From Apostichopus japonicus (taxonomy: Eukaryota; Echinodermata; Holothuroidea; Aspidochirotida; Stichopodidae), in NCBI RefSeq assembly GCF_037975245.1, contig NC_092583.1:1638264-1702263 (forward strand): a DNA stretch of 64,000 nt, written 5' to 3'. The notes under the pieces were generated by a model that was not told where the DNA came from, did not search any database, and was given only the letters and a program-made list of their open reading frames with translations. Made by a program: the position numbers and the translations under genes. Positions 1 to 64,000 of this stretch are shown piece after piece (the first letter of the stretch is position 1; each line of letters begins with the position of its first letter).

Positions 1-605
1 ACCCCCTACCCTTAGACCCATCCCCCATTTCAGTCACTACTTCCAGATCCGTCGGCAAATCAAATTTGACTTAAAATATGCACCAGATTGCATCTAAGGA
101 CGTTTCAAACTAAAAAATTTCCAAAGGGGAGGGGGACACCCCCTCCCCTTAGACCCCTCCCCCATTTCAGTCACCACTTCCAGATCCGTCGGCAAATCAA
201 ATTTGACTTAAAATATACATCAGATGGCATCTAAGGACGTTTCAAAACTAAAAATTACACCCCTCCCCCATTTCAGTCACCACTTCCAGATCCGTCGGCA
301 AATCAAATTTGACTTAAAATATACACCAGATTGCATCTAAGGACGTTTCAAAACTAAAAATTTTCCAAAGGGGAGGGGGACACCACCTCCCCTTAGACCC
401 CTCCCCCATTTCAGTCACCACTTCCAGATCCGTCGGCAAATCAAATTTGACTTAAAATATGCACCAGATTGCATCTAAGGACGTTTCAAAACTAAAAAAT
501 TGCCAAAGGGGAGGGGGACACCCCCTCCCCTTAGACCCCTCCCCCATTTCAGTCACCACTTCCAGATCCGTCGGCAAATCAAATTCTCCACACCCCCCCA
601 ACAAA
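1..605. repeat. 138-bp tandem repeat, about 4.5 units
   Basis: The motif CAGATCCGTCGGCAAATC recurs at 44, 181, 287, 425 and 563, giving steps of 137, 106, 138 and 138 bp; the third unit has an internal deletion. Each unit holds a G-rich/C-rich inverted pair (AAAGGGGAGGGGG and CCCCCTCCCC) that could form a hairpin. The array is cut by the window start. No coding potential is credible; short ORFs here follow the repeat. Confidence 0.9.
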
Positions 606-1178
606 AACCCCTTCGCTACGCCCCTGTATCTAATGCCTCCTCTTGGGGAGTATTGGTATACATAGCGACGACATCGAGTGTAGCAAGTACTACTGCTTTT
701 GGTAACGGGGTGGCTTCCACAATTTTCAGAATGTGATTTGTGTCTTTCACATAGGTGCTTTGTTTTAATACAATAGGAAGCAAGAAATAGTCCACAAATT
801 CCGATATTTTTTCGGTCGGTGATCCGTTTCCGCTTATTATCGGGCCCTCCCTTAAAAATACTTCAGGTTCTTGGCGACTACGTTGCGTTAGATAGTGTAA
901 AACCGCCTACATCCCCCTTTCATTAATAAGTATATCATAATTATCTCATTGAATATATCTTGTTTTATGTTTTTTTCTTGGGGTGAATCTGGTGTCATAA
1001 TTTTCGCGCAAAAGAAAAAAAACCGACGCAATAATAGTGTATCCATTGTAGTGCTCTACATGCACTGTTGAGCGTTGTTAAATATGTGTCTATCGAAAAA
1101 AATATGTGCACCAAAAAAGCGTGTCTGCAACGTTTCTGGTTTTTCTAGTTTTTGGCGAAATGTTTCACCATTTTGCAT
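606..1178. other. unremarkable AT-rich intergenic DNA
   Basis: No long ORF, RNA gene or repeat structure was recognised in this stretch. Confidence 0.5.
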
Positions 1179-1540
1179 CTAAGCACTCACAATTGACCAA
1201 AAATTTCCAAGGGGGAGGGGACAACCCCTCCCCCTAGACCCCTCCCCCAGGACGCAGATCACTAAAGTGCTACCATCGGGATGTCGGCCCCCAGCGACGT
1301 AGCCAGGAATTTGAAAGGGGGGGAGCACTTTTTGCGATTGATATGGATTTTCAAAGTTGTAGGCACGACTATCTGAGCGGAGCGCCACCATCGGTTGGCG
1401 CGGAGCGTACAAGAAAATTTTTGGTTTTACAAACCCCCCCAGATGGCCGGAAACGGCCCTTCCCGAGTGTTCATTCTGGTTCCCTGGCCTCTTGCTAACT
1501 TGAGACACCTCATTCAATATCACTTTTAAACCCCCCAAAC
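1179..1540 (-). repeat. dispersed repeat copy, family R1
   Basis: This copy carries the R1 hallmark read on the minus strand: AAAATTTTCTTGTACGCTCC, then CGCGCCAACCGATGGTGGCG, then CTCCGCTCAGATAG. It also has the AATGAACACTCGGGAAGGGC segment shared with 5285-5325. A G/C-rich block at 1205-1250 resembles the tandem array at 1-605. The 119-codon ORF here is repeat read-through, not a gene. Confidence 0.7.
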
Positions 1541-2745
1541 AAACGAGTTAAAATAGTACGTAATTCAATACTACATAATGTATATATTTAAAATTAGCAA
1601 GGTACATGTACAGATCAGAGTAGTCTTACTTTTCAACTTCTGATAATTGTATATACAAAGATAGGCCAGAAATGTCTTTGATACAACTACAGCCAGTACT
1701 TGTCTTTGATACAACTGTAGCTAGTAAATGTTTAAGTTAGCCTAATAAGAGAAGGCGAGAGCTATCCGACGATTGCCATCTGATGCAAAGTTTCTCAACT
1801 GTTTTCTCAACTGAAATATTATTTGCGTAAACGGGTTCTTAACTAGATGTTACTACTGACAAGATCGGAATCTAGTCTTTTTCTGCGGGTAGAGTGTTGA
1901 TTGAAACGACACGCGATAGAAATGACAGCCTAGATGACAGAAGAATAGGTCACCTATAATTTGGCCATATTCTTGCTACGTTCATTTCAATAGTTTTTCC
2001 TGTCTAGAATCTTAAACTCCTCCAGCAAGCTTATGGATTTGAATTATGGGTGTATTTTAAAAAAAGGTAACTTGCCCAAAAATGTGTAGGCCCGGGCCTG
2101 CAGTGCTAGCCTACATACTGGCTACGCCCCTAATCATATGATATCTTATTATCAGCAGATTTTGTTTCCTGTTTGAATTCTTTTACATGTTCTTGTACGT
2201 AATATATCAGAAAGACAAGCATAGTGCCCTTTTACAATTTTTCCAGTAGGATGATTCTTGTTTATTGTCCAATGTCTGGACTTTAATGCATTTGACGAAC
2301 TTAACTGATGGACAATATAAACTTTCATATTTTGTAATATAGCCAGATATGCAGTGGTCTAAAAAAATATCGTTATCGCAGTGTATTAGCAGTGTAATAA
2401 TTATTTATAGGAAGTGCGTATCACGATTGCTAGCTTAGCTTCGTAACATGCTGTTCGTGCAACAACTTAGGACGAATCAAAGAAAGGATGAGAACGAACG
2501 TTGTCGACGTTGTTGTGCATACGGTTCGTGACATAAGGCAATATGTATGTTATTACGCTGTGGCCAACTGTAGGCTTGTAATAGGCTATAGGCTAAATTT
2601 AGCTAATTGCATCTGCCAATCTAAGTAAGTAGTTCAATCAGTAGGCGGGAATGTTACTACGATTATAATCGAGTTAACGGTGCTGACGAGTATTCAAGAT
2701 CAAAAGAGCACTGACAAAATACCATGCTAAAAAACGACAGTTTTT
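1541..2745. other. intergenic DNA without recognised features
   Basis: AT-rich unique-looking sequence with no ORF above about 60 codons and no repeat that I could relate to the rest of the window. Confidence 0.5.
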
Positions 2746-2850
2746 AAACATTTTTTTCGAAACTGAAAGGGGGGGAGCGGTCGCTCCCCCTGCCCCCCCT
2801 GGCTACGTCCCTGTCGGCCCCCCCTTTCTCAAAATCCTGGATCCGCCCCT
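2746..2850. repeat. G/C-tract repeat fragment at the duplication edge
   Basis: GGGGGGGAGCGGTCGCTCCC is followed by GGCTACGTCCCTG and GGATCCGCCCCTG, the style of ends seen on hAT-like MITEs elsewhere in the window. It abuts the first base of duplicated block X at 2851; the equivalent flank in copy B (before 44381) lacks it. Confidence 0.5.
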
Positions 2851-4878
2851 GCTTAAGTATACAACTTACATAACTGCAGATTTGTAGACCCGGCGTCGAT
2901 GTATGCAGGCATGGGATAGTGTACCATTTGTACTCACATCTTGACATTCTATCCAGTAAACTTTTGAAACGTTCTACTTAACATAAGGCTGCAGCTCAAT
3001 GTATTTGTTACCGTACCTTATGTATTAAAGACACATGGAATCGAGCAAGTGCGCCGATACAAATCACTGAAGTGCTGAATCATTCAAATGGATCCATTGC
3101 ATTATAGCAAAATGAGTGTCAGATAAACAAAACAACTCCCCTCCTCCCCCCCCTCCCCCCGTTTCATGTAGGTAACGGTAAATCGTCGAAAAATATTCTT
3201 ATTCCTATTCATACCCCTAGTCCTATTCATATATCATTGTAATTATCAATATTAATTGAGCAGCTACAGCCGGGCTGAAGTTGTATACCTCCTGACGTCA
3301 CACAAAGCTAAATCCGATAGAATAACCTCAATGCGGTTTGCAACGCCGGTAAGCAACTGAATACCCGATCAGCGCAAAGCGTACAAGAAAAGCAAATACA
3401 TCAAATGTTCAGAATACACTGGTAGGCCTACGTGGCGAAAGGTCTGTCGGAAGACATTAGATAAAGCGACCTACCACATTAGCATGAAAGGTTAGGCTCG
3501 CCAATTTATTTTCTATAATAGGCTACATGTTATACGGTGAGTACACAGTTAAATTCTTATTATTCTAATAAGTAGCCTAACATAAAGACCATGTAACATT
3601 TCTATCTGTGTTAATGAACTATTATTCAAATATGATGGCGACGGAAGGCTCATAAAAGGAATCCTTTAATCCCACTAGCAGAATAGCACCTCTCTGTTTA
3701 TATATTACTTAGCTAGTTACTTTGACATCATGGTGGTGATTCTGTTTTCTGCTTAAGAAATTGCAAGGATGTCGGTAAGTTTTTTTGTTAATAGTACATT
3801 TTACCAAAATATATTTTCAGTTTGATTTATTTCCCACATAATTTAAATATAAATGGTGAATAGTTAAATTGTAAAAAAAAATAAAAGAATGCAAAGGATA
3901 AGTAAGAGAAAGAAGACAAGAACAAAGAACATTTATTTTTCGTCTCCGAGAATCAAACCCACGAAGCTGTATTTCATTCGTGTTGATTTGGCTACAATCT
4001 TGTACTATACTGATGCTCAATGCTGTCTGAATAAGGCTACAAGTAGCCTACCTCTAAAATTAACCTCTTTGTTTTTAGTTGATCAAAATCTTAAAATTCG
4101 GTAACATTGTTACAATATTTAATAGTGTAAAATCATATATGGTAGTTTAAATGTGTAGGGACACCATTTTTCCCCCTTCGTATCACACTGTCTAAGAGAT
4201 GATTTTTTAAAAAATTTTATCTTCGTTTTTTTTCAATTGGTGTACACCTTTCAGTTAAATTGAAAGCTGTCCAATTAATTTCTGCTATGATGTGTTAATT
4301 AATGTCACACCCAACTCAAACAGCATACTCTGTTAAAAAGGTTGGACCAATTTGTTTACCTATAACATTGGGTACGTTTGTAAATCCAACCAACTTTGCG
4401 TAAATTGTTGCCACAAAACAAGTGTACCGTAACTGCAGACAATTTCGACCAACTTTCGACCACTTTTTTGGCAACTAAATTATTTAAACTGTCGTAATTT
4501 TGTTGTTTTTCATTCTTCTTCTTCTTCTGAATGCAACGGGGTTTTTCCTTTATAAATATTTATACAATTTTTCGTAGCGTGTATTAGTTTGAGCTCATCG
4601 TTCTAATTATTAAAGACAAGCAACTCCGTATTATGTAGCCGGTTCGCTTTAGTTTACTGCTTTTTAGACATGACATTGTATGAAGAAAAATGCTTCCTAT
4701 ACGCAATCGCATGGTTTCCTTTAATCACTGCCTACACGGTAGCCCCCCCCCCCCCCGGCCTTCCATCACACCCGAGATACCCTCTTCCCGATGTACAAGT
4801 TGAGTCCCTTTATGTTCAGGTCATACCGTTGACATCCATGCAAAGTCAAATTATGCAGCATCGGCCGAGTCCATCTTA
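2851..4878. repeat. segmental duplication block X, copy A
   Basis: Sequence from CTTAAGTATACAACTTACAT to GCAGCATCGGCCGAGT matches 44381-46690 almost base for base, with small indels. Copy B has an extra insert of about 270 bp at 44731-45000 next to a CTAT/CTGT microsatellite. A frame around 4670 stays open in both copies but differs by indels and shows no domain, so I do not call a gene. Confidence 0.85.
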
Positions 4879-5156
4879 TGGAAAAATCTGAATGACAAAA
4901 TATCGGTCCTTTTTACACTCAGACGTTGAGCTAAACGTTGCAATATTCCTATGGGTCATTGTCTAGAGTTAAGGGTATGTTTACATTGTGAGCAGGGAGA
5001 GGGGGGAGGGGGGCAGGCGGGGGTGCAGGGGTGCAGGGGTGGTGTTCGTGAATTGTGATCAATAGCATTACTACAGAGGCCTATATACTCGGTGTACGTA
5101 CGTTCACTGCAGGGTCAGAATAATTAAGTAACTACATCCATTGTCTTGAAGCCAAC
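4879..5156. other. G-rich spacer between blocks X and Y
   Basis: No counterpart at the same place in copy B. At 4990-5043 there is a G-rich minisatellite-like stretch (GGGGTGCAGGGGTGCAGGGG). Otherwise featureless. Confidence 0.5.
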
Positions 5157-5164
5157 ACTATAAG

Positions 5165-5820
5165 CAAGGGCGGCGGAACCGGGGGGGGCACAGGGGGCAC
5201 GTGCCCCCCCCCCCACTTTTCCTCAGGTTAAAAATGTGCCCTTTTTCTACATAAAAATTGAGGTGTCTCAAGTTAGCAAGAGGCCAGGGAACCAGAATGA
5301 ACACTCGGGAAGGGCCGTTTCCGGCCATCTGAGGGGTTTGTAAAACCAAAAATTTTCTTGTACGCTCCGCGCCAACCGATGGTGGCGCTCCGCTCAGATA
5401 GTCGTGCTTAAAACTTTGCAAATCCTGGCTACGCCCTTGACTTTTAATGAATTTCTGTGGGACAAACTCAAAGCTATTTCGAATGGAAAAAACTTTGTTA
5501 AGATATTAACAAGAAATAAACTCTAATTCGGAAGATTCCTACATTAGCAACTAGCATGATTTCACCTCATTTTGTCTCAAAAGAAAACTTGTTCCTTGTT
5601 TCCCAATTTGCACATTGGATATTGCACTGATAGTATGCATATTTTTCTTGAGGGGAGGGGGGGGGGGCGTTGATGGAGTGATGTGTATACGCAAATAAGA
5701 TAATACAATAAGAGTTATAAAGGGTACTAAATATAAGGCTGCATCATTCCAATCGACTTTCTGCAAAGTGCCCTTTGATGTCGGTGCCCCCCCAGATTAA
5801 AAGTGCTTCCGCCGCCCTTG
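5165..5820. mobile_element. hAT-like MITE with 8-bp target duplication
   Basis: The ends are exact 14-bp inverted repeats, CAAGGGCGGCGGAA at 5165 and its complement ending at 5820. Flanks are ACTATAAG (5157-5164) and ACTACAAG (5821-5828), an 8-bp duplication with one mismatch. Eight-base duplications are characteristic of the hAT superfamily. A G tract and a C tract sit just inside the ends. An R1 segment lies at about 5265-5440. No transposase is encoded. Confidence 0.8.
5265..5440 (+). repeat. R1 dispersed repeat inside the hAT-like MITE
   Basis: Contains AGGGCCGTTTCCGGCCATCT, AATTTTCTTGTACGCTCCGC and GATGGTGGCGCTCCGCTCAG, the inverse of the copy at 1375-1530. Confidence 0.7.
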
Positions 5821-5868
5821 ACTACAAGTGTTAGTATTAAAGGTCAGCTCTATAACTGTGTTTGTTCT

Positions 5869-6851
5869 TGTCACAACTTCCGTGGGATAATACAAAATGG
5901 CACCCTCTAGCGCCCCCTCTGTTGCGACCCCGGGTTTTTCCTTTGGCCTTCAAAGCCGATAAAAATAAAATTTTAGATAGATTCAGGGAAGTAAACTCAA
6001 AGGACCAAAAGACTACTGAGATGTTTCTGAAAGTTAACAAAACGATATATTTACAATGATACGATCTCTACTGATTTGTACAAGGATTATTGGTACTAGA
6101 AATTTGGAATATTACAGACAGATTTTACAATATTATACGGCCGTTAAATTTTTAAAAGATTACTTAACTTATCTTACGCGGCGCGTGCCGGCTCTCGGTT
6201 CCTTTCGTAGCTGTTCTGACCTCCTTGCGTCACCAACAACGATGTCGGGATTAGGCTCCCTCGTAGGCTGGTATCCCGTGACTTGGTCAGGAGCAAAACC
6301 GTTCCCCGCTGGTCCAATTCGACTCAACGTTTGTATCCCAAGGATGGCTTCCTCCTGGGTGAACTCCGAAAAACTCTGCCGAAGTCACGCCTGTCCCGGT
6401 TAAACGACGCACCAATCTTATAAACAAACAGTCCACCGGTTCCTCCGTCCGTCCCCTCGATTAATCTTTTATCTCAGATGAATTTCTTTATACAATAGAT
6501 CGGAAAATTCTGAACTAAACTCCTCATTACCGAAAATATCTCTTCTTATATAGCCGGGTTTAATCTCCCGAAAGTTCTTTTCCAGGAATCCTGACGGAAA
6601 AACATCGAGAATCATCCATGTCTCGAAGATACGACTGATAGTGCATCGTTCATCGGTCGATATCCGGTCACCTGCTAAAAATTACTTCCCGTATGTTCTG
6701 GAAATTTGCACTCGTTAATACCGAATAGCGCCATCATTTCTCGACGCTTCCAGAAAAAACGCACAAGTTGTCAGTCACGACGAGTGACCTACTTATCACC
6801 CTGACCAGCATATACTGAATACACGTACAATGAATAAAGTCGTTCGTGACA
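5869..6851. mobile_element. solo LTR with 5-bp target duplication
   Basis: A 983-bp unit starts TGTCACAACTTCC and ends CGTTCGTGACA, the TG...CA ends typical of long terminal repeats, with short inverted ends TGTCAC/GTGACA. GTTCT flanks both sides (5864-5868 and 6852-6856). The paralogous site in copy B (51717-51721) has one GTTCT and no insert, so the unoccupied site is visible. A TATA-like TTATATAG near 6546 and AATAAA near 6833 fit the LTR + strand. No internal retroviral-type genes remain. The 115-codon ORF at 6056-6403 lies within the LTR and is not a gene. Confidence 0.85.
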
Positions 6852-8191
6852 GTTCTTTATGCTGGATAGACTATAACCTCAATGATGTTTACCTGCTTTT
6901 GTTGATATATTGTCTATAAAGGCTTGTTTTGTGTAAACTAAGCACATTGGTTGGTTTGCCCCAAGATGTAACAGATAACTCACTTATGACAGTGTGAAAA
7001 CTCCGTTGACTATATCTATGTGCCGCACAGCTTTCATCTTATTCCAATTTCCAATTGTTCAAATATAACGACTAGGTGTATGTTTGTGTGTACATGGGTG
7101 GGTGTGCGTGTGTGTGTAGTTGCGTGGTTTACAAGCAGATTAAGCGACACATAAAAATCTTGAGGTCTCTATTTGTTTGTTCTGTATACTTCTACGTCGT
7201 GATCTAAGCCTAGAAAACATTAATTAACAGGAGAAATTCATATAGGCTGTTATTACATTACAAATTATTAATGAAGCACTGGAACTGAAAGATAATGCAT
7301 TGTTAGGTAAATTCAAAATACCAATTGTGTGAACCTTTAAAGGACAAATGAACAACTAGATTATTAAAGAAGAATAATAAAAAAATGTTGACAGTGCTGC
7401 ATGGAGTAAAGGGAGGGGGGCGAGGCCACCTTGTCATCTGCTATGTGCCCTTACAGTTGGACCAAAACGTAGTTCGACATTAAAAGCCTTAAGCCTTAAA
7501 AGTCTTATAAAGTTAAGTAATATATGATATTTACCGGTCGTACTACGAATATATATGAGTCGCATCGCGATTTGAATGTACCTAAGATGATATTCATATT
7601 TATGTGCTATATTAATAGCTCTAACGGTAATTGGTATATATGTGTCGTTTACCTTATTTATTTTGTACAAAATAGATCATACTGAAGTTTGGAAGACCAC
7701 GTTCCACGAGTTATGACATTACTTAAAGTCACCTAATGTTCCCTTTGCCTTTTAGATTTATACAGAGACAAGAATGCATCATCTGTTCACTTCGCCCTCC
7801 CAAAAGAAAGTCACATGCCAAAAAAACACATCTAGAAGTTATGAACAAGTTATTAAAAAAAGATGTTTTCAGCATATAGCCACGCAAATGAGCAAATGAA
7901 AGCATGCATTGAGCTTTACACATAGTAAAGGTTTTTTTTTAATGTATACATCTTTTTTTTATTCCGTTGATTATGGTTTTTCAAGGAAAATTTATAAATC
8001 AATATTCGATAACAGAGATATACATATAAACATGTATTCGTGTGTGTGTGTTTTGTATGTCGCACATACCAAATTTGGTAAAGATCGTCGGTGACGAAGC
8101 TTGACAGAATTGCTGTTGTAAACTATTTGAAATATTCAAATATAATCGGTTCTATATATTTCGAAATGTTTCCTTCTAGTATCTTGCTAAC
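6852..8191 (+). other. 5' flank of gene A, duplicated block Y
   Basis: Closely matches 51717-52833, with a stretch (7695-7900) missing from copy B. It must contain the promoter and 5' UTR of the sulfotransferase gene, but I cannot place a transcription start. No other gene is apparent. Confidence 0.6.
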
Positions 8192-10117
8192 ATGGTTCCG
8201 CAGACGAAGACAATATGTTTACAGTCCAAACGGATAATCGTTGTTATCCCTTTGTCCCTGTATGTAATCCTTGCGATCTTAGGGCTACTAAACCAAGTCA
8301 ACTTACCTCGCTTGAAGCCACTTTACAAATCGAATGTAAGGTAAGTTAATGGTTTTGCCTCGATTTCAATTTTTCGGTCTGTGAAACGTCAGCTTCTGGT
8401 CAAACTTTTAGCTTTACTACTATAAAGGCTCCCCCCCCCCCTCTCAATCAATAAGTCTTAAAGTTGCAAGAATTATTGATGACTTCTTCGACACATTCGG
8501 ACACATATTCTCCTTATGTTTGGAATTAAGGGTGAGAATACTATACCGCCCTAACCACAAGTCATGTTCAAAGTTTGTCCCCGTTTCAGGAAAGCTCAAA
8601 CATGCCCGCATGTCATAAAGTCATAAAATGGAGCTATAAACTGTTTATTGCTCCATGGTCGTACAGGCATACCGTATCTTCAGCGGGTGCCAGTTAACAT
8701 TGGTCAATATGCTCACGTTTCTGAAGGAAATCTTTGCAGATTTACTCAACAACTTAAAACGACCTATAATTATATTAGTAAGAAACACTTTTACCACTCA
8801 AAATCTTTGGTTGGATGGAGCGGACGTTAGACCAATCTCCAATGGTTTTCAAATGGCCGCCCAAATCCTTTGTTTTGACAATTATTGGAAACCCCTTCTA
8901 ATGTCGAAAGGAGTTGATGAGGGGGGGGGGTGGGGAGGGGGCTGGAACAAAAATATGTTTTTTCGTTCACTAGACTTATTGAAAAATTAGTTTCAACGAA
9001 TAAATGTGATGAAATAAATGTTGTCACCGTTTTTTCGATTTCCATTTGGAGGTCAGCCACAGGACTCTACCGAAGCTTTGCGCCTCTCGCTGAGTTAGAG
9101 TGGGGAGATATGAGTAATAATAATAGTAACACATCGGTTTCCACACATGAGCCAGAATGTTCACCAAAACAGAAGATAGTGTTTATAAAGACACACAAAA
9201 CAGCGAGTACAACAACTGCTTCCATCTTTGAGCGATACGGTTATTATCGCAATTTGACGTTCGTGACGGGAAAACGCCACGTTTTATCCTTTGCTGGCAA
9301 ATTTAATCGCAAAAATGTGTTACCGTTCCCTAAGATGAAGAAGAAGACGTTTGACATTTTAGCGAATCACGCCAGATATGATCGCAAGGAGATGAGTTTA
9401 TTGATACCGAATGCAGTCTACATCACCATCCTACGAAAGCCCGAAGAGCAATTGGAATCGGCTTTCGGATATTTCGAAATGTACAAAACGATTAATAAAA
9501 CAGACGGAGAAACACCTTTGGAGGCTTATATGAATGACCCGAAGAAATATTGGAAAAAGTTAAAAATGTGGCAACTGAGTAGAAATGGACAATTATTCGA
9601 TTTAGGTTTCGAGCATGAGTTCGATGAGGATGGCGTCAAATTAGAGGGCGCAATTCAAGACTTGGACGAGGAATTGGACCTTGTTTTGATCAGTGAATAT
9701 TACGACGAGTCTCTGATTCTATTAAGAAAACTATTGTGTTGGGATTATGAAGATATTTTATACATATCGGCTGGGGTCAGAAGTTCAAGTCATCGATTTC
9801 AGAAAAGTGACGAATTAATAGCGAAGATTAAAAAATGGAACCATGGAGATGTTTTACTATATGATCACTTCAATCGAACATTTTGGAAGAAAGTAGATGC
9901 TTACGGTAAAGATTTTCAGAGAGACTTGAATTTTTTTAGACGATTAAACCAGGAAGTTTTTGATCAATGTATCGATTCTAAGAAACTTGACCGAAAAGAT
10001 ACGAGAGAAGATAAATTTGTACTTAAGAATAATACAGAAAGGTGCACCAGGATTCTAAGAGCCGACATCGGATACACGAAACTTATTCGAACTTATATGA
10101 AAAGGAAATATGGATGA
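8192..10117 (+). CDS. GAL3ST-like: Gal3ST-family sulfotransferase, gene A (2 exons)
   Basis: Predicted galactose-3-O-sulfotransferase: a Golgi type II membrane enzyme moving sulfate from PAPS to the 3-OH of galactose on glycolipids or glycans. Exon 1 is 8192-8340, exon 2 is 9052-10117. The donor AG|GTAAGT follows 49 codons plus two bases; the acceptor TTTGGAG|G keeps frame, giving 404 aa, close to the usual size of this family. Residues 1-14 are a basic cytoplasmic tail, about 15-33 a signal anchor, then a stem with a Ser/Asn run near 70-80. FIKTHKTASTTT (94-105) fits the 5'-phosphosulfate loop and LRKPEEQLES (177-186) the 3'-phosphate site. N-glycosylation sequons include NLT at 117. The start (AACATGG) has a good Kozak context. 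The longer open frame back to 8930 is intron read-through. The acceptor sugar and paralogue identity cannot be told from sequence alone. Confidence 0.9.
8627..8657. repeat. micro-hairpin insertion in intron of gene A
   Basis: A 31-bp hairpin (AATGGAGC... to ...GCTCCATG) lies in the intron. The right flank is GTCGTAC and the left heptamer GTCATAA, diverged from the exact GTCATAC pair of the paralogous site at 54617-54647. Extra AGTCATAA sequence on the left suggests local slippage. Confidence 0.65.
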
Positions 10118-11878
10118 TTGCCCAAGAAATTACAATAGGTTCATTGAACTTATAATATTATTGTTGTTGTTGTTGTTATTTTATAATCATTACTATTATT
10201 ATGATTATTCTGATTATGATTATGATTATTATTATTCGGATGAATTGTCACTTATAGGCCTACGTATAACGTATGGTCTGTGATAACGTATAATCAATAG
10301 AAGACCAACACTGTTTTTTAAAGCGATCGTTGATAAGTGCTATTTTTCCTTCTTCTTTTATTTGCTGTAATTGTAGACCTTTGGACTTTCAGATTATATC
10401 GAAGGAAACCGTCGTGAGTAATTCTTGCGAATTTCAACCGTTCCACCTTAGAATGTTAGACTCGCGTATTAGTTACTGAATAGCTATGTTAGGATAGACA
10501 AGCCAATACATAAATACATCCATATGCCTACATGCATACTCTCATACATACATACATGGTTATTATAGCTCATTGATATTGCCTTACGTCATTTGCCCTG
10601 CTATCAGGGTTGTGCCATTTACGAAAGGAAAGAAGGTTTTAATACTCTCGTTTCCTTTTCGTCGGAGCGGGGGGGGGGGGCTGGTGAGTTGGACTGGAGG
10701 TTGTAAAAGAGGAGAAGGGGGGAATGGACCTCCTCTCGTGGGATTTACGAGGGTCAAATTCTTCAGAATTTTCCAGATATTTATCAGCAAAGTTTGAATC
10801 GTAGGTTTTCAGGGTGCCTGAGAAAATGTTTTAGAATGTTTCGTCTAGCCTTTTTCCTAGATCCCACGTACCTCTTCATAGATAGCGTACGTCTTAAAAC
10901 TGTCATAGTTAATTCTCACGTTGAAGACGTTATCAATCTATTTGTTTGTTTGTTTTTAAAGGGTGTCTTTAGGCAGAAAATTCATTTTGATATGTTTGTA
11001 GACCACTAGCCAATCACTGCTTCGAGTCGAGGTTGTGTGTTTCTAGACCACTTTTAGTGTTTGAGAAATTACTCTTCAAAATAGCTTAGGTACAACAATT
11101 AAAGTGGCTGAACTATACAGCCTAATAAACACGGACTATAGTATTAGGTCATATGCGGCACAAAAACTCAATGGCAATCATAAGACTTCAAATGACATGT
11201 TAGTTCCAACGAAGTTTCAAGGAGAAATGGTATCTTGAAAGTCACCACAGGGTAACTCTATTGTTTATATACTATTTAAAGGAACAGGGTTTCCTTTTTT
11301 GGGGTTGAGTTATTAGAGTTTGGATTACCATTAACATTTAGACTTATACTGAAGATCTGACGTCATCATCAGATTAAGCCTTTGAAGGAGCATTCCACCA
11401 CGTAAAATGTGATAACTAATAGCTAATAGTTGTTTACTTATTTTTTTCTCTGCTTGCTTGCTTGCTTGCTTGTGTGTGATTTCATCCTTTGTTTAAACGT
11501 TCAGCCTTTGGCCAAAGAATTTTGTATGCTATTTTTTTCGATATTCAAACATGTGACCGTTAACAAGAACAGTGTTATTTGAAGGAACAATTAACATTTA
11601 AGGTGAACAAAAGAAAAACCTTTGATGCTTTTGTGACAACAGAATTGAATTTAAGTTCGGTAATTCACGGTCATTTGTGATTTTTCACTTTTTCATATAT
11701 TTGTTATCGTTTTACATCACTCAGAATCAATTTGAACCTAGCAGCCCATATTGCCACAGCTCTCAGAATGTGTTAGTATATGTTACCTTTTGCTTGTTTT
11801 TGTGTCGATAGGAATTTTGATCTTTTTCTTAATATGATATTTTTGCTGTTTGTTTATTGCTTTTCAAGTTTCACATCA
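10118..11878 (+). other. 3' flank of gene A
   Basis: Conserved with 58070-61240 of copy B. It has short ATT/ATG triplet runs at 10155-10240, a short CATA run at 10544-10557 (hugely expanded in copy B), a G tract at 10670, and a candidate polyadenylation signal AATAAA at 11124-11129, about 1 kb past the stop. No second gene is visible. Confidence 0.5.
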
Positions 11879-11879
11879 G

Positions 11880-12080
11880 TGTACACATGTATATAAATGA
11901 GTGTTCACACAGAATATGCGTGTTCACCGATATATCGATTATTCACAGGCTAATGCATATGTAATGAGTGTTCACACAAAAAATAGATGTACAAACATAT
12001 AGATAATGAGTGTTCACACATAAAATGAGTGTTCACCGATATATCGATTATTCACAGGCTAATGCATATATAATGAGTGC
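11880..12080. repeat. GAGTGTTCACAC tandem array, short copy
   Basis: GAGTGTTCACACA and CGATATATCGATTATTCACA units alternate with GCTAATGCATATATAATGAG. The homologous array in copy B (61250-61680) has about twice as many units. Homology of block Y ends here. Confidence 0.75.
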
Positions 12081-12719
12081 ATCAAATCTTGACTTAGCAA
12101 CCATCATTTCTTTAGCATTTAGCATAATAGAGTATAAAACCTCCTTTACAGCATCATTTGAACCTCAAATTAGCCTATATTTCTTTTCATTGGGGCGAGC
12201 AGCGAACATTTTCATGCCACGGGAAAGAATGAATTATCACCTATTATACAACACCTAATTATATTCCGGCCATTTCGTCCCCGTTTTCGCGTAGTGGCGA
12301 ACGTGCACTTTTGGCGAAATTGAGTTAAATATTGTTCTTACCTACTTCGAGGGTGAAGAATCGGTTGAGCCGGGTTAGAAGTTTTAAAACTGTCTATTTT
12401 TTTCGTTTTTTCTGACTCATTTTTGACGAATGTCCACCTAAGACCCACTCTCGTTTTTACATACTGACGAATACTTTAGTCATCATTACAACCACTCAGT
12501 AACACTATTTGTCTAAGGTCCATGCATTTTTGCATATCGACGAATATTACCCTTTGGAACAAGCCGAACATAACAACCATGCCATAATGACTTGAGAACC
12601 AACTAACTGCCATTTGCAAACACCCAGGATTATGGGGAGGTAATATCTTTATTAGTTCACCTCGTCATTTAATTGATTAATACAGTATTCATATACTACG
12701 GAAGCGTAGAAGGGACATG
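12081..12719. other. intergenic DNA, start of the A-only segment
   Basis: No counterpart in copy B. Nothing recognisable apart from short AT-rich sequence. Confidence 0.45.
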
Positions 12720-12739
12720 GTGATGAAAGAGAAACAAAC

Positions 12740-13200
12740 TCGTCAAAATGACAAAATTCGGAAAAAGACGTTTTGCCGAGTTTAACAACTCGTCAAAACG
12801 ACAAAATTATTAAATTTGCCGAGATGCAACAAGTCGTCAAAATGACAAAATTTTGAAAATTGACGTTTTGCCGAGATACAACAAGTCGTCAAAAGGACAA
12901 AAATTTGAATCTCAACGTTTTGCCGAGATACAACAAGTCGTCAAACTGACAAAAATCTGAAAATTGACGTTTTGCCGAGATACAGCATGTCGTCAAAATG
13001 ACAAAATATTGAAAATTGACGTTTTGCTGAGATACAACAAGTCGTCAAAATGAATAAAATCTGAATGTTAACGTTTAGCCGAAATATAACAAGTCGCCAA
13101 AATGAAAAAAATCTGAAAATTGACGTTTTGTTGAGATACGACAACTCGTCAAAATGAGAACAATCTGAAAATTGACGTTTTGCCGAGATACAAATCGTCA
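12740..13200. repeat. 52-bp minisatellite, about 8 units
   Basis: GTTTTGCCGAGATACAACAA recurs with starts at 12864, 12917, 12969, 13021, 13073, 13125 and 13177, so the period is 52-53 bp. Each unit has the near-inverted pair CGTCAAAATGAC / ATTGACGTTTTG and could form a hairpin. The 86-codon minus-strand ORF merely translates the repeat. Confidence 0.9.
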
Positions 13201-13495
13201 AATCGTTACAAATGTAACATCTCCCTAAAGAAGTTCGGTTTCTCTTAGCTGTTGGCGGCTTTGCTCATCACGAGCATTACTCTAGCCTAACTTAAAACTA
13301 CCTTTTTCTAGCTAAGTAATACCTAGTTACATAATTGAAGGTCACATACTTTTACATGAAACTTTTGGAAGGTACTAGCATAGTTTATACTTAAGTAGTT
13401 ACTTTGCTACAAAGGACGAGGAGATGGGGGGGGGGGGGCGTTTAGACCGAATTACTAGAAAATCTGTATAGCAATCTTTAATACTGTCTTGCCAA

Positions 13496-14407
13496 ATGCT
13501 TCAATTAATGAAGGATCTTTTACGATTTATCAAAGAAACATGGCTTATTCATTGGCTGACACAATTTCTTCAAGGATGGCCCAGACAAGTAAGGTTGGAT
13601 AAAGGGTTATCGGAAATATTGGAAATAAAGGTTGGTGTGCCTTGGGGTGGGAGGGGGGGTCCATTATATGCTATATTATTTACTATATATACTGATGAAA
13701 TTAGGTCAAACTCACACATTTCTATAACAAAATATGCCGATGATACTGCTGTATCATGTACAATTCATAAGAGCTCTGTTGAAACTGACCAATGAAATTT
13801 TCAGTGTTCTGTAAATGACATAGTTCCAACATGTGACCGCAAGACTTTATTGCGTAACTCCCCCCCCCCCCCAAAAAAAAAAAAATAAGGGAAATTTGTT
13901 TTTGAAAATAAACCATAAAACATGAAGGTCTCATTCTATCAAGGTCGCAACGTATTATTATTATTATTGAGGGATCTGATGTGGCTAGAACCTCCAAAAC
14001 TGAGTACTGGGAGTATACAGTGACGACAGTTTGACCTTTTCTTGCAAAGCATTAAGGTATTAAAAAAGTATATTATATAGTATCTAGTGTGGCTTACGTT
14101 GTGTCTTTCTTTAACCAAAATGCTAAGGAAAATGTTTTCAATACTATTATTCTACCCTGGCACATGTGATCTATATAGTGCCTGCCTGGTACCATTTTAT
14201 ATTGCAAAAAAAAGAAAAGAAAAGAAGAATGAAGTTTCTTAAATACACATCATCTATATTAATTTAGAATACAATATGCTTTTAGAAAAAGTAAATGCTG
14301 CTGCAAGACCTGAGTTTACAAGAATGGCTAATAAGATTTACAGTGATCAGAATAACCCTTTGTATACTGTACTGAAAACTCTCCTGACAAATCCAGCAAA
14401 AATCTAG
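13496..14407 (+). pseudogene. degenerate non-LTR retrotransposon reverse transcriptase
   Basis: The frame 13496-13795 encodes a piece of reverse transcriptase: KVGVPWGG..GPLYAILFTIY matches the conserved GVPQG...SPLLF block and KYADDTAV is the catalytic YADD box. The frame then stops, and a homopolymer C/A stretch near 13860 interrupts it. At 14282-14407 another frame (LEKVNAAARPEF..., NPLYTVLKTLL) looks like the C-terminal tail of such an ORF2. Both ends and most of the protein are missing, so it is a dead fragment, of CR1/L2/RTE type as far as I can judge. Confidence 0.7.
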
Positions 14408-14689
14408 GAAATCCACACAAAATACCGAACGTAAGTTTACAGCAACTCATTTATTTACCGTGCTGCTTTATACATTCCATTCGAGCACTTAGAATGTTTG
14501 TTATAGTTTGTTTGTTATATCGTTTTATGTAATAACTTTTGTATAAGTAGATGTATTTTATATGATATCCTATCATCTTGACATTTTCTCCCTTTTTATA
14601 TTAGTTATTCTTGGACTGTTTGGTATCCTATCATGTTAAAAAAAAAACTTTTATATGAGTTATTCTTCTTGTTGAGGTGTTATATGACT

Positions 14690-14985
14690 CCTCTTTATAA
14701 ATTTTATATGTATACTGGAAGGAAATAAAAAGAAGGAACAACATACTACAGTACATCTTGGAAACACTTGAACAATGGCACAGTTATTTCCTTCTTTAAA
14801 TCTGAGGATTCACACGAGGTTGGGTTGGATATTATGAATGTGCCTGTGAGCGTAAGAAATTTTTTATATGTATACTGGAAGGAAATAAAAAGAAGGAACA
14901 ACATACTATAGTACAACTTGGAAACACTTGAACAATTGCACAGTTGTTGGGTTGGTTATTATGAATGTGCCTGTGAGCGAAATAA
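14690..14985. repeat. imperfect direct duplication, about 160-bp offset
   Basis: TATATGTATACTGGAAGGAA and the following 75 bp (AAAAGAAGGAACAACATACT...) occur at about 14705 and 14867; GTTGGGTTGG(A/T)TATTATGAAT follows each at different distances. A simple local duplication with an internal deletion. Confidence 0.75.
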
Positions 14986-15214
14986 AAATTCACATTCCGT
15001 TTAAGGGGATAGTATAGTAGAATAGCTTCCCAAAGCGTTTGAAGGATACTTAGAAACTATCGTCAGAGACATTTCACGTAATACACTAACTTGAAAATGA
15101 AGAATTGCACACAATTTTCCGTAGTCTGTGTGCTTTATAAGAGTTCCGACTTTAACAGATTACGCCACTGGAACTATTATTTTTGCAACTGCATGTGTTC
15201 ACATTTCATCATAT

Positions 15215-15690
15215 ACCTTGTCTATTTTATACATTATAGAAAATGGTGGGGGTTCTTTAAAATAAATAGGACCAATATATAACCCTTTCAGCAGCCGGCT
15301 CTCCTTGCCCTCCCTACCTCAACATCTCTCTATTCGACACCCTACATTTCACCCAAGAAACACATACTAAAACACTTACATCCGCCCATAACCCATACAA
15401 ATTCCTTGTCTTTTTTATACATTGCAACAAAACGTGGGCGTTCTTTGTAAATTAATAAGACCAATATACCTCCATTTCAACAGCCGGCTATCCTTGCCCT
15501 ATATACCACCTCCCCTCGTCATATCCGACTCCATCCATGTCACTCAAGAAAAACATACTAAAACACGTATGTTGATACCTGCGTATAACCCATTCCTTGT
15601 CTATTTTATAAATTAAAGTAAACCGTGGACATTCTTTTTAAAATTAATAAGACCAATGTACCACCCCTTCGATTATTTTCTTCTATCGTA
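15215..15690. repeat. tandem repeat, about 190-bp period, 2.5 units
   Basis: CCTTGTCTATTTTATA-type starts occur near 15217, 15404 and 15595, each followed by a GTGG(G/A)..TTCTTT stretch and CAATATACC or similar. Units are diverged. No gene. Confidence 0.7.
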
Positions 15691-16096
15691 AGGTTATTCC
15701 ACCTGACCCCCCCCCTTCCTCTCCCCATGTGACAGTGAACATTCACGGTGTACCCTATGGCTACTACACACAAAAGTGACGAATATAAGTCTGTGACAGG
15801 ACGAAACTTCAAAATTTAGTTCTAGCACAGTGACGAATGTGTGGCGAATGTCTAAAATTAACTGAAAATGACATGACATAACGACGAAAATGTTTACACT
15901 AAAATTACTACTATGTAAGAAATTTCAGCAACAAACATGAGAACTCAAAGTTCTATTTGTTATATTTAAAATATTGACAACTTTCGGTAAAAAAGATTCT
16001 CTTTTAGTTACGCTATACTAAAGTCAAAATATGAAAATCTTTAGAGCGCATTTTCTCAAAACTCACATTTTGAACATTCGTCACTACGCCAGAACG
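15691..16096. other. intergenic DNA left of the giant palindrome
   Basis: Nothing recognised beyond AT-rich sequence. It ends with the 6 bases GGGACG that form the left flank of the palindromic element. Confidence 0.45.
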
Positions 16097-16102
16097 GGGA
16101 CG

Positions 16103-19100
16103 TATGGCAAGCCGTTTTAACATTTACCTCTCTATTCTACTTAAGTAGAATTAATTCCACTTAAGTAGAATACAATTAAGCTTAAGTGAAATTAATTGCA
16201 CTTAAGTAGAATTGCATTTTACTTAAGCTTAATTGTATTCCACTTAAGTGGAATTTATATTAGCTTAAGTTCAAACGGTTTTTGTCTACATCGTATTTTA
16301 CTTAAGTAAAATACAATTCTACTTAAGTAAAATACAATTCTGCTTAAGTAAAATTCAATTCTACTTAAGTAAAATGCAATTCTGCTTAAGTAAAATTCAA
16401 TTCTACTTAAGTAAAATGCTATTCTACTTAAGCAAAATGGCTTTTCAATTTCACTTAAGCTAAATTGCATTTTACTTAAGTGAAATAGAATTACGCTTAA
16501 GTGAAATGTGATTGGTCAATCTATTTCACTTAAGTAAAATGCAATTTAGCTTAAGTAAAATGTGATTGGTCAATCAGTATATGCTAATCATTGCGTCACT
16601 GTACTTGCCGCGAAGTCCGACTCTGTATACTATTTTAGGTACCTCACCACGTGTTCATCCGCTCAATGGGTTTACCATTGTCCGAAAAGAGGTAAAAGTA
16701 CCTAACGTAAAGCTTCCTTAAGCATGTTATCATTTACTGTCATCGTTTTTTCTGCCTTTATATGAAAGAGCATAATTTTAAGTACAGATGGTGTGAAAAT
16801 ATGGAGGATCGAAGGTGATATAAACCATTTTAAAAATCTTTGGTTAAATGTTGATATTACTCCGAACGAGCATATGGAAGGGTTCAGTGTGATAAACTTG
16901 CTCCTATTCTAGCTCATAATCTAAACGGTCATGATATGGAAGTTTGCAAGAGCCATGATAGGCCACTAGAACACAGCTATCATGTGGTGGGTAGGATATA
17001 CCAGATGAAAACTTCTATCTATGCTTTGGCAGGTCTTGAAAGTGATGAGTTTAGTGTGTAAGTCAATGGAACAATTAATTGTGATACGAGACCTATAGAG
17101 TTATGTTCAAGACGTACTAGTTACGTAATCCTTTGCGGCCATTCCCCCATTCTGCGATACTTATCCAGCTTTCGTTGTGCATATACGAACATAACACCAT
17201 ACTTAGCAAATGAAGCAAAGCTATGTTTATCACTGAGTCTGAACGTTAGACATTTGGTAAATGCAGCCAGCCAATAAATCGTTGCAAACTGTTGCTGGTG
17301 CAGTTGGAAAAGCACTTTTGAGGGCAAGGGAAGGACTCCAACACGACATACCACCAATCAGTGGTACTAGTAGTAGAAGTATCACAAGGCATGGTACCAT
17401 GCATGTAAACATTGCCCCCAGACCAACCACTTCTCCGCACGAGGTAAATGTTATAACGGCTTGCCATATCCTTCAATTCCACTTAAGCTAAATTGTATTT
17501 TACTTAAGTAGAATTGAATTTTACTTAAGTAAAATGCAATTGTATTCTACTTAAGTAAAATACAATTCTACTTAAGTAGAATACAATTTAGCTTAAGTTA
17601 AATTCAATTTCACTTAAGCTTAATTGTATTCTACTTAAGTAAAATACAATTTTACTTAAGTAAAATGCATTTAGCTTAAGTGAAAAAGAATGACACTTTT
17701 ACTTAAGCTAAATTAAATTTTACTTAAGTAGAATTGTATTTTACTTAAGTAAAATACAATTAAGCTTAAGTGAAATTGAATTTAACTTAAGCTTAAAAGA
17801 AAGTGGTAATTTTACTTAAGTGGAATACAATTAAACTTAAGTAAAATGCAATTCTACTTAAGTGCAATTCATTTTACTTAAGCTTAATTGTATTCTACTT
17901 AAGTGCAATTCATTTCACTTAAGCTTAATTGTATTCTACTTAAGTGGAATTAATTCTACTTAAGTAGAATAGAGAGGTAAATGTTAAAACGGCTTGCCAT
18001 AGGGACTTCGCGTAAGTGAAATGAATTGCACTTAAGTAGAATACAATTAAGCTTAAGTAAAATGAATTGCACTTAAGTAGAATTGCATTTTACTTAAGTT
18101 TAATTGTATTCCACTTAAGTAAAATTACCACTTTCTTTTAAGCTTAAGTTAAATTCAATTTCACTTAAGCTTAATTGTATTTTACTTAAGTAAAATACAA
18201 TTCTACTTAAGTAAAATTTAATTTAGCTTAAGTAAAAGTGTCATTCTTTTTCACTTAAGCTAAATGCATTTTACTTAAGTAAAATTGTATTTTACTTAAG
18301 TAGAATACAATTAAGCTTAAGTGAAATTGAATTTAACTTAAGCTAAATTGTATTCTACTTAAGTAGAATTGTATTTTACTTAAGTAGAATACAATTGCAT
18401 TTTACTTAAGTAAAATTGAATTTTACTTAAGTAAAATACAATTTAGCTTAAGTGGAATTGAAGGATATGGCAAGCCGTTATAACATTTACCTCGTGCGGA
18501 GAAGTGGTTGGTCTGGGGGCAATGTTTACATGCATGGTACCATGCCTTGTGATACTTCTACTACTAGTACCACTGATTGGTGGTATGTCGTGTTGTAGTC
18601 GTTCCCTTGCCCTCAAAAGTGCTTTTCCAACTGAATCAGCAACAGTTTGCAACGATTTATTGGCTGGCTGCATTTACCAAATGTCTAACGTTCAGATTCA
18701 GTGATAAACAAAGCTTTGCTTCATTTGCTAAGTATGGTGTTATGTTCGTAATACACAACGAAAGCTGGATAAGTATCGCAGAATGGGGGAATGGCCGCAA
18801 ATGGTTACGTAACTAGTACGTCTTGAACGTAACTCTATAGGTCTCGCATCACAATTAATTGTTCCATTGACTTACACACTAAACTCATCACTTTCAAGAC
18901 CTGCCAAAGCATAGATAGAAGTTTTCATCTGGTATATCATACCCACCACATGATAGCTGTGTTCTAGTGGCCTATCATGGCACTTGCAAACTTCCATCTC
19001 ATGACCGTTTAGATTATGAGCTAGAAGAGGAGCAAGTTTATCACACTGAACCCTTCCATATGCTCGTTCGGAGTAATATCAACATGTATGTATATGTGAT

Positions 19101-20081
19101 CTTCCCGCAAGCAGGAACTCGCGAAAGAAGCCATGCAGGCTTATAGACTCGCAAGCTGACCGAAGCCAATCTCTCGGCACACATCCATTTAACGTCCATG
19201 TCGGGAAGTTGTTATTGAACAACACCCTTGCCAGACGACACACATTGCTGTCGGCGGGGAATCGAACCGGGGATCTCATGACTGGGAGACGCCGGCGTTA
19301 ACCACTAGGCTATACACTCCGCCCTGCATTTAACATTTAACCAAAGATTTTTAAAATGGTTTATATCACCTTCGATCCTCCATATTTTCACACCATCTGT
19401 ACTTAAAATTATGCTCTTTCATATAAAGGCAGAAAAAACGATGACAGTAAATGATAACATGCTTAAGGAAGCTTTACGGTAGGTACTTTTACCTCTTTTC
19501 TGACAATGGTAAACCTATTGAGCGGATGAACACGTGGTGAGGTACCTAAAATAGTATACAGAGTCGGACTTCGCGGCAAGTACAGTGACGCAATGAGTAG
19601 CATATACTGATTGACTTATCACATTTTACTTAAGCTAAATTGCATTTTACTTAAGTGAAATAGACTGACCAATCACATTTCACTTAAGCGTAATTCTATT
19701 TCACTTAAGTAAAATGCAATTTAGCTTAAGTGAAATTGAAAAGCCATTTTGCTTAAGTAGAATAGCATTTTACTTAAGTAGAATTGAATTTTACTTAAGC
19801 AGAATTGCATTTTACTTAAGTAGAATTGAATTTTACTTAAGCAGAATTGTATTTTACTTAAGTAGAATTGTATTTTACTTAAGTAAAATACGATGTAGAC
19901 AAAAACCGTTTGAACTTAAGCTAATATGAATTCCACTTAAGTGGAATACAATTAAGCTTAAGTAAAATGCAATTCTACTTAAGTGCAATTAATTTCACTT
20001 AAGCTTAATTGTATTCTACTTAAGTGGAATTAATTCTACTTAAGTAGAATAGAGAGGTAAATGTTAAAACGGCTTGCCATA
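16103..20081. mobile_element. giant palindromic element, CTTAAG-array family (F1)
   Basis: Ends are TATGGCAAGCCGTTTTAACA and its complement. Flanks GGGACG (16097-16102) and GGGGCG (20082-20087) match at 5 of 6 bases. The two arms pair around about 17967 after allowing for a 251-bp SINE in the right arm. They are nearly identical: the mirrored frames 16255-16470 (-) and 19714-19929 (+) translate identically over 71 residues. Each arm alternates arrays of CTTAAG-centred units with a unique block of about 900 bp (16563-17460; 18480-19620 including the SINE). CTTAAG starts at 16301, 16322, 16343, 16364, 16385, 16406 and 16427, exactly 21 bp apart. Internal copies of the terminus occur at 17467, 18001 and 18468, so it may be a nested or doubled element. 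No transposase. Confidence 0.88.
19086..19336 (-). mobile_element. tRNA-derived SINE inserted in the palindrome's right arm
   Basis: On the minus strand an A box (TAGCCTAGTGG) and a perfect B box (GGTTCGATTCC) lie in a tRNA-like head. The body ends in an ATACATAC-type tail. AACAT flanks both sides (19081-19085 and 19332-19336). The mirrored left arm (near 16858) is uninterrupted, so the empty site is present in the same element. Confidence 0.85.
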
Positions 20082-20146
20082 GGGGCGTAGAGTTGTAGGC
20101 GCGCGTTTTCATGCAGATGGGAACAATCTCAAGAAGTGATGGGTGC

Positions 20147-20730
20147 GTCATGTTCCCCGACGACTCGGTCGAGTTCGAGACCAGCCGCAGTTGGTTTCAT
20201 AGCACAATTGTACAATTGTTTAAGGCGTCCATACACACACACGCGTTATGATAGACCATAGATGGTATATATACAGGTGCGTATCCAGGGGGGCGTTGGG
20301 GACGCGCGCCCCCCGGGTAAGAAAAAGAGGAGAGAAAAAAAAGAGAAGAAAAAAGGAAAAAAGAGGGGAAAAAAAGAGGAGGAGGAGAGGAAGGAAGGGA
20401 AAAAGAAAAAGAAGAAAGAGAGAAAAGGGAGAAAAGGAGGGAGTAAAAGAAAAACGCGAAGACACCGGGAAGAGAAAGAGAAACAGTGACATCATTACAG
20501 CGCTGAAGGGTAGCCAGTGACGGATCAATGATTTCGTAAAAGTGTGACTCACCCTACCCCTTACACCGACAACTCCATTTTTTGACGTTTCCATTTTCCT
20601 CTCTCACTAATGATCTATAGCCTATATATACTATATATGGTCTATCATAACGCGTGTGTAGAATTGTGCTATGAAACCAACTGTGGCTGGTCTCGAACTC
20701 GACCGTGTCGTCGGGGAACATGACGCATTT
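20147..20730. repeat. inverted repeat flanking a purine-rich insert
   Basis: Arms of about 100-120 bp (20147-20270 and 20615-20730) share GCGTCATGTTCCCCGACGAC, GTCGAGTTCGAGACCAGCC, AACGCGTTATGATAGACCAT in opposite orientation. The left arm has an extra 25 bp or so. Between them, 20275-20515 is an almost pure A/G strand that begins CAGGTGCGTATCCAGGGGGG and matches the inverse of 47520-47745. Confidence 0.8.
20275..20515 (+). repeat. purine-tract dispersed repeat
   Basis: GTATCCAGGGG, then GCGCCCCCCGGGTAAGAAAA, then about 150 bp of A/G-only sequence. The same order, inverted, occurs at 47520-47745. The overlapping Lys/Arg/Glu-rich ORFs are low-complexity artefacts. Confidence 0.75.
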
Positions 20731-20738
20731 TGGGATGG

Positions 20739-21065
20739 GGGAGACCGCCAGCCCCCCCCCCCCCCATTCAGCATTTTTTTAGATGATATCGCTAAGTAAT
20801 TTCAAAATAGAAAGTGCTTAGATGCAACTTACAAGGCCTGGGAAGTGTCATTTCCAGCGATCTGGGAGACCAAAATTTGCTTGTACGCTTCGCGCTAACA
20901 AATGGTCCTGGGTAGTGCCATTTCCAGCGATCTGGGAGGCATTTTCGGCCAAAATTTTCTTGTACGCTTCGCGCCAACCTATGGTGGCGCTACGCTTAGA
21001 TAATTTGCCTACAGGCTTCGCCCCTACCTTGGCAAATTCCTCGCTACCCTCGTGTTCGAATTTGT
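20739..21065 (+). repeat. R1 dispersed repeat, partly doubled
   Basis: A C tract leads into two successive copies of TCATTTCCAGCGATCTGGGA and TTGTACGCTTCGCGC, then CCTATGGTGGCGCTACGCTT. The 3' part (CTTCGCCCCTACCTTGGCAA) is the inverse of the inner part of the hAT-like element at 40941-41194. Confidence 0.75.
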
Positions 21066-21408
21066 AACGCAAACAGCAGATATCACATCATATCAGTGAG
21101 CATGAAAATGGCGTTCCAGGATGAAAAGCCTCAAAACTGTCCGACTTGCCTGAAAAAATAACCAAAAATTTTCGCGCGCTTTGCGCGCGTTCAACGTCTT
21201 CATGTCAATATCATATAGCAAGCATCGGTTATTACATCTCATGCCATCATGTACCGTTCGGTCCGTTCAAATTGCGCAGTATACCGCGGGATGCTAATGT
21301 AAACAACGACATGTCTCATGTAGATGTATAAAAAACATGGAGGTCCAATTATGTCAAAACTCTCTTTTACATTAGTAATGGCGAATTAGGGGCTGCACCC
21401 CCGCCGCG

Positions 21409-21790
21409 CAGTGGCGGAGCGTCCATACGGTCAGGGGGCGGATGCCCCCCCCCCCCTGACGGACTCAAATGGACTGCTGGTGCCTTTTTCAGCTCTTTAC
21501 CACTTTTTACTTATTCTAGATTATTGACTTTTTTATTGCGCTCTCATCTACTTATTGACATTTCTCACATTTTGTTGGTGTAATTTGGCGATGACACCTT
21601 ATTCTTCGTTTATCTGCAAATTAGCCAGGCCCGGAAAGGGTCATTTCCGGCGATCTAGGGAGTATCTTTACTCAAAAAATTTCTGTACGCTACGCGCCAA
21701 CCAGTGGTGGCGCTCCGCTTAGATAGTGTCGAAAGCGCCCCTACAGACCATTCTCGCCCCTCCTGACCAATACCCCTAGCTCCGCCACTG
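21409..21790. mobile_element. hAT-like MITE with exact 8-bp target duplication
   Basis: Inverted ends CAGTGGCGGAGC (21409-21420) and GCTCCGCCACTG (ending 21790) are flanked by CCGCCGCG on both sides (21401-21408 and 21791-21798). The 382-bp interior has a G/C tract pair near the left end and an R1 segment at about 21630-21730. CA...TG ends with an 8-bp duplication fit hAT. Confidence 0.88.
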
Positions 21791-21798
21791 CCGCCGCG

Positions 21799-22330
21799 CC
21801 TCCTACGCCTATGTGTGTAGTGTTCGGTTTTCGGAAATATCTGCTATTTTTTCATTTCCTTCAACCAAGTTTTATAATAGCCGTTATAAGAGGTTTTAAT
21901 ATTTCTACACCAATAAATTAACTGTGTCTGAATTTTCGAAAATTTCTGACCAACATTCTGCATCACACTTCCCTCTACTCGTGCAATTTTGACCGGTCTG
22001 TTAGGGGTTGAAGGAAGTTTTTCTATATTTGTTGTCCATAGATGACATTTTGTACAACATTATGGGTATGTTTTCAAGTGAGTTTATTCACGAGAAATGT
22101 GAATTTTCAAATTCTAAACAAATACGGGGCTTAAAACCTTGAAAAGTGGGGCTCACGGGTATTGTGGGCCGCGACGTAGAATCACCTACAAAAGCAAAGA
22201 CCCACAGGAGATGCGATCAGGTCGAACATGATGTGTGCCGGGTTGACAATCTTCAAAAAGGTTATGGATGGGAAAAAACTATTAGGAAATACTTGGTTCT
22301 CAGGCAAAAAGTGTACATCTGGTTGGTCAT
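21799..22330. other. intergenic DNA
   Basis: No recognised feature. A short run of codons near 22146 has no family resemblance. Confidence 0.45.
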
Positions 22331-22412
22331 TTCAAGCCTGAGAAGTTCCGTTTCCGGTGATCTGGGGGGTATCAAAACCAGAAATTTTCTTGTACGCTGC
22401 GCGCCAACCGTC
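22331..22412 (+). repeat. short R1 fragment
   Basis: GTTCCGTTTCCGGTGATCTG, then AAATTTTCTTGTACGCTGCG and CGCCAACCG: a truncated R1 core without the final GGTGGCGCTCCGC part. Confidence 0.7.
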
Positions 22413-22499
22413 CGATTAGTATGGTACGTGTTTGGTTTATCTGCTTCTTGATGCATATGCAGATACAACAATGAAAATACACGATACGGCCTGCCTTGG

Positions 22500-22840
22500 G
22501 TACACGTTGTCAGTCCGACACGTTTTCAGTCCGAAAATAAAATACACGTTTTTAGTCCGAAAAAACGAGTTTTCAGTCCGACACGTTTTCAGTCCGAAAA
22601 TAAAATACACGTTCTCAGTCCGAAAAAACGAGTTTTCAGTCCGACACGTTTTCAGTCCGAAAATAAAATACACGTTTTCAGTCCGAAAATAAAATACACG
22701 TTTTCAGTCCGAAAATAAAATACACGTTTTCAGTCCGAAAATAAAATACACGTTTTCAGTCCGAAAAAAACGAGTTTCAGTCCGACACGTTCTCAGCCCG
22801 AAAATGAAATCCACGTTCTCATAAAATCCACGTTCTCAGT
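22500..22840 (+). repeat. array of CAGTCCGAAAATAAAATACACG units
   Basis: About 12 units of CAGTCCGAAAA followed by TAAAATACACGTTTT or AACGAGTTTT. The core TTTTCAGTCCGAAAA is a near-palindrome with arms TTTTC/GAAAA. ORFs on both strands translate the array. Confidence 0.9.
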
Positions 22841-23110
22841 CGGAGCTTAAATATATTCTGTTCATTATATATATAGGCCTATATATTATTAAATTATCAT
22901 ATATATATATATATTTATATATACACATATATATATTCATTTGCCTTTGTCGTTTACCTCCATTGCATTAACATAAAGTCTGTTCAAAGTATCTCTTTCG
23001 AGATCCGGCTTTAGGAATCACAAATGATTTTCGAGTTGGATAGCATCATGTTTGATCTCTAGAGTAGGGCAAAATATGTCACCAAAAACAGAACTAGTAT
23101 TGTTCGATAT

Positions 23111-23305
23111 AGGTGACAAACGCCTACAGTGGAATTACGATCTTCCTTACCGGTTTCGAACCTCTGGACATACAATCAGCGTCCATAGCCTAGTGGTTAG
23201 GGTGTCCGCGTGCAGAGCGGGAGGCCCGTGGTTCGAATCCCGGTGGAGGCTGAAAGTTTTTTCACTGTTCTTGATTTTCCAACTCATTACGATTTTCATT
23301 TATAT
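23111..23305 (+). mobile_element. tRNA-derived SINE, family S, copy 1
   Basis: The tRNA-like part is 23179-23250 (72 nt): acceptor arms GCGTCCA/TGGAGGC pair with one mismatch; A box TAGCCTAGTGG at 23186; anticodon-type loop GTGCAGA on a CCGC/GCGG stem, reading GCA; B box GGTTCGAATCC at 23230; TTTTTT terminator at 23257. The T stem is imperfect. Two more copies with the same 5' and 3' flanks (34332-34470, 34504-34695) make a SINE more likely than a functional tRNA-Cys gene. Confidence 0.75.
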
Positions 23306-23634
23306 ATGTATATATATATTTATATATGTTGTTTCGGATAGAATAAGCTGAGGAAAAGGTGAAGAAAGTGTTTTCCCTCAAGGCAGTATGCTGTTTGCTA
23401 ATTAATTTTTATACTCATATCCAGGTCTCGCATAAACCCCATGGGAGTCCGTGCACGGAGGGGGGGGGGGCGGGGGTAACCATTCCCTACATGCGCATGT
23501 ATACGTTACGTTCGATTTATATCTGTAACAGCAGAAAACCTCCCCGTTTATACCGCGTATTATGTTGAGTTTAATTATTGCCTGTTGAATCACTTGAATG
23601 GCCAATATATATGAACATTTCTGTCTCAATAGAT

Positions 23635-24181
23635 CCGTGGTTTTCAACCTTGGGCTCGCGGGCCCATTTGGGCCCGCGAAGCCGATTTTGTGGGCTCACG
23701 AGCATTGCCCCAGTAATGATTAAAAATTGTGGCATTTTGGGGGGCTGGTGGCGAAGGCACATGATGATGTTTCTTAGGAAGCCTCTTCGATGAAACCTTG
23801 TACAACGGGTAAAATTTACTCAACCCTAACCCTATAAGACTAGTATAAGAGAATTCGGTGACTCCCACCAACCACTGCACACTACGTATTTACCAAGGTT
23901 ATGATGTGTGGAAGCCTTGCTTTGTACCATTGCCTTGTACCATTGAGGGTTGCAAGAAATCTTTGAGATAGGCTCTAATTGGGCAGTACCTGTCATCTGA
24001 TCACGGAGGAACATACATAGCTATGATTGAGTCCCCGGGTCACCTGTGTCAAGAATACACTAATAAACGCTGTGAAATTGATTTTATGAAGTTGATAACT
24101 TTGCAGGGTAGGGTATGGGCTCGCGAGGACGGCTCGGAAGACGAATTGGGCTCGTGATCGAAAAAAGGTTGAAAACCAAGG
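23635..24181. mobile_element. hAT-like MITE with exact 8-bp target duplication
   Basis: Ends CCGTGGTTTTCAACCTT and AAGGTTGAAAACCAAGG are inverted repeats with two mismatches. CAATAGAT flanks both sides (23627-23634 and 24182-24189). GTGGTTTTCAACC resembles ends common in hAT elements. GGGCTCGCGGGCCCATTTGG and GGGCTCGCGAGG near the two ends extend the inverted similarity. No transposase frame. Confidence 0.88.
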
Positions 24182-24189
24182 CAATAGAT

Positions 24190-25204
24190 ACATCTTACTG
24201 AGAGTACAAAGGCCGCACACGTGAGTTTGGAATCGATTATCTCTAAACACCATAAAAGACAATTAAAAGGAACAACAAAGGGTTTCTTATCGTCATGTGT
24301 TTCTTTAAACTGATCATTGTGTACAAATTATCAATCTTGATAGAAGCAACCACGGCTTCAAAATTCTACATTATTAAAAAAAAAAGTCGGTCGCTTCAAG
24401 ATTATTACTACCTCATAAAAAAATCATAGCCCGAGTTTAATTCATTTTGTGCGATTACTGATTTTTAATTGTTCCTCTTGTAAACATATAAGAAGAAATG
24501 AACCATAATCCTCGGCTCCTCGGTCGAAGAGTCTTGTCAAGTCAAACATAACGTTACGTTAATAAATGAATCAATTATTGCTTGCCAGTGTTTAACGACA
24601 AGGCTTTCTTATAGCCTTTTCTGAATTGCATACAAGATGACGGTTGTATTATTGCTTATACGTATTGTAGAAGATGTAGAAAGAAAAGTATCGTATATGA
24701 ACAAGATTATCGAGTTCGAGGGCGAGGGCGAGGGGGATATAAGAGGGTGAGAAGGGGGTGAGGGGTGTAAGAGGGGAGAAGGGGGTGAGGGGGTGCACGA
24801 GGCCGAGAAGGGGTGAGGGAGTGTCCAAAGTTACATCAGTTAAATGTTTGCTTTATAATCATTGCATTTAGAGGTCTTTATGATCACATTTTCAAACGGT
24901 CACGCCCCACCCTCCACCGTATAATAATAATAATATCCCTGCTCCTAGTATCCCTGCTCCTAGTAGAATGTGTCAAATTGTAAAAATAACAATTTACCTA
25001 GTTTGACGTCAGGTCTACGAGTCTATGTGTGAGTCTGAAGGTTCAGTTTATGGATGGAGGGGGGGGGGGGGGTGACTTCCAACGGCAGTGGCACACTTAA
25101 CTTTGGTATGAAGGGGAAAACCACAAAATCACCTAAAACTGCCCCAACAAAGTGGACCTTCTGTGCATTTTGTACTACATATTCAAGTATTTGAATGTTG
25201 TTTT
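24190..25204. other. intergenic DNA with a G-rich minisatellite
   Basis: 24718-24815 is a G-rich minisatellite (GAGGGCGAGGGCGAGGG, GAAGGGGGTGAGGGG). A poly-G run is at 25060. Otherwise nothing recognised. Confidence 0.5.
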
Positions 25205-25228
25205 ATTAAATTGCAAAAATTGCACACA

Positions 25229-25231
25229 AAA

Positions 25232-25272
<41 letters not shown>

Positions 25273-25377
25273 TATATACATATATATATATACACACACA
25301 TATATATATATATACACACACACATATATATATATATATTTATATATATATACACACACACACATATATATTTATAT

Positions 25378-25460
<83 letters not shown>

Positions 25461-25465
25461 TGACT
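25229..25465. repeat. TA/CA compound microsatellite
   Basis: Alternating (TA)n and (CA)n blocks follow a poly-A run. Tyr/Ile/His ORFs here in all frames are translations of the microsatellite. Confidence 0.98.
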
Positions 25466-25814
25466 CATAATTGACAAATAAGGAGTAAAGTTTTAGAAAA
25501 TATATTGAGACCTTCGTCAGCAATACTTGGCAGTCGAATGAAAAGTACAAAATGTAACACAATGAAAGTATGACGCTAGGTAAGTGTAAATTGCATTGAT
25601 GGAATTAGAACCAAATAAACCATGACTATACAGGAAGCGGATTAAGGAGCAAAGAACGGATTACATATGTTTGTAACTGATAGTTGTTAAGGGGTTGAGG
25701 CCGGTGATGTGAGACATAATACGAAAGATTCAATCGATTTTTTTACTATCAGTTCGGGCTGTCACCGTTTATTGGTGGTATTATGGCATTAAAACTGCAT
25801 GCTTTCATTCTCCA

Positions 25815-25955
25815 ACTGAAAACGTGTATCTCATTTTCGGACTGAAAACGTGTATTTCATTTTCGGACTGAAAACGTGTATTTCATTTTCGGACTGAAAA
25901 CGTGTATTTTATTTTCGGACTGAAAACTTGTCGGACTGAAAACTTGTCGGACTGA
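25815..25955 (-). repeat. inverted copy of the CAGTCCGAAAA array
   Basis: ATTTTCGGACTGAAAACGTG recurs at 26-bp spacing, then two short CGGACTGAAAACTTGT units. It is the inverse of the array at 22500-22840. Confidence 0.9.
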
Positions 25956-25975
25956 GGGGTGTACCCCCCTGCCTT

Positions 25976-26214
25976 ATACTGTATCAAACAGAACAATGCA
26001 TCCAATCGATTTATGGTAGAGAATTTGTGAAACCGCAATGAACAACCCTCATCTGTTGATCAGGGAGGTGATATTTTAGACCTCCCTGATCAGTCGCTGT
26101 TCATCCTCCAATCAAACGACAGCAAAACAAGAATGAAAAAAACGCGCTTGTTTTCAAACGCGGTCAAAGCTGCTAACATGACAACAGGAGGGTTAATAAT
26201 GTGACCGCGAATAG
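25976..26214. other. spacer holding a CAGGGAGG hairpin
   Basis: 26061-26088 is a hairpin with arms CAGGGAGGT / ACCTCCCTG, extended by TGAT / ATCA. Unlike similar hairpins in the window it has no 7-bp direct flanks. Confidence 0.6.
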
Positions 26215-26220
26215 CGTACG

Positions 26221-27176
26221 TATGGAAAGCCGTTTTAACATTTAATAAGGAATTTCAGATATCTCGAAATAATTTCAGATATCTCAAATTAAATTACAGA
26301 TATCTCCAATTTATTTAAGATATCTACAAATAATTGCAGATATCTTAAAATCAATTTCAGATATCTCGAAATACCAGGGAATTTCAGATATCTGAAATTG
26401 AATTCGAGATATCTCGAATTCAGTTTCAGATATCTCGAATTCAATTTCGGATATCTCGAATTCAATTTCAGATATCTGAAATAGAATTTTGGATATCTCG
26501 AATTCAATTTCAGATATCTCGAATTCAATTTCAGATATCTGAAATAAAATTTCAGATATCTCGAATTCATTTTCAGATATCTCGAATTCAATTTCAGATA
26601 TCTGAAATAGAATTTTAGATATCTCGAATTCAATTTCAGATATCTCGAATTCAATTTCAGATATCTCGAATTCAATTACAGATATCTGAAATTTCCCGAT
26701 TAAATGTTAAAATGGCTTTCCATACGTGCCATTTTAACATTTAATCGGAAATTTATGCATATGCATTTCAGATATCTCGAATTCAATTGCAGATATCTCG
26801 AATTCAATTTCAGATATCTCGAATTAGAATTGCAGATATCTTGAATTCAATTTCAGATATCTCGAATTCAATTTCAGATATCTCGAATTCAATTTCAGAT
26901 ATCTGAAATAGAATTTCAGATATCTCGAATTCAATTTCGGATATCTCGAATTCAATTTCAGATATCTGAATTACAATTTCAGATATCTCGAAATCTATTA
27001 TAGATATCTCGAATTCAGTTTCAGATATCTCGAATTGAATTTCAGATATCTGAATTAGAATTTCAGATATCTCTAAATCTATTTAAGATATCTCGAATTC
27101 AATTTCAGATATCTGAAATAAGAAACAATTTCAGATATCTAAAATTCCCGATTAAATGTTAAAATGGCTTTCCATA
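26221..27176. mobile_element. GATATC-array element (F2) with exact 6-bp duplication
   Basis: Ends TATGGAAAGCCGTTTTAACA and its near-complement (AAAATGGCTTTCCATA) are flanked by CGTACG on both sides (26215-26220, 27177-27182). The interior is a long array with GATATC at 26408, 26429, 26450, 26471, 26492, 26513, 26534, 26555 and 26576, exactly 21 bp apart, with CGAATTCAATTT linkers. An internal terminus pair at about 26700-26745 splits it into two head-to-head halves. The 128-codon minus ORF (SRYLKLN repeats) is the array translated. Confidence 0.9.
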
Positions 27177-27197
27177 CGTACGAAATGTATGGCTGAC

Positions 27198-27230
27198 CAT
27201 GGAGCTATAAACTCTGTTTATAGCTCCATG
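27198..27230. repeat. 33-bp micro-hairpin with exact 7-bp flanking repeats
   Basis: Arms CATGGAGCTATAAAC and GTTTATAGCTCCATG pair perfectly around a loop of three bases. GGCTGAC flanks both sides (27191-27197 and 27231-27237). It lies 21 bp right of the F2 element's end. Confidence 0.88.
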
Positions 27231-27239
27231 GGCTGACTA

Positions 27240-28420
27240 ATACTATATACGTTTGAAAGTAATAGTATACTCTTACTGAATTAGCGTCTGCTTTCTTATT
27301 GTTCTTTGTTTTCTTTTCACACGGGGAGGTTGTTTTCTCCTTTTATAATTTTCGCACACGTATCAGCGTTTGCTATACATTCTCTTATACCCCATTATGG
27401 GAGTATATGAACTGGAAAATTTCCAAAAGGATGGAGATCCTCCTGCGTGTGCATGTGCTTGCGGGTCGTGAGCATGAAATGATGGGTTAATGCCTAGAAA
27501 GCCACAGTTTTAGGGTAACATTAACAGCTCATATGTATAACACTGCTACCATTATGTGCATATGTAACACACTTATAGGGCGGTGATCCTGAAAACATAA
27601 CTTCAAAGCTAATACTTGCCCGTTGAGCAATTTGTCTGTGGCTAAATGGATGAAAGGTAGTCTGCATATGCCACAAATTATAGCACGCTATATATAACTG
27701 CCAGAAGTTTACAAACAAACTACCTTTCCGGAGGTCTTTACTCTTTTTTCTCATACTTTCTAAATTAACCACATAAAATGACTGAATGTTAATTTCCTCA
27801 AGGGTGGTAATACAAATACAATATTTGTTGTTTTTTTTTATCAAAGGTGACCATATTTGAATACCTGGTATATTAGGGGCCTAAACAGCAAACCTTTGGA
27901 GCGGGATATACTGGTTTTGTATTGGGGCGAAAATCTAAACAATTGCAAGTAAAAGATTCAAAGTAAAGAACATACTTTACCAAACACGTTTTACGAGGTA
28001 CAAAGTATATATTTATAAATTTGTAGTTAAGACGGTGCACTCTTTACTGCAGGAATGCGACAACTTAATAACGATTTTGCTCTCCCTTTCCTCTCTTATT
28101 CATTGCTGCAAATGTTTCTGTTGCAGCGATAGAAAGCAAGTGTAAAATAAATGACACATGTTGACGCCAGAAATGTGTTCCACGTTCATTTCTATTGTAA
28201 ATTTTCTATTGTAAATAATGTTATTGAACTCTGAATTCAAACATGGAAACGTTTTACAAACATTCACCTCAAAATTAGTGGAACAATGCCACGAAGATTA
28301 ATATATAGAATGAAAAACAACTTGTATATAGGGCCTATTGCTTACCGGCTAAAATTAACAAAAACATAATAACATTAAAATTAAAGTAAACATAGACAAC
28401 GTATACTGCACGCAGCCGCG
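27240..28420. other. intergenic DNA
   Basis: No gene-like ORF; the longest frames (63 and 107 codons) show no domain or signal and no duplicate for comparison. Confidence 0.45.
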
Positions 28421-30440
28421 TACACTATACACACACATATATACATATTATCCGTATTGTGCCACGCTTAGGGAATTGTGCCCACGCTTGGGAAAGTATG
28501 ATTGAAATATATTAGGCTAGTTGTCATAAAAAACTGTTCTAAAATTTAACAATTTGGAAGGCATTACACCATGTACAAACGAGAAGGCCCTATGAGAAAA
28601 ATGCAAGTGAGACAAAAGCCTATACATCATATACTTTCTTATATTCTCTTTCAAACACTCCGACCCCCCCCCCCCCCTCACCCGTTTAATTTTCGAAGGT
28701 AATTACATTGCTACGGGAGAAGTTTGGGTGTCCAGTTAGGTTCAAAATTGATATATGCAACTAATATAGGTATAGAAGGATTAAAGTATGCTGTATTGGC
28801 CCATATATGCCATATATTCCAAAATGGTCACCCCTGGTCAATATTTTTAAACGGTTTATATTACCTCGTTGAAAAAAAAATACCTCACTGGACATTCAGT
28901 TATCTTTTGTGTTCATTAAGATTGTCTGAGAACAATTTGGAGAGCGAAGACCTCCAAGGGAGTATTTTTTGAACACTCCTAGCAATTATTGCTTGCTTAA
29001 TTTGCGGCCAATACAGTCCACAGATACAGTCACAGATACAGACATATGTACGATTAACATATAAACATAGACAACATATGTATAATGTACGCAGCCGCAT
29101 ACACTACACATATACATATTGGTTAACATGCATGTGTGACAGTAACTTTATTGTGCCCACGCTTTGCACTATTAAAGAAGCCTTTATATTACATACTTTC
29201 TTGAATCCTCTTTCCGACCCCGACCCCCCCCCCCCCGGACACATATACATATATACACATATACATATTGGTTAACATGCATGTGTGACAGTAACTTTAT
29301 TGTGCCCACGCTTAGGGGAATTGTGCCCACGCTTGGGAAAGTATGACTGAAATATAGTAGTCTTCACAGAAACTGTTCGAAAATTAAGCGATTGAGAAGG
29401 CATTTAAACCCAATACAAACGAGTAGACCCTTTAGGAACTGCACTATTTAAGAAGCCTATATATTACATACTTTCTTGAATCCTCTTTCCGACCCCCGAC
29501 CCCCCCCCCCCACGACACATATACATATATACACATATACATATTGGTTAACATGCATGTGTGACAGCAACTTTATTGTGCCCACGCTTAGGAGATTTGT
29601 GCCCACGCTTGGGAAAGTATGACTGAAATATAGTAGTCTTCACAGAAACTGTTCGAAAATTAAGCGATTTAGAAAGCATTTAAACCCAATACAACGAGTA
29701 GACCCTTTAGGAACTGCACTATTTAAGAAGCCTATATATTACATACTTTCTTGAATCCTCTTTCCTACCCCCGACCCCCCCCCCCCCACGACACATATAC
29801 ATATATACACATATACATATTGGTTAACATGCATGTGTGACAGCAACTTTATTGTGCCCACGCTTAGGAGATTTGTGCCCACGCTTGGGAAAGTATGACT
29901 GAAATATATTAGTCTTCACAGAAACTGTTCGAAAATTAAGCGATTTAGAAACCATTAAAACCCAATACAAACGAGTAGACCCTTTAGGAACTGCACTATT
30001 TAAGAAGCCTATATTTTACATACTTTCTTGAATCCTCTTTCCGACCCCCGCCCCCCCCCCCCCCCCGCGCCTCTTCATTTATTTTTCGAAGGTGTTGCAT
30101 ACGGGGAAGTTTTGGTCTCCAGTTAGGTTCAAACCTTGTTATATGCAACTACACGTTAAAACTCAATACAAACGAGTAGACCCTTTAGGTACAATTCTAC
30201 ACTAGTATATATTACTATCATACTAAGTATGATTTATTGGTCCCATATATGCTACATAATAAATATGGTCACCTTATGTTAATATTCTTAAACTGTTTTA
30301 TTAACCACCTTGGAGGAAATTTACCTAACTGGGAAATTCAGTCATCTTGTTGTGTGTGTTTATAATGTCAGCGAACAATATGGAGAGTGAACACCTTCAG
30401 GAAAGGACTTTTTTGAAAACTTCCAGCAATTACAGCATGC
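28421..30440. repeat. 276-bp tandem array plus diverged flanking copies
   Basis: GGTTAACATGCATGTGTGAC starts at 29121, 29270, 29546 and 29822 (steps 149, 276, 276). Each unit has TTGTGCCCACGCTTGGGAAA, AACGAGTAGACCC and ends in a C tract of about 12-20. The stretch 28440-28975 and 30080-30470 are an older, diverged pair of the surrounding unit (CCAGTTAGGTTCAAA, then GAGAGCGAAGACCTCC vs GAGAGTGAACACCTTC). No gene. Confidence 0.85.
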
Positions 30441-31080
30441 CGTAATTTGGGGCCATTACATACTATTTTTGAGGAGTACACGTATTTGAACTCGAAGCCC
30501 CTCACCCCACAATCAATTTCCCCCTCCCTAAATCTATTACACCTGATTGACTCTGCGATCAATTTCATATATAGTTTGATGATACCTATACTTATTTTTA
30601 ATTTAACATAATATGTTGATTACATATATCAACTGAAAATTATAGTGGGGGATCATAACGAGGAAGAAACTGTACCCATCAGCTTTAGATTAAAATTGTA
30701 TATGTACGTTTATGAGTACGGAATTTCCGACTGTCGCACTCTAATTTTTCCGACTGTCGCACTCTAATTTTCATAGATTCTTGTTATTTGTGAGTGGCCT
30801 ACAATTTTCGGTCAAACTTGACCTTTAATCAGTCATATTTACCACGTTTTCCTTGTCATATTAAGAAATTGTATCTCGCGATTCTTATACTCCACCATAC
30901 AAAACTTCGTATGATTTTGAATACTCTAAAAAAAAATGCCTAATAAAACTACTGTACAACGTATACAATTAAAACGTTGAATGCTATTCTACGGAAGCTT
31001 AAAAGTGCCATCAACATAAGAAAAACTTTGCCCATAAGGTGAAATTTTTCAGTAAATTGTTAAAATAACAAGATAAAATC
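30441..31080. other. intergenic DNA
   Basis: Only a short direct repeat TTTCCGACTGTCGCACTCTA at about 30725 and 30747. Nothing else recognised. Confidence 0.5.
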
Positions 31081-31119
31081 TTATCAAAAAAAAAACAGAA
31101 AAATATTGGATCGATTAGT

Positions 31120-31365
31120 TGCTTAAACTGAGCAATTGAACAATTTTTGAAAAATGTTTAATTGACAACTTATCATATCTCGTGTATTGGGCATTTTGCT
31201 GCAAATTGTTCAATTGTTCACTTCATTCCATCTGAGCAATTGAACAATTTTCTGCAAAATGTTTAATTGGCAACTTATCGTATCTCGTCAACTCAACATT
31301 TTTCTGCAAAATGTTTAACTGTTCACTTCATTCCAAATGCTCAGTTGGAATGAAGTGAACAATTT
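31120..31365. repeat. GAGCAATTGAACAATTT repeats, partly inverted
   Basis: GAGCAATTGAACAATTTT at 31127 and 31227, CAACTTATC(A/G)TATCTCGT at about 31165 and 31270, TTGTTCACTTCATTCCA at about 31215 and 31320 and inverted at 31346. A diverged repeat of about 100 bp with an inverted end. Confidence 0.75.
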
Positions 31366-31910
31366 AATTTTTTTTCATGTGAATGATAAATAGCCCCCCC
31401 CCCCCCCGCCCCCAAGAAAATAATATTAAGCGCGCTAGGAAAAAGCACTGTATTTTGGGGTAGTTCACTATGTCGTCGAATATAATTTGTTGAAAAAGAA
31501 AAGTTTTCCCCTTTGTTACATTAACATAGCTATTTTAGTTGGTAGTCTATGTAGCCTATAAAGCAGATAACTTATACTCATTGCTTACTCGCTAACCAGA
31601 GTGATTAATAAATTTGTGAAGTGAGGGCGAGTGGTACAAATGTACCGAAAAAAGTTCGGAACAAAAGTGCAGTCGCGAAAGATGGGGTGTCTGACTGACA
31701 CTGACCGTATCGTTGACGAGTAGGGTGTGGGGGGGGGGCGGGTTACAAGGCAGCAGTCGGAATTTTCTGGCTCCAAAACCCATCCAGTTGGAATTTCAGC
31801 CACTACAACTCCCCACCCCCCTCTCAATCATCAGGCCTTAGCTACGTCCCTGTGTACGTAAACGACGTTCATTACTGTTAAGTTTTTACGGGACTTTATA
31901 GTACTAATTA
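31366..31910. other. intergenic DNA with C/G tracts
   Basis: C tract at 31395 and G tract at 31730. The two minus-strand frames here have no recognisable family. Confidence 0.45.
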
Positions 31911-31924
31911 ATACTACGTGCGAC

Positions 31925-31950
31925 CGTGGAGCTCTGTTCATAGCTCCATG
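31925..31950. repeat. 26-bp micro-hairpin with exact 7-bp flanking repeats
   Basis: CGTGGAGCTCTGTTCATAGC followed by TCCATG. Ends are CGTGGAGCT / AGCTCCATG. GTGCGAC flanks both sides (31918-31924 and 31951-31957). Confidence 0.87.
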
Positions 31951-31957
31951 GTGCGAC

Positions 31958-32655
31958 GAAGACTTGTACCCACGCTTATATAGAAATTCTACCCAAGCTT
32001 GGCAAAGTATGACAAGTAAATCGCAAATCCAACACATATATACCGGTGCTATGGCAGAGTGGCGGATAAAGGCGGTGGCGTTTGGAAGCAATGCGGGTTT
32101 CTCCCACATTTGTGGTCGCTTAAGCGTCGTGAAAATAACTGCTGATTATTATTACTATTATAGCATTAAAAAAATGTAGTAGTTTGAAAGATTATTGAAC
32201 TTTCAAGATTTATATATATAGGTTTACTTGAGTATTCACAAATTCCAATCACAATCACGAGTATTCTTCCAATGCTCGCCCCACCCCTTCTTTTTTACGT
32301 CCTCTTCACTCATTATCGATTCATGGACAGAACTTGATAGTAATTTCTGATAAAATCTTCCTCAGTTGCATCCTATATGTAAACTGAATGTTCCGCTGTT
32401 TGCACATATGTCGAAAATGATTTATATCGCTTGAGAAAATAAGCATTATGCAAAAATTGGCATATTCACGTGTGGTGTTTGTAAAAATCACGCACCTATA
32501 TGCAAATATATCATAGCTAAGATTGTCCTGTGTCCGTTATATAATTCCATTAAAGAAATGCATACCTGAGACACGGACGTATTATCCTGTGAGGGTACCG
32601 TAATACATTCATGCTTGAGACACATGCAAGTCTTAAATAAACAGAATAGCAAGTC
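31958..32655. other. intergenic DNA
   Basis: TTGTACCCACGCTTATATAG and CCCAAGCTTGGCAAAGTATG near 31966 echo part of the 276-bp array unit. Nothing else recognised. Confidence 0.5.
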
Positions 32656-32697
32656 CCAAACATATAGACCTTCCTTACCGGTTTCGAACCTCTGGAC

Positions 32698-34331
32698 TAT
32701 GGAACGCCAAAAGGACCACAGTGACATGTACCACTACTAATTTGACATGTACTACTACTAATTCGAAGTGTACTACTACTAATTTGAAGTGTAATACATG
32801 TAAAATGTCGCGTACTACTACTAATTCGAAGTGTACTACATCTAAAATGTCGCATACTACTACTAATTCGAAGTGTAATAATACTAATTTGAAGTGTACT
32901 ACATCTAAAATGTCGCGTACTACTACTAATTCGAAGTGTACTACATCTAAAAAGTCACGTACGACTACTAAATTGGAGAGATGGCGCTATTCACAATCTT
33001 TCCGATACCATGTCATCGAGTTGCGCATCTGCATTAAAATAATGATGAAGAAAACATTCTTCAATACTCTGTTGATTCAAATGTCTATTTTACATTTTAT
33101 ACCTTTAAGGTCTGTGGCAAATATAGAAAATAGCATATAGTTAGGCACAGCTGGGGAATCAAAAGCATTCTTGACATTTCAACGACGGGGAAATTGCTGC
33201 TTGTGAATAATAGTGTGTATAACAATTTTAAGAGTTAAAAACTGGTGTATTATATATGTAAAAAACTCGATGGACATGTCAAGAAAAAATAGAAAACGGC
33301 CCCCAAACGCAAAATGCTGCTTTACATTCAGAAAAGACCGGTGAGGTGCTAATGTTAATGAGCTAAAGTTAGGCTTCCTAGACTTTTTCTATATGCTAGG
33401 CCAGGCTGCGGCTAGGATATAGTGTCTAATTTAAATGATATTCCAAAACTGCTACTTGTTTAAATTATATACAGGTCTAGTACCGTATGCATTTTAGGTG
33501 TTCTACAAATGGCCTGAATATAGGCCTACTATAGTACTAGGTCATGGATTAATTCCGAGCATAACTTAAGAGCCCAAATGTATACGTTACCGTTTAAATT
33601 TAGATTTTGGCACAGTAATGTGTGTATATGCAGAGCTTAGTATGCGTAGAATTAGGAGTATATATGTACGTGTCAGTCTTCCTGAATGTTCCCCTTCTCC
33701 TTGCCTTCATTACTAATACTATAATCACTATTATCTGTGACCATTGGGCATCACAAAAATAAAATCCAGTGGTGGCAAAGCAACAAGTTTTCGAAGCCCC
33801 AGCAGGTGGAACCATCGATCCCCAAGAATGTGCTTAATGTAGCTTCAGTTTTTAACTCTTAAAATTGTTATATACGTTATTATTCACAAGCAGCAATTTC
33901 CCCGTCGTTGAAATGTCAAGAATGCTTTTGATTCCCCAGCTGTGCCAAACTATATGCTATTTTCTATATTTGCCACAGACCTTGAAGGTATAAACTGTAA
34001 AATAGACATTTGAATCAACAGAGTATTAAAGAATATGTTTTCTTCATCATTATTTTAATGCAGATGCGCATCTCGATGACATGGTATCGGAAAGATTGTG
34101 AATAGCGCCATCTCTCCAATTTAGTAGTAGTACGTGACTTTTTAGATGTAGTACACTTCGAATTAGTAGTAGTACGCGACATTTTAGATGTAGTACACTT
34201 CGAATTAGTAGTAGTACGCGACATTTTACATGTATTACACTTCAAATTAGTAGTAGTACACTTCGAATTAGTAGTAGTACATGTCAAATTAGTAGTGGTA
34301 CATGTCACTGTGGTCCTTTTGGCGTTCCATA
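32698..34331. mobile_element. TTCGAA-array inverted repeat (F4) inserted in a SINE
   Basis: Ends TATGGAACGCCAAAAGGACC and its complement are flanked by CTGGAC on both sides (32692-32697, 34332-34337). The unoccupied SINE sequence, with one CTGGAC, is present at 23162-23168 and 34556-34562. Arms 32698-33243 and about 33846-34331 are inverted copies; the left is about 60 bp longer in its repeat part. TT(C/T)GA units start at 32741, 32762, 32783, 32825, 32867 and 32888, all multiples of 21 bp. The centre (33244-33845) is unique apart from 33250-33335, which resembles the end of the TTAA element in gene B's intron. Thr/Lys/Cys-rich ORFs are array translations. Confidence 0.9.
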
Positions 34332-34467
34332 CTGGACATACAATCAGCGTCCATAGCCTATAGTGGTTAGGGTGTCCGCGTACAGAGCGGGAGGCCCGTG
34401 GTTCGAATCCCGGTGGAGGCTGAAAGTTTTTTCACTGTTCTTGATTTTCCAACTCATTACGATTTTC

Positions 34468-34470
<3 letters not shown>
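34332..34470 (+). mobile_element. SINE family S, copy 2, split by F4
   Basis: The 3' half of a SINE whose 5' part lies at 32668-32697. The tRNA-like part (34347-34420) has an extra TA in the A box (CCTATAGTGG), an intact B box and the TTTTTT tract. Confidence 0.85.
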
Positions 34471-34498
<28 letters not shown>

Positions 34499-34503
34499 TA
34501 TAT

Positions 34504-34693
34504 AGGTGACAAACGCCTACAGTGGAATTACGATCTTCCTTACCGGTTTCGAACCTCTGGACATACAATCAGCGTCCATAGCCTAGTGGTTAGGGTGTCC
34601 GCGTACAGAGCGGGAGGCCCGTGGTTCGAATCCCGGTGGAGGCTGAAAGTTTTTTCACTGTTCTTGATTTTCCAACTCATTACGATTTTCATT

Positions 34694-34695
<2 letters not shown>
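34504..34695 (+). mobile_element. SINE family S, copy 3, intact
   Basis: GGTGACAAACGCCTACAGTG to ATTACGATTTTCATTTATAT. tRNA-like part 34572-34643 with intact A and B boxes, anticodon-type loop GTACAGA, and TTTTTT at about 34650. Followed by TA repeats (34696-34758). Confidence 0.8.
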
Positions 34696-34734
<39 letters not shown>

Positions 34735-34759
34735 GATGTTCCATATATATATATATAGT

Positions 34760-35488
34760 AAATAAACATACATAAGTGCCGTAATAAAGGCAAAAATAGA
34801 GCGCCCACATTACAATACGTGGTACACACAGCGAAATCCATGTGCATGTGCCGGATCAAGGGAATGGTTTTATTCTCCAATATAGTTATATATATGAAAC
34901 GAATTTTCTGAAAATTATTGCAAACTACATCTAGATCAAGTAACGTTAAATACACAAGTGATGTTTAATATGTTGAATGTCAAAAATGGAATGTAGTTAT
35001 ATCATTACGCTGTTGACATGGAACTGAATAAAATAAAAAATTAAATACTGCCGCATTTTGAAGAGTGTCAGACTTTCAAACCTTTTAAAATGATAACTCG
35101 TATTAAATTTGTAGTTGATGTGGGTCTCTGAAAAATATAGCAAGAATGTGTTTGTGATTACTGTCAAAAAGGCGTGATATACTGAATAACATGTAAATAT
35201 CAAATGCTATTGTCACTGTGACACGCTTCACATTGGTTAATTGTTTATTGTAAGATTCCAGCTACTATATGATCACTGAGTCAAAGCATGGTTAAATGAT
35301 CGACAAACTGCTATATTCAGTTTCCTCCGACTTTAACATAAGTTCACGAGATCGTCAACAAGTTTTAGCAGCGGCAGTTCACGTTTCCATACATATTTGA
35401 ATTTAACTGCCTTTTGTTGCTGGACCGTAGAATTCGGAAATATCAATGTTGGATGCTAACTACGGAGCTACAGAAGCGTAGAAAGGAC
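34760..35488. other. intergenic DNA
   Basis: AT-rich, no recognised gene or repeat. Confidence 0.45.
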
Positions 35489-35495
35489 ATTGTAC

Positions 35496-35517
35496 CGTGG
35501 AGGTTTTTACCTCCATG
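35496..35517. repeat. 22-bp micro-hairpin with exact 7-bp flanking repeats
   Basis: Arms CGTGGAGGT / ACCTCCATG around a TTTT loop. ATTGTAC flanks both sides (35489-35495 and 35518-35524). This is the smallest member of the hairpin group. Confidence 0.85.
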
Positions 35518-35529
35518 ATTGTACTAACA

Positions 35530-36570
35530 AATTTATGAACTAGTAGAACGTAATGATAATATAATAATTGCAGTTTCCATGAACTGATATGTAAAAAGAA
35601 TCGCTTTGCGTTGAAGACTTTTCGAAGACAAGACACAAAAAAAAAACTATGGCTTGGAGGATTCACACTGAATACATAGCATCGCACAATTTTTTTTCAC
35701 TTGAAATCCAATCGAGTTTTCCCTTTGCTGTTTGCGCCAAGTTAGCTTCCGAGAACCCGCGACGTTTAAATGAGCATTTACAATAATTAGGGTACTTTAA
35801 TTAGACCTCCTTTAACACTATATTGGGGACCCGATGCAACCATGTGGTGCACCCCACCCACTCGCCCCCCCCCCTCGTCAGGTTCCCCAATGTGTGGTAA
35901 ACTTAACTGTTAATGCAAAGAATCGTTATCCGTTAATTTTAATTGGAAAGTTAGGTGATCGAGTAACACATTGACATCTCATGGATACAACATTTGCCCC
36001 TAAACTGATCCAGAATGGTCGTAGAATTCATCTAATATTACAGATGAGTCATATTTTGGATATTTGTGGATTCTCCTTCTATCCAACTATATGTACCCCC
36101 TCCCAGTTTAGTCCTGAAATAGAAATTAAAATATAATTAGCCGGTTCCTTTGTGATGCCGTTTTTGCTGCTTTAGAAACGGTCGGGTCCAGAATAGCTAT
36201 TTAGAGGATTTATTTAAAAACGGGGATAGTGGTGGGTGGGGGGGGGGGGGCACAAGCCTCGGAACTGGGATATCGAACAATCGGTACTCAATGTCAGGCT
36301 TCAAAAACCTCGGCTTAACTTTGTCGGTCATAGCGGCGCAAATCCATATTTGAGATTTAAGTAATTTTTGCTTAAATTTTGTGCGAAACTTTTTCCAACC
36401 TCCTACCCCATGCCCCCTGCCCCCTTCCCCCTCCCCCCGTTTCAAATGCTCCTCTTACGATTCCCATTGTCCATATCCTTTTTCATAGATTAGTCGAGAT
36501 AGATTTCAACAGTCCGTTTTTTGCTCTGCCGATTTCTCTCAATATGCCGTCAAGTGATATTCGAAGAAGT
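35530..36570. other. intergenic DNA with G/C tracts
   Basis: C tract near 35868, G tract near 36240, C-rich stretch 36420-36440. Nothing gene-like. Confidence 0.45.
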
Positions 36571-36577
36571 ATACTCA

Positions 36578-36763
36578 TATGGCAAGCCATGTGGGACAAA
36601 CACTGCATAATATATCAGCGTAATATTCGTAATTTATACGTGTATTAATTGGAATATATACGCGTATATATTATTAGCCAATCATATGGCCGAAATATAT
36701 ACGCGTATTAATTCGAATATATACACGTATTAATTCGGTGTTTGTCCCACATGGCTTGCCATA
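36578..36763. mobile_element. 186-bp MITE (F3) with exact 6-bp duplication
   Basis: Inverted ends TATGGCAAGCCATGTGGGAC (continuing AAACAC) and GTCCCACATGGCTTGCCATA; TACTCA flanks both sides (36572-36577, 36764-36769). The interior repeats ATATATACGCGTAT-type units, with ACGTGT/ACGCGT/ACACGT starts at 36638, 36660, 36701 and 36723 (22, 41, 22 bp). The terminus TATGGCAAGCC is shared with F1. Confidence 0.92.
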
Positions 36764-36769
36764 TACTCA

Positions 36770-37131
36770 AGGCCTATATCATGCACGTAAAGCGATGAAA
36801 CGCACAAATACCCACCGCAATATATGTACGAAACAGAGAAGTATACTGCTTTCTTACTATAAATATCATTTCCAGATAAGCAAGTGAAATTTCCGGTCAC
36901 ATCACAAGGATAAAGTTTACTGTCTGTCACTTTGCAGTTCACTGGTTGGCTACGCCAGTTGGTTAGTAACAATAACGTATTCAGTATAGTTAATTACGTC
37001 ACAGCCTGGGCTTACTAGAAAGCGGGCAATTTGAAATCAGTAAAAGGCGGTATCACAAGTAGCAACACGTTGGTTTGATTCACACCGCACTTGATCCTCA
37101 ATCGAGTTCTACATTGCAAAGAGCATTCAAA
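36770..37131. other. intergenic DNA
   Basis: An 80-codon minus-strand frame covers part of this; no family recognised. Confidence 0.45.
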
Positions 37132-38490
37132 ATGGACGATTCCGGCTTCCGTGGCTTATTGCAGAAGTAACAGAAAGCTCCGTGGAAGCAAGGTTGCCAG
37201 TTTATACAAGTACACTTTCAATTCGATCCGTCGCTAGTTTTTAATGATGTTCCGCAGGAAAATGTCATACGTGTATTGGAAAAAGAAAAAAAAAAACATT
37301 TAGAAGCAGCGACAGTTGGAACTACCGCGGCAGTATGCACATGTTGTGACAGAAAGCTTGGTGCAAACATTTGAAGGAAGAATTAAAGGCACTCCGAGCA
37401 CTATTGGCTGAGAAGGAACAACTTCTTTCGAAAAAAACGAAAACGAAGTTCTCTGTGCCACTGGATTGTTCGGTACGTAACACTAGGCCAAGACTTATCA
37501 ATGTTATTTTTCAATCACTAAAAGTCACCGTTATATAAACCCTAGACCTGTACAGGCATTCGTTCCTTTAAAAACGATAAATTAAAAGAGTTAAAATATG
37601 ACAGTGAGAGAAATAATACAATAACCTCCTTTTAGATATCTGTAAAAAGTTTCATGCACAATTTCCAGGGTATAGCCTACTGTTATTGATACATTCACGT
37701 TCTAACCTTGTGATGGTGAACGTCACCCGACCACGTACCCCCTACCTCCCCCAACCCATAAACAAATGTGCTTTGTAAACCGTTGAAACATACAGTGGCG
37801 TAGGAAGGTACATTTGAGTGGGGGGGGGGGCTGAAGACTGATGGCCGGCCCGGGGGAGGGGTCTAAGGGAAGTTTTTGCATTTCCAGGTGGCCTCAGATG
37901 CAATTTGGTGCAATAAAGCACACTTCAACACCCACTCCATTTTGTAAACTTAATTTTGTATTTTCACCTGGCCTTAGATGCAATTTGGTGCTCCAAATGA
38001 GATTTTTTTTCTCATTTGGAAAGGAAAAAGGGGTTTTCTGACTTGCGAAGCGGGGGGGGGGGGGAATGATACTTCCACCCCTCCACATCTTTCACTGGGG
38101 GGCTGGAGATATTGACAGTTGGAGCTAGTATATTTTTCAACAAAAGTAAACTATGCCAACTGATCTTTATATATCTCTAATTCATATATTATTCTTGTGT
38201 CTTTGTTTACAGAAACTTCGCTGTAGATTGAGCGCAGTTAAGAACATAGACTGGTCAGAGGAGAGAAAAGACAGACTGTACAGTGATGTCAACTGATTAT
38301 ATGTCATCCGAAGAATCTGACATGGAGAGCGAACGAGCTAGGGTATCGTAGTGCAGCAGTTCACTTGGGAGTCGGAAAGACTGAACAAAATTAGGCTGGG
38401 CTCATTCTATAAGGACGTTCTCCTTAGCGAAAAGTCCAGAAAAAAAGGACACCCGCCTTTAGGAAAGGAGACGTATCTTTAAAATGCGTA
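37132..38490 (+). pseudogene. degenerate multi-exon gene fragment, unknown protein
   Basis: Part 1 (37132-37473): short frames with a stop after 12 codons from ATG at 37132, then FDPSLVFNDVPQENVIRVLE and CTCCDRKLGANI, a frame change, then LKALRALLAEKEQLLSKK (coiled-coil-like) up to a plausible donor TCG|GTACGT at 37474. Part 2 (38213-38490) opens after a pyrimidine tract and CAG: KLRCRLSAVKNIDWSEE, then DYMSSEESDMES in another frame, then FTWESERLNKIRLGSFYKDV. The DYMSSEE...W-S-L-K-LD-Y order resembles a domain I have seen in transposon-associated invertebrate proteins, but I cannot name it securely. Several frameshifts and stops argue for a dead copy. Confidence 0.45.
37795..38110. repeat. 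G-tract repeat within the fragment's intron
   Basis: Begins CAGTGGCGTAGGAAGG and a G tract, contains two copies of CCTTAGATGCAATTTGGTGC-like sequence (37890, 37973), and ends at a G tract at 38050-38062. A hAT-like left end, but I could not find a matching right end. Confidence 0.5.
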
Positions 38491-40250
38491 CCGATTGACG
38501 CCCCAACTTGGGCTGTTAATTAGGCTGAACAATAATAATGAAGGTATGACCCCCCCCCCCCCTCCCCCTCCAAATGGTGAAAATGGTCATTGTTTGATGT
38601 GCCGGATTAAGCTTGTGGGAGGCCCGTGGCAAACAGTTTATTGGAGCCCCCATAGAGATACATTGGTACCGGATAACGCCGGATGTATAGCTCACAAAAG
38701 ACATCTATTTGCCCACGGTGGTTATGATACGTACATTAAAACATCACATAAAAACAGTCATTGATTTACAGTGTAAAGACTGCATATCGAAGTCCATTTC
38801 GTTTGACTTCTTTGAACTTTTTGTACCATATACAACGTAGAATAATGTAACGTTATAACAATATTTCTTTGAATTTTTTACCCAACGTTTAAACTCGTGC
38901 CCCTGTTGCACGTGGATAATCCTGTCCTGAGCGTTTGTTGATTAATGAGGCACCAGGAACAAACAGCAAACGCCGTTGTTTCGGATACAAACAAGTTGCA
39001 GTTGACGATTTTGTATAATAAAGAAGAGTTTTCTCTAATTTAACATTTGGTGTCATATAATTACATGATACCTTTAAAACGAAATCCTGTCTGAGATAAA
39101 TGCAACAAGGAAGAAAGAATATGCCCATAATAATAGATGTCAGATTAATTATTATTTTCTTGTAAGTCTTTTGCTTTAATGGAAGCCTTTTTTTAAATTT
39201 CCCTTCACAGCTAATATATTCCATCAAGGGATTAAATGTTAAGGATTAAGTTATCCTTAAAATATTTTCAGGAAACAAAAGCCAAGAAAAAAGCATGATT
39301 CTATTAATTGTTAATGAATCATTTAGTAAATCATATTTTAAAATAAGACATAGAGCATAGGCCTAATAACTTGTCCTCGAAATGTTGTTGTACTTGTACG
39401 TTTGTCTTTCATTATTCATGCATGGTTAATTCCAGACTTTCAGGGTAAAGAATTTAGAGATCTTGTTTGGGCTATCATTGAATTTTATATCAAAATATAT
39501 GTTACTTACAATAAAACTTAAAGTAGCAACAAAATATTAAGCGTGCTACGAAATGAGGCAGGAAGTGGTGTTCTGTGTCAAGTTCGTTCCACATAAAAGA
39601 GGCTGGTACCGTTTCCGGGCCTGGGTGGGGGGGGGGGGGTCGAGGGGCCGATAACCATCATGGAAGAAGTGCCTAGGCGTTTATATCATCTGAGGATAAA
39701 CACACCGAATTTTAAACATAAATTTGTTTGGTTCAATTTAACTGCTGATATGTTAAGTTACTTCAAGTGGGTAGCTGGTTTTCAGAGGTTTTTATTTGCA
39801 AACTAGTAACTAAAAATAGAAACATTCCATATTTACTTGTTTTTTTCCTTCTTTCACCTGGCATTAAAATCGTTGCATGTGTATATAATTGCCACAATGT
39901 AAGTAAAGTAATATTTGGGCATCAAATTACATTCTCCGGACAATAATGCATGCTTTGAAATTTGAAAAGGAAAATGGCTTCTCGAGGTTTAAACTTTGTA
40001 TTCAAAAAGCTAAATATTCAACACCATAATGTAAAGCAATATTGAGTTGCATTTAGATGTATTTACACATCAGAAGTGGTCTTTCGTTCATTTACATAGT
40101 TTTTGTATAAGTGTAAAAATAACAAATAAACGTTTACGATGCGATGTGAAGTGCAAATATATAAATAAAAAAGTGGAAAATCAAACGAGTGTGATTTTAT
40201 GTTTATTATTTTTAATTTTCTTTAAATCAAATGTAATATTTGATAGAGGT
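38491..40250. other. intergenic DNA
   Basis: C tract at 38550, G tract at 39627. No gene-like frame; AT-rich throughout. Confidence 0.45.
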
Positions 40251-40254
40251 GGTC

Positions 40255-40745
40255 CGTGTATTTCTCAGCCTAATCAACCCGATTAAGACTCCATAAACGT
40301 GGCGAATAAGCCCAGCCCCTGTATTGGTCGTAAGTAATGTGTTTACGATGAGCACGTTTCTCCGTATATATTGGTGTAATCATGGCGTTTACGATGATCA
40401 ATGTGAGAAGTTTACTGCTGGATTCAAACGTAAACTCCAGATTAACGGTCATGTTTAAGGTAGCGAATCTGTTGTAATTGTGACCGGAAACGTAAAGATT
40501 ACCCTTCCCTGAAACCGCACGATTAAGTAAGCTTCACCGTATTTGGATGACACTTGGCGTTTACGGTCACCGCGTACTCGGTAAATAAGTCATCGCGAAC
40601 GCGGAAAACTCACGCGTTTAAGTTGGGTCGTAAGCTAACCCTTAATCACTAGTTTCAGGAATGGAAACGTAACGGAAACAGGCATGGAACTCGGAATTTG
40701 CGTCGCAATTACAGACCGAAAACGGCGATTTAAACGCGTGTTTTT
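40255..40745. repeat. diffuse GTTTACG / CGTAAAC motif cluster
   Basis: GTTTACG occurs at about 40339, 40385 and 40560, CGTAAAC or CGTAAAG at about 40429 and 40491, and related ACGTAAC, GCGTTTA and GTCGTAAG elsewhere, in both orientations, in a stretch with more CpG than its surroundings. No clean period. Confidence 0.5.
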
Positions 40746-40750
40746 TCCCG

Positions 40751-42740
40751 TGAAAATAGAAATTAATTTATGAGAGTGCAGGATTATTAAAATGATAACT
40801 CTTATCAATAAAACATATTGACCACCTTGTTATATACATTATTTAATATTTCTGTCAATTTCTGTCAGTGATTTACTTGACGTCACGATCAACTCTACAT
40901 ATTTCCTAACTATATTACTGGATATTCTCAGTGCCCACTGTAGGCGCGTAGCGAGGAAGTTGCCAAGGGAGGGGCGAAGCCTGTAGGCAAACTATCTAAG
41001 CGTATAGAATAAAATTTTGGCTGAAAATGCCTCCCAGATGGCTGGAAATGGTACTTCCCAGGCCTTGTAAGTTGCATCTAAGCATTTTCTATTTTGAAAT
41101 TACTAGCGATAGGCCTATCATAAAAAAAAATATGCTCAAGGGGGGGGGGGGCGGTCGCCCCCTTCGCCCCCCCCCCCCCTTGGCTATGCGCCTGGCCCGC
41201 TCGAGGTAGAATCTCATTATTCTGAGTACTGAGTTATTTTGTGTTTATCTGCTTTCGAAATATTTAAGATATTTAAATCTCACAACAATATATATATTTC
41301 ATCGAGATGACCATTCAAGCTTCATTTCTAACAATGAAGGAAAAGTTGAAAATTTCAAAATTCTCCAGTTCTTGTTTTTAATATTCATTTATAAACGGTT
41401 AGAAAAAAATAGGTTACTTAGCGGAAGCCATAATTACAAGCTCATTAACCATCACTTGAGGATAGAACTCTTAAAGGGATGTGGTTGGTGGGTTAAGAAG
41501 AGCAGTTTATAGTTTTATCGACTCCTATATAGAATCACGCAGAGACCAGTTAAATCAGGTTACCATGTAAACTGGAGGGCAGCATGTTTAATTTAAACCT
41601 TCTGCAAAGTATAAGAAATAAGTAGTACAGATCAAAACTAGAAAAATACTGAGTAATACTAGAAAGAAAAAAACAGCTTATCTAAGACAAGTCAAGTGAA
41701 GAGATATCAATATATATGTGGAAAAGTAATAAAACAAGAAATTCATACGAAATTCACAATGAAGAACGAACGTGACAACAAGTACGTAAGAACATAACTA
41801 TACACATGGGAATATACAAATACATAGGCCTATACAGAAAAGTGATTTATTCACTCAATTTATTCAATATATTAATTACGTCACAAAATATGTATATGTA
41901 TGGATGTATATGTATGTATATCAAGATCCATCATATACATTACAATTACTGGTTTAATCTGAAATGTTATCAAACGTCCAACCGGGTCTGTTACTGACCG
42001 CTGCAGCGCTGCAATGGGCGTATAAAGGATGTGTTGACAATATGCTTATACCATATAGCTAGGCTATAAGTTAGGACGGGTTGGCTATAAGCTTATACTA
42101 GCTAGGCTATAAGTTAATTAGTACGGGTTGGCTATAAGTTTATACTAGGTAGGCTATAAGTCGGACGGGTTGGGAATGGCTGTAAGCCATATCTGAGGAT
42201 ATCATAGTTCGACGCAACATTTAGCTGCAGCATTCCACAAGAGATGCCTTTATTCGTTCTTATCCTCCATTATAATCACCATCGTAGTAATGGGCTTGAA
42301 GCATTACGAAGATTTCAACCGTAACTGCAAAGACCTTGAAGCCTGACATCTCTCCATCATCTTAATCACCCTATGCTTATTCCATCACACAAAGAGCTTA
42401 CCGTTATATGGAGTACAACGCCCATGTCGAAGTGTTTGTGTGTAAACAGCTATGCAAGAAGAAGTCTAAAGAAAGTTTAACATCCAGTCTCTTTCCAAAG
42501 GCGTGGAAGAGAGTATGGCTGTGTATACACGCGACCTACACAAGTGAATTGGAAAGCCTGAGAATATTGAATATATAGGAACCTACATTGTCTATTATAA
42601 CTTTAATATTTTATGTTAATTTGTTGTTGTTTTTGGAGAAGTCGATTGGTCTAGAGAAACAAAGAAGAAACGTGGACTACGATTAAAAAAAGAAGTAAGT
42701 GCTACTCTCTTCTCATCATTTTTTTTTTCATTTTTTCGAA
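40751..42740. repeat. segmental duplication block Z, copy A
   Basis: GAAAATAGAAATTAATTTAT onward matches 61996-64000 with a few small indels, to the end of the window. It includes a hAT-like element (40941-41194) and a minisatellite at 42045-42170 (GGCTATAAG, GTTAGGACGGGTTGGC) that has more units in copy B. Confidence 0.88.
40941..41194. mobile_element. hAT-like MITE in block Z, copy A
   Basis: Left end TAGGCGCGTAGC and right end GGCTATGCGCCTG are inverted with two or three mismatches. Flanks GCCCACTG and GCCCGCTC match at 6 of 8 bases. The interior holds an inverted R1 segment and G/C tracts. The same insertion is present at 62183-62419, so it predates the duplication. Confidence 0.65.
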
Positions 42741-44380
42741 AGCAAAGAAAACACGAACAACTTTAAGATTTGACGTTACAATTTACAATGTTCTGAATAA
42801 TACAAAGTTAAATATTTAAGAATACAATATACAAAATAATACAAGTAGCAGAGTCAGTTTGATAATTCTGGGAGAGATATCGAATTAAAACCAAGAACTG
42901 AAGACTTTAGAGGCGGATTTGGTGGTTTCGCTATATGATACAATTGGACGAATAACGAACTGGCTTGCAAAGTGGGAGGAGCGACCGTACATGCCAAGAC
43001 CAGTTAAGTCAACTTGACTCCTAGTAAACGTGTTGAGACCAGTTAAACACAGGTATACTCGTAGTGAACTTGTAGAAACTAGTTAAGTCAGCTTGACTCA
43101 AAAAAAAATTGTTTTTTGGCAAAATCCAGTATCATCTTGGAAGCTTTTAGTCAACTTTGCCACAAAATCGCTTCACAAAAGTTGATGGATTTGTAGTTAA
43201 GTTTTTTTTTTGTATTTATCGTCATCAAGCCTTGCAATATGACAGAGTCTACGTTAATCAGTTCTGTTAATTATATGAAGAGAATTGTTTCATGGTATCC
43301 AGATCAAGAAATATTTGATGAAAATTAGAACAAAGCAATTATCAATGTTGAAAAAGGTGACTTAATTGTACCGTGTAGTTATTAATGGTATCATGTGTCA
43401 GATGAAAAAGACATTTCATTATGTTTTGTTATAATATTTCATTTTCATGGTCTGTTTTTTCTTCATCTTCTTCATTTTCTTTGATTATTCTAGCATTTGT
43501 AATTCAGTTATGTTCTCAGATATTAATACAAGGGAAGGATATAAAAACTGATTATAATGGACCGAACGTTTTGGTTACGCTTTCATTAATTTGTTGTGTG
43601 TTGTATCTATGGGCTGGACCCCTCACCACCCCCAACCCCCTCCGCCAAAGAAAATCGCCTCTTGCCCTTCCATAAAGGATCAGTCCCTAAGTAAGTCGAG
43701 CAAAGTTAGAATTTCACGTCTCTCCACCTTTGAAATTTTGCAGGTGCACGTCACTGCGCAAGTCCTGGATGCACACGCGCTTATTTTCCTTCATATTTTG
43801 CCCTATAGGAGTGGTTGTAACTTGTTACTTTCTAACTTAAAGGCATTGAAGACTCGCTCCAAACCGCGTGCGGCCATCTGAAAAAATTAACTTTCCGTTG
43901 CATGCAAGTGAAGTTTTGTTGTAGCTGGACCTGAGATGTCCATCGCTGTATCGTTTGTACACTGTGCTGTGGGTATTGACCGCAGCTGTATGTACTGACA
44001 GTTTACTAGTGTCTAATTACCGACGGTAGCAAGCTGTGTGTGTGTATTTTCTGGGATCGATGGTGGTGTCTAATACTTTTGTTACACCTCATTCGAAACT
44101 AAGTCAGATAACCGGCATTTCTTTTTGCGCTAGTCTTCACACCCTTTAATTAGGCGAACTGCTTCCGTCGCCATTATTCCCATTTTGTATTCATTTTTTT
44201 TTTCTTATCGGTGTCCCTGTCTCTCTTGTTCTGTCATTTTGATATTTTATTTACACAACATTTTGCTCTGAGATTGCTACCAAGAACGCAAGGCGCCATA
44301 AAATAATTAAAATGAAAAAACAAAACAATTATTAACTTATCAGGTTGATAGCTGTTGTGCGATTTGTATATCATTGGTAC
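42741..44380. other. unique sequence between copy A and copy B
   Basis: No counterpart in the window, because copy B runs off the end at the matching place. Two short frames (43421-43675, 43591-43881) show no domain. Nothing else recognised. Confidence 0.5.
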
Positions 44381-46690
44381 TTAAGTATACAACTTACATA
44401 ACTGCAGATTTGTAGGCCCGGCGTCGATGTATGCATGCATGGGATAGTGTAGGCCTACCCTTTGAACTCACATCTTGACATCCGATCCAGTCAACTTTTG
44501 AAACCGTTCTATTTACCATAAGGCTGCAGCTCAATGTATTTGTTACCGTACCTTATGTATTAAAGACACATGGAATCGAGCAAGTGCGCCGATACAAATC
44601 ACTGAAGTGCTGAATCATTCAAATGGATCCATTACATTAGCAAAATGAGTGTTAGATAAACAAAGCAACTCCCCTCCCCCCCCCCCCTCCCCCCGTTTCA
44701 TGTAGGTAACGGTAAATCGTCGAAAAATATCAAGTCGAAAGGAGGATTCAAATGTCGAGATTCAATTGTCGTAAATTTTGAGATTTTTTGCGGTGAAATA
44801 GTAAGTTGATATTTCCGGGGAAAAAATCGATATATACTTTGAGAATAGATTGGCAAATTTGCGACAAACAAAATAGTGAAATATTAACCCAAACAATTGA
44901 AATTGCGACTAAGTAGAAATAATATCACTTTTTCGTTCGAAATTCCTATCTATCTATCTATCTGTCTGTCTGCCTGTCGATTAATTGATAGATTGATTGA
45001 TTCTTATTCCCCATTCCTATTCATATCCCTATTCTTATGTCATTGTAATTATCATTATTAATTAAGCGTTTACTTAGCTACAGCCGGACTGGAGTTGTAT
45101 ACCTCCTGACGTCACACGAAGCTAAATCCGATAGAATAACCTCAATGCGGTTTGCAACGCCGGTAAGCAACTGAATACCCCGATCAGCGCAAAGCTTACA
45201 AGAAAAGCAAATACACCAAATGTTCAGAATACACTGGTACGTGGCGAAAGGTCTGTCGGAAGACATTAGATAAAGCGACCTACCACATTAGCATGAAAGG
45301 TTAGGCTCGCCAATTTATTTTCTATAATAGGCTACATGTTATCCGGTGAGTACACAGTTAAATTCTTATTATTCTAATAAGTAGCCTAACATAAAGACCA
45401 TGTAACATTTCTATCTGTGTTAATGAACTATTATTCAAATATGATGGCGACGGAAGGCTCATAAAAGGAATCCTTTAATCTCAGAATATCACCTCTCTGT
45501 TTGTTTATATATTACTTTGCTAGTTACTTTGACATCATGGTGGTGATTCTGTTTTCTGCTTAAGAAAATTGCAAGGATGTCGGTAAGGCTCTTTTAATAT
45601 TTTGTACAGTTTTACCAAAACATATTTTCAGTTTGATTTATATCCCACATAATATAAATATAAATGGTGAATAGTTAAATTACAAAAGTCAAAAGAATAC
45701 AAAGGATAAGTAAGATGAAAAAGGAGAAAAGAACAAAGAACATTTATATTTCGTCTCCGAGAATCAAACCCACGAAGCTGTAGTTCTTTCGTGTTAATTT
45801 GGCTACAATCTAGTACTATAGGCCTACTGATGCTCAATGCGGTCTGAATAAGGTTACAAGTAGCCTACCTCTAAAATTAACCTCTTTGTTTTTAGTTTAT
45901 CAAAATCTTAAAATTCGGTAACATTGTTACAATATTTAATAGTGTAAAATCATATATGGTATAGTTTAAATGTGTAGGGACACCATTTTTTCCCCCTTCG
46001 TATCAACACTGTCTAAGAGATGATTTTTTTAAATTTTTTATCTTCGTTTTTTTCAATTGGTGTACACCTTTCAGTTAAATTGAAAGCTGTCCAATTAATT
46101 TCTGCTATGATGTGTTAATTAATGTCACACCCAACTCAAACAGCATACTCTGTTAAAAAGGTTGGACCAATTTGTTTACCTATAACATTGGGTACGTTTG
46201 TAAATCCAACCAACTTTGCGTAAATTGTTGCCACAAATCAAGTGTACCGTATAACTGCAGACAATTTCGACCAACTTTCGACCACTTTTTTGGCAACTAA
46301 CTTACTTAAACTGTCGTAATTTTGTTGTTTTTCATTCTTCTTCTTCTGAGTGCAACGGGGTTTTTCCTTTATAAAAATTTATACAATTTTTCGTAGCGTG
46401 TATTAGTTTGAGCTCATCGTTCTAATTATTAAAGACAAGCAACTCCGTATTATGTAGCCGGTGCGCTTTAGTTTACTGCTTTTTAGACATGTATGAAAAA
46501 TGCTTCCTATACGCAATCGCTCCTATACGCAATCGCAGGTTTCCTTTAATCACTGCCTACACGGTAGCCCCCGCCTTCCATCACACCCCGAGATACCCTC
46601 TTCCCGATGTACAAGTTGTGTCCCCTTATGTTGAGGTCATACCGTTGACATCCATGCAAAGTCAAATTATGCAGCATCGGCCGAGTACAC
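44381..46690. repeat. segmental duplication block X, copy B
   Basis: Matches 2851-4878. An extra segment at 44731-45000 ends in a CTAT/CTGT and GATT microsatellite (44948-45002). Homology stops at GGCCGAGT, where a TTAGTCGG-array repeat begins. Confidence 0.85.
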
Positions 46691-47527
46691 TGAAAACTTA
46701 AATTGGTCCACCGACTAACATAACGTTAGTCCATCTGGTGCCTCTCCCGACTAACACAGCCTTAGTCAGTTGATATACCGACTAATTTATTCCTTAGTCA
46801 GTTGGATTTCTTAGTCGGTCATCTTAGTCCGTCAGCTTAGTCGATCAACGATAACTTAGTCGGTAAATGTATATTAGTCAGTTACATTAGTTGGTGACAT
46901 TAGTCGGTCTTTACCGACTAATTTATACCAGCCACCGACTAGTTTATAGCAGGTTTTACATTAGTCAGGATGGTGCCTCTCCCGACTAACCTTTCTTAGT
47001 CGGTATCGACTGACTAGTTGCACTGACTAGAATCACTGAAAGAATTAAACCCGACTAGTTTCACTGACTAGAATCACTGAAAGAAAAGAGAGCAGAAGAA
47101 ACACAAATAATGTGTACGTTGGCAATATTTATTTCTGATAAAACTTCTGATGTCTACAAAAGCTGACTTTCGACAGATGGAGAAAAAATCACTGTAAACA
47201 ATAATTTGAAAATATCATTTTATTCCAACAAAGTTAAGACAAGTTAATGGATCAAACATGAATCGCAAAAGTATAGTGCTGCACAATAATGCAAAGTTGA
47301 ATCTTGGGCAAGAGTTCCTCACGACTTTCGTTTTAAAGTGGTACCCCAAATCGACACCAGTTAAGTCTTCACGAACAAAGAGTGTTTCTCTTAACTACAA
47401 ATGGCCTTCCACTTGTCTTCAGGAAGCCAAAAATCTGCACCATTATTGACCTGTGAACAGAAAATATGATATACGTGTAAGCACAGATACAGATATAGCA
47501 CATGATAGCTCACATTATCATAAACAG
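46688..47527 (+). repeat. 840-bp direct repeat with TTAGTCGG array, left copy
   Basis: Starts TACACTGAAAACTTAAATTG. The first 390 bp are packed with CCGACTAA and TTAGTCGG/TTAGTCAG half-sites in both orientations; the rest is AT-rich (AATGTGTACGTTGGCAATAT...). It matches 49945-50784 at roughly 96% by eye. The 63-codon frame differs between the copies and is not supported as a gene. Confidence 0.88.
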
Positions 47528-47745
47528 GGGCTCTAAGCGGAGCGCCACCATCTTGTCGATGTCTTGGCGTTTTTCTTCTGCTCCCTCCTTTTCTCCCTTT
47601 CTACTTTTCTCTCTTTTGTCTTTTTCTTTTCCCTTCCTTCCTCCTCTTTTCCCCCCTTTTTTCCCCTTTCTTCTCTTTTCTTTTTCTCTCCTCTTTTTCT
47701 TACCCGGGGGCGCACGCCCCAACGCCTCTCCCTGGATACGCGCCT
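47520..47745 (-). repeat. purine-tract dispersed repeat with R1 end
   Basis: Inverse of 20275-20515. Read on the minus strand it starts CAGGCGCGTATCCAGGGAG, has a long A/G tract, and ends AAGATGGTGGCGCTCCGCTT, the R1 end motif. This links the purine-tract repeat to R1. Confidence 0.78.
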
Positions 47746-49944
47746 GAGAGTGTATGTTCAGCTGGCATTCACCAGCCAGCCATGTAGATGATAAATGGGG
47801 CTAGTAGTCCCAATATTGTGATATGTTGTGGGCGGAGGTCATATATTCGTTTGAGTTCACCAGGGGTCAAATTGTGGAAACCATTGTTTATCACAATATT
47901 TTAACAAGGACAGATGTCATATTTAGTATTTTGATGTATCACATTTAGTACAAGAAGCCAGTTTTTGAGGTCAATGGTCATTTCAGGACAGCCTGTGTCA
48001 TTGTGAATTATTGTTTGTCACATCACACTGCTTTTCACTGTATTACTAAGATCAAAATTACATCTAATGATCACCGTTTTATCTTTGTAACCATAACTTT
48101 GAAACAGTTTGAACAATGAAAGGATCTAATTGAAATGGAGTTATATTGTGGGAATTATCGTATACACACAGTCTCTATATAAATTACAAAGCCACTATCG
48201 TTTATGCCAAAGAATCTACCATATGACGAATAGCAGCAACCAATCAAAGCATTGGCTGCATAGGATTTGCTTTCAACAAGAAGATATTCATTGTATGTGT
48301 GGCTAAATGTGTGAGACTGCATTGACTCCTTACATAAGTGCTCATTTTGGACACTCAAAGAGTAAACTTCAGAAATAAGAGATCTGCCAAGCAAGATGAT
48401 ATACCAAATTGGAATTGGTCTTAAGTCCGAGTGCAGAAAGCTGGACTCGAGTACTATAAACGTGTGGGTATTACACATTTCTTTGTGGGTATACTGTACG
48501 GGTGGGATTTACATTAAATACGTGTTTGTTGCCACATTGTTCAGTTCAGTTCAGTGGTGTTGTTATTGTTTGTTGTGTAGGGCAATCAATCTTGTAAACC
48601 TTTATACAACAGACACATCCCTACCTGTGATTCATTGATTAACGGTAAACTGTAACCGTAGGTGCTTTTTTGTTTTTTAAATTATGTGATGCAACTTACC
48701 AGGTAGAAACAATTAAACTCAAGAACACTGTGATACAACAAATTTGAACACATTGTTAGTAACAGATGATGAAGCCACAAATGAAAGTATGAGTTCATGT
48801 ATAAGAATTCAAAATAATAACAATTTTGGAAGCTAGGAAAGTTTTAAAGAAAATGGTTACACATCTCTAAAAGAGTAACGGCGTTCCGTTATAACAATTC
48901 CTCATTCATATAAACACTTAATAGACATGCCTTTTTACCTGCAACTTTAAACCAGGGAGTTGAAAAAAAATAATATTCATCTGTTTGCACAAATCGTAGA
49001 TATAACCCTCAGTGTCAACGTGTAAATTGTGTAAACAAGAGTACAACGACACAGGATTCGGGATTTGAGCAGGTTTCCAATAACATGTTTTCGTACTTTT
49101 TGGAATAATATCTTTCTTTCTTTCTTTTAAAATAACCGCAACTTCTCAAAAGAACCGACATTTCTTCAAATCCTTTGTATAGATGATTGAATTTGTTTCA
49201 AAACAAATAAATGATAACAATCAACCGCAAAGTAGAAGGTTAAAAACACTCCCGTTACAAAGAAGTTTCATGCTGAAAGCAGTCAATGATGCGTTTCCAA
49301 ATTTCCTGTGATTTGTTTGACTAATAGTCCTTACCATTGTCTGCAAACATTTTTGCATTTATCGTGCTCAATAAACACAACGTATTTTGTTAAAATAACT
49401 TATTTATATAGCGCATTATACCGACGGTCTCAATGCAACTAATTGTAACGTTGCTGTCCCGTGTAGAGATAGCAAAGTTTGTATAGTATAGGCTCTCATG
49501 TGTGTGCACTCTCAAATATCACAACGTGTATGGTTGGCCACAGTGGACAAAATTCAGAAATTATGACGACATATCAGGAGGCAGGACTTTTTTATGTCTA
49601 CATAAAATTGATTTGATGTGGACATAAATTCAAATTAATGCTGGCATATATTAAAATAATGCTGGCACCGTACCGTACCAGCTGCGTACTGATAATGCAG
49701 TTGGCACCTTCCTCTTTCAATCTGTTTCAATCTGTGTGAATATTAATGTACATTTAAAGAGTTGTGTCTGTATTGCATGTATGGGCTACCACATTATGTC
49801 AAAATATTCTTGCTTATGAGTTGCACTTCTCTTTATATAGTAAGTACACCTTGTAAAGGGTTTCAGTGCAAACACATGAATTTATTTGTAATCTAAGATA
49901 ATACATATAATATTAATGTCCCCACGCTTCCATAGGCATGAGTT
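47746..49944. other. intergenic DNA between the 840-bp repeats
   Basis: AT-rich; frames of 107 and 80 codons (48155-48478, 48396-48638) lack recognisable domains. No retroelement proteins, which argues against the flanking repeats being LTRs of a coding element. Confidence 0.5.
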
Positions 49945-50784
49945 GTACACTGAAAACTTAAATTGGTTCACCGACTAACATAACGTTAGTCCATCTGGTG
50001 CCTCTCCTGACTAACACAGCCTTAATCAGTTGCTATACCGACTAATTTATTCCTTAGTCAGTTGGATTTCTTAGTCGGTCATCTTAGTCCGTCAGCTTAG
50101 TCGATCAACAATTTCTTAGTCGGTAAATGTATATTAGTCAGTTACATTAGTTGGTGACATTAGTCGGTCTTTACCGACTAATTTATACCAGCCACCGACT
50201 AGTTTATAGCAGGTTTTACATTAGTCAGGATGGTGCCTCTCCCGACTAACCTTTCTTAGTCGGTATCGACTGACTAGTTGCACTGACTAGAATCACTGAA
50301 AGAATTAAACCCGACTAGTTTCACTGACTAGCATCACTGAAAGAAAAGAGAGCAGAAGAAGCACAAATAATGTGTACGTTGGCAGTATTTATTTCTGATA
50401 AAACTTCTGATGTCTACAAAGGCTGACTTTCGACAGATAGAGAAGAAATCACTGTAAACAAAAATCTGAAAATCTGATTTTATTCCAACAAAGTTAAGAC
50501 AAGTTAATGGATCAAACATGAATCGCAAAAGTATAGCACTGCACAATAATGCAAAGTTGAATCTTGGGCAAGGGTTCCTCATGACTTTCGTTTTAAAGTG
50601 GTACCCCAAATCGACACCAGTTAAGTCTTCACGAACAAAAAGTGTTTCTCTTAACTACAAATGGCCTCCCACTTGTCTTCAGGAAGCCAAAATCTGCACC
50701 ATTATTGACCTGTGAACAGAAAATATGATATACGTGTAAGCACAGATACAGATATAGCACATGATAACTCACGTTATCCTAAAC
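49945..50784 (+). repeat. 840-bp direct repeat with TTAGTCGG array, right copy
   Basis: Matches 46688-47527, including the array and the AT-rich 3' part. Divergence is scattered single bases. The flanks show no shared target duplication with the left copy. Confidence 0.88.
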
Positions 50785-51118
50785 ATACATTTACATTAAA
50801 ATTTTATAACATATTGGGAGGTATACATTTAAATCTAGGTCCCTCAAATTATAAGCCAGGAATAGCAGCTTTACCAAATAATTATTAGCTTTGCACAGCA
50901 TAACACCAAGTTATTTTTCAAAGCTTAATAATTATGTTAATCATGTTAATAATGATCCCAATAGACCGGGAGCCCAGAGGGTTCGGTTAGCTGGGAAGGT
51001 AACCAATTGCCTTGTACATCACAATGTTCACAGTGCATTCCTGTATATGAAACCAGACGACTGGCAAACCGGCTGTGGTGGGTGTGGCTGGGAGAGCAAT
51101 TTTAAAGTCACCTGATAG
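50785..51118. other. spacer
   Basis: A short frame at 50891-51115 has no recognisable family. No other feature. Confidence 0.45.
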
Positions 51119-51705
51119 CTAACCTAGATCAGCTTTCATGGTAACCACATCAAAGTAAGTACAATGTGTCAGATATGGCCCCAAGAGCAACAAATGGCTA
51201 TTGCCAGTAATTATTGGTGGTGGGGTACCCCTGCCAGTGATCAATAATTGACCCCTCACGGCTGACCTAGGTCAGCTCATGAGGTAACCACTTGAAACCT
51301 ACTGGAAAATGTTGGTTAGGACTTCAGATACAAGGGATGGGCATTGCCAGTAATTTTTATTGGTGGGGTACCCCTGCCAGTAGACCCCCAAAATGCCCAT
51401 CCCCTCATTGACCTAGGTCAGCTCATAAGGTAACCAGTTGAAACCTACTGGAAAATGATAGGTATTACTTCAAATGTAAGTGATGGGCATTTCCAGTAAT
51501 TTATATTGGTGGGGTACCCCTGCCAGTAGACCCCCAAAATGCCCATCCCCTCATTGACCTAGGTCAGCTCATGAGGTAACCAGTTGAAACCTACTGGAAA
51601 ATGATAGGTATTACTTCAAATGTAAGTGATGGGCATTTCCAGTAATTTATATTGGTGGGGTACCCCTGCCAGTAGACCCCCAAAATGCCCATCCCCTCAT
51701 TGACT
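51119..51705. repeat. 146-bp tandem repeat with TGACCTAGGTCA, 4 units
   Basis: TGACCTAGGTCA occurs at 51263, 51409 and 51555, with a diverged start at 51119 and a truncated end at 51701: steps of 144, 146, 146, 146. Each unit contains GGTGGGGTACCCCTGCCAGT and AATGCCCATCCCCTC. The last two full units are nearly identical. It ends a few bases before block Y resumes. Confidence 0.93.
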
Positions 51706-51716
51706 TAGCTGTGTTT

Positions 51717-52833
51717 GTTCTTTATGCTGGATAGACTATAACCTGAATGATGTTTACCTGCTTTTGTTGATATATTGTCTATAAAGGCTTGTTTTGTGTA
51801 TACTAAGCACATTAGTCGGTTTGCCCCAAGATGTAACAGATAACTCACTTATGACAGTGTGAAAACTCCGTTGACTATATCTATGTGCCGCACAGCTTTC
51901 ATCTTATTCCAATGTTCAAAGATAACGACTAGGTGTATGTTTATTTGTACGTGGGTGAGTGTGCGTATGTGTGTAGTTGCGTGGCTTTAAATGGAATTTT
52001 AAGGAATTAAATCATGGTTTACAAGCAGATTAAGCGACACATAAAAATCTTGAGGTCTCTATTTGTTTGTTCTGTATACTTCTACGTCGTTATCTAAGCC
52101 TAGAAAACATTAATTAACAGGAGAAATTCATATAGGCTGTTATTACATTACAAATTATTAATGAAGCACTGGAACTGAAAGATAATGCATTGTTAGGTAA
52201 ATTCAAAATACCAATTGTGTGAACCTTTAAAGGACAAATGAACAACTAGATTATAAAAGAAGAAGAATAAAAAAAATGTTGACAGTGCTGCATGGAGTAA
52301 AGAGGGGGCGGGGCCACCTGGTCATCTGCTATGTGCCCTTACAGCTGGACCCAAACGTAGTTCGACATTAAAAGCCTTAAGCCTTAAAAGTCTTAAAAGT
52401 TAAGTAATATATGATATTTACCGGTCGTACTACGAATATATATGAGTCGCATCGCGATTTGAATGTACCTAAGATGATTTTCATATTTATGTGATATATT
52501 AATAGCTCTAACGGTAATTGGTATATATGTGTCGTTTACCTTATTTATTTTGTACAAAATAGATCATACTGACTCTACACATAGTAAAGGTTTTTTTTTA
52601 TCTATTCCTTTGATTATGGTTTATCAAGTAAAATTAATAAATCAATATTCCATAACAGAGATATACATATAAACATGTATGCGTGTGTGTGTGTGTTTTG
52701 TATGTCGCACATACCAAATTTGGTAAAGATCGTCGGTGAGGAAGCTTGACAGAATTGCTGTAAACTATTTGAAATATTCAAATATAATCGGTTCTATATA
52801 TTTCGAAATGTTTCCTTCTAGTATCTTGCTAAC
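51717..52833 (+). other. 5' flank of gene B, duplicated block Y
   Basis: Matches 6852-8191 apart from a deletion relative to A. GTTCT at 51717-51721 is the empty target of the solo LTR found in copy A. Confidence 0.65.
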
Positions 52834-55800
52834 ATGGTTCCGCAGACGAAGACAATATGTTTACAGTCCAAACGGATAATCGTTGTTATCTCTTTGTCCC
52901 TGTATGTAATCGTTGCGATCTTAGGGCTACTACACCAAGTCAACTTACCTCGCTTGAAGCCACTTTTCAAATCGAATGTAAGGTAAGTTAATGGTTTTGC
53001 CTCGATTTCAAGTTTTCGGTCTGTGAAAAGTCAGCTTCTGGTAAAACTTTTAGCTTTACTACTATAAAGGCCCCCCCTCCCCCTCTCAATCAATAAGTCT
53101 TAAAGCAGCATTTTGCGTTGGGTCGCTTTTTTCCACTTTTTTAACATGTGCATCGATTTTTTTACATGTATCAATCATAAAACAGCAATCTAAGATACCA
53201 TCCAAGTTTCACCCTGCCAAGAGCGTTAATTAGCGAGTAATTAACGATTTATGTCGATAAATGAGAAGAGTGTCCTCGACAAATTTCACAGTTAAAATTA
53301 ATTGCATACAATTCCGCCAAACCCACTAGTTTGAATTCAACCAATCAGAGATGCAGGTTTAGTTATGAGCCGTTGCTAAATATAGATTCAAGACTTCGCG
53401 TTGGTTGTACCAGGGAGTTGTTATGCAACTCCCTGGTACAACTGCCATATAGACTGTACACAAATCAAGCGTGGTGTTATATTACGTATCTGTCAATGAC
53501 GTTCGTAGTGTTTAAATATTCATATTATGGGCGAGGTTTATTGGGTTCCCAACGGAAAATATCTTGGAGAACAACAAAGTTGAAAGTTGCAAATTTTTCG
53601 ACTTTCATGCCACCATTTGAAGTAAAATATAAATAGATTAGCTAGTTATGTATGTCATTATGGCAAAGTATAGAATCAGTGAGGTTGAGAAAAATCATAG
53701 AAAAGGACGCAAAATGCTGCTTTAAAGCAGCATTTTGCAGCGACATGAAAGTCGAAAAATTTGCAACTTTCAACTTTGTTGTTCTCCAAGATATTTTCCG
53801 TTGGGAACCCAATAAACCTCGCCCATAATATGAATATTTAAACACTACGAACGTCATTGACAGATAAGTAATATAACACCACGCTTGATTTGTGTACAGT
53901 CTATATGGCAGTTGTACCAGGCAGTTGCATAACAACTCCCTGGTTGTACCAACGCAAAGTCTTGAATCTATTTTTAGCAACGGCTCATAACTAAACTTGC
54001 ATCTCTGATTGGTTGAATTCAAACTAGTGGGTTTGGGAACTGAATGCGATTAATTTTGTATGTGGAATACTCGCCAATTAACGTTTTTGGCACGGAAAAA
54101 CTTGGCTAATATCTTAATTTGCTGTTTTGTGATTTGATGTAAAAAGTATGTAAAAAACTCGATGGACATGTCAAAAAAGTAGAAAACGGCGACCAAACGC
54201 AAAATGCTCATGAATAAACATACTGTTCACTGATTGGTGGAATTCAAACTAGTGGATTTGGAGATATGAAAACTTTGTCGAGGACACTTTTACTCGTTAT
54301 CGACATAAATCGTTAATTACTCGCTAATTAACGCTCTTGGCAGGGTGAAACTTGGATGGTATCTTAGTTTGCTGTTTTATGATTGATACATCTAAAACAA
54401 ATCGATGCACATGTTAAAAAGGTGGAAAAAGGCGACCCAACGCAAAATGCTGCTTTAAAGTTGCAAGAATTATTGATGACTTCTTCGACACATTCGGACA
54501 TGATATTATCCTTATGTTTGGAATTAAGGGTGAGAATACTATACCGCCCTAACCACAAGTCATGTTCAAAGTTTGTCCCCGTTTCAGGAAAGCTCAAACA
54601 TGCCCGCATGTCATACAATGGAGCTATAAACTCTTTATTGCTCCATGGTCATACAGGCATACCGTATCTTCAGCGGGTGCCAGTTAACATTGGTCAATAT
54701 GCTCACGTTTCTGAAGGAAATCTTTGCAGATTTACTCAACAACTCAAAACGACCTCTTAAATTCCCGATTGCCCGTAAATGAACACATGTGAAGACATGC
54801 TTTTAGAAAATCATTACTCGAGATAGGAATACACTAGAGAGCTTCCCATAGCTTTATTTTGCACATAAGACAGCCTGCATCAATAAACAACCTTTTTCCG
54901 AGGGGGTCACATGGACTTTTTTTTTGTCTTCAAAGGTTTGAACCAGGGACCTCAGGTACTGCAGACGTGTACTCTCCCGTTCTGCCACCTCACCGCTCCA
55001 ATCTGACAATAAAGGAATTAACCCCTGTTCGACCTCGCAAGAGGTCCTACGGGGGAGATTATAGATACATAGACTTGTCATGTCATTTAATGGACCTGAC
55101 AGAGAATACCCAAATCTGAGGACACTGATTGGTCAATTTTTGTGTGCCACAGTGTTGAGGCACAGAAGCTATGCCTTATGTGTGCTAGTTTTTATAATTC
55201 TTTTTTTCATTTTAAAGACTTTTAGGTTCTCCCTAATAATGAAGAAAAAAGAATTAATTGCTGTCTCATCTCAAATTTATCAGGGATTCCATGAAGGAAT
55301 TCTCTATGCATCTATCCTCTGCTTGTTTTTTTTTTAGGAAAAGAGATGCATACTATAACATATAAGAATAGCCGCTTGTCTCTCTTCTTTATTCAACTCA
55401 TATCCACAGGTAATTTATATTGCCAACATTAAGATATGAGTAGAACAAAAGGTTTGTCATATCAGTATTGCAAAAATATGGGACAAAATCATGGAAAAAT
55501 TGCTGTAAATGTACCATCATGTTTCATAGTGTGACCCATATATGTTCTACTGTGGTAAAATCATGGTACAATTATGGTAAATTTACCATAGTATAATTGC
55601 ACCGTATAGTTTTACCCTATTTTTACTGTGGTTAATCATGGCACAATTGTAGGAATTTCACCTATGTAGTTTATGTACCATATTAACTTACCCTACTTTT
55701 ACTACAGAAATATCATGGTAAAACTATGGTAAATTTACCATAGTAAATGTACCACACTTTTACCCTACTTTTACCGCGGTAATATAATGGTAAAACTGCG

Positions 55801-58069
55801 GTAAATTTACCGTAGTAAATGTACTACACTTTTACCCTACTTTTACCGCGGTAATACCATGGTAAAATTGTGGTAAGTTTACCGTAGTAAATGTACCACA
55901 CTTTTACCGCGGTAGTACCATGGTAAAACTGTGGTAAATTTACCGCGGTAAATGTACCGCACTTTTACCCTACTTATACCGTGGTAATATCATGGTAAAA
56001 CTGCGGTAAATTTACCGCGGTAAATGTACCGCACTTTTACCCTACTTTTACCGCGGTAATATAATGGTAAAACTGCGGTAAATTTACCGCACTTTTACCA
56101 TACTTTTACCGCGGTAATACCATGGTAAAAATGCGGTAACTTGTTGTACCGCGGTTGATTTTACCACAATTTTACCACACATTTACCCTATTTACCACAC
56201 ATTTACCATAGTTTACCGCGGTAAAATTAGGGTACATTTTTTGCTGGGATAGTTGCACACTGTATGTACTATGTATTGTGTATGTAGCGCAATTTGGTAT
56301 ATATAGACTTACCGTTACGCGTGGCTACCAATGTATTACAGAATACATTTGTTTGTTTGGAGGGGGGAAAATCAGTCATATTCCTCACATTCAAACATCA
56401 AATTATATTTTACTAATGAAATAACATGTCTTGAACTCATCAAACTATCAAAAGTCCAGCAAATTTCATCAAAATAATTTCAAATCCATGGGCAAAAAAG
56501 TACATTGTTTGTATCATAACCTCATTTACATATTTGCATATCTAATTAGCTTAATTATAAAAAAATTATAAAAATTAAAACCTCATTTCAATACCTATCT
56601 GTCAATACTTGGGTCCCTATTGACAAAATGAACAGATTTTAAATAATTACAATGTGTAAATATTTCCCCCCAGGGGGACAATTATATGATCACAACATGG
56701 GAAAGAGGAGATAGGCCTAATTATCTTAGTAAGAAACACTTTTACCACTCAAAATCTTTGGTTGGATGGAGCGGACGTTAGACCAATCTCCAATGGTTTT
56801 CAAATGGCCGCCCAATCCTTTGTTTTGACAATTATTGGAAACCCCTTCTAATGTCGAAAGGAGATGATGAGAGGGGGTGGGGAGGGGGCTGGAACAAAAA
56901 AAAAGGTTTTTTCGTTCACTAGACTTCTTGAAAAATTAGTTTCAACGAATTAATGTGATGAAATAAATGTTGTCACCGTTTTTTCGATTTCCATTTGAAG
57001 GTTAACTGCAGGACTTTACCGAAGCTTTGCGCCTCTCGCTGAGTTAGAGTGGGGAGATATGAGTAATAATAATAATAATAACACATTGGTTTCCACACAT
57101 GAGCCAGAATGTTCACCAAAACAGAAGATAGTGTTTATAAAGACACACAAAACAGCGAGTACAACAACTGCTTCCATCTTTGAGCGATACGGTTATTATC
57201 GCAATTTGACGTTCGTTACGGGAAAAAGCCACGTTCTATCCTTTCCTGGCAAATTTAATCGCAAAGATGTGTTATCGTTCCCTAAGATGAAGAAGAAGAC
57301 GTTTGACATTTTAGCGAATCACGCCAGATATGATCGTAAGGAGATGAGTCTATTGATACCGAATGCAGTCTACGTCACCATCCTACGAAAGCCCGAAGAC
57401 CAATTGGAATCGGCTTTCGGATATTTCGAAATGTACAAAACGATTAATAAACTAGAGGGAGAAACACATTTGGAGGCTTATATGAAAGACCCGAAGAAAT
57501 ATTGGAAAAAGTTTAAAATGTGGCAACTGAGTAGAAATGGACAATTATTCGATTTAGGTTTCGAGCATGAGTTCGATGAGGATGACGTCAAATTAGAGGG
57601 CGCAATTCAAGACTTGGACGAGGAATTGGACCTTGTTTTGATCAGAGAATATTACGACGAGTCTCTCATTCTATTAAGAAAATTATTGTGTTGGGATTAT
57701 GAAGATATTTTATACATATCAGCTGGGGTCAGAAGTTCAAGTCATCGATTTCAGAAAAGTGACGAATTAATAGCGAAGATTAAAAAATGGAACCATGGAG
57801 ATGTTTTACTATATGATCACTTCAATCGGACATTTTGGAAGAAAGTAGATGCTTACGGTAAAGATTTTCAGAGAGACTTGAAATTTTTTAGACAATTAAA
57901 CCAGGAAGCTTTTGATCAATGTATCGATTCTTATAGACTTGACAGAGAAGATAGGAGAGAAGATAAATTTGTACTTAAGAATAATACAGAAAGGTGCACC
58001 AGGATTCTAAGAGCCGACATCGGATACACGAAACTTATTCGAACTTATATGAAAAAGAAATATGGATGA
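52834..58069 (+). CDS. GAL3ST-like: Gal3ST-family sulfotransferase, gene B (2 exons)
   Basis: Paralogue, or diverged allele, of gene A, with the same predicted Golgi PAPS-dependent galactose 3-O-sulfotransferase role. Exon 1 is 52834-52982 (49 codons plus two bases, donor AG|GTAAGT); exon 2 is 57001-58069, acceptor TTTGAAG|G; 405 aa. An in-frame TGA at 56996-56998, just before the acceptor, confirms that the upstream sequence is intronic. The signal anchor, the 5'-phosphosulfate loop (KTHKTASTTT) and the LRKPEDQLES motif are intact. About 30 residues differ from gene A, including L-to-V in the anchor, N-to-H in the stem, and clusters near the C-terminus (SYRLDRED vs SKKLDRKD). An extra Asn comes from an AAT repeat. 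The 4-kb intron is enlarged by two insertions absent from gene A; both splice sites remain intact, so it may be functional. Confidence 0.88.
53411..53435. repeat. CAGGGAG hairpin in left arm of TTAA element
   Basis: Arms CAGGGAGTTG / CAACTCCCTG. Flanks are GTTGTAC on the left and GTACAAC on the right: inverted, not direct. Confidence 0.7.
53918..53942. repeat. 25-bp micro-hairpin with exact 7-bp flanking repeats
   Basis: CAGGCAGTTG...CAACTCCCTG, flanked by GTTGTAC on both sides (53911-53917, 53943-53949). It is the mirror copy of 53411-53435, but its right flank is direct rather than inverted. Confidence 0.75.
54617..54647. repeat. 31-bp micro-hairpin with exact 7-bp flanking repeats
   Basis: AATGGAGCTATAAA...GCTCCATG between exact GTCATAC heptamers (54610-54616, 54648-54654), in the intron of gene B. 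The orthologous position in gene A is 8627-8657. Confidence 0.85.
54930..55010 (-). mobile_element. tRNA-like SINE head
   Basis: On the minus strand, A box TGGCAGAACGG (54977-54987) and B box GGTTCAAACC (about 54935-54945) are at tRNA spacing. A poly-A-like run follows (54919-54928 on the complement). No second copy of this SINE was seen in the window. Confidence 0.55.
55540..56235. repeat. array of GGTAAATTTACC / CCGCGG / CCATGG palindromes
   Basis: Dozens of units of the type ACCATGGTAAAA, CGGTAAATTTACCG, TTTTACCGCGGTAAT and TTTTACCCTAC. Almost every motif is its own complement or is answered by its complement, so either strand could fold extensively. Confidence 0.9.
56716..57000 (+). other. 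3' part of gene B intron
   Basis: Matches 8770-9051 of gene A, including the G-rich stretch and the T-rich tract (GTTTTTTCGATTTCCATTT) before the acceptor. Confidence 0.75.
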
Positions 58070-58437
58070 TTGCCCAAGAAATTACAATAGGTTCATTGAA
58101 CTTATAATATTATTGTTGTTGTTGTTATTTTATAATCATTATTATTATTATGATTATTATTATTCGGATGAATTGTCACTTATAGGCCTACGTATAACGT
58201 ATGGTCTGTGATAACGTATAATCAATAGAAGACCAACACTGTTTTTTAAAGCGATCGTTGATAAGTGCTATTTTTTCTTCTTCTTTTATTTGCTGTAATT
58301 GTAGACCTTTGGACTTTCAGATTATATATATCGAAGGAAACCGTCGTGAGTAATTCTTGCCTATTTCAACCGTTCCACCTTAGAATGTTAGACTCGCGTA
58401 TTAGTTACTGAATAGCTATGTTAGGATAGACAAGCCA
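58070..58437 (+). other. 3' flank of gene B
   Basis: Matches 10118-10500, with ATT/ATG triplet runs differing in length. Confidence 0.6.
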
Positions 58438-58440
58438 ATA

Positions 58441-58965
58441 CATACATACATCCATAGGCCTACATGCATACTCTCATACATACATACATACATACTCGCA
58501 TACATACATACATACATACATACATACATACATACATACATACATACATACATACATACATACATACATACATACATACATACATACATACATACATACA
58601 TACATACATACATACATACATACATACATACATACATACATACATACATACATACATACATACATACATACATACATACATACATACATACATACATACA
58701 TGCATGCATGCATGCATGCATGCATGCATGCATGCATGCATGCATGCATGCATACATACATACATACATACATACATACATACATACATACATACATACA
58801 TACATACATACATACATACATACATACATACATACATACATACATACATACATACATACATACATACATACATACATACATACATACATACATACATACA
58901 TACATACATACATACATACATACATACATACATACATACATACATACATACATACATACATACAT
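58441..58965. repeat. CATA tetranucleotide microsatellite with an ATGC core
   Basis: About 520 bp of (CATA)n interrupted in the middle by (CATG)n at 58700-58752. Gene A's flank has only about three CATA units at the same place (10544-10557). Met-Tyr-Val-Cys and Ile-His-Thr-Tyr ORFs in several frames are artefacts. Confidence 0.98.
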
Positions 58966-59775
58966 GGTTATTATAGCTCATTGATATCGCCTTACGTCAT
59001 TTGCCCTGCTATCAGGGTTGTGCCATTTACGAAAGGAAAGAAGGTTTTAATACTCTCGTTTCCTTTTCGTCGGAGCGTGGGTGGGGCAAGGGGGCTGTGA
59101 GTTGGACTGGAGGTTGTAAAAGAGGAGAAGGGGGGAATGGACCTCCTCTCGTGGGATTTACGCGGGTCAAATTCTTCAGAATTTTCCAGATATTTATCAG
59201 CAAAGTTTGAATCTCAGGTTTTCAGGGTGCCTGAGAAAATGTTTTAGAATGTTTCGTCTAGCCTTTTTCCTAGATCCCACGTACCTCTTCATCGATAGCA
59301 TACGTCTTAAAACTGTCATAGTTAATTCTCACGTTGAAGACGTTATCAATCTGTTTGTTTGTTTGTTTGTTTTTAAAGGGTGTCTTTAGGCAGAAAATTC
59401 ATTTTGATATGTTTGTAGACCACTAGCCAATCACTGCTTCGAGTCCAGATTGTGTGTTTCTAGACCACTTTTAGTGTTTGAGAAATTACCCTTTAAAATA
59501 GCTAAGGTACAACAATTAAAGTGGCTGAACTATACAGCCTAATAAACACGGACTATATTATTTAGGTCATATGCGGCACAAAAACTCAATGGCAATCATA
59601 AGACTTCAAATGACATGTTAGTTCCAACGAAGTTTCAAAGAGAAATGGTATCTTGAAAGTCACCACAGGGTAACTCTATTGTTTATATACTATTTTTGGA
59701 TTACCATTAACATTTAGACTTATACTGAGGATCTGACGTCGTCATCAGACAAAGGCCTTTAAAGGAGCATTCCAG
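58966..59775 (+). other. distal 3' flank of gene B
   Basis: Matches 10558-11385. A candidate AATAAA is at 59541-59546, the same position relative to the gene as in copy A. Confidence 0.55.
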
Positions 59776-60052
59776 CGATTTAAAATCTCTTAAAAAATGT
59801 GAATATCTAGCAACATAGAACAGCTAAAGACACATTACTAACAAAATCTTTTTCCTTGGACTATAACATATCAAGACTAAATTCTAGCGAAAGTCAGCCT
59901 TTAAGTTCCTATCGTTCGAATGAACTCCTCATAATGTGCACTCCCCTCCCCACCCCCACCACAGAAAAAAAGTTGGGTTACAAGTACTTATTGCAATATG
60001 TTACTAACCCTATAATACAACCCTACCCCTCCGTTGGGTACCGTTACTGCTG
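59776..60052. mobile_element. about 277-bp insertion specific to copy B
   Basis: Gene A reads GGAGCATTCCACCACGTAAA (11391-11410) without a break; copy B has this extra sequence between ATTCCA and TCCACCACG. Ends look like AGCGATTTAAAAT and TACTGCTGG. A 3-4 bp flank repeat (TCCA) is possible but weak. Family unknown. Confidence 0.6.
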
Positions 60053-60089
60053 GTCCACCACGTAAAATGTGATAACGTATAGTTAATGC

Positions 60090-60210
60090 TATGATTATGA
60101 TTATTATTATTATTAGTAGTAGTAGTAGTATTAGTATTAGTATTATTATTGTTATTATTACCACCATTATTATTAGTAATTGGAGTAGTAGTATTGTTAT
60201 TATTATTGTT
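60090..60210. repeat. ATT/AGT triplet microsatellite
   Basis: Runs of ATT and AGT. Absent or minimal at the matching site in copy A (about 11415). Confidence 0.95.
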
Positions 60211-60592
60211 CATTTATTCAGTTATTGTTTTTTTGTGTTGTTTAGTTATTTACTTATTTGTTTCTATGCTTGCTTCCTTGCTTGTTTGCTTGCTTGTGTG
60301 TGATTTCATCATTTGTTGAAACCTTTAGCCTTTGACAAAAGAATTTTTGTATGCTAATTTTTTTTCGGTATACAAGCATGTGAACGTTGACAAGGACGGT
60401 GTTATTTGAAGGAACAATTAACATTTAAGGTGTGCAAAAAAAAACCTTTCATGTTTTTGTGACAACAGAATTGAATTCAAGTTCGGTAATTCACGGTCAT
60501 TTGCGATTTTTCACTTTTTTATATTTTTGTTTACGTTTTATATCACTCAGAATAAATTTGAACCTAGCAGCCCATATTGCCACAGTTCTCAG

Positions 60593-60634
<42 letters not shown>

Positions 60635-61112
60635 AATACGACTTATAATGCGCACACACCACTCAAAGAATGTTCATGGCGCAATTGACAATGAGAAATG
60701 ATACAAATAATACAGAATAATACAAAACAATGACAGAAGAAAAACTTAATGGTATAAGATCATATAAAAGCTTTTGTCATTAAGTGGGATTTGATGCTCT
60801 TCTTAAAGTTAGAGAGAGTAGATGCTTGTCTGATTTTTTAGGGGAGTTGGTTCCATAAGCGAGGGGCAGAAACAATAAATGACCTACCCCCCCCCCTCCC
60901 CCCCAAGAATGTTTGGACTTAATTTCAGATAATAAAAATTGAGAGCTGGATCTTAGATTACGAGAGGGGACATAAATATGTAATAAGTCAGAAATATACA
61001 TTGGACCATATCCTTTAGGTGATTTATAAACAATAAGGAGATTTTATACATAATACGATATTTTACAGGTAGCCAGTGCAGGTTTTTTAAGACAGGGTGG
61101 ATATGACAATGC
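60593..61112 (-). mobile_element. 5'-truncated non-LTR retrotransposon, copy B only
   Basis: On the minus strand, 61001-60780 encodes the C-terminal tail of an ORF2 protein: YVPSRNLRSSSQFLL, then LAYGTNSPKKSDK and LLSLTLRRA, matching the familiar Y-PSR-LRS...APxLWNxLP...SLxxFKxxLK pattern of CR1/L2-like elements, with a frame disruption at the C tract. The 3' end is an (ATT)n tail (60596-60640 on the complement). Copy A has CTCAGAATGTGTTAGTATAT uninterrupted at about 11764, the empty site. Confidence 0.75.
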
Positions 61113-61249
61113 TTATGTGTTAGTATATGTTACCTTTTGCTTATTTTTTGCCAATTTTTGTGTCGATAGAGATTTTTTCTGCTTCTTAATATGATATTTA
61201 AGGCTGTTTGTTTATTGCTTTTTAAGTTTCACATCAGTGTACACATGTA

Positions 61250-61680
61250 TATAAGTGAGTGTTCACACATCAAATGAGTGTTCACCAATATATCGAAGAT
61301 TCACAGGCTAATGCATATATAATGAGTGTTCACACAAATACAAAATGTACACACACATAGATAATGAGTGTTCACACATAAAATAAGTGTTCACACATAC
61401 ATCGATTATTCACAGGCTAATGCATATATAATGCATATATAATGAGTGTTCACACAGGTAATAGGTGTACACACATATAGATAATGAGTGTTCACACATA
61501 AAATGAGTGTTCACCGATATATCGATTATTCACAGGCTAATGCATATATAATGAGTGTTCTTACAAATAATAGGTGTACACACATGATAATGAGTGTTCA
61601 CACATAAAATGAGTGTTCACAAACATATCGATTATTGACTTTTAAAATCATACTGTTCACCCCTACAAATGAGTGTTCAC
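61250..61680. repeat. GAGTGTTCACAC tandem array, expanded copy
   Basis: At least eight AATGAGTGTTCACAC units in three alternating contexts (CGATATATCGATTATTCACA, AGGTGTACACACATATAG, GCTAATGCATATATAATGAG). Copy A has about four. Confidence 0.85.
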
Positions 61681-61989
61681 AAATCAATCTTTAATTCATG
61701 TGCTTACGTATAGAATGGTTATGGGTCATAACTGCTGTTCATATGAAAACTATGCTTTCGCATATATAAGCTTTCAGACAAGTTATATTTGCAAAGCCCA
61801 TTCCATTAATTAACATTTTTTTAATTTACGAATTGTATAGTCAAAGCGTAATTAACGCTTTTTTTTAATATCTATTGCAATTCAATATTGAGACTAGGAA
61901 ATACATTTTTGGCAATATCATGTACCTTGTTCTGATTTTCTTGTTCCATTTATCTAAGATTTCTTCACAAAAAAAAACCCGTTTCAATA
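61681..61989. other. short junction between blocks Y and Z in copy B
   Basis: About 300 bp of AT-rich DNA occupy the place where copy A has about 28.7 kb. Confidence 0.6.
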
Positions 61990-64000
61990 CACCGAAAATA
62001 GAAATTAATTTATGAGAGTGCAGGATTATTAAAATGATAACTCTTATCAATAAAACATATTGACCACCTTGTTATATACATTATTTAATATTTCTGTCAA
62101 TTTCTGTCAGTGATTTACTTGATTTCACGATCAACTCTACATCTTTCCTAACTATATTACTGGATATTCTCAGTGCCCACTGTAGGCGCGTAGCGAGGAA
62201 GTTGCCAAGGGAGGGGCGAAGCCTGTAGACAAACTATCTAAGCGTAGAATAAAATTTTGGCCGAAAGTGCCTCCCAGATGGCTGGAAATGGCACTTCCCA
62301 GGCCTTGTAAGTTGCATCTAAGCATTTTCTACTTTGAAATTACTAGCGATATCATAAAAAATATGCTCAAGGGGGTGGCGGTCGCCCCTTCGCCCCCCCC
62401 CCCCTTGGCTATGTGCCTGGCCCGCTCGAGGTAGAATCTCATCATTCTGAGAACTGAGTTACTTTGGGTTTATTTGCTTTCGAAATATTTAAGATATTTA
62501 AATCTCACAACAATATATATATTTCATCGAGATGACTATTCAAGCATCATTTCTAACAATGAAGGAAAAGTTGAAAATTTCCAAATTCTCCAGTACTTGT
62601 TTTTAATATTCATTTATAATAGGTTAGAAAAAATAGGTTACTTAGTGGAAGCCATAATTACAAGCTCATTAACCATCACTTGAGGATAGAACTCTTAAAG
62701 GGATGTGGTTGGTGGTTACGAAGAGCATTTTATAGTTTTATCGACTCCTATATAGAATCACGCAGAGACCAGTTAAATCAGGTTACCATGCAAAATTAGA
62801 GGGCAGCATGTTTTTTATTTAAACCTTCTGCAAAGTATAAGAAATAAGTAGTACAGATCAAAACTAGAAAAATACTGAGTGATACTAGAAAGAAAAAAAA
62901 CAGCTTATCTAAGACAAGTCAAGTGAAGAGATATCAATATATATGTGGAAAAGTAATAAAACAAGAAATTCATACGAAATTCACAATGAAGAACTAACGT
63001 GACAACAAGTACATGAGAACATAAGTATACACATGGGAATATACAAATACATAGGCCTATACAGAAAAGTAATTTATTCACTCAATTTATTCAATATATT
63101 AATAACGTCACAAAATATGTATATGCATGGATGTATATGTGTGTATATCAAGATCCATCATATACATTACAACTACTTGTTTAATCTGAAATGTTATCAA
63201 ACGTCCAACCGGGTCTGTCACTGACCGCTGCAGTGCTGCAATGCGCGTATAAAGGACGTGTTGACAATATGCTTATACCATATAGCTATAGGCTATACGT
63301 TAGGACGGGTTGGCAATATACTTATACTAGCTAGACTATAAGTTAGGACGGGTTGGCTATAAGCTTATACTAGCTAGGCTATAAGTTAATTAGTACGGGT
63401 TGGCTATAAGATTATACTAGGTAGGCTATAAGTTAGGACGGGTTGGGAATGGCTGTAAGCCATATCTGAGGATATCATAGCTCGACGCAACATTTAGCTG
63501 CAGCATTCCACAAGAGATGCCTTTATTCGTTCTTATCCTCCATTATAATCACCATCGTAGTAATGGGCTTGAAGCATTACGAAGATTACAACCGTAACTG
63601 CAAAGACATTTAAGCCTGACATCTCTCCATTATCTTAAACACCCTATGCTTATTCCATCACACAAAGAGCTTACGGATTATATGGAGTTCAACTCCCATG
63701 TCGAAGTGTGTGTAAACAGCTATGCAAGAAGAAGTCTAAAGAAAGTTTCACATCCAGTCTCTTTCCAAAGGCGTGGAAGAGAGTATGGCTGTGTATACAA
63801 GCGACCTACATAAATGAAATGGAAAGCCTGAGAATATTGAATGTAGGAACCTACATTGTCCATTATAACTTTAATATTTTATGTTAATTTGTTGTTGTTT
63901 TTGGAGAAGTCGATTGGTCTAGAGAAACATGGAAGAAACGTGGACTATAATTAAAAAAAGAAGTAAGTGCTACTCTCTTCTCATTTCTTCTTTTTCGAAA
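61990..64000. repeat. segmental duplication block Z, copy B
   Basis: Matches 40751-42740 and runs to the window end. The GGCTATAAG/GGACGGGTTGG minisatellite (63285-63450) has more units here than in copy A. Confidence 0.88.
62183..62419. mobile_element. hAT-like MITE in block Z, copy B
   Basis: Same insertion as 40941-41194 with shorter G/C tracts; ends TAGGCGCGTAGC and GGCTATGTGCCTG. Confidence 0.65.

Follow-up and report, generated by a model that had tools for sequence, protein, structure and literature searches.

Among described systems, members of the P superfamily of DNA transposons, 1360 of Drosophila included, come closest to the hairpins analysed here. According to PMC2895639, excision of the Drosophila P element leaves a duplication, up to 17 nt of each inverted repeat with microhomology or a templated insertion between them, and the second duplication; the cut lies at 17 nt (PMC7776569). 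The hairpins of the Apostichopus japonicus genome have the same layout, and the P repeat likewise begins CATG; however, the P footprints as presented there involve 17 nt, an 8-bp duplication and one element studied experimentally, whereas here there are 18 or 19 nt, 7 bp and thousands of natural instances (PMC2895639). Galileo of Drosophila is described as making 7-bp GT..AC duplications that lie within a longer palindromic motif and, in three copies, 8-bp ones (PMC4168063), and 1360 as making a 7-bp GT..AC duplication (PMC3276498). These 7-bp palindromes (GTATTAC, GTTNAAC) resemble those found here, and one site of this genome also has an 8-bp duplication; but both systems are reported as inserted elements, and the word "footprint" is absent from the main text on Galileo (PMC4168063, PMC3276498). 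For rice, PMC4423477 gives 94 putative excisions of DNA transposons, most with deletions or filler; this too is a genome-wide inventory with end-joining signatures, but it came from a comparison of two genomes, whereas the scars described here are readable from one. The literature surveyed, represented by parts of papers, held no genome-wide archive of P footprints, which is not proof that none exists.

We consider it almost certain that each hairpin is a heritable footprint left by the excision of a cut-and-paste DNA transposon of the P superfamily; we read its layout as one heptamer, then no more than 18-19 nt from each terminal repeat, then the heptamer again. There are thousands of such scars in this genome; the scale of this set is new, as a P-type cut at 18-19 nt would also be.

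Hairpins, heptamers and empty sites

A sequence-only reading of the window (the whole 64,000-nucleotide stretch analysed) had reported five hairpins with direct heptamers matching at 7 of 7 positions, and all five were confirmed in place. A scan of the window for hairpins of 16-40 bp, with tandem repeats masked and one mismatch permitted in the outer 8 bp, counted 5, 5, 6, 0 and 0 for identical flanks of 5, 6, 7, 8 and 9 bp; the six with 7-bp flanks are these five and one at 1683-1703. With exact 5-bp arms, the counts for 5-, 6- and 7-bp flanks were 13, 2 and 1, against shuffle means of 3.27, 1.0 and 0.3. Hairpin statistics inside the window alone are modest; the strong evidence is genome-wide.

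Across the 671.6-Mb genome, the pattern CRTGGAG...CTCCATG had 1841 forward and 1823 reverse matches, compared with 53 and 60 for the reversed control, and a second family (family B), CAGGGAGTTG...CAACTCCCTG, had 1155 matches and a control of 0. Identical heptamers flank 34 of the 60 hairpins that were fetched with their flanks. At the first 40 distinct first-family sites among the matches listed, the heptamers agreed at 7/7 positions in 25 and at 6/7 in 13, with two sites (L044, 3/7; L013, 1/7) having no duplication; 7/7 agreement arose once in 4000 in a shifted-window control, and exact flanks of 4-6 or 8-12 bp occurred at none of the 40. In family B, a 7-bp duplication is present at 9/20 sites and 4-bp exact flanks at two, while only 5, 3 and 3 of the 7 heptamer positions match at L118, L122 and L125.

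The AC shared by the heptamers does reflect a target preference, as had been proposed, although it is only half of a palindrome: the first-family target is TTNGTNNNACNAA, GTNNNAC, and the GT/AC tendency recurs in family B. The common ends are CATGGAG, already on the earlier list, and CAGGGAG; the other listed forms (AATGGAG, CGTGGAG and CAGGCAG) look like point mutants.

Table 1. Window hairpins read as excision scars, related window segments, and family-C end pairs elsewhere in the genome
Feature	Position	Strand	Flanks and context	Hairpin make-up
Scar, family C	27191..27237	.	GGCTGAC + 33-bp hairpin 27198-27230 + GGCTGAC	repeat C (CATGGAGCTATAAACAGA), left 15 nt + right 18 nt, blunt join, 0 mismatches
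Scar, family C	31918..31957	.	GTGCGAC + 26-bp hairpin 31925-31950 + GTGCGAC	repeat C, 9+18 nt, 1 nt shared, 2 mismatches
Scar, family G	35489..35524	.	ATTGTAC + 22-bp hairpin 35496-35517 + ATTGTAC	repeat G (CATGGAGGTAAAAACAGA), 9+15 nt, 2 nt shared, 1 mismatch
Scar, family C	54610..54654	.	GTCATAC + 31-bp hairpin 54617-54647 + GTCATAC; within segmental duplication	repeat C, 15+17 nt, 1 nt shared, 3 mismatches
Decayed paralogue of 54617-54647 scar	8620..8664	.	hairpin 8627-8657, flanks GTCATAA / GTCGTAC	2 mismatches
Scar, second family B (CAGGGAGTTGTTATGGAA)	53911..53949	.	GTTGTAC + 25-bp hairpin 53918-53942 + GTTGTAC; inside interspersed repeat	
Stretch of ~1.35 kb holding 53918 scar	53106..54454	.	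missing from paralogous segment	
Unscarred repeat copy	43913..43994	.	single heptamer ATCTCAG; other copies L169, L175 bear family-B scar	
Family-C end pair	C4:14243832-14248633			
Family-C end pair	C9:20686368-20691149			
Family-C end pair	C10:16650306-16654762			
Family-C end pair	C11:17651538-17655996			
Family-C end pair	C11:17662117-17666575			
Family-C end pair	C13:4548567-4553364			
Family-C end pair	C14:27587587-27592685			
Family-C end pair	C15:23648873-23653322			

The heptamers behave as target-site duplications. Empty sites already carrying the doubled heptamer had been named in advance as evidence against this, and at all five scars with an unscarred paralogue the unscarred site has a single heptamer; in these searches 18 and 20 alignments crossed the joined point, the rest being the query's own locus or a different locus of the same site. 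The scar at 53918, which the sequence-only reading had listed among the unrelated sites, is carried by an interspersed repeat whose other copies have the same or a near-identical scar (flanks and scar are common to the seven C1 loci read), and it is not a separate insertion here. Because the hairpin at 8627-8657 is paralogous to that at 54617-54647, this scar was inherited before the segmental duplication. It is common to both halves of a duplication that has since diverged, and other scars are common to copies of repeats, so at least those scars are inherited and old.

Candidate donor elements

Longer elements with these ends, which the earlier reading had suggested searching for, do exist. 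Element E is 9.45 kb long (C17:20911684-20921137), with the terminal repeat CATGGAGCTATAAACGAGAAGGAGAAAAAGCTCCTT, agreement between its inverted repeats at 29 of the first 30 nt, and the 7-bp duplication GTATGCC on both sides. Its 635-aa frame matches PF21787, the RNase H-like P transposase domain (E 3e-27), and the Drosophila P transposase, 6p5a (E 1.2e-10); PF21788, the GTP-binding insertion domain, is matched in two separate downstream frames, one with E 7.3e-7 (30 bits), which exceeds the cut-off, and one with E 7.8e-4, whose 20.3 bits fall short of it. A THAP domain is typical of P transposases; the main frame and the 7 downstream and 10 upstream pieces scanned showed none, giving a RAG1_imp_bd match instead. 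Judged on its sequence, the combination of transposase domain, GTP-binding insertion domain, and terminal inverted repeats with a 7-bp duplication places E in the P superfamily.

Intact ends of family C, CATGGAGCTATAAACAGA-AGGAG, occur at 48 exact places (control 0) and form eight inward-facing pairs 4450-5099 bp apart (Table 1); L112:1189 is an intact end of this family. Family C has terminal sequence in common with E, and its subterminal sequence is alignable to the right end of E. None of the 45 PF21787 places falls inside these 4.4-5.1-kb pairs. Families G and B (CAGGGAG) yielded no intact element; their probable tie to P is argued for by the length of the duplication, the target, the cut distance and the hairpin form. 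In the loci examined beside other P-type transposase matches, neither CATGGAG nor any other repeat formed a pair flanked by a duplication, and the ends may fall outside these loci. Two candidate donors, L079 and L113, proved to be copies of another P-type family with a different left boundary sequence, and three candidate end pairs (C2:23817227/23818269, C1:19417520/19417957 and C1:4962001/4967451) are separate scars.

Intact ends are scarce: only 2 of 46 exact copies of the E terminal 18-mer extend into E nt 19-24, and 5 of 100 ends listed are intact in families C and G. This scarcity lies behind a tentative reading, which we regard as possible though doubtful, that several P-type families mostly removed themselves, most insertions having been excised in the germline and end-joined to leave thousands of heritable scars. 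If this is true, the P transposase is excision-biased or host-tamed, its cuts greatly outnumbering restorations of the donor site, and past transposon jumps and germline end joining are recorded in the genome in a datable form.

Joins, cut positions and rival readings

The sequence-only reading had correctly seen each hairpin as two terminal repeats joined, and had taken the hairpin itself to be the mobile unit. Hairpins of 22-33 bp would then be moved in trans by a transposase recognising the joined ends, in keeping with the 7-bp duplications and single-heptamer empty sites, and one fixed unit should recur at many unrelated sites. Some identical hairpins do occupy unrelated sites, and one 28-mer join makes up 15/50 in family B; such recurrent joins are also expected from a mobile hairpin, and copying inside other repeats accounts for part of them. 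However, the joins are diverse, with 35 distinct among 49 in the first family and 22 among 50 in the second; one-sided scars occur, full-length elements share these ends, and a P-type complex can hardly be expected to bring together ends separated by about 20 bp. We therefore think a mobile hairpin very improbable, and prefer a full transposon that was inserted and left, the hairpin being the repair product of its stubs.

Evidence for such repair lies in the joins, which often share 1-2 nt: at least one shared nucleotide is present in 25 of 49 first-family and 24 of 50 family-B joins, where random blunt truncation gives 24-40%. The templates used to compare joins were 18 nt long, which builds a ceiling of 18 into that comparison; the ceiling on retained repeat instead follows from the known intact repeats of E and C, from one-sided copies, and from the longest joins among the matches listed, 34 (B) and 38 (A), where the patterns permitted up to 45 and 42. 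Family-C scars end by nt 18, the intact repeat continuing with AGGAG. For 20 further family-E sites, given by 22 rows, the match reaches nt 18 in 6 rows, 19 in 13 and 20 in 3, and at none does it go beyond nt 20; one family-E join is 19+19.

These stopping points also bear on the reading of the hairpins as MITEs whose interior shrank after insertion. MITEs are short, gene-free elements with inverted repeats and target duplications, and internal deletion, which is common in DNA transposons, would likewise leave two ends between duplications. Deletion should stop at random depths, however, whereas ends of E halt at nt 18-20 and those of C by nt 18 while intact repeats go on; unlike MITEs, the scar hairpins lack any interior and vary in their joins between sites; and none of 29 C and G places on C1 has a partner end with the duplication farther off within the locus. 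We find this reading scarcely credible. Nor do we give more credence to programmed excision by a domesticated P-type transposase during development, comparable to IES removal in ciliates, with the assembly recording somatic scars: intact ends are far rarer than scars and the genome still has several P-type open frames, 628-789 codons long, but the 8627/54617 scar and those in repeat copies are old and inherited.

As footprints, then, the hairpins have a flanking duplication with a one-copy empty site and variable joins with microhomology or insertions, and in E and C the repeat appears to halt at an internal cut while that of the donor runs on. The sequence shows that the element entered a palindromic target (in the first family, TTNGTNNNACNAA) and that 7 bp were duplicated. 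On excision, the transposase would cleave one strand at the end of the element and the opposite strand inside the terminal repeat, at 18 nt in families C, G and B or 19 nt in E, as the scars suggest; we infer from these products that cleavage leaves an 18- or 19-nt single-stranded 3' tail on each flank. End joining would unite the tails, often at 1-2 shared nt, with trimming or short insertions, and since the tails are mutually inverted repeats, the two heptamers would come to enclose a hairpin no longer than about 36-38 bp, apart from any inserted bases. The two commonest family-B joins are those expected if the 3'-terminal AA of one tail pairs with a TT in the other tail, at nt 8-9 or at nt 11-12. 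Scars are afterwards passed on to descendants, and are carried along as passengers when a segment is duplicated or another repeat is copied.

What the scars record

Because a scar keeps up to 18-19 nt per end, its parent family can be named, the insertion dated by the duplication, and the repair read, all from one genome. The scars thus offer end-joining junctions by the thousand, formed naturally at long 3' tails of defined extent; junctions of this class have so far been studied with engineered Drosophila breaks. For annotation, scar hairpins should be treated neither as tiny mobile elements nor as regulatory hairpins. A P-type cut 1-2 nt deeper than that of Drosophila P, combined with a duplication shorter by 1 bp, would constrain models of the P transposase complex.

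Hairpins in the window and across the genome

All five tiny hairpins between identical heptamers that the sequence-only reading had described are present in the window. After masking of tandem repeats, and with at most one mismatch tolerated among the outer 8 bp, the counts of hairpins between identical flanks were 5, 5, 6, 0 and 0 for flank lengths of 5, 6, 7, 8 and 9 bp, the six with 7-bp flanks being those five and one more, so that the excess is modest if judged on the window alone. The feature is real and reaches far beyond it: in the proposed genome scan (671.6 Mb, 35 contigs), the first-family pattern CRTGGAG(N4-28)CTCCATG (families C and G) shows a clear excess, with 1841 forward and 1823 reverse matches against 53 and 60 for the pattern read backwards, and the second family (B), CAGGGAGTTG(N3-25)CAACTCCCTG, has 1155 matches on either strand against a control of 0. 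These counts are of copies rather than events; fetched sets of 40, 20, 20 and 20 sites formed 38, 18, 17 and 16 clusters by flank similarity.

The window (C23:1638264-1702263) has a eukaryotic look because long frames are few and tandem repeats many, and the sulfotransferase frames in its segmental duplication suggest an animal host. The family-C join present in both copies of that duplication predates it. The scar at 53918 sits in a repeat whose copies on contig C1 hold an identical or nearly identical scar. Three tRNA-Cys-like genes also occur, part of this set being a duplicated or repeated unit, as two stretches are 98% identical. An additional hairpin may be what decay has left of a scar from a further repeat family.

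Scars, empty sites and elements (bare numbers, window positions; 15+18, nt kept from left and right repeat ends; L, loci fetched from the genome)
Feature	Position	Description
Scar	27198	family C, 15+18, no mismatches
Scar	31925	family C, 9+18, sharing 1 nt, 2 mismatches
Scar	35496	family G, 9+15, sharing 2 nt, 1 mismatch
Scars	54617, 8627	one family-C join, 15+17, sharing 1 nt, 3 and 2 mismatches
Scar	53918	family B, 10+15 with one mismatch or 9+18 with two
Extra hairpin	26061-26088	CAGGGAGGT..ACCTCCCTG, without direct heptamers
Segmental duplication	2852-12079, 44380-61557	about 87-98% identity in pieces
Galactose-3-O-sulfotransferase frames	8930-10117, 57059-58069	in the segmental duplication
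tRNA-Cys-like genes	23178-23252, 34346-34422, 34571-34645	
Repeated stretch	23107-23327, 34500-34720	98% identical
Empty site of L029/L095	~190 bp off, same locus	GTTTTAC; GTTTGAC twice in scarred copy
Empty site of L018	L111	CTTTGAG; GTTTGAG/GTTAGAG in scarred copy
Empty site of L120/L121	L020	CTCACAG; match only 28 nt
Empty sites of L169/L175	L098, L091, L102/L103, L168, 43913-43994	ATCTCAG; ATTTCAG in L102, L168
Empty site of L080	L072	CTTCCAC
Element E	C17:20911684-20921137	9454 bp
Second E copy	C16:30038745 (start)	different flank
Intact C end	L112:1189 (C2:10959289)	CATGGAGCTATAAACAGA continues as AGGAGAAAAA
Intact C end	C17:16770475 (+)	faces PF21787 match at C17:16777857, 7.4 kb
Intact C end	C17:17781523 (-)	faces PF21787 match at C17:17767414, 13.7 kb

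Target duplications and empty sites

Among the first 40 distinct first-family sites listed, the flanking heptamers agree at 7/7 in 25 and at 6/7 in 13, and exact direct flanks of 4, 5, 6 or 8-12 bp occur at none. Agreement at 7/7 was 1/4000 in shifted windows and 0.38% between heptamers of different sites, the latter because of a common target motif. From base counts this motif is the palindrome TTNGTNNNACNAA; the previously proposed preference for targets ending in AC is thus real, but AC is only half of a symmetric sequence. The first 20 family-B sites show the same GT/AC tendency, with exact duplications of 7 bp at nine and of 8 bp at one (L129), and chance-like 4-bp flanks at two. A few sites without duplication, among them L044 (3/7) and L013 (1/7), count against excision footprints. 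At L007, L124 and L133, the two heptamers are reverse complements of each other (GTCAGAC/GTCTGAC, GTTGTAC/GTACAAC), which extends the hairpin pairing through the heptamers and possibly reflects template-switch correction of a quasi-palindrome.

Queries joining the flanks without the scar and keeping one heptamer (66 and 44, several per site in places), run against the fetched loci and the window, found unscarred paralogues for five scars. The doubled heptamer that the sequence-only reading had named as evidence against transposition was not seen: every empty copy has one heptamer, indicating insertion of something with a 7-bp duplication.

Parent elements and the limit of the retained repeat

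PF21787 (P-type RNase H domain) is matched 45 times in this genome and in none of 14 control genomes. One of these matches sits inside element E, which has terminal repeat CATGGAGCTATAAACGAGAAGGAGAAAAAGCTCCTT, an opposite end identical to it at 29 of the first 30 nt, and GTATGCC directly outside both. Its main frame (635 aa) contains PF21787, matches the solved Drosophila P transposase structure, and ends within an own-family scar (18+9 nt) inside E; PF21788 (GTP-binding insertion domain) is matched by separate frames downstream. The right end of the second copy was looked for and not found. Scanning pieces of E revealed no THAP domain, a point against the footprint reading. The N-terminal part of the E frame (L075:1748-3655, residues 39-110) also matches RAG1_imp_bd (Pfam, E 1.4e-9). 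Another P-type family is present as two ~98% identical copies (L079 on C3, L113 on C17) with a 628-codon frame; their common sequence starts near L079 position 110, and the terminal sequence differs.

The terminal 18-mer of E occurs 46 times in the genome (control 0) and a 24-mer into the intact repeat twice, by exact matching, which overlooks diverged ends such as the left end of E. At the first 20 further distinct places (22 rows), agreement with the intact repeat stops at nt 18 in 6 rows (four being copies of one scar within a repeat), at 19 in 13 and at 20 in 3, a number that a chance A would roughly account for, and never continues beyond nt 20; one site is a 19+19 join. An interspersed repeat carries an identical E scar in four copies (L143, L146, L155, L157), the scar having been amplified by another element.

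Family C also has intact ends that continue past this limit. At L112, the 130 bp beyond such an end align with the right end of E, and the intact 23-mer CATGGAGCTATAAACAGAAGGAG occurs at 48 places genome-wide (20+28; control 0). Within 20 kb these ends form ten pairs that face inward. Eight measure 4450-5099 bp, with lengths that recur (four at 4450-4459 and three at 4782-4802), and the others 11.2 and 16.1 kb; two of the intact ends that were read share subterminal sequence and differ in flanks (GTTGAAT, GTCCAAC). Since none of the eight contains any of the 45 PF21787 places, they are probably non-autonomous elements. Two intact ends on C17 face PF21787 matches and are possible autonomous family-C elements.

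The C/G 17-mer CATGGAGSTAWAAACAG occurs 619+629 times in the genome (control 0), with five intact C ends among the 100 rows listed. None of 30 C/G loci fetched from C1 (29 places) has an intact end; the heptamer recurs within 35 nt in 19 rows, and the other 11 lack it within 60 nt, nor does their locus hold a partner end with a duplication. The family-B 18-mer (CAGGGAGTTGTTATGGAA) occurs 851+839 times (control 0); continuations vary among 20 copies read from beyond the listed hairpins, and 12 of these show the heptamer again within 38 nt.

Origin of the hairpins

The joins themselves are variable, with 35 distinct among 49 in the first family and 22 among 50 in family B. Insertion-free joins share at least 1 nt in 25/29 and 24/34 cases, against 24-40% under random blunt truncation. 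This variety, the end of the E matches at 18-20 nt, and the continuation of intact E and C repeats past that limit argue against the view that the hairpins are among the smallest mobile units. We consider it very likely that they are instead excision footprints of P-superfamily transposons. Cleavage would leave 3' tails that end joining then closes; the recurrent B 28-mer and 25-mer joins are as expected if one tail, through its 3'-terminal AA, paired with TT at nt 11-12 or 8-9 of its partner. Families G and B would be P-type too, and the failure to find their donors counts against the footprint reading.

P transposase is described as cutting both at the end of the element and 17 nt into the repeat, which gives 3' extensions of 17 nt (PMC7776569), and end-joined Drosophila P excisions retain the 8-bp duplication and at most 17 nt per repeat, with microhomologies or insertions (PMC2895639). 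The architecture is alike, with 18-19 nt and 7 bp here versus 17 nt and 8 bp there. Galileo makes GTATTAC 7-bp, rarely 8-bp, duplications within a longer palindrome (PMC4168063), and 1360 duplicates GTTNAAC (PMC3276498). The principle of P excision footprints is already known; what is new is a natural record in which scars number thousands and intact parents are few, together with a cut position that, judging from the scar products, would lie 18-19 nt into the repeat.
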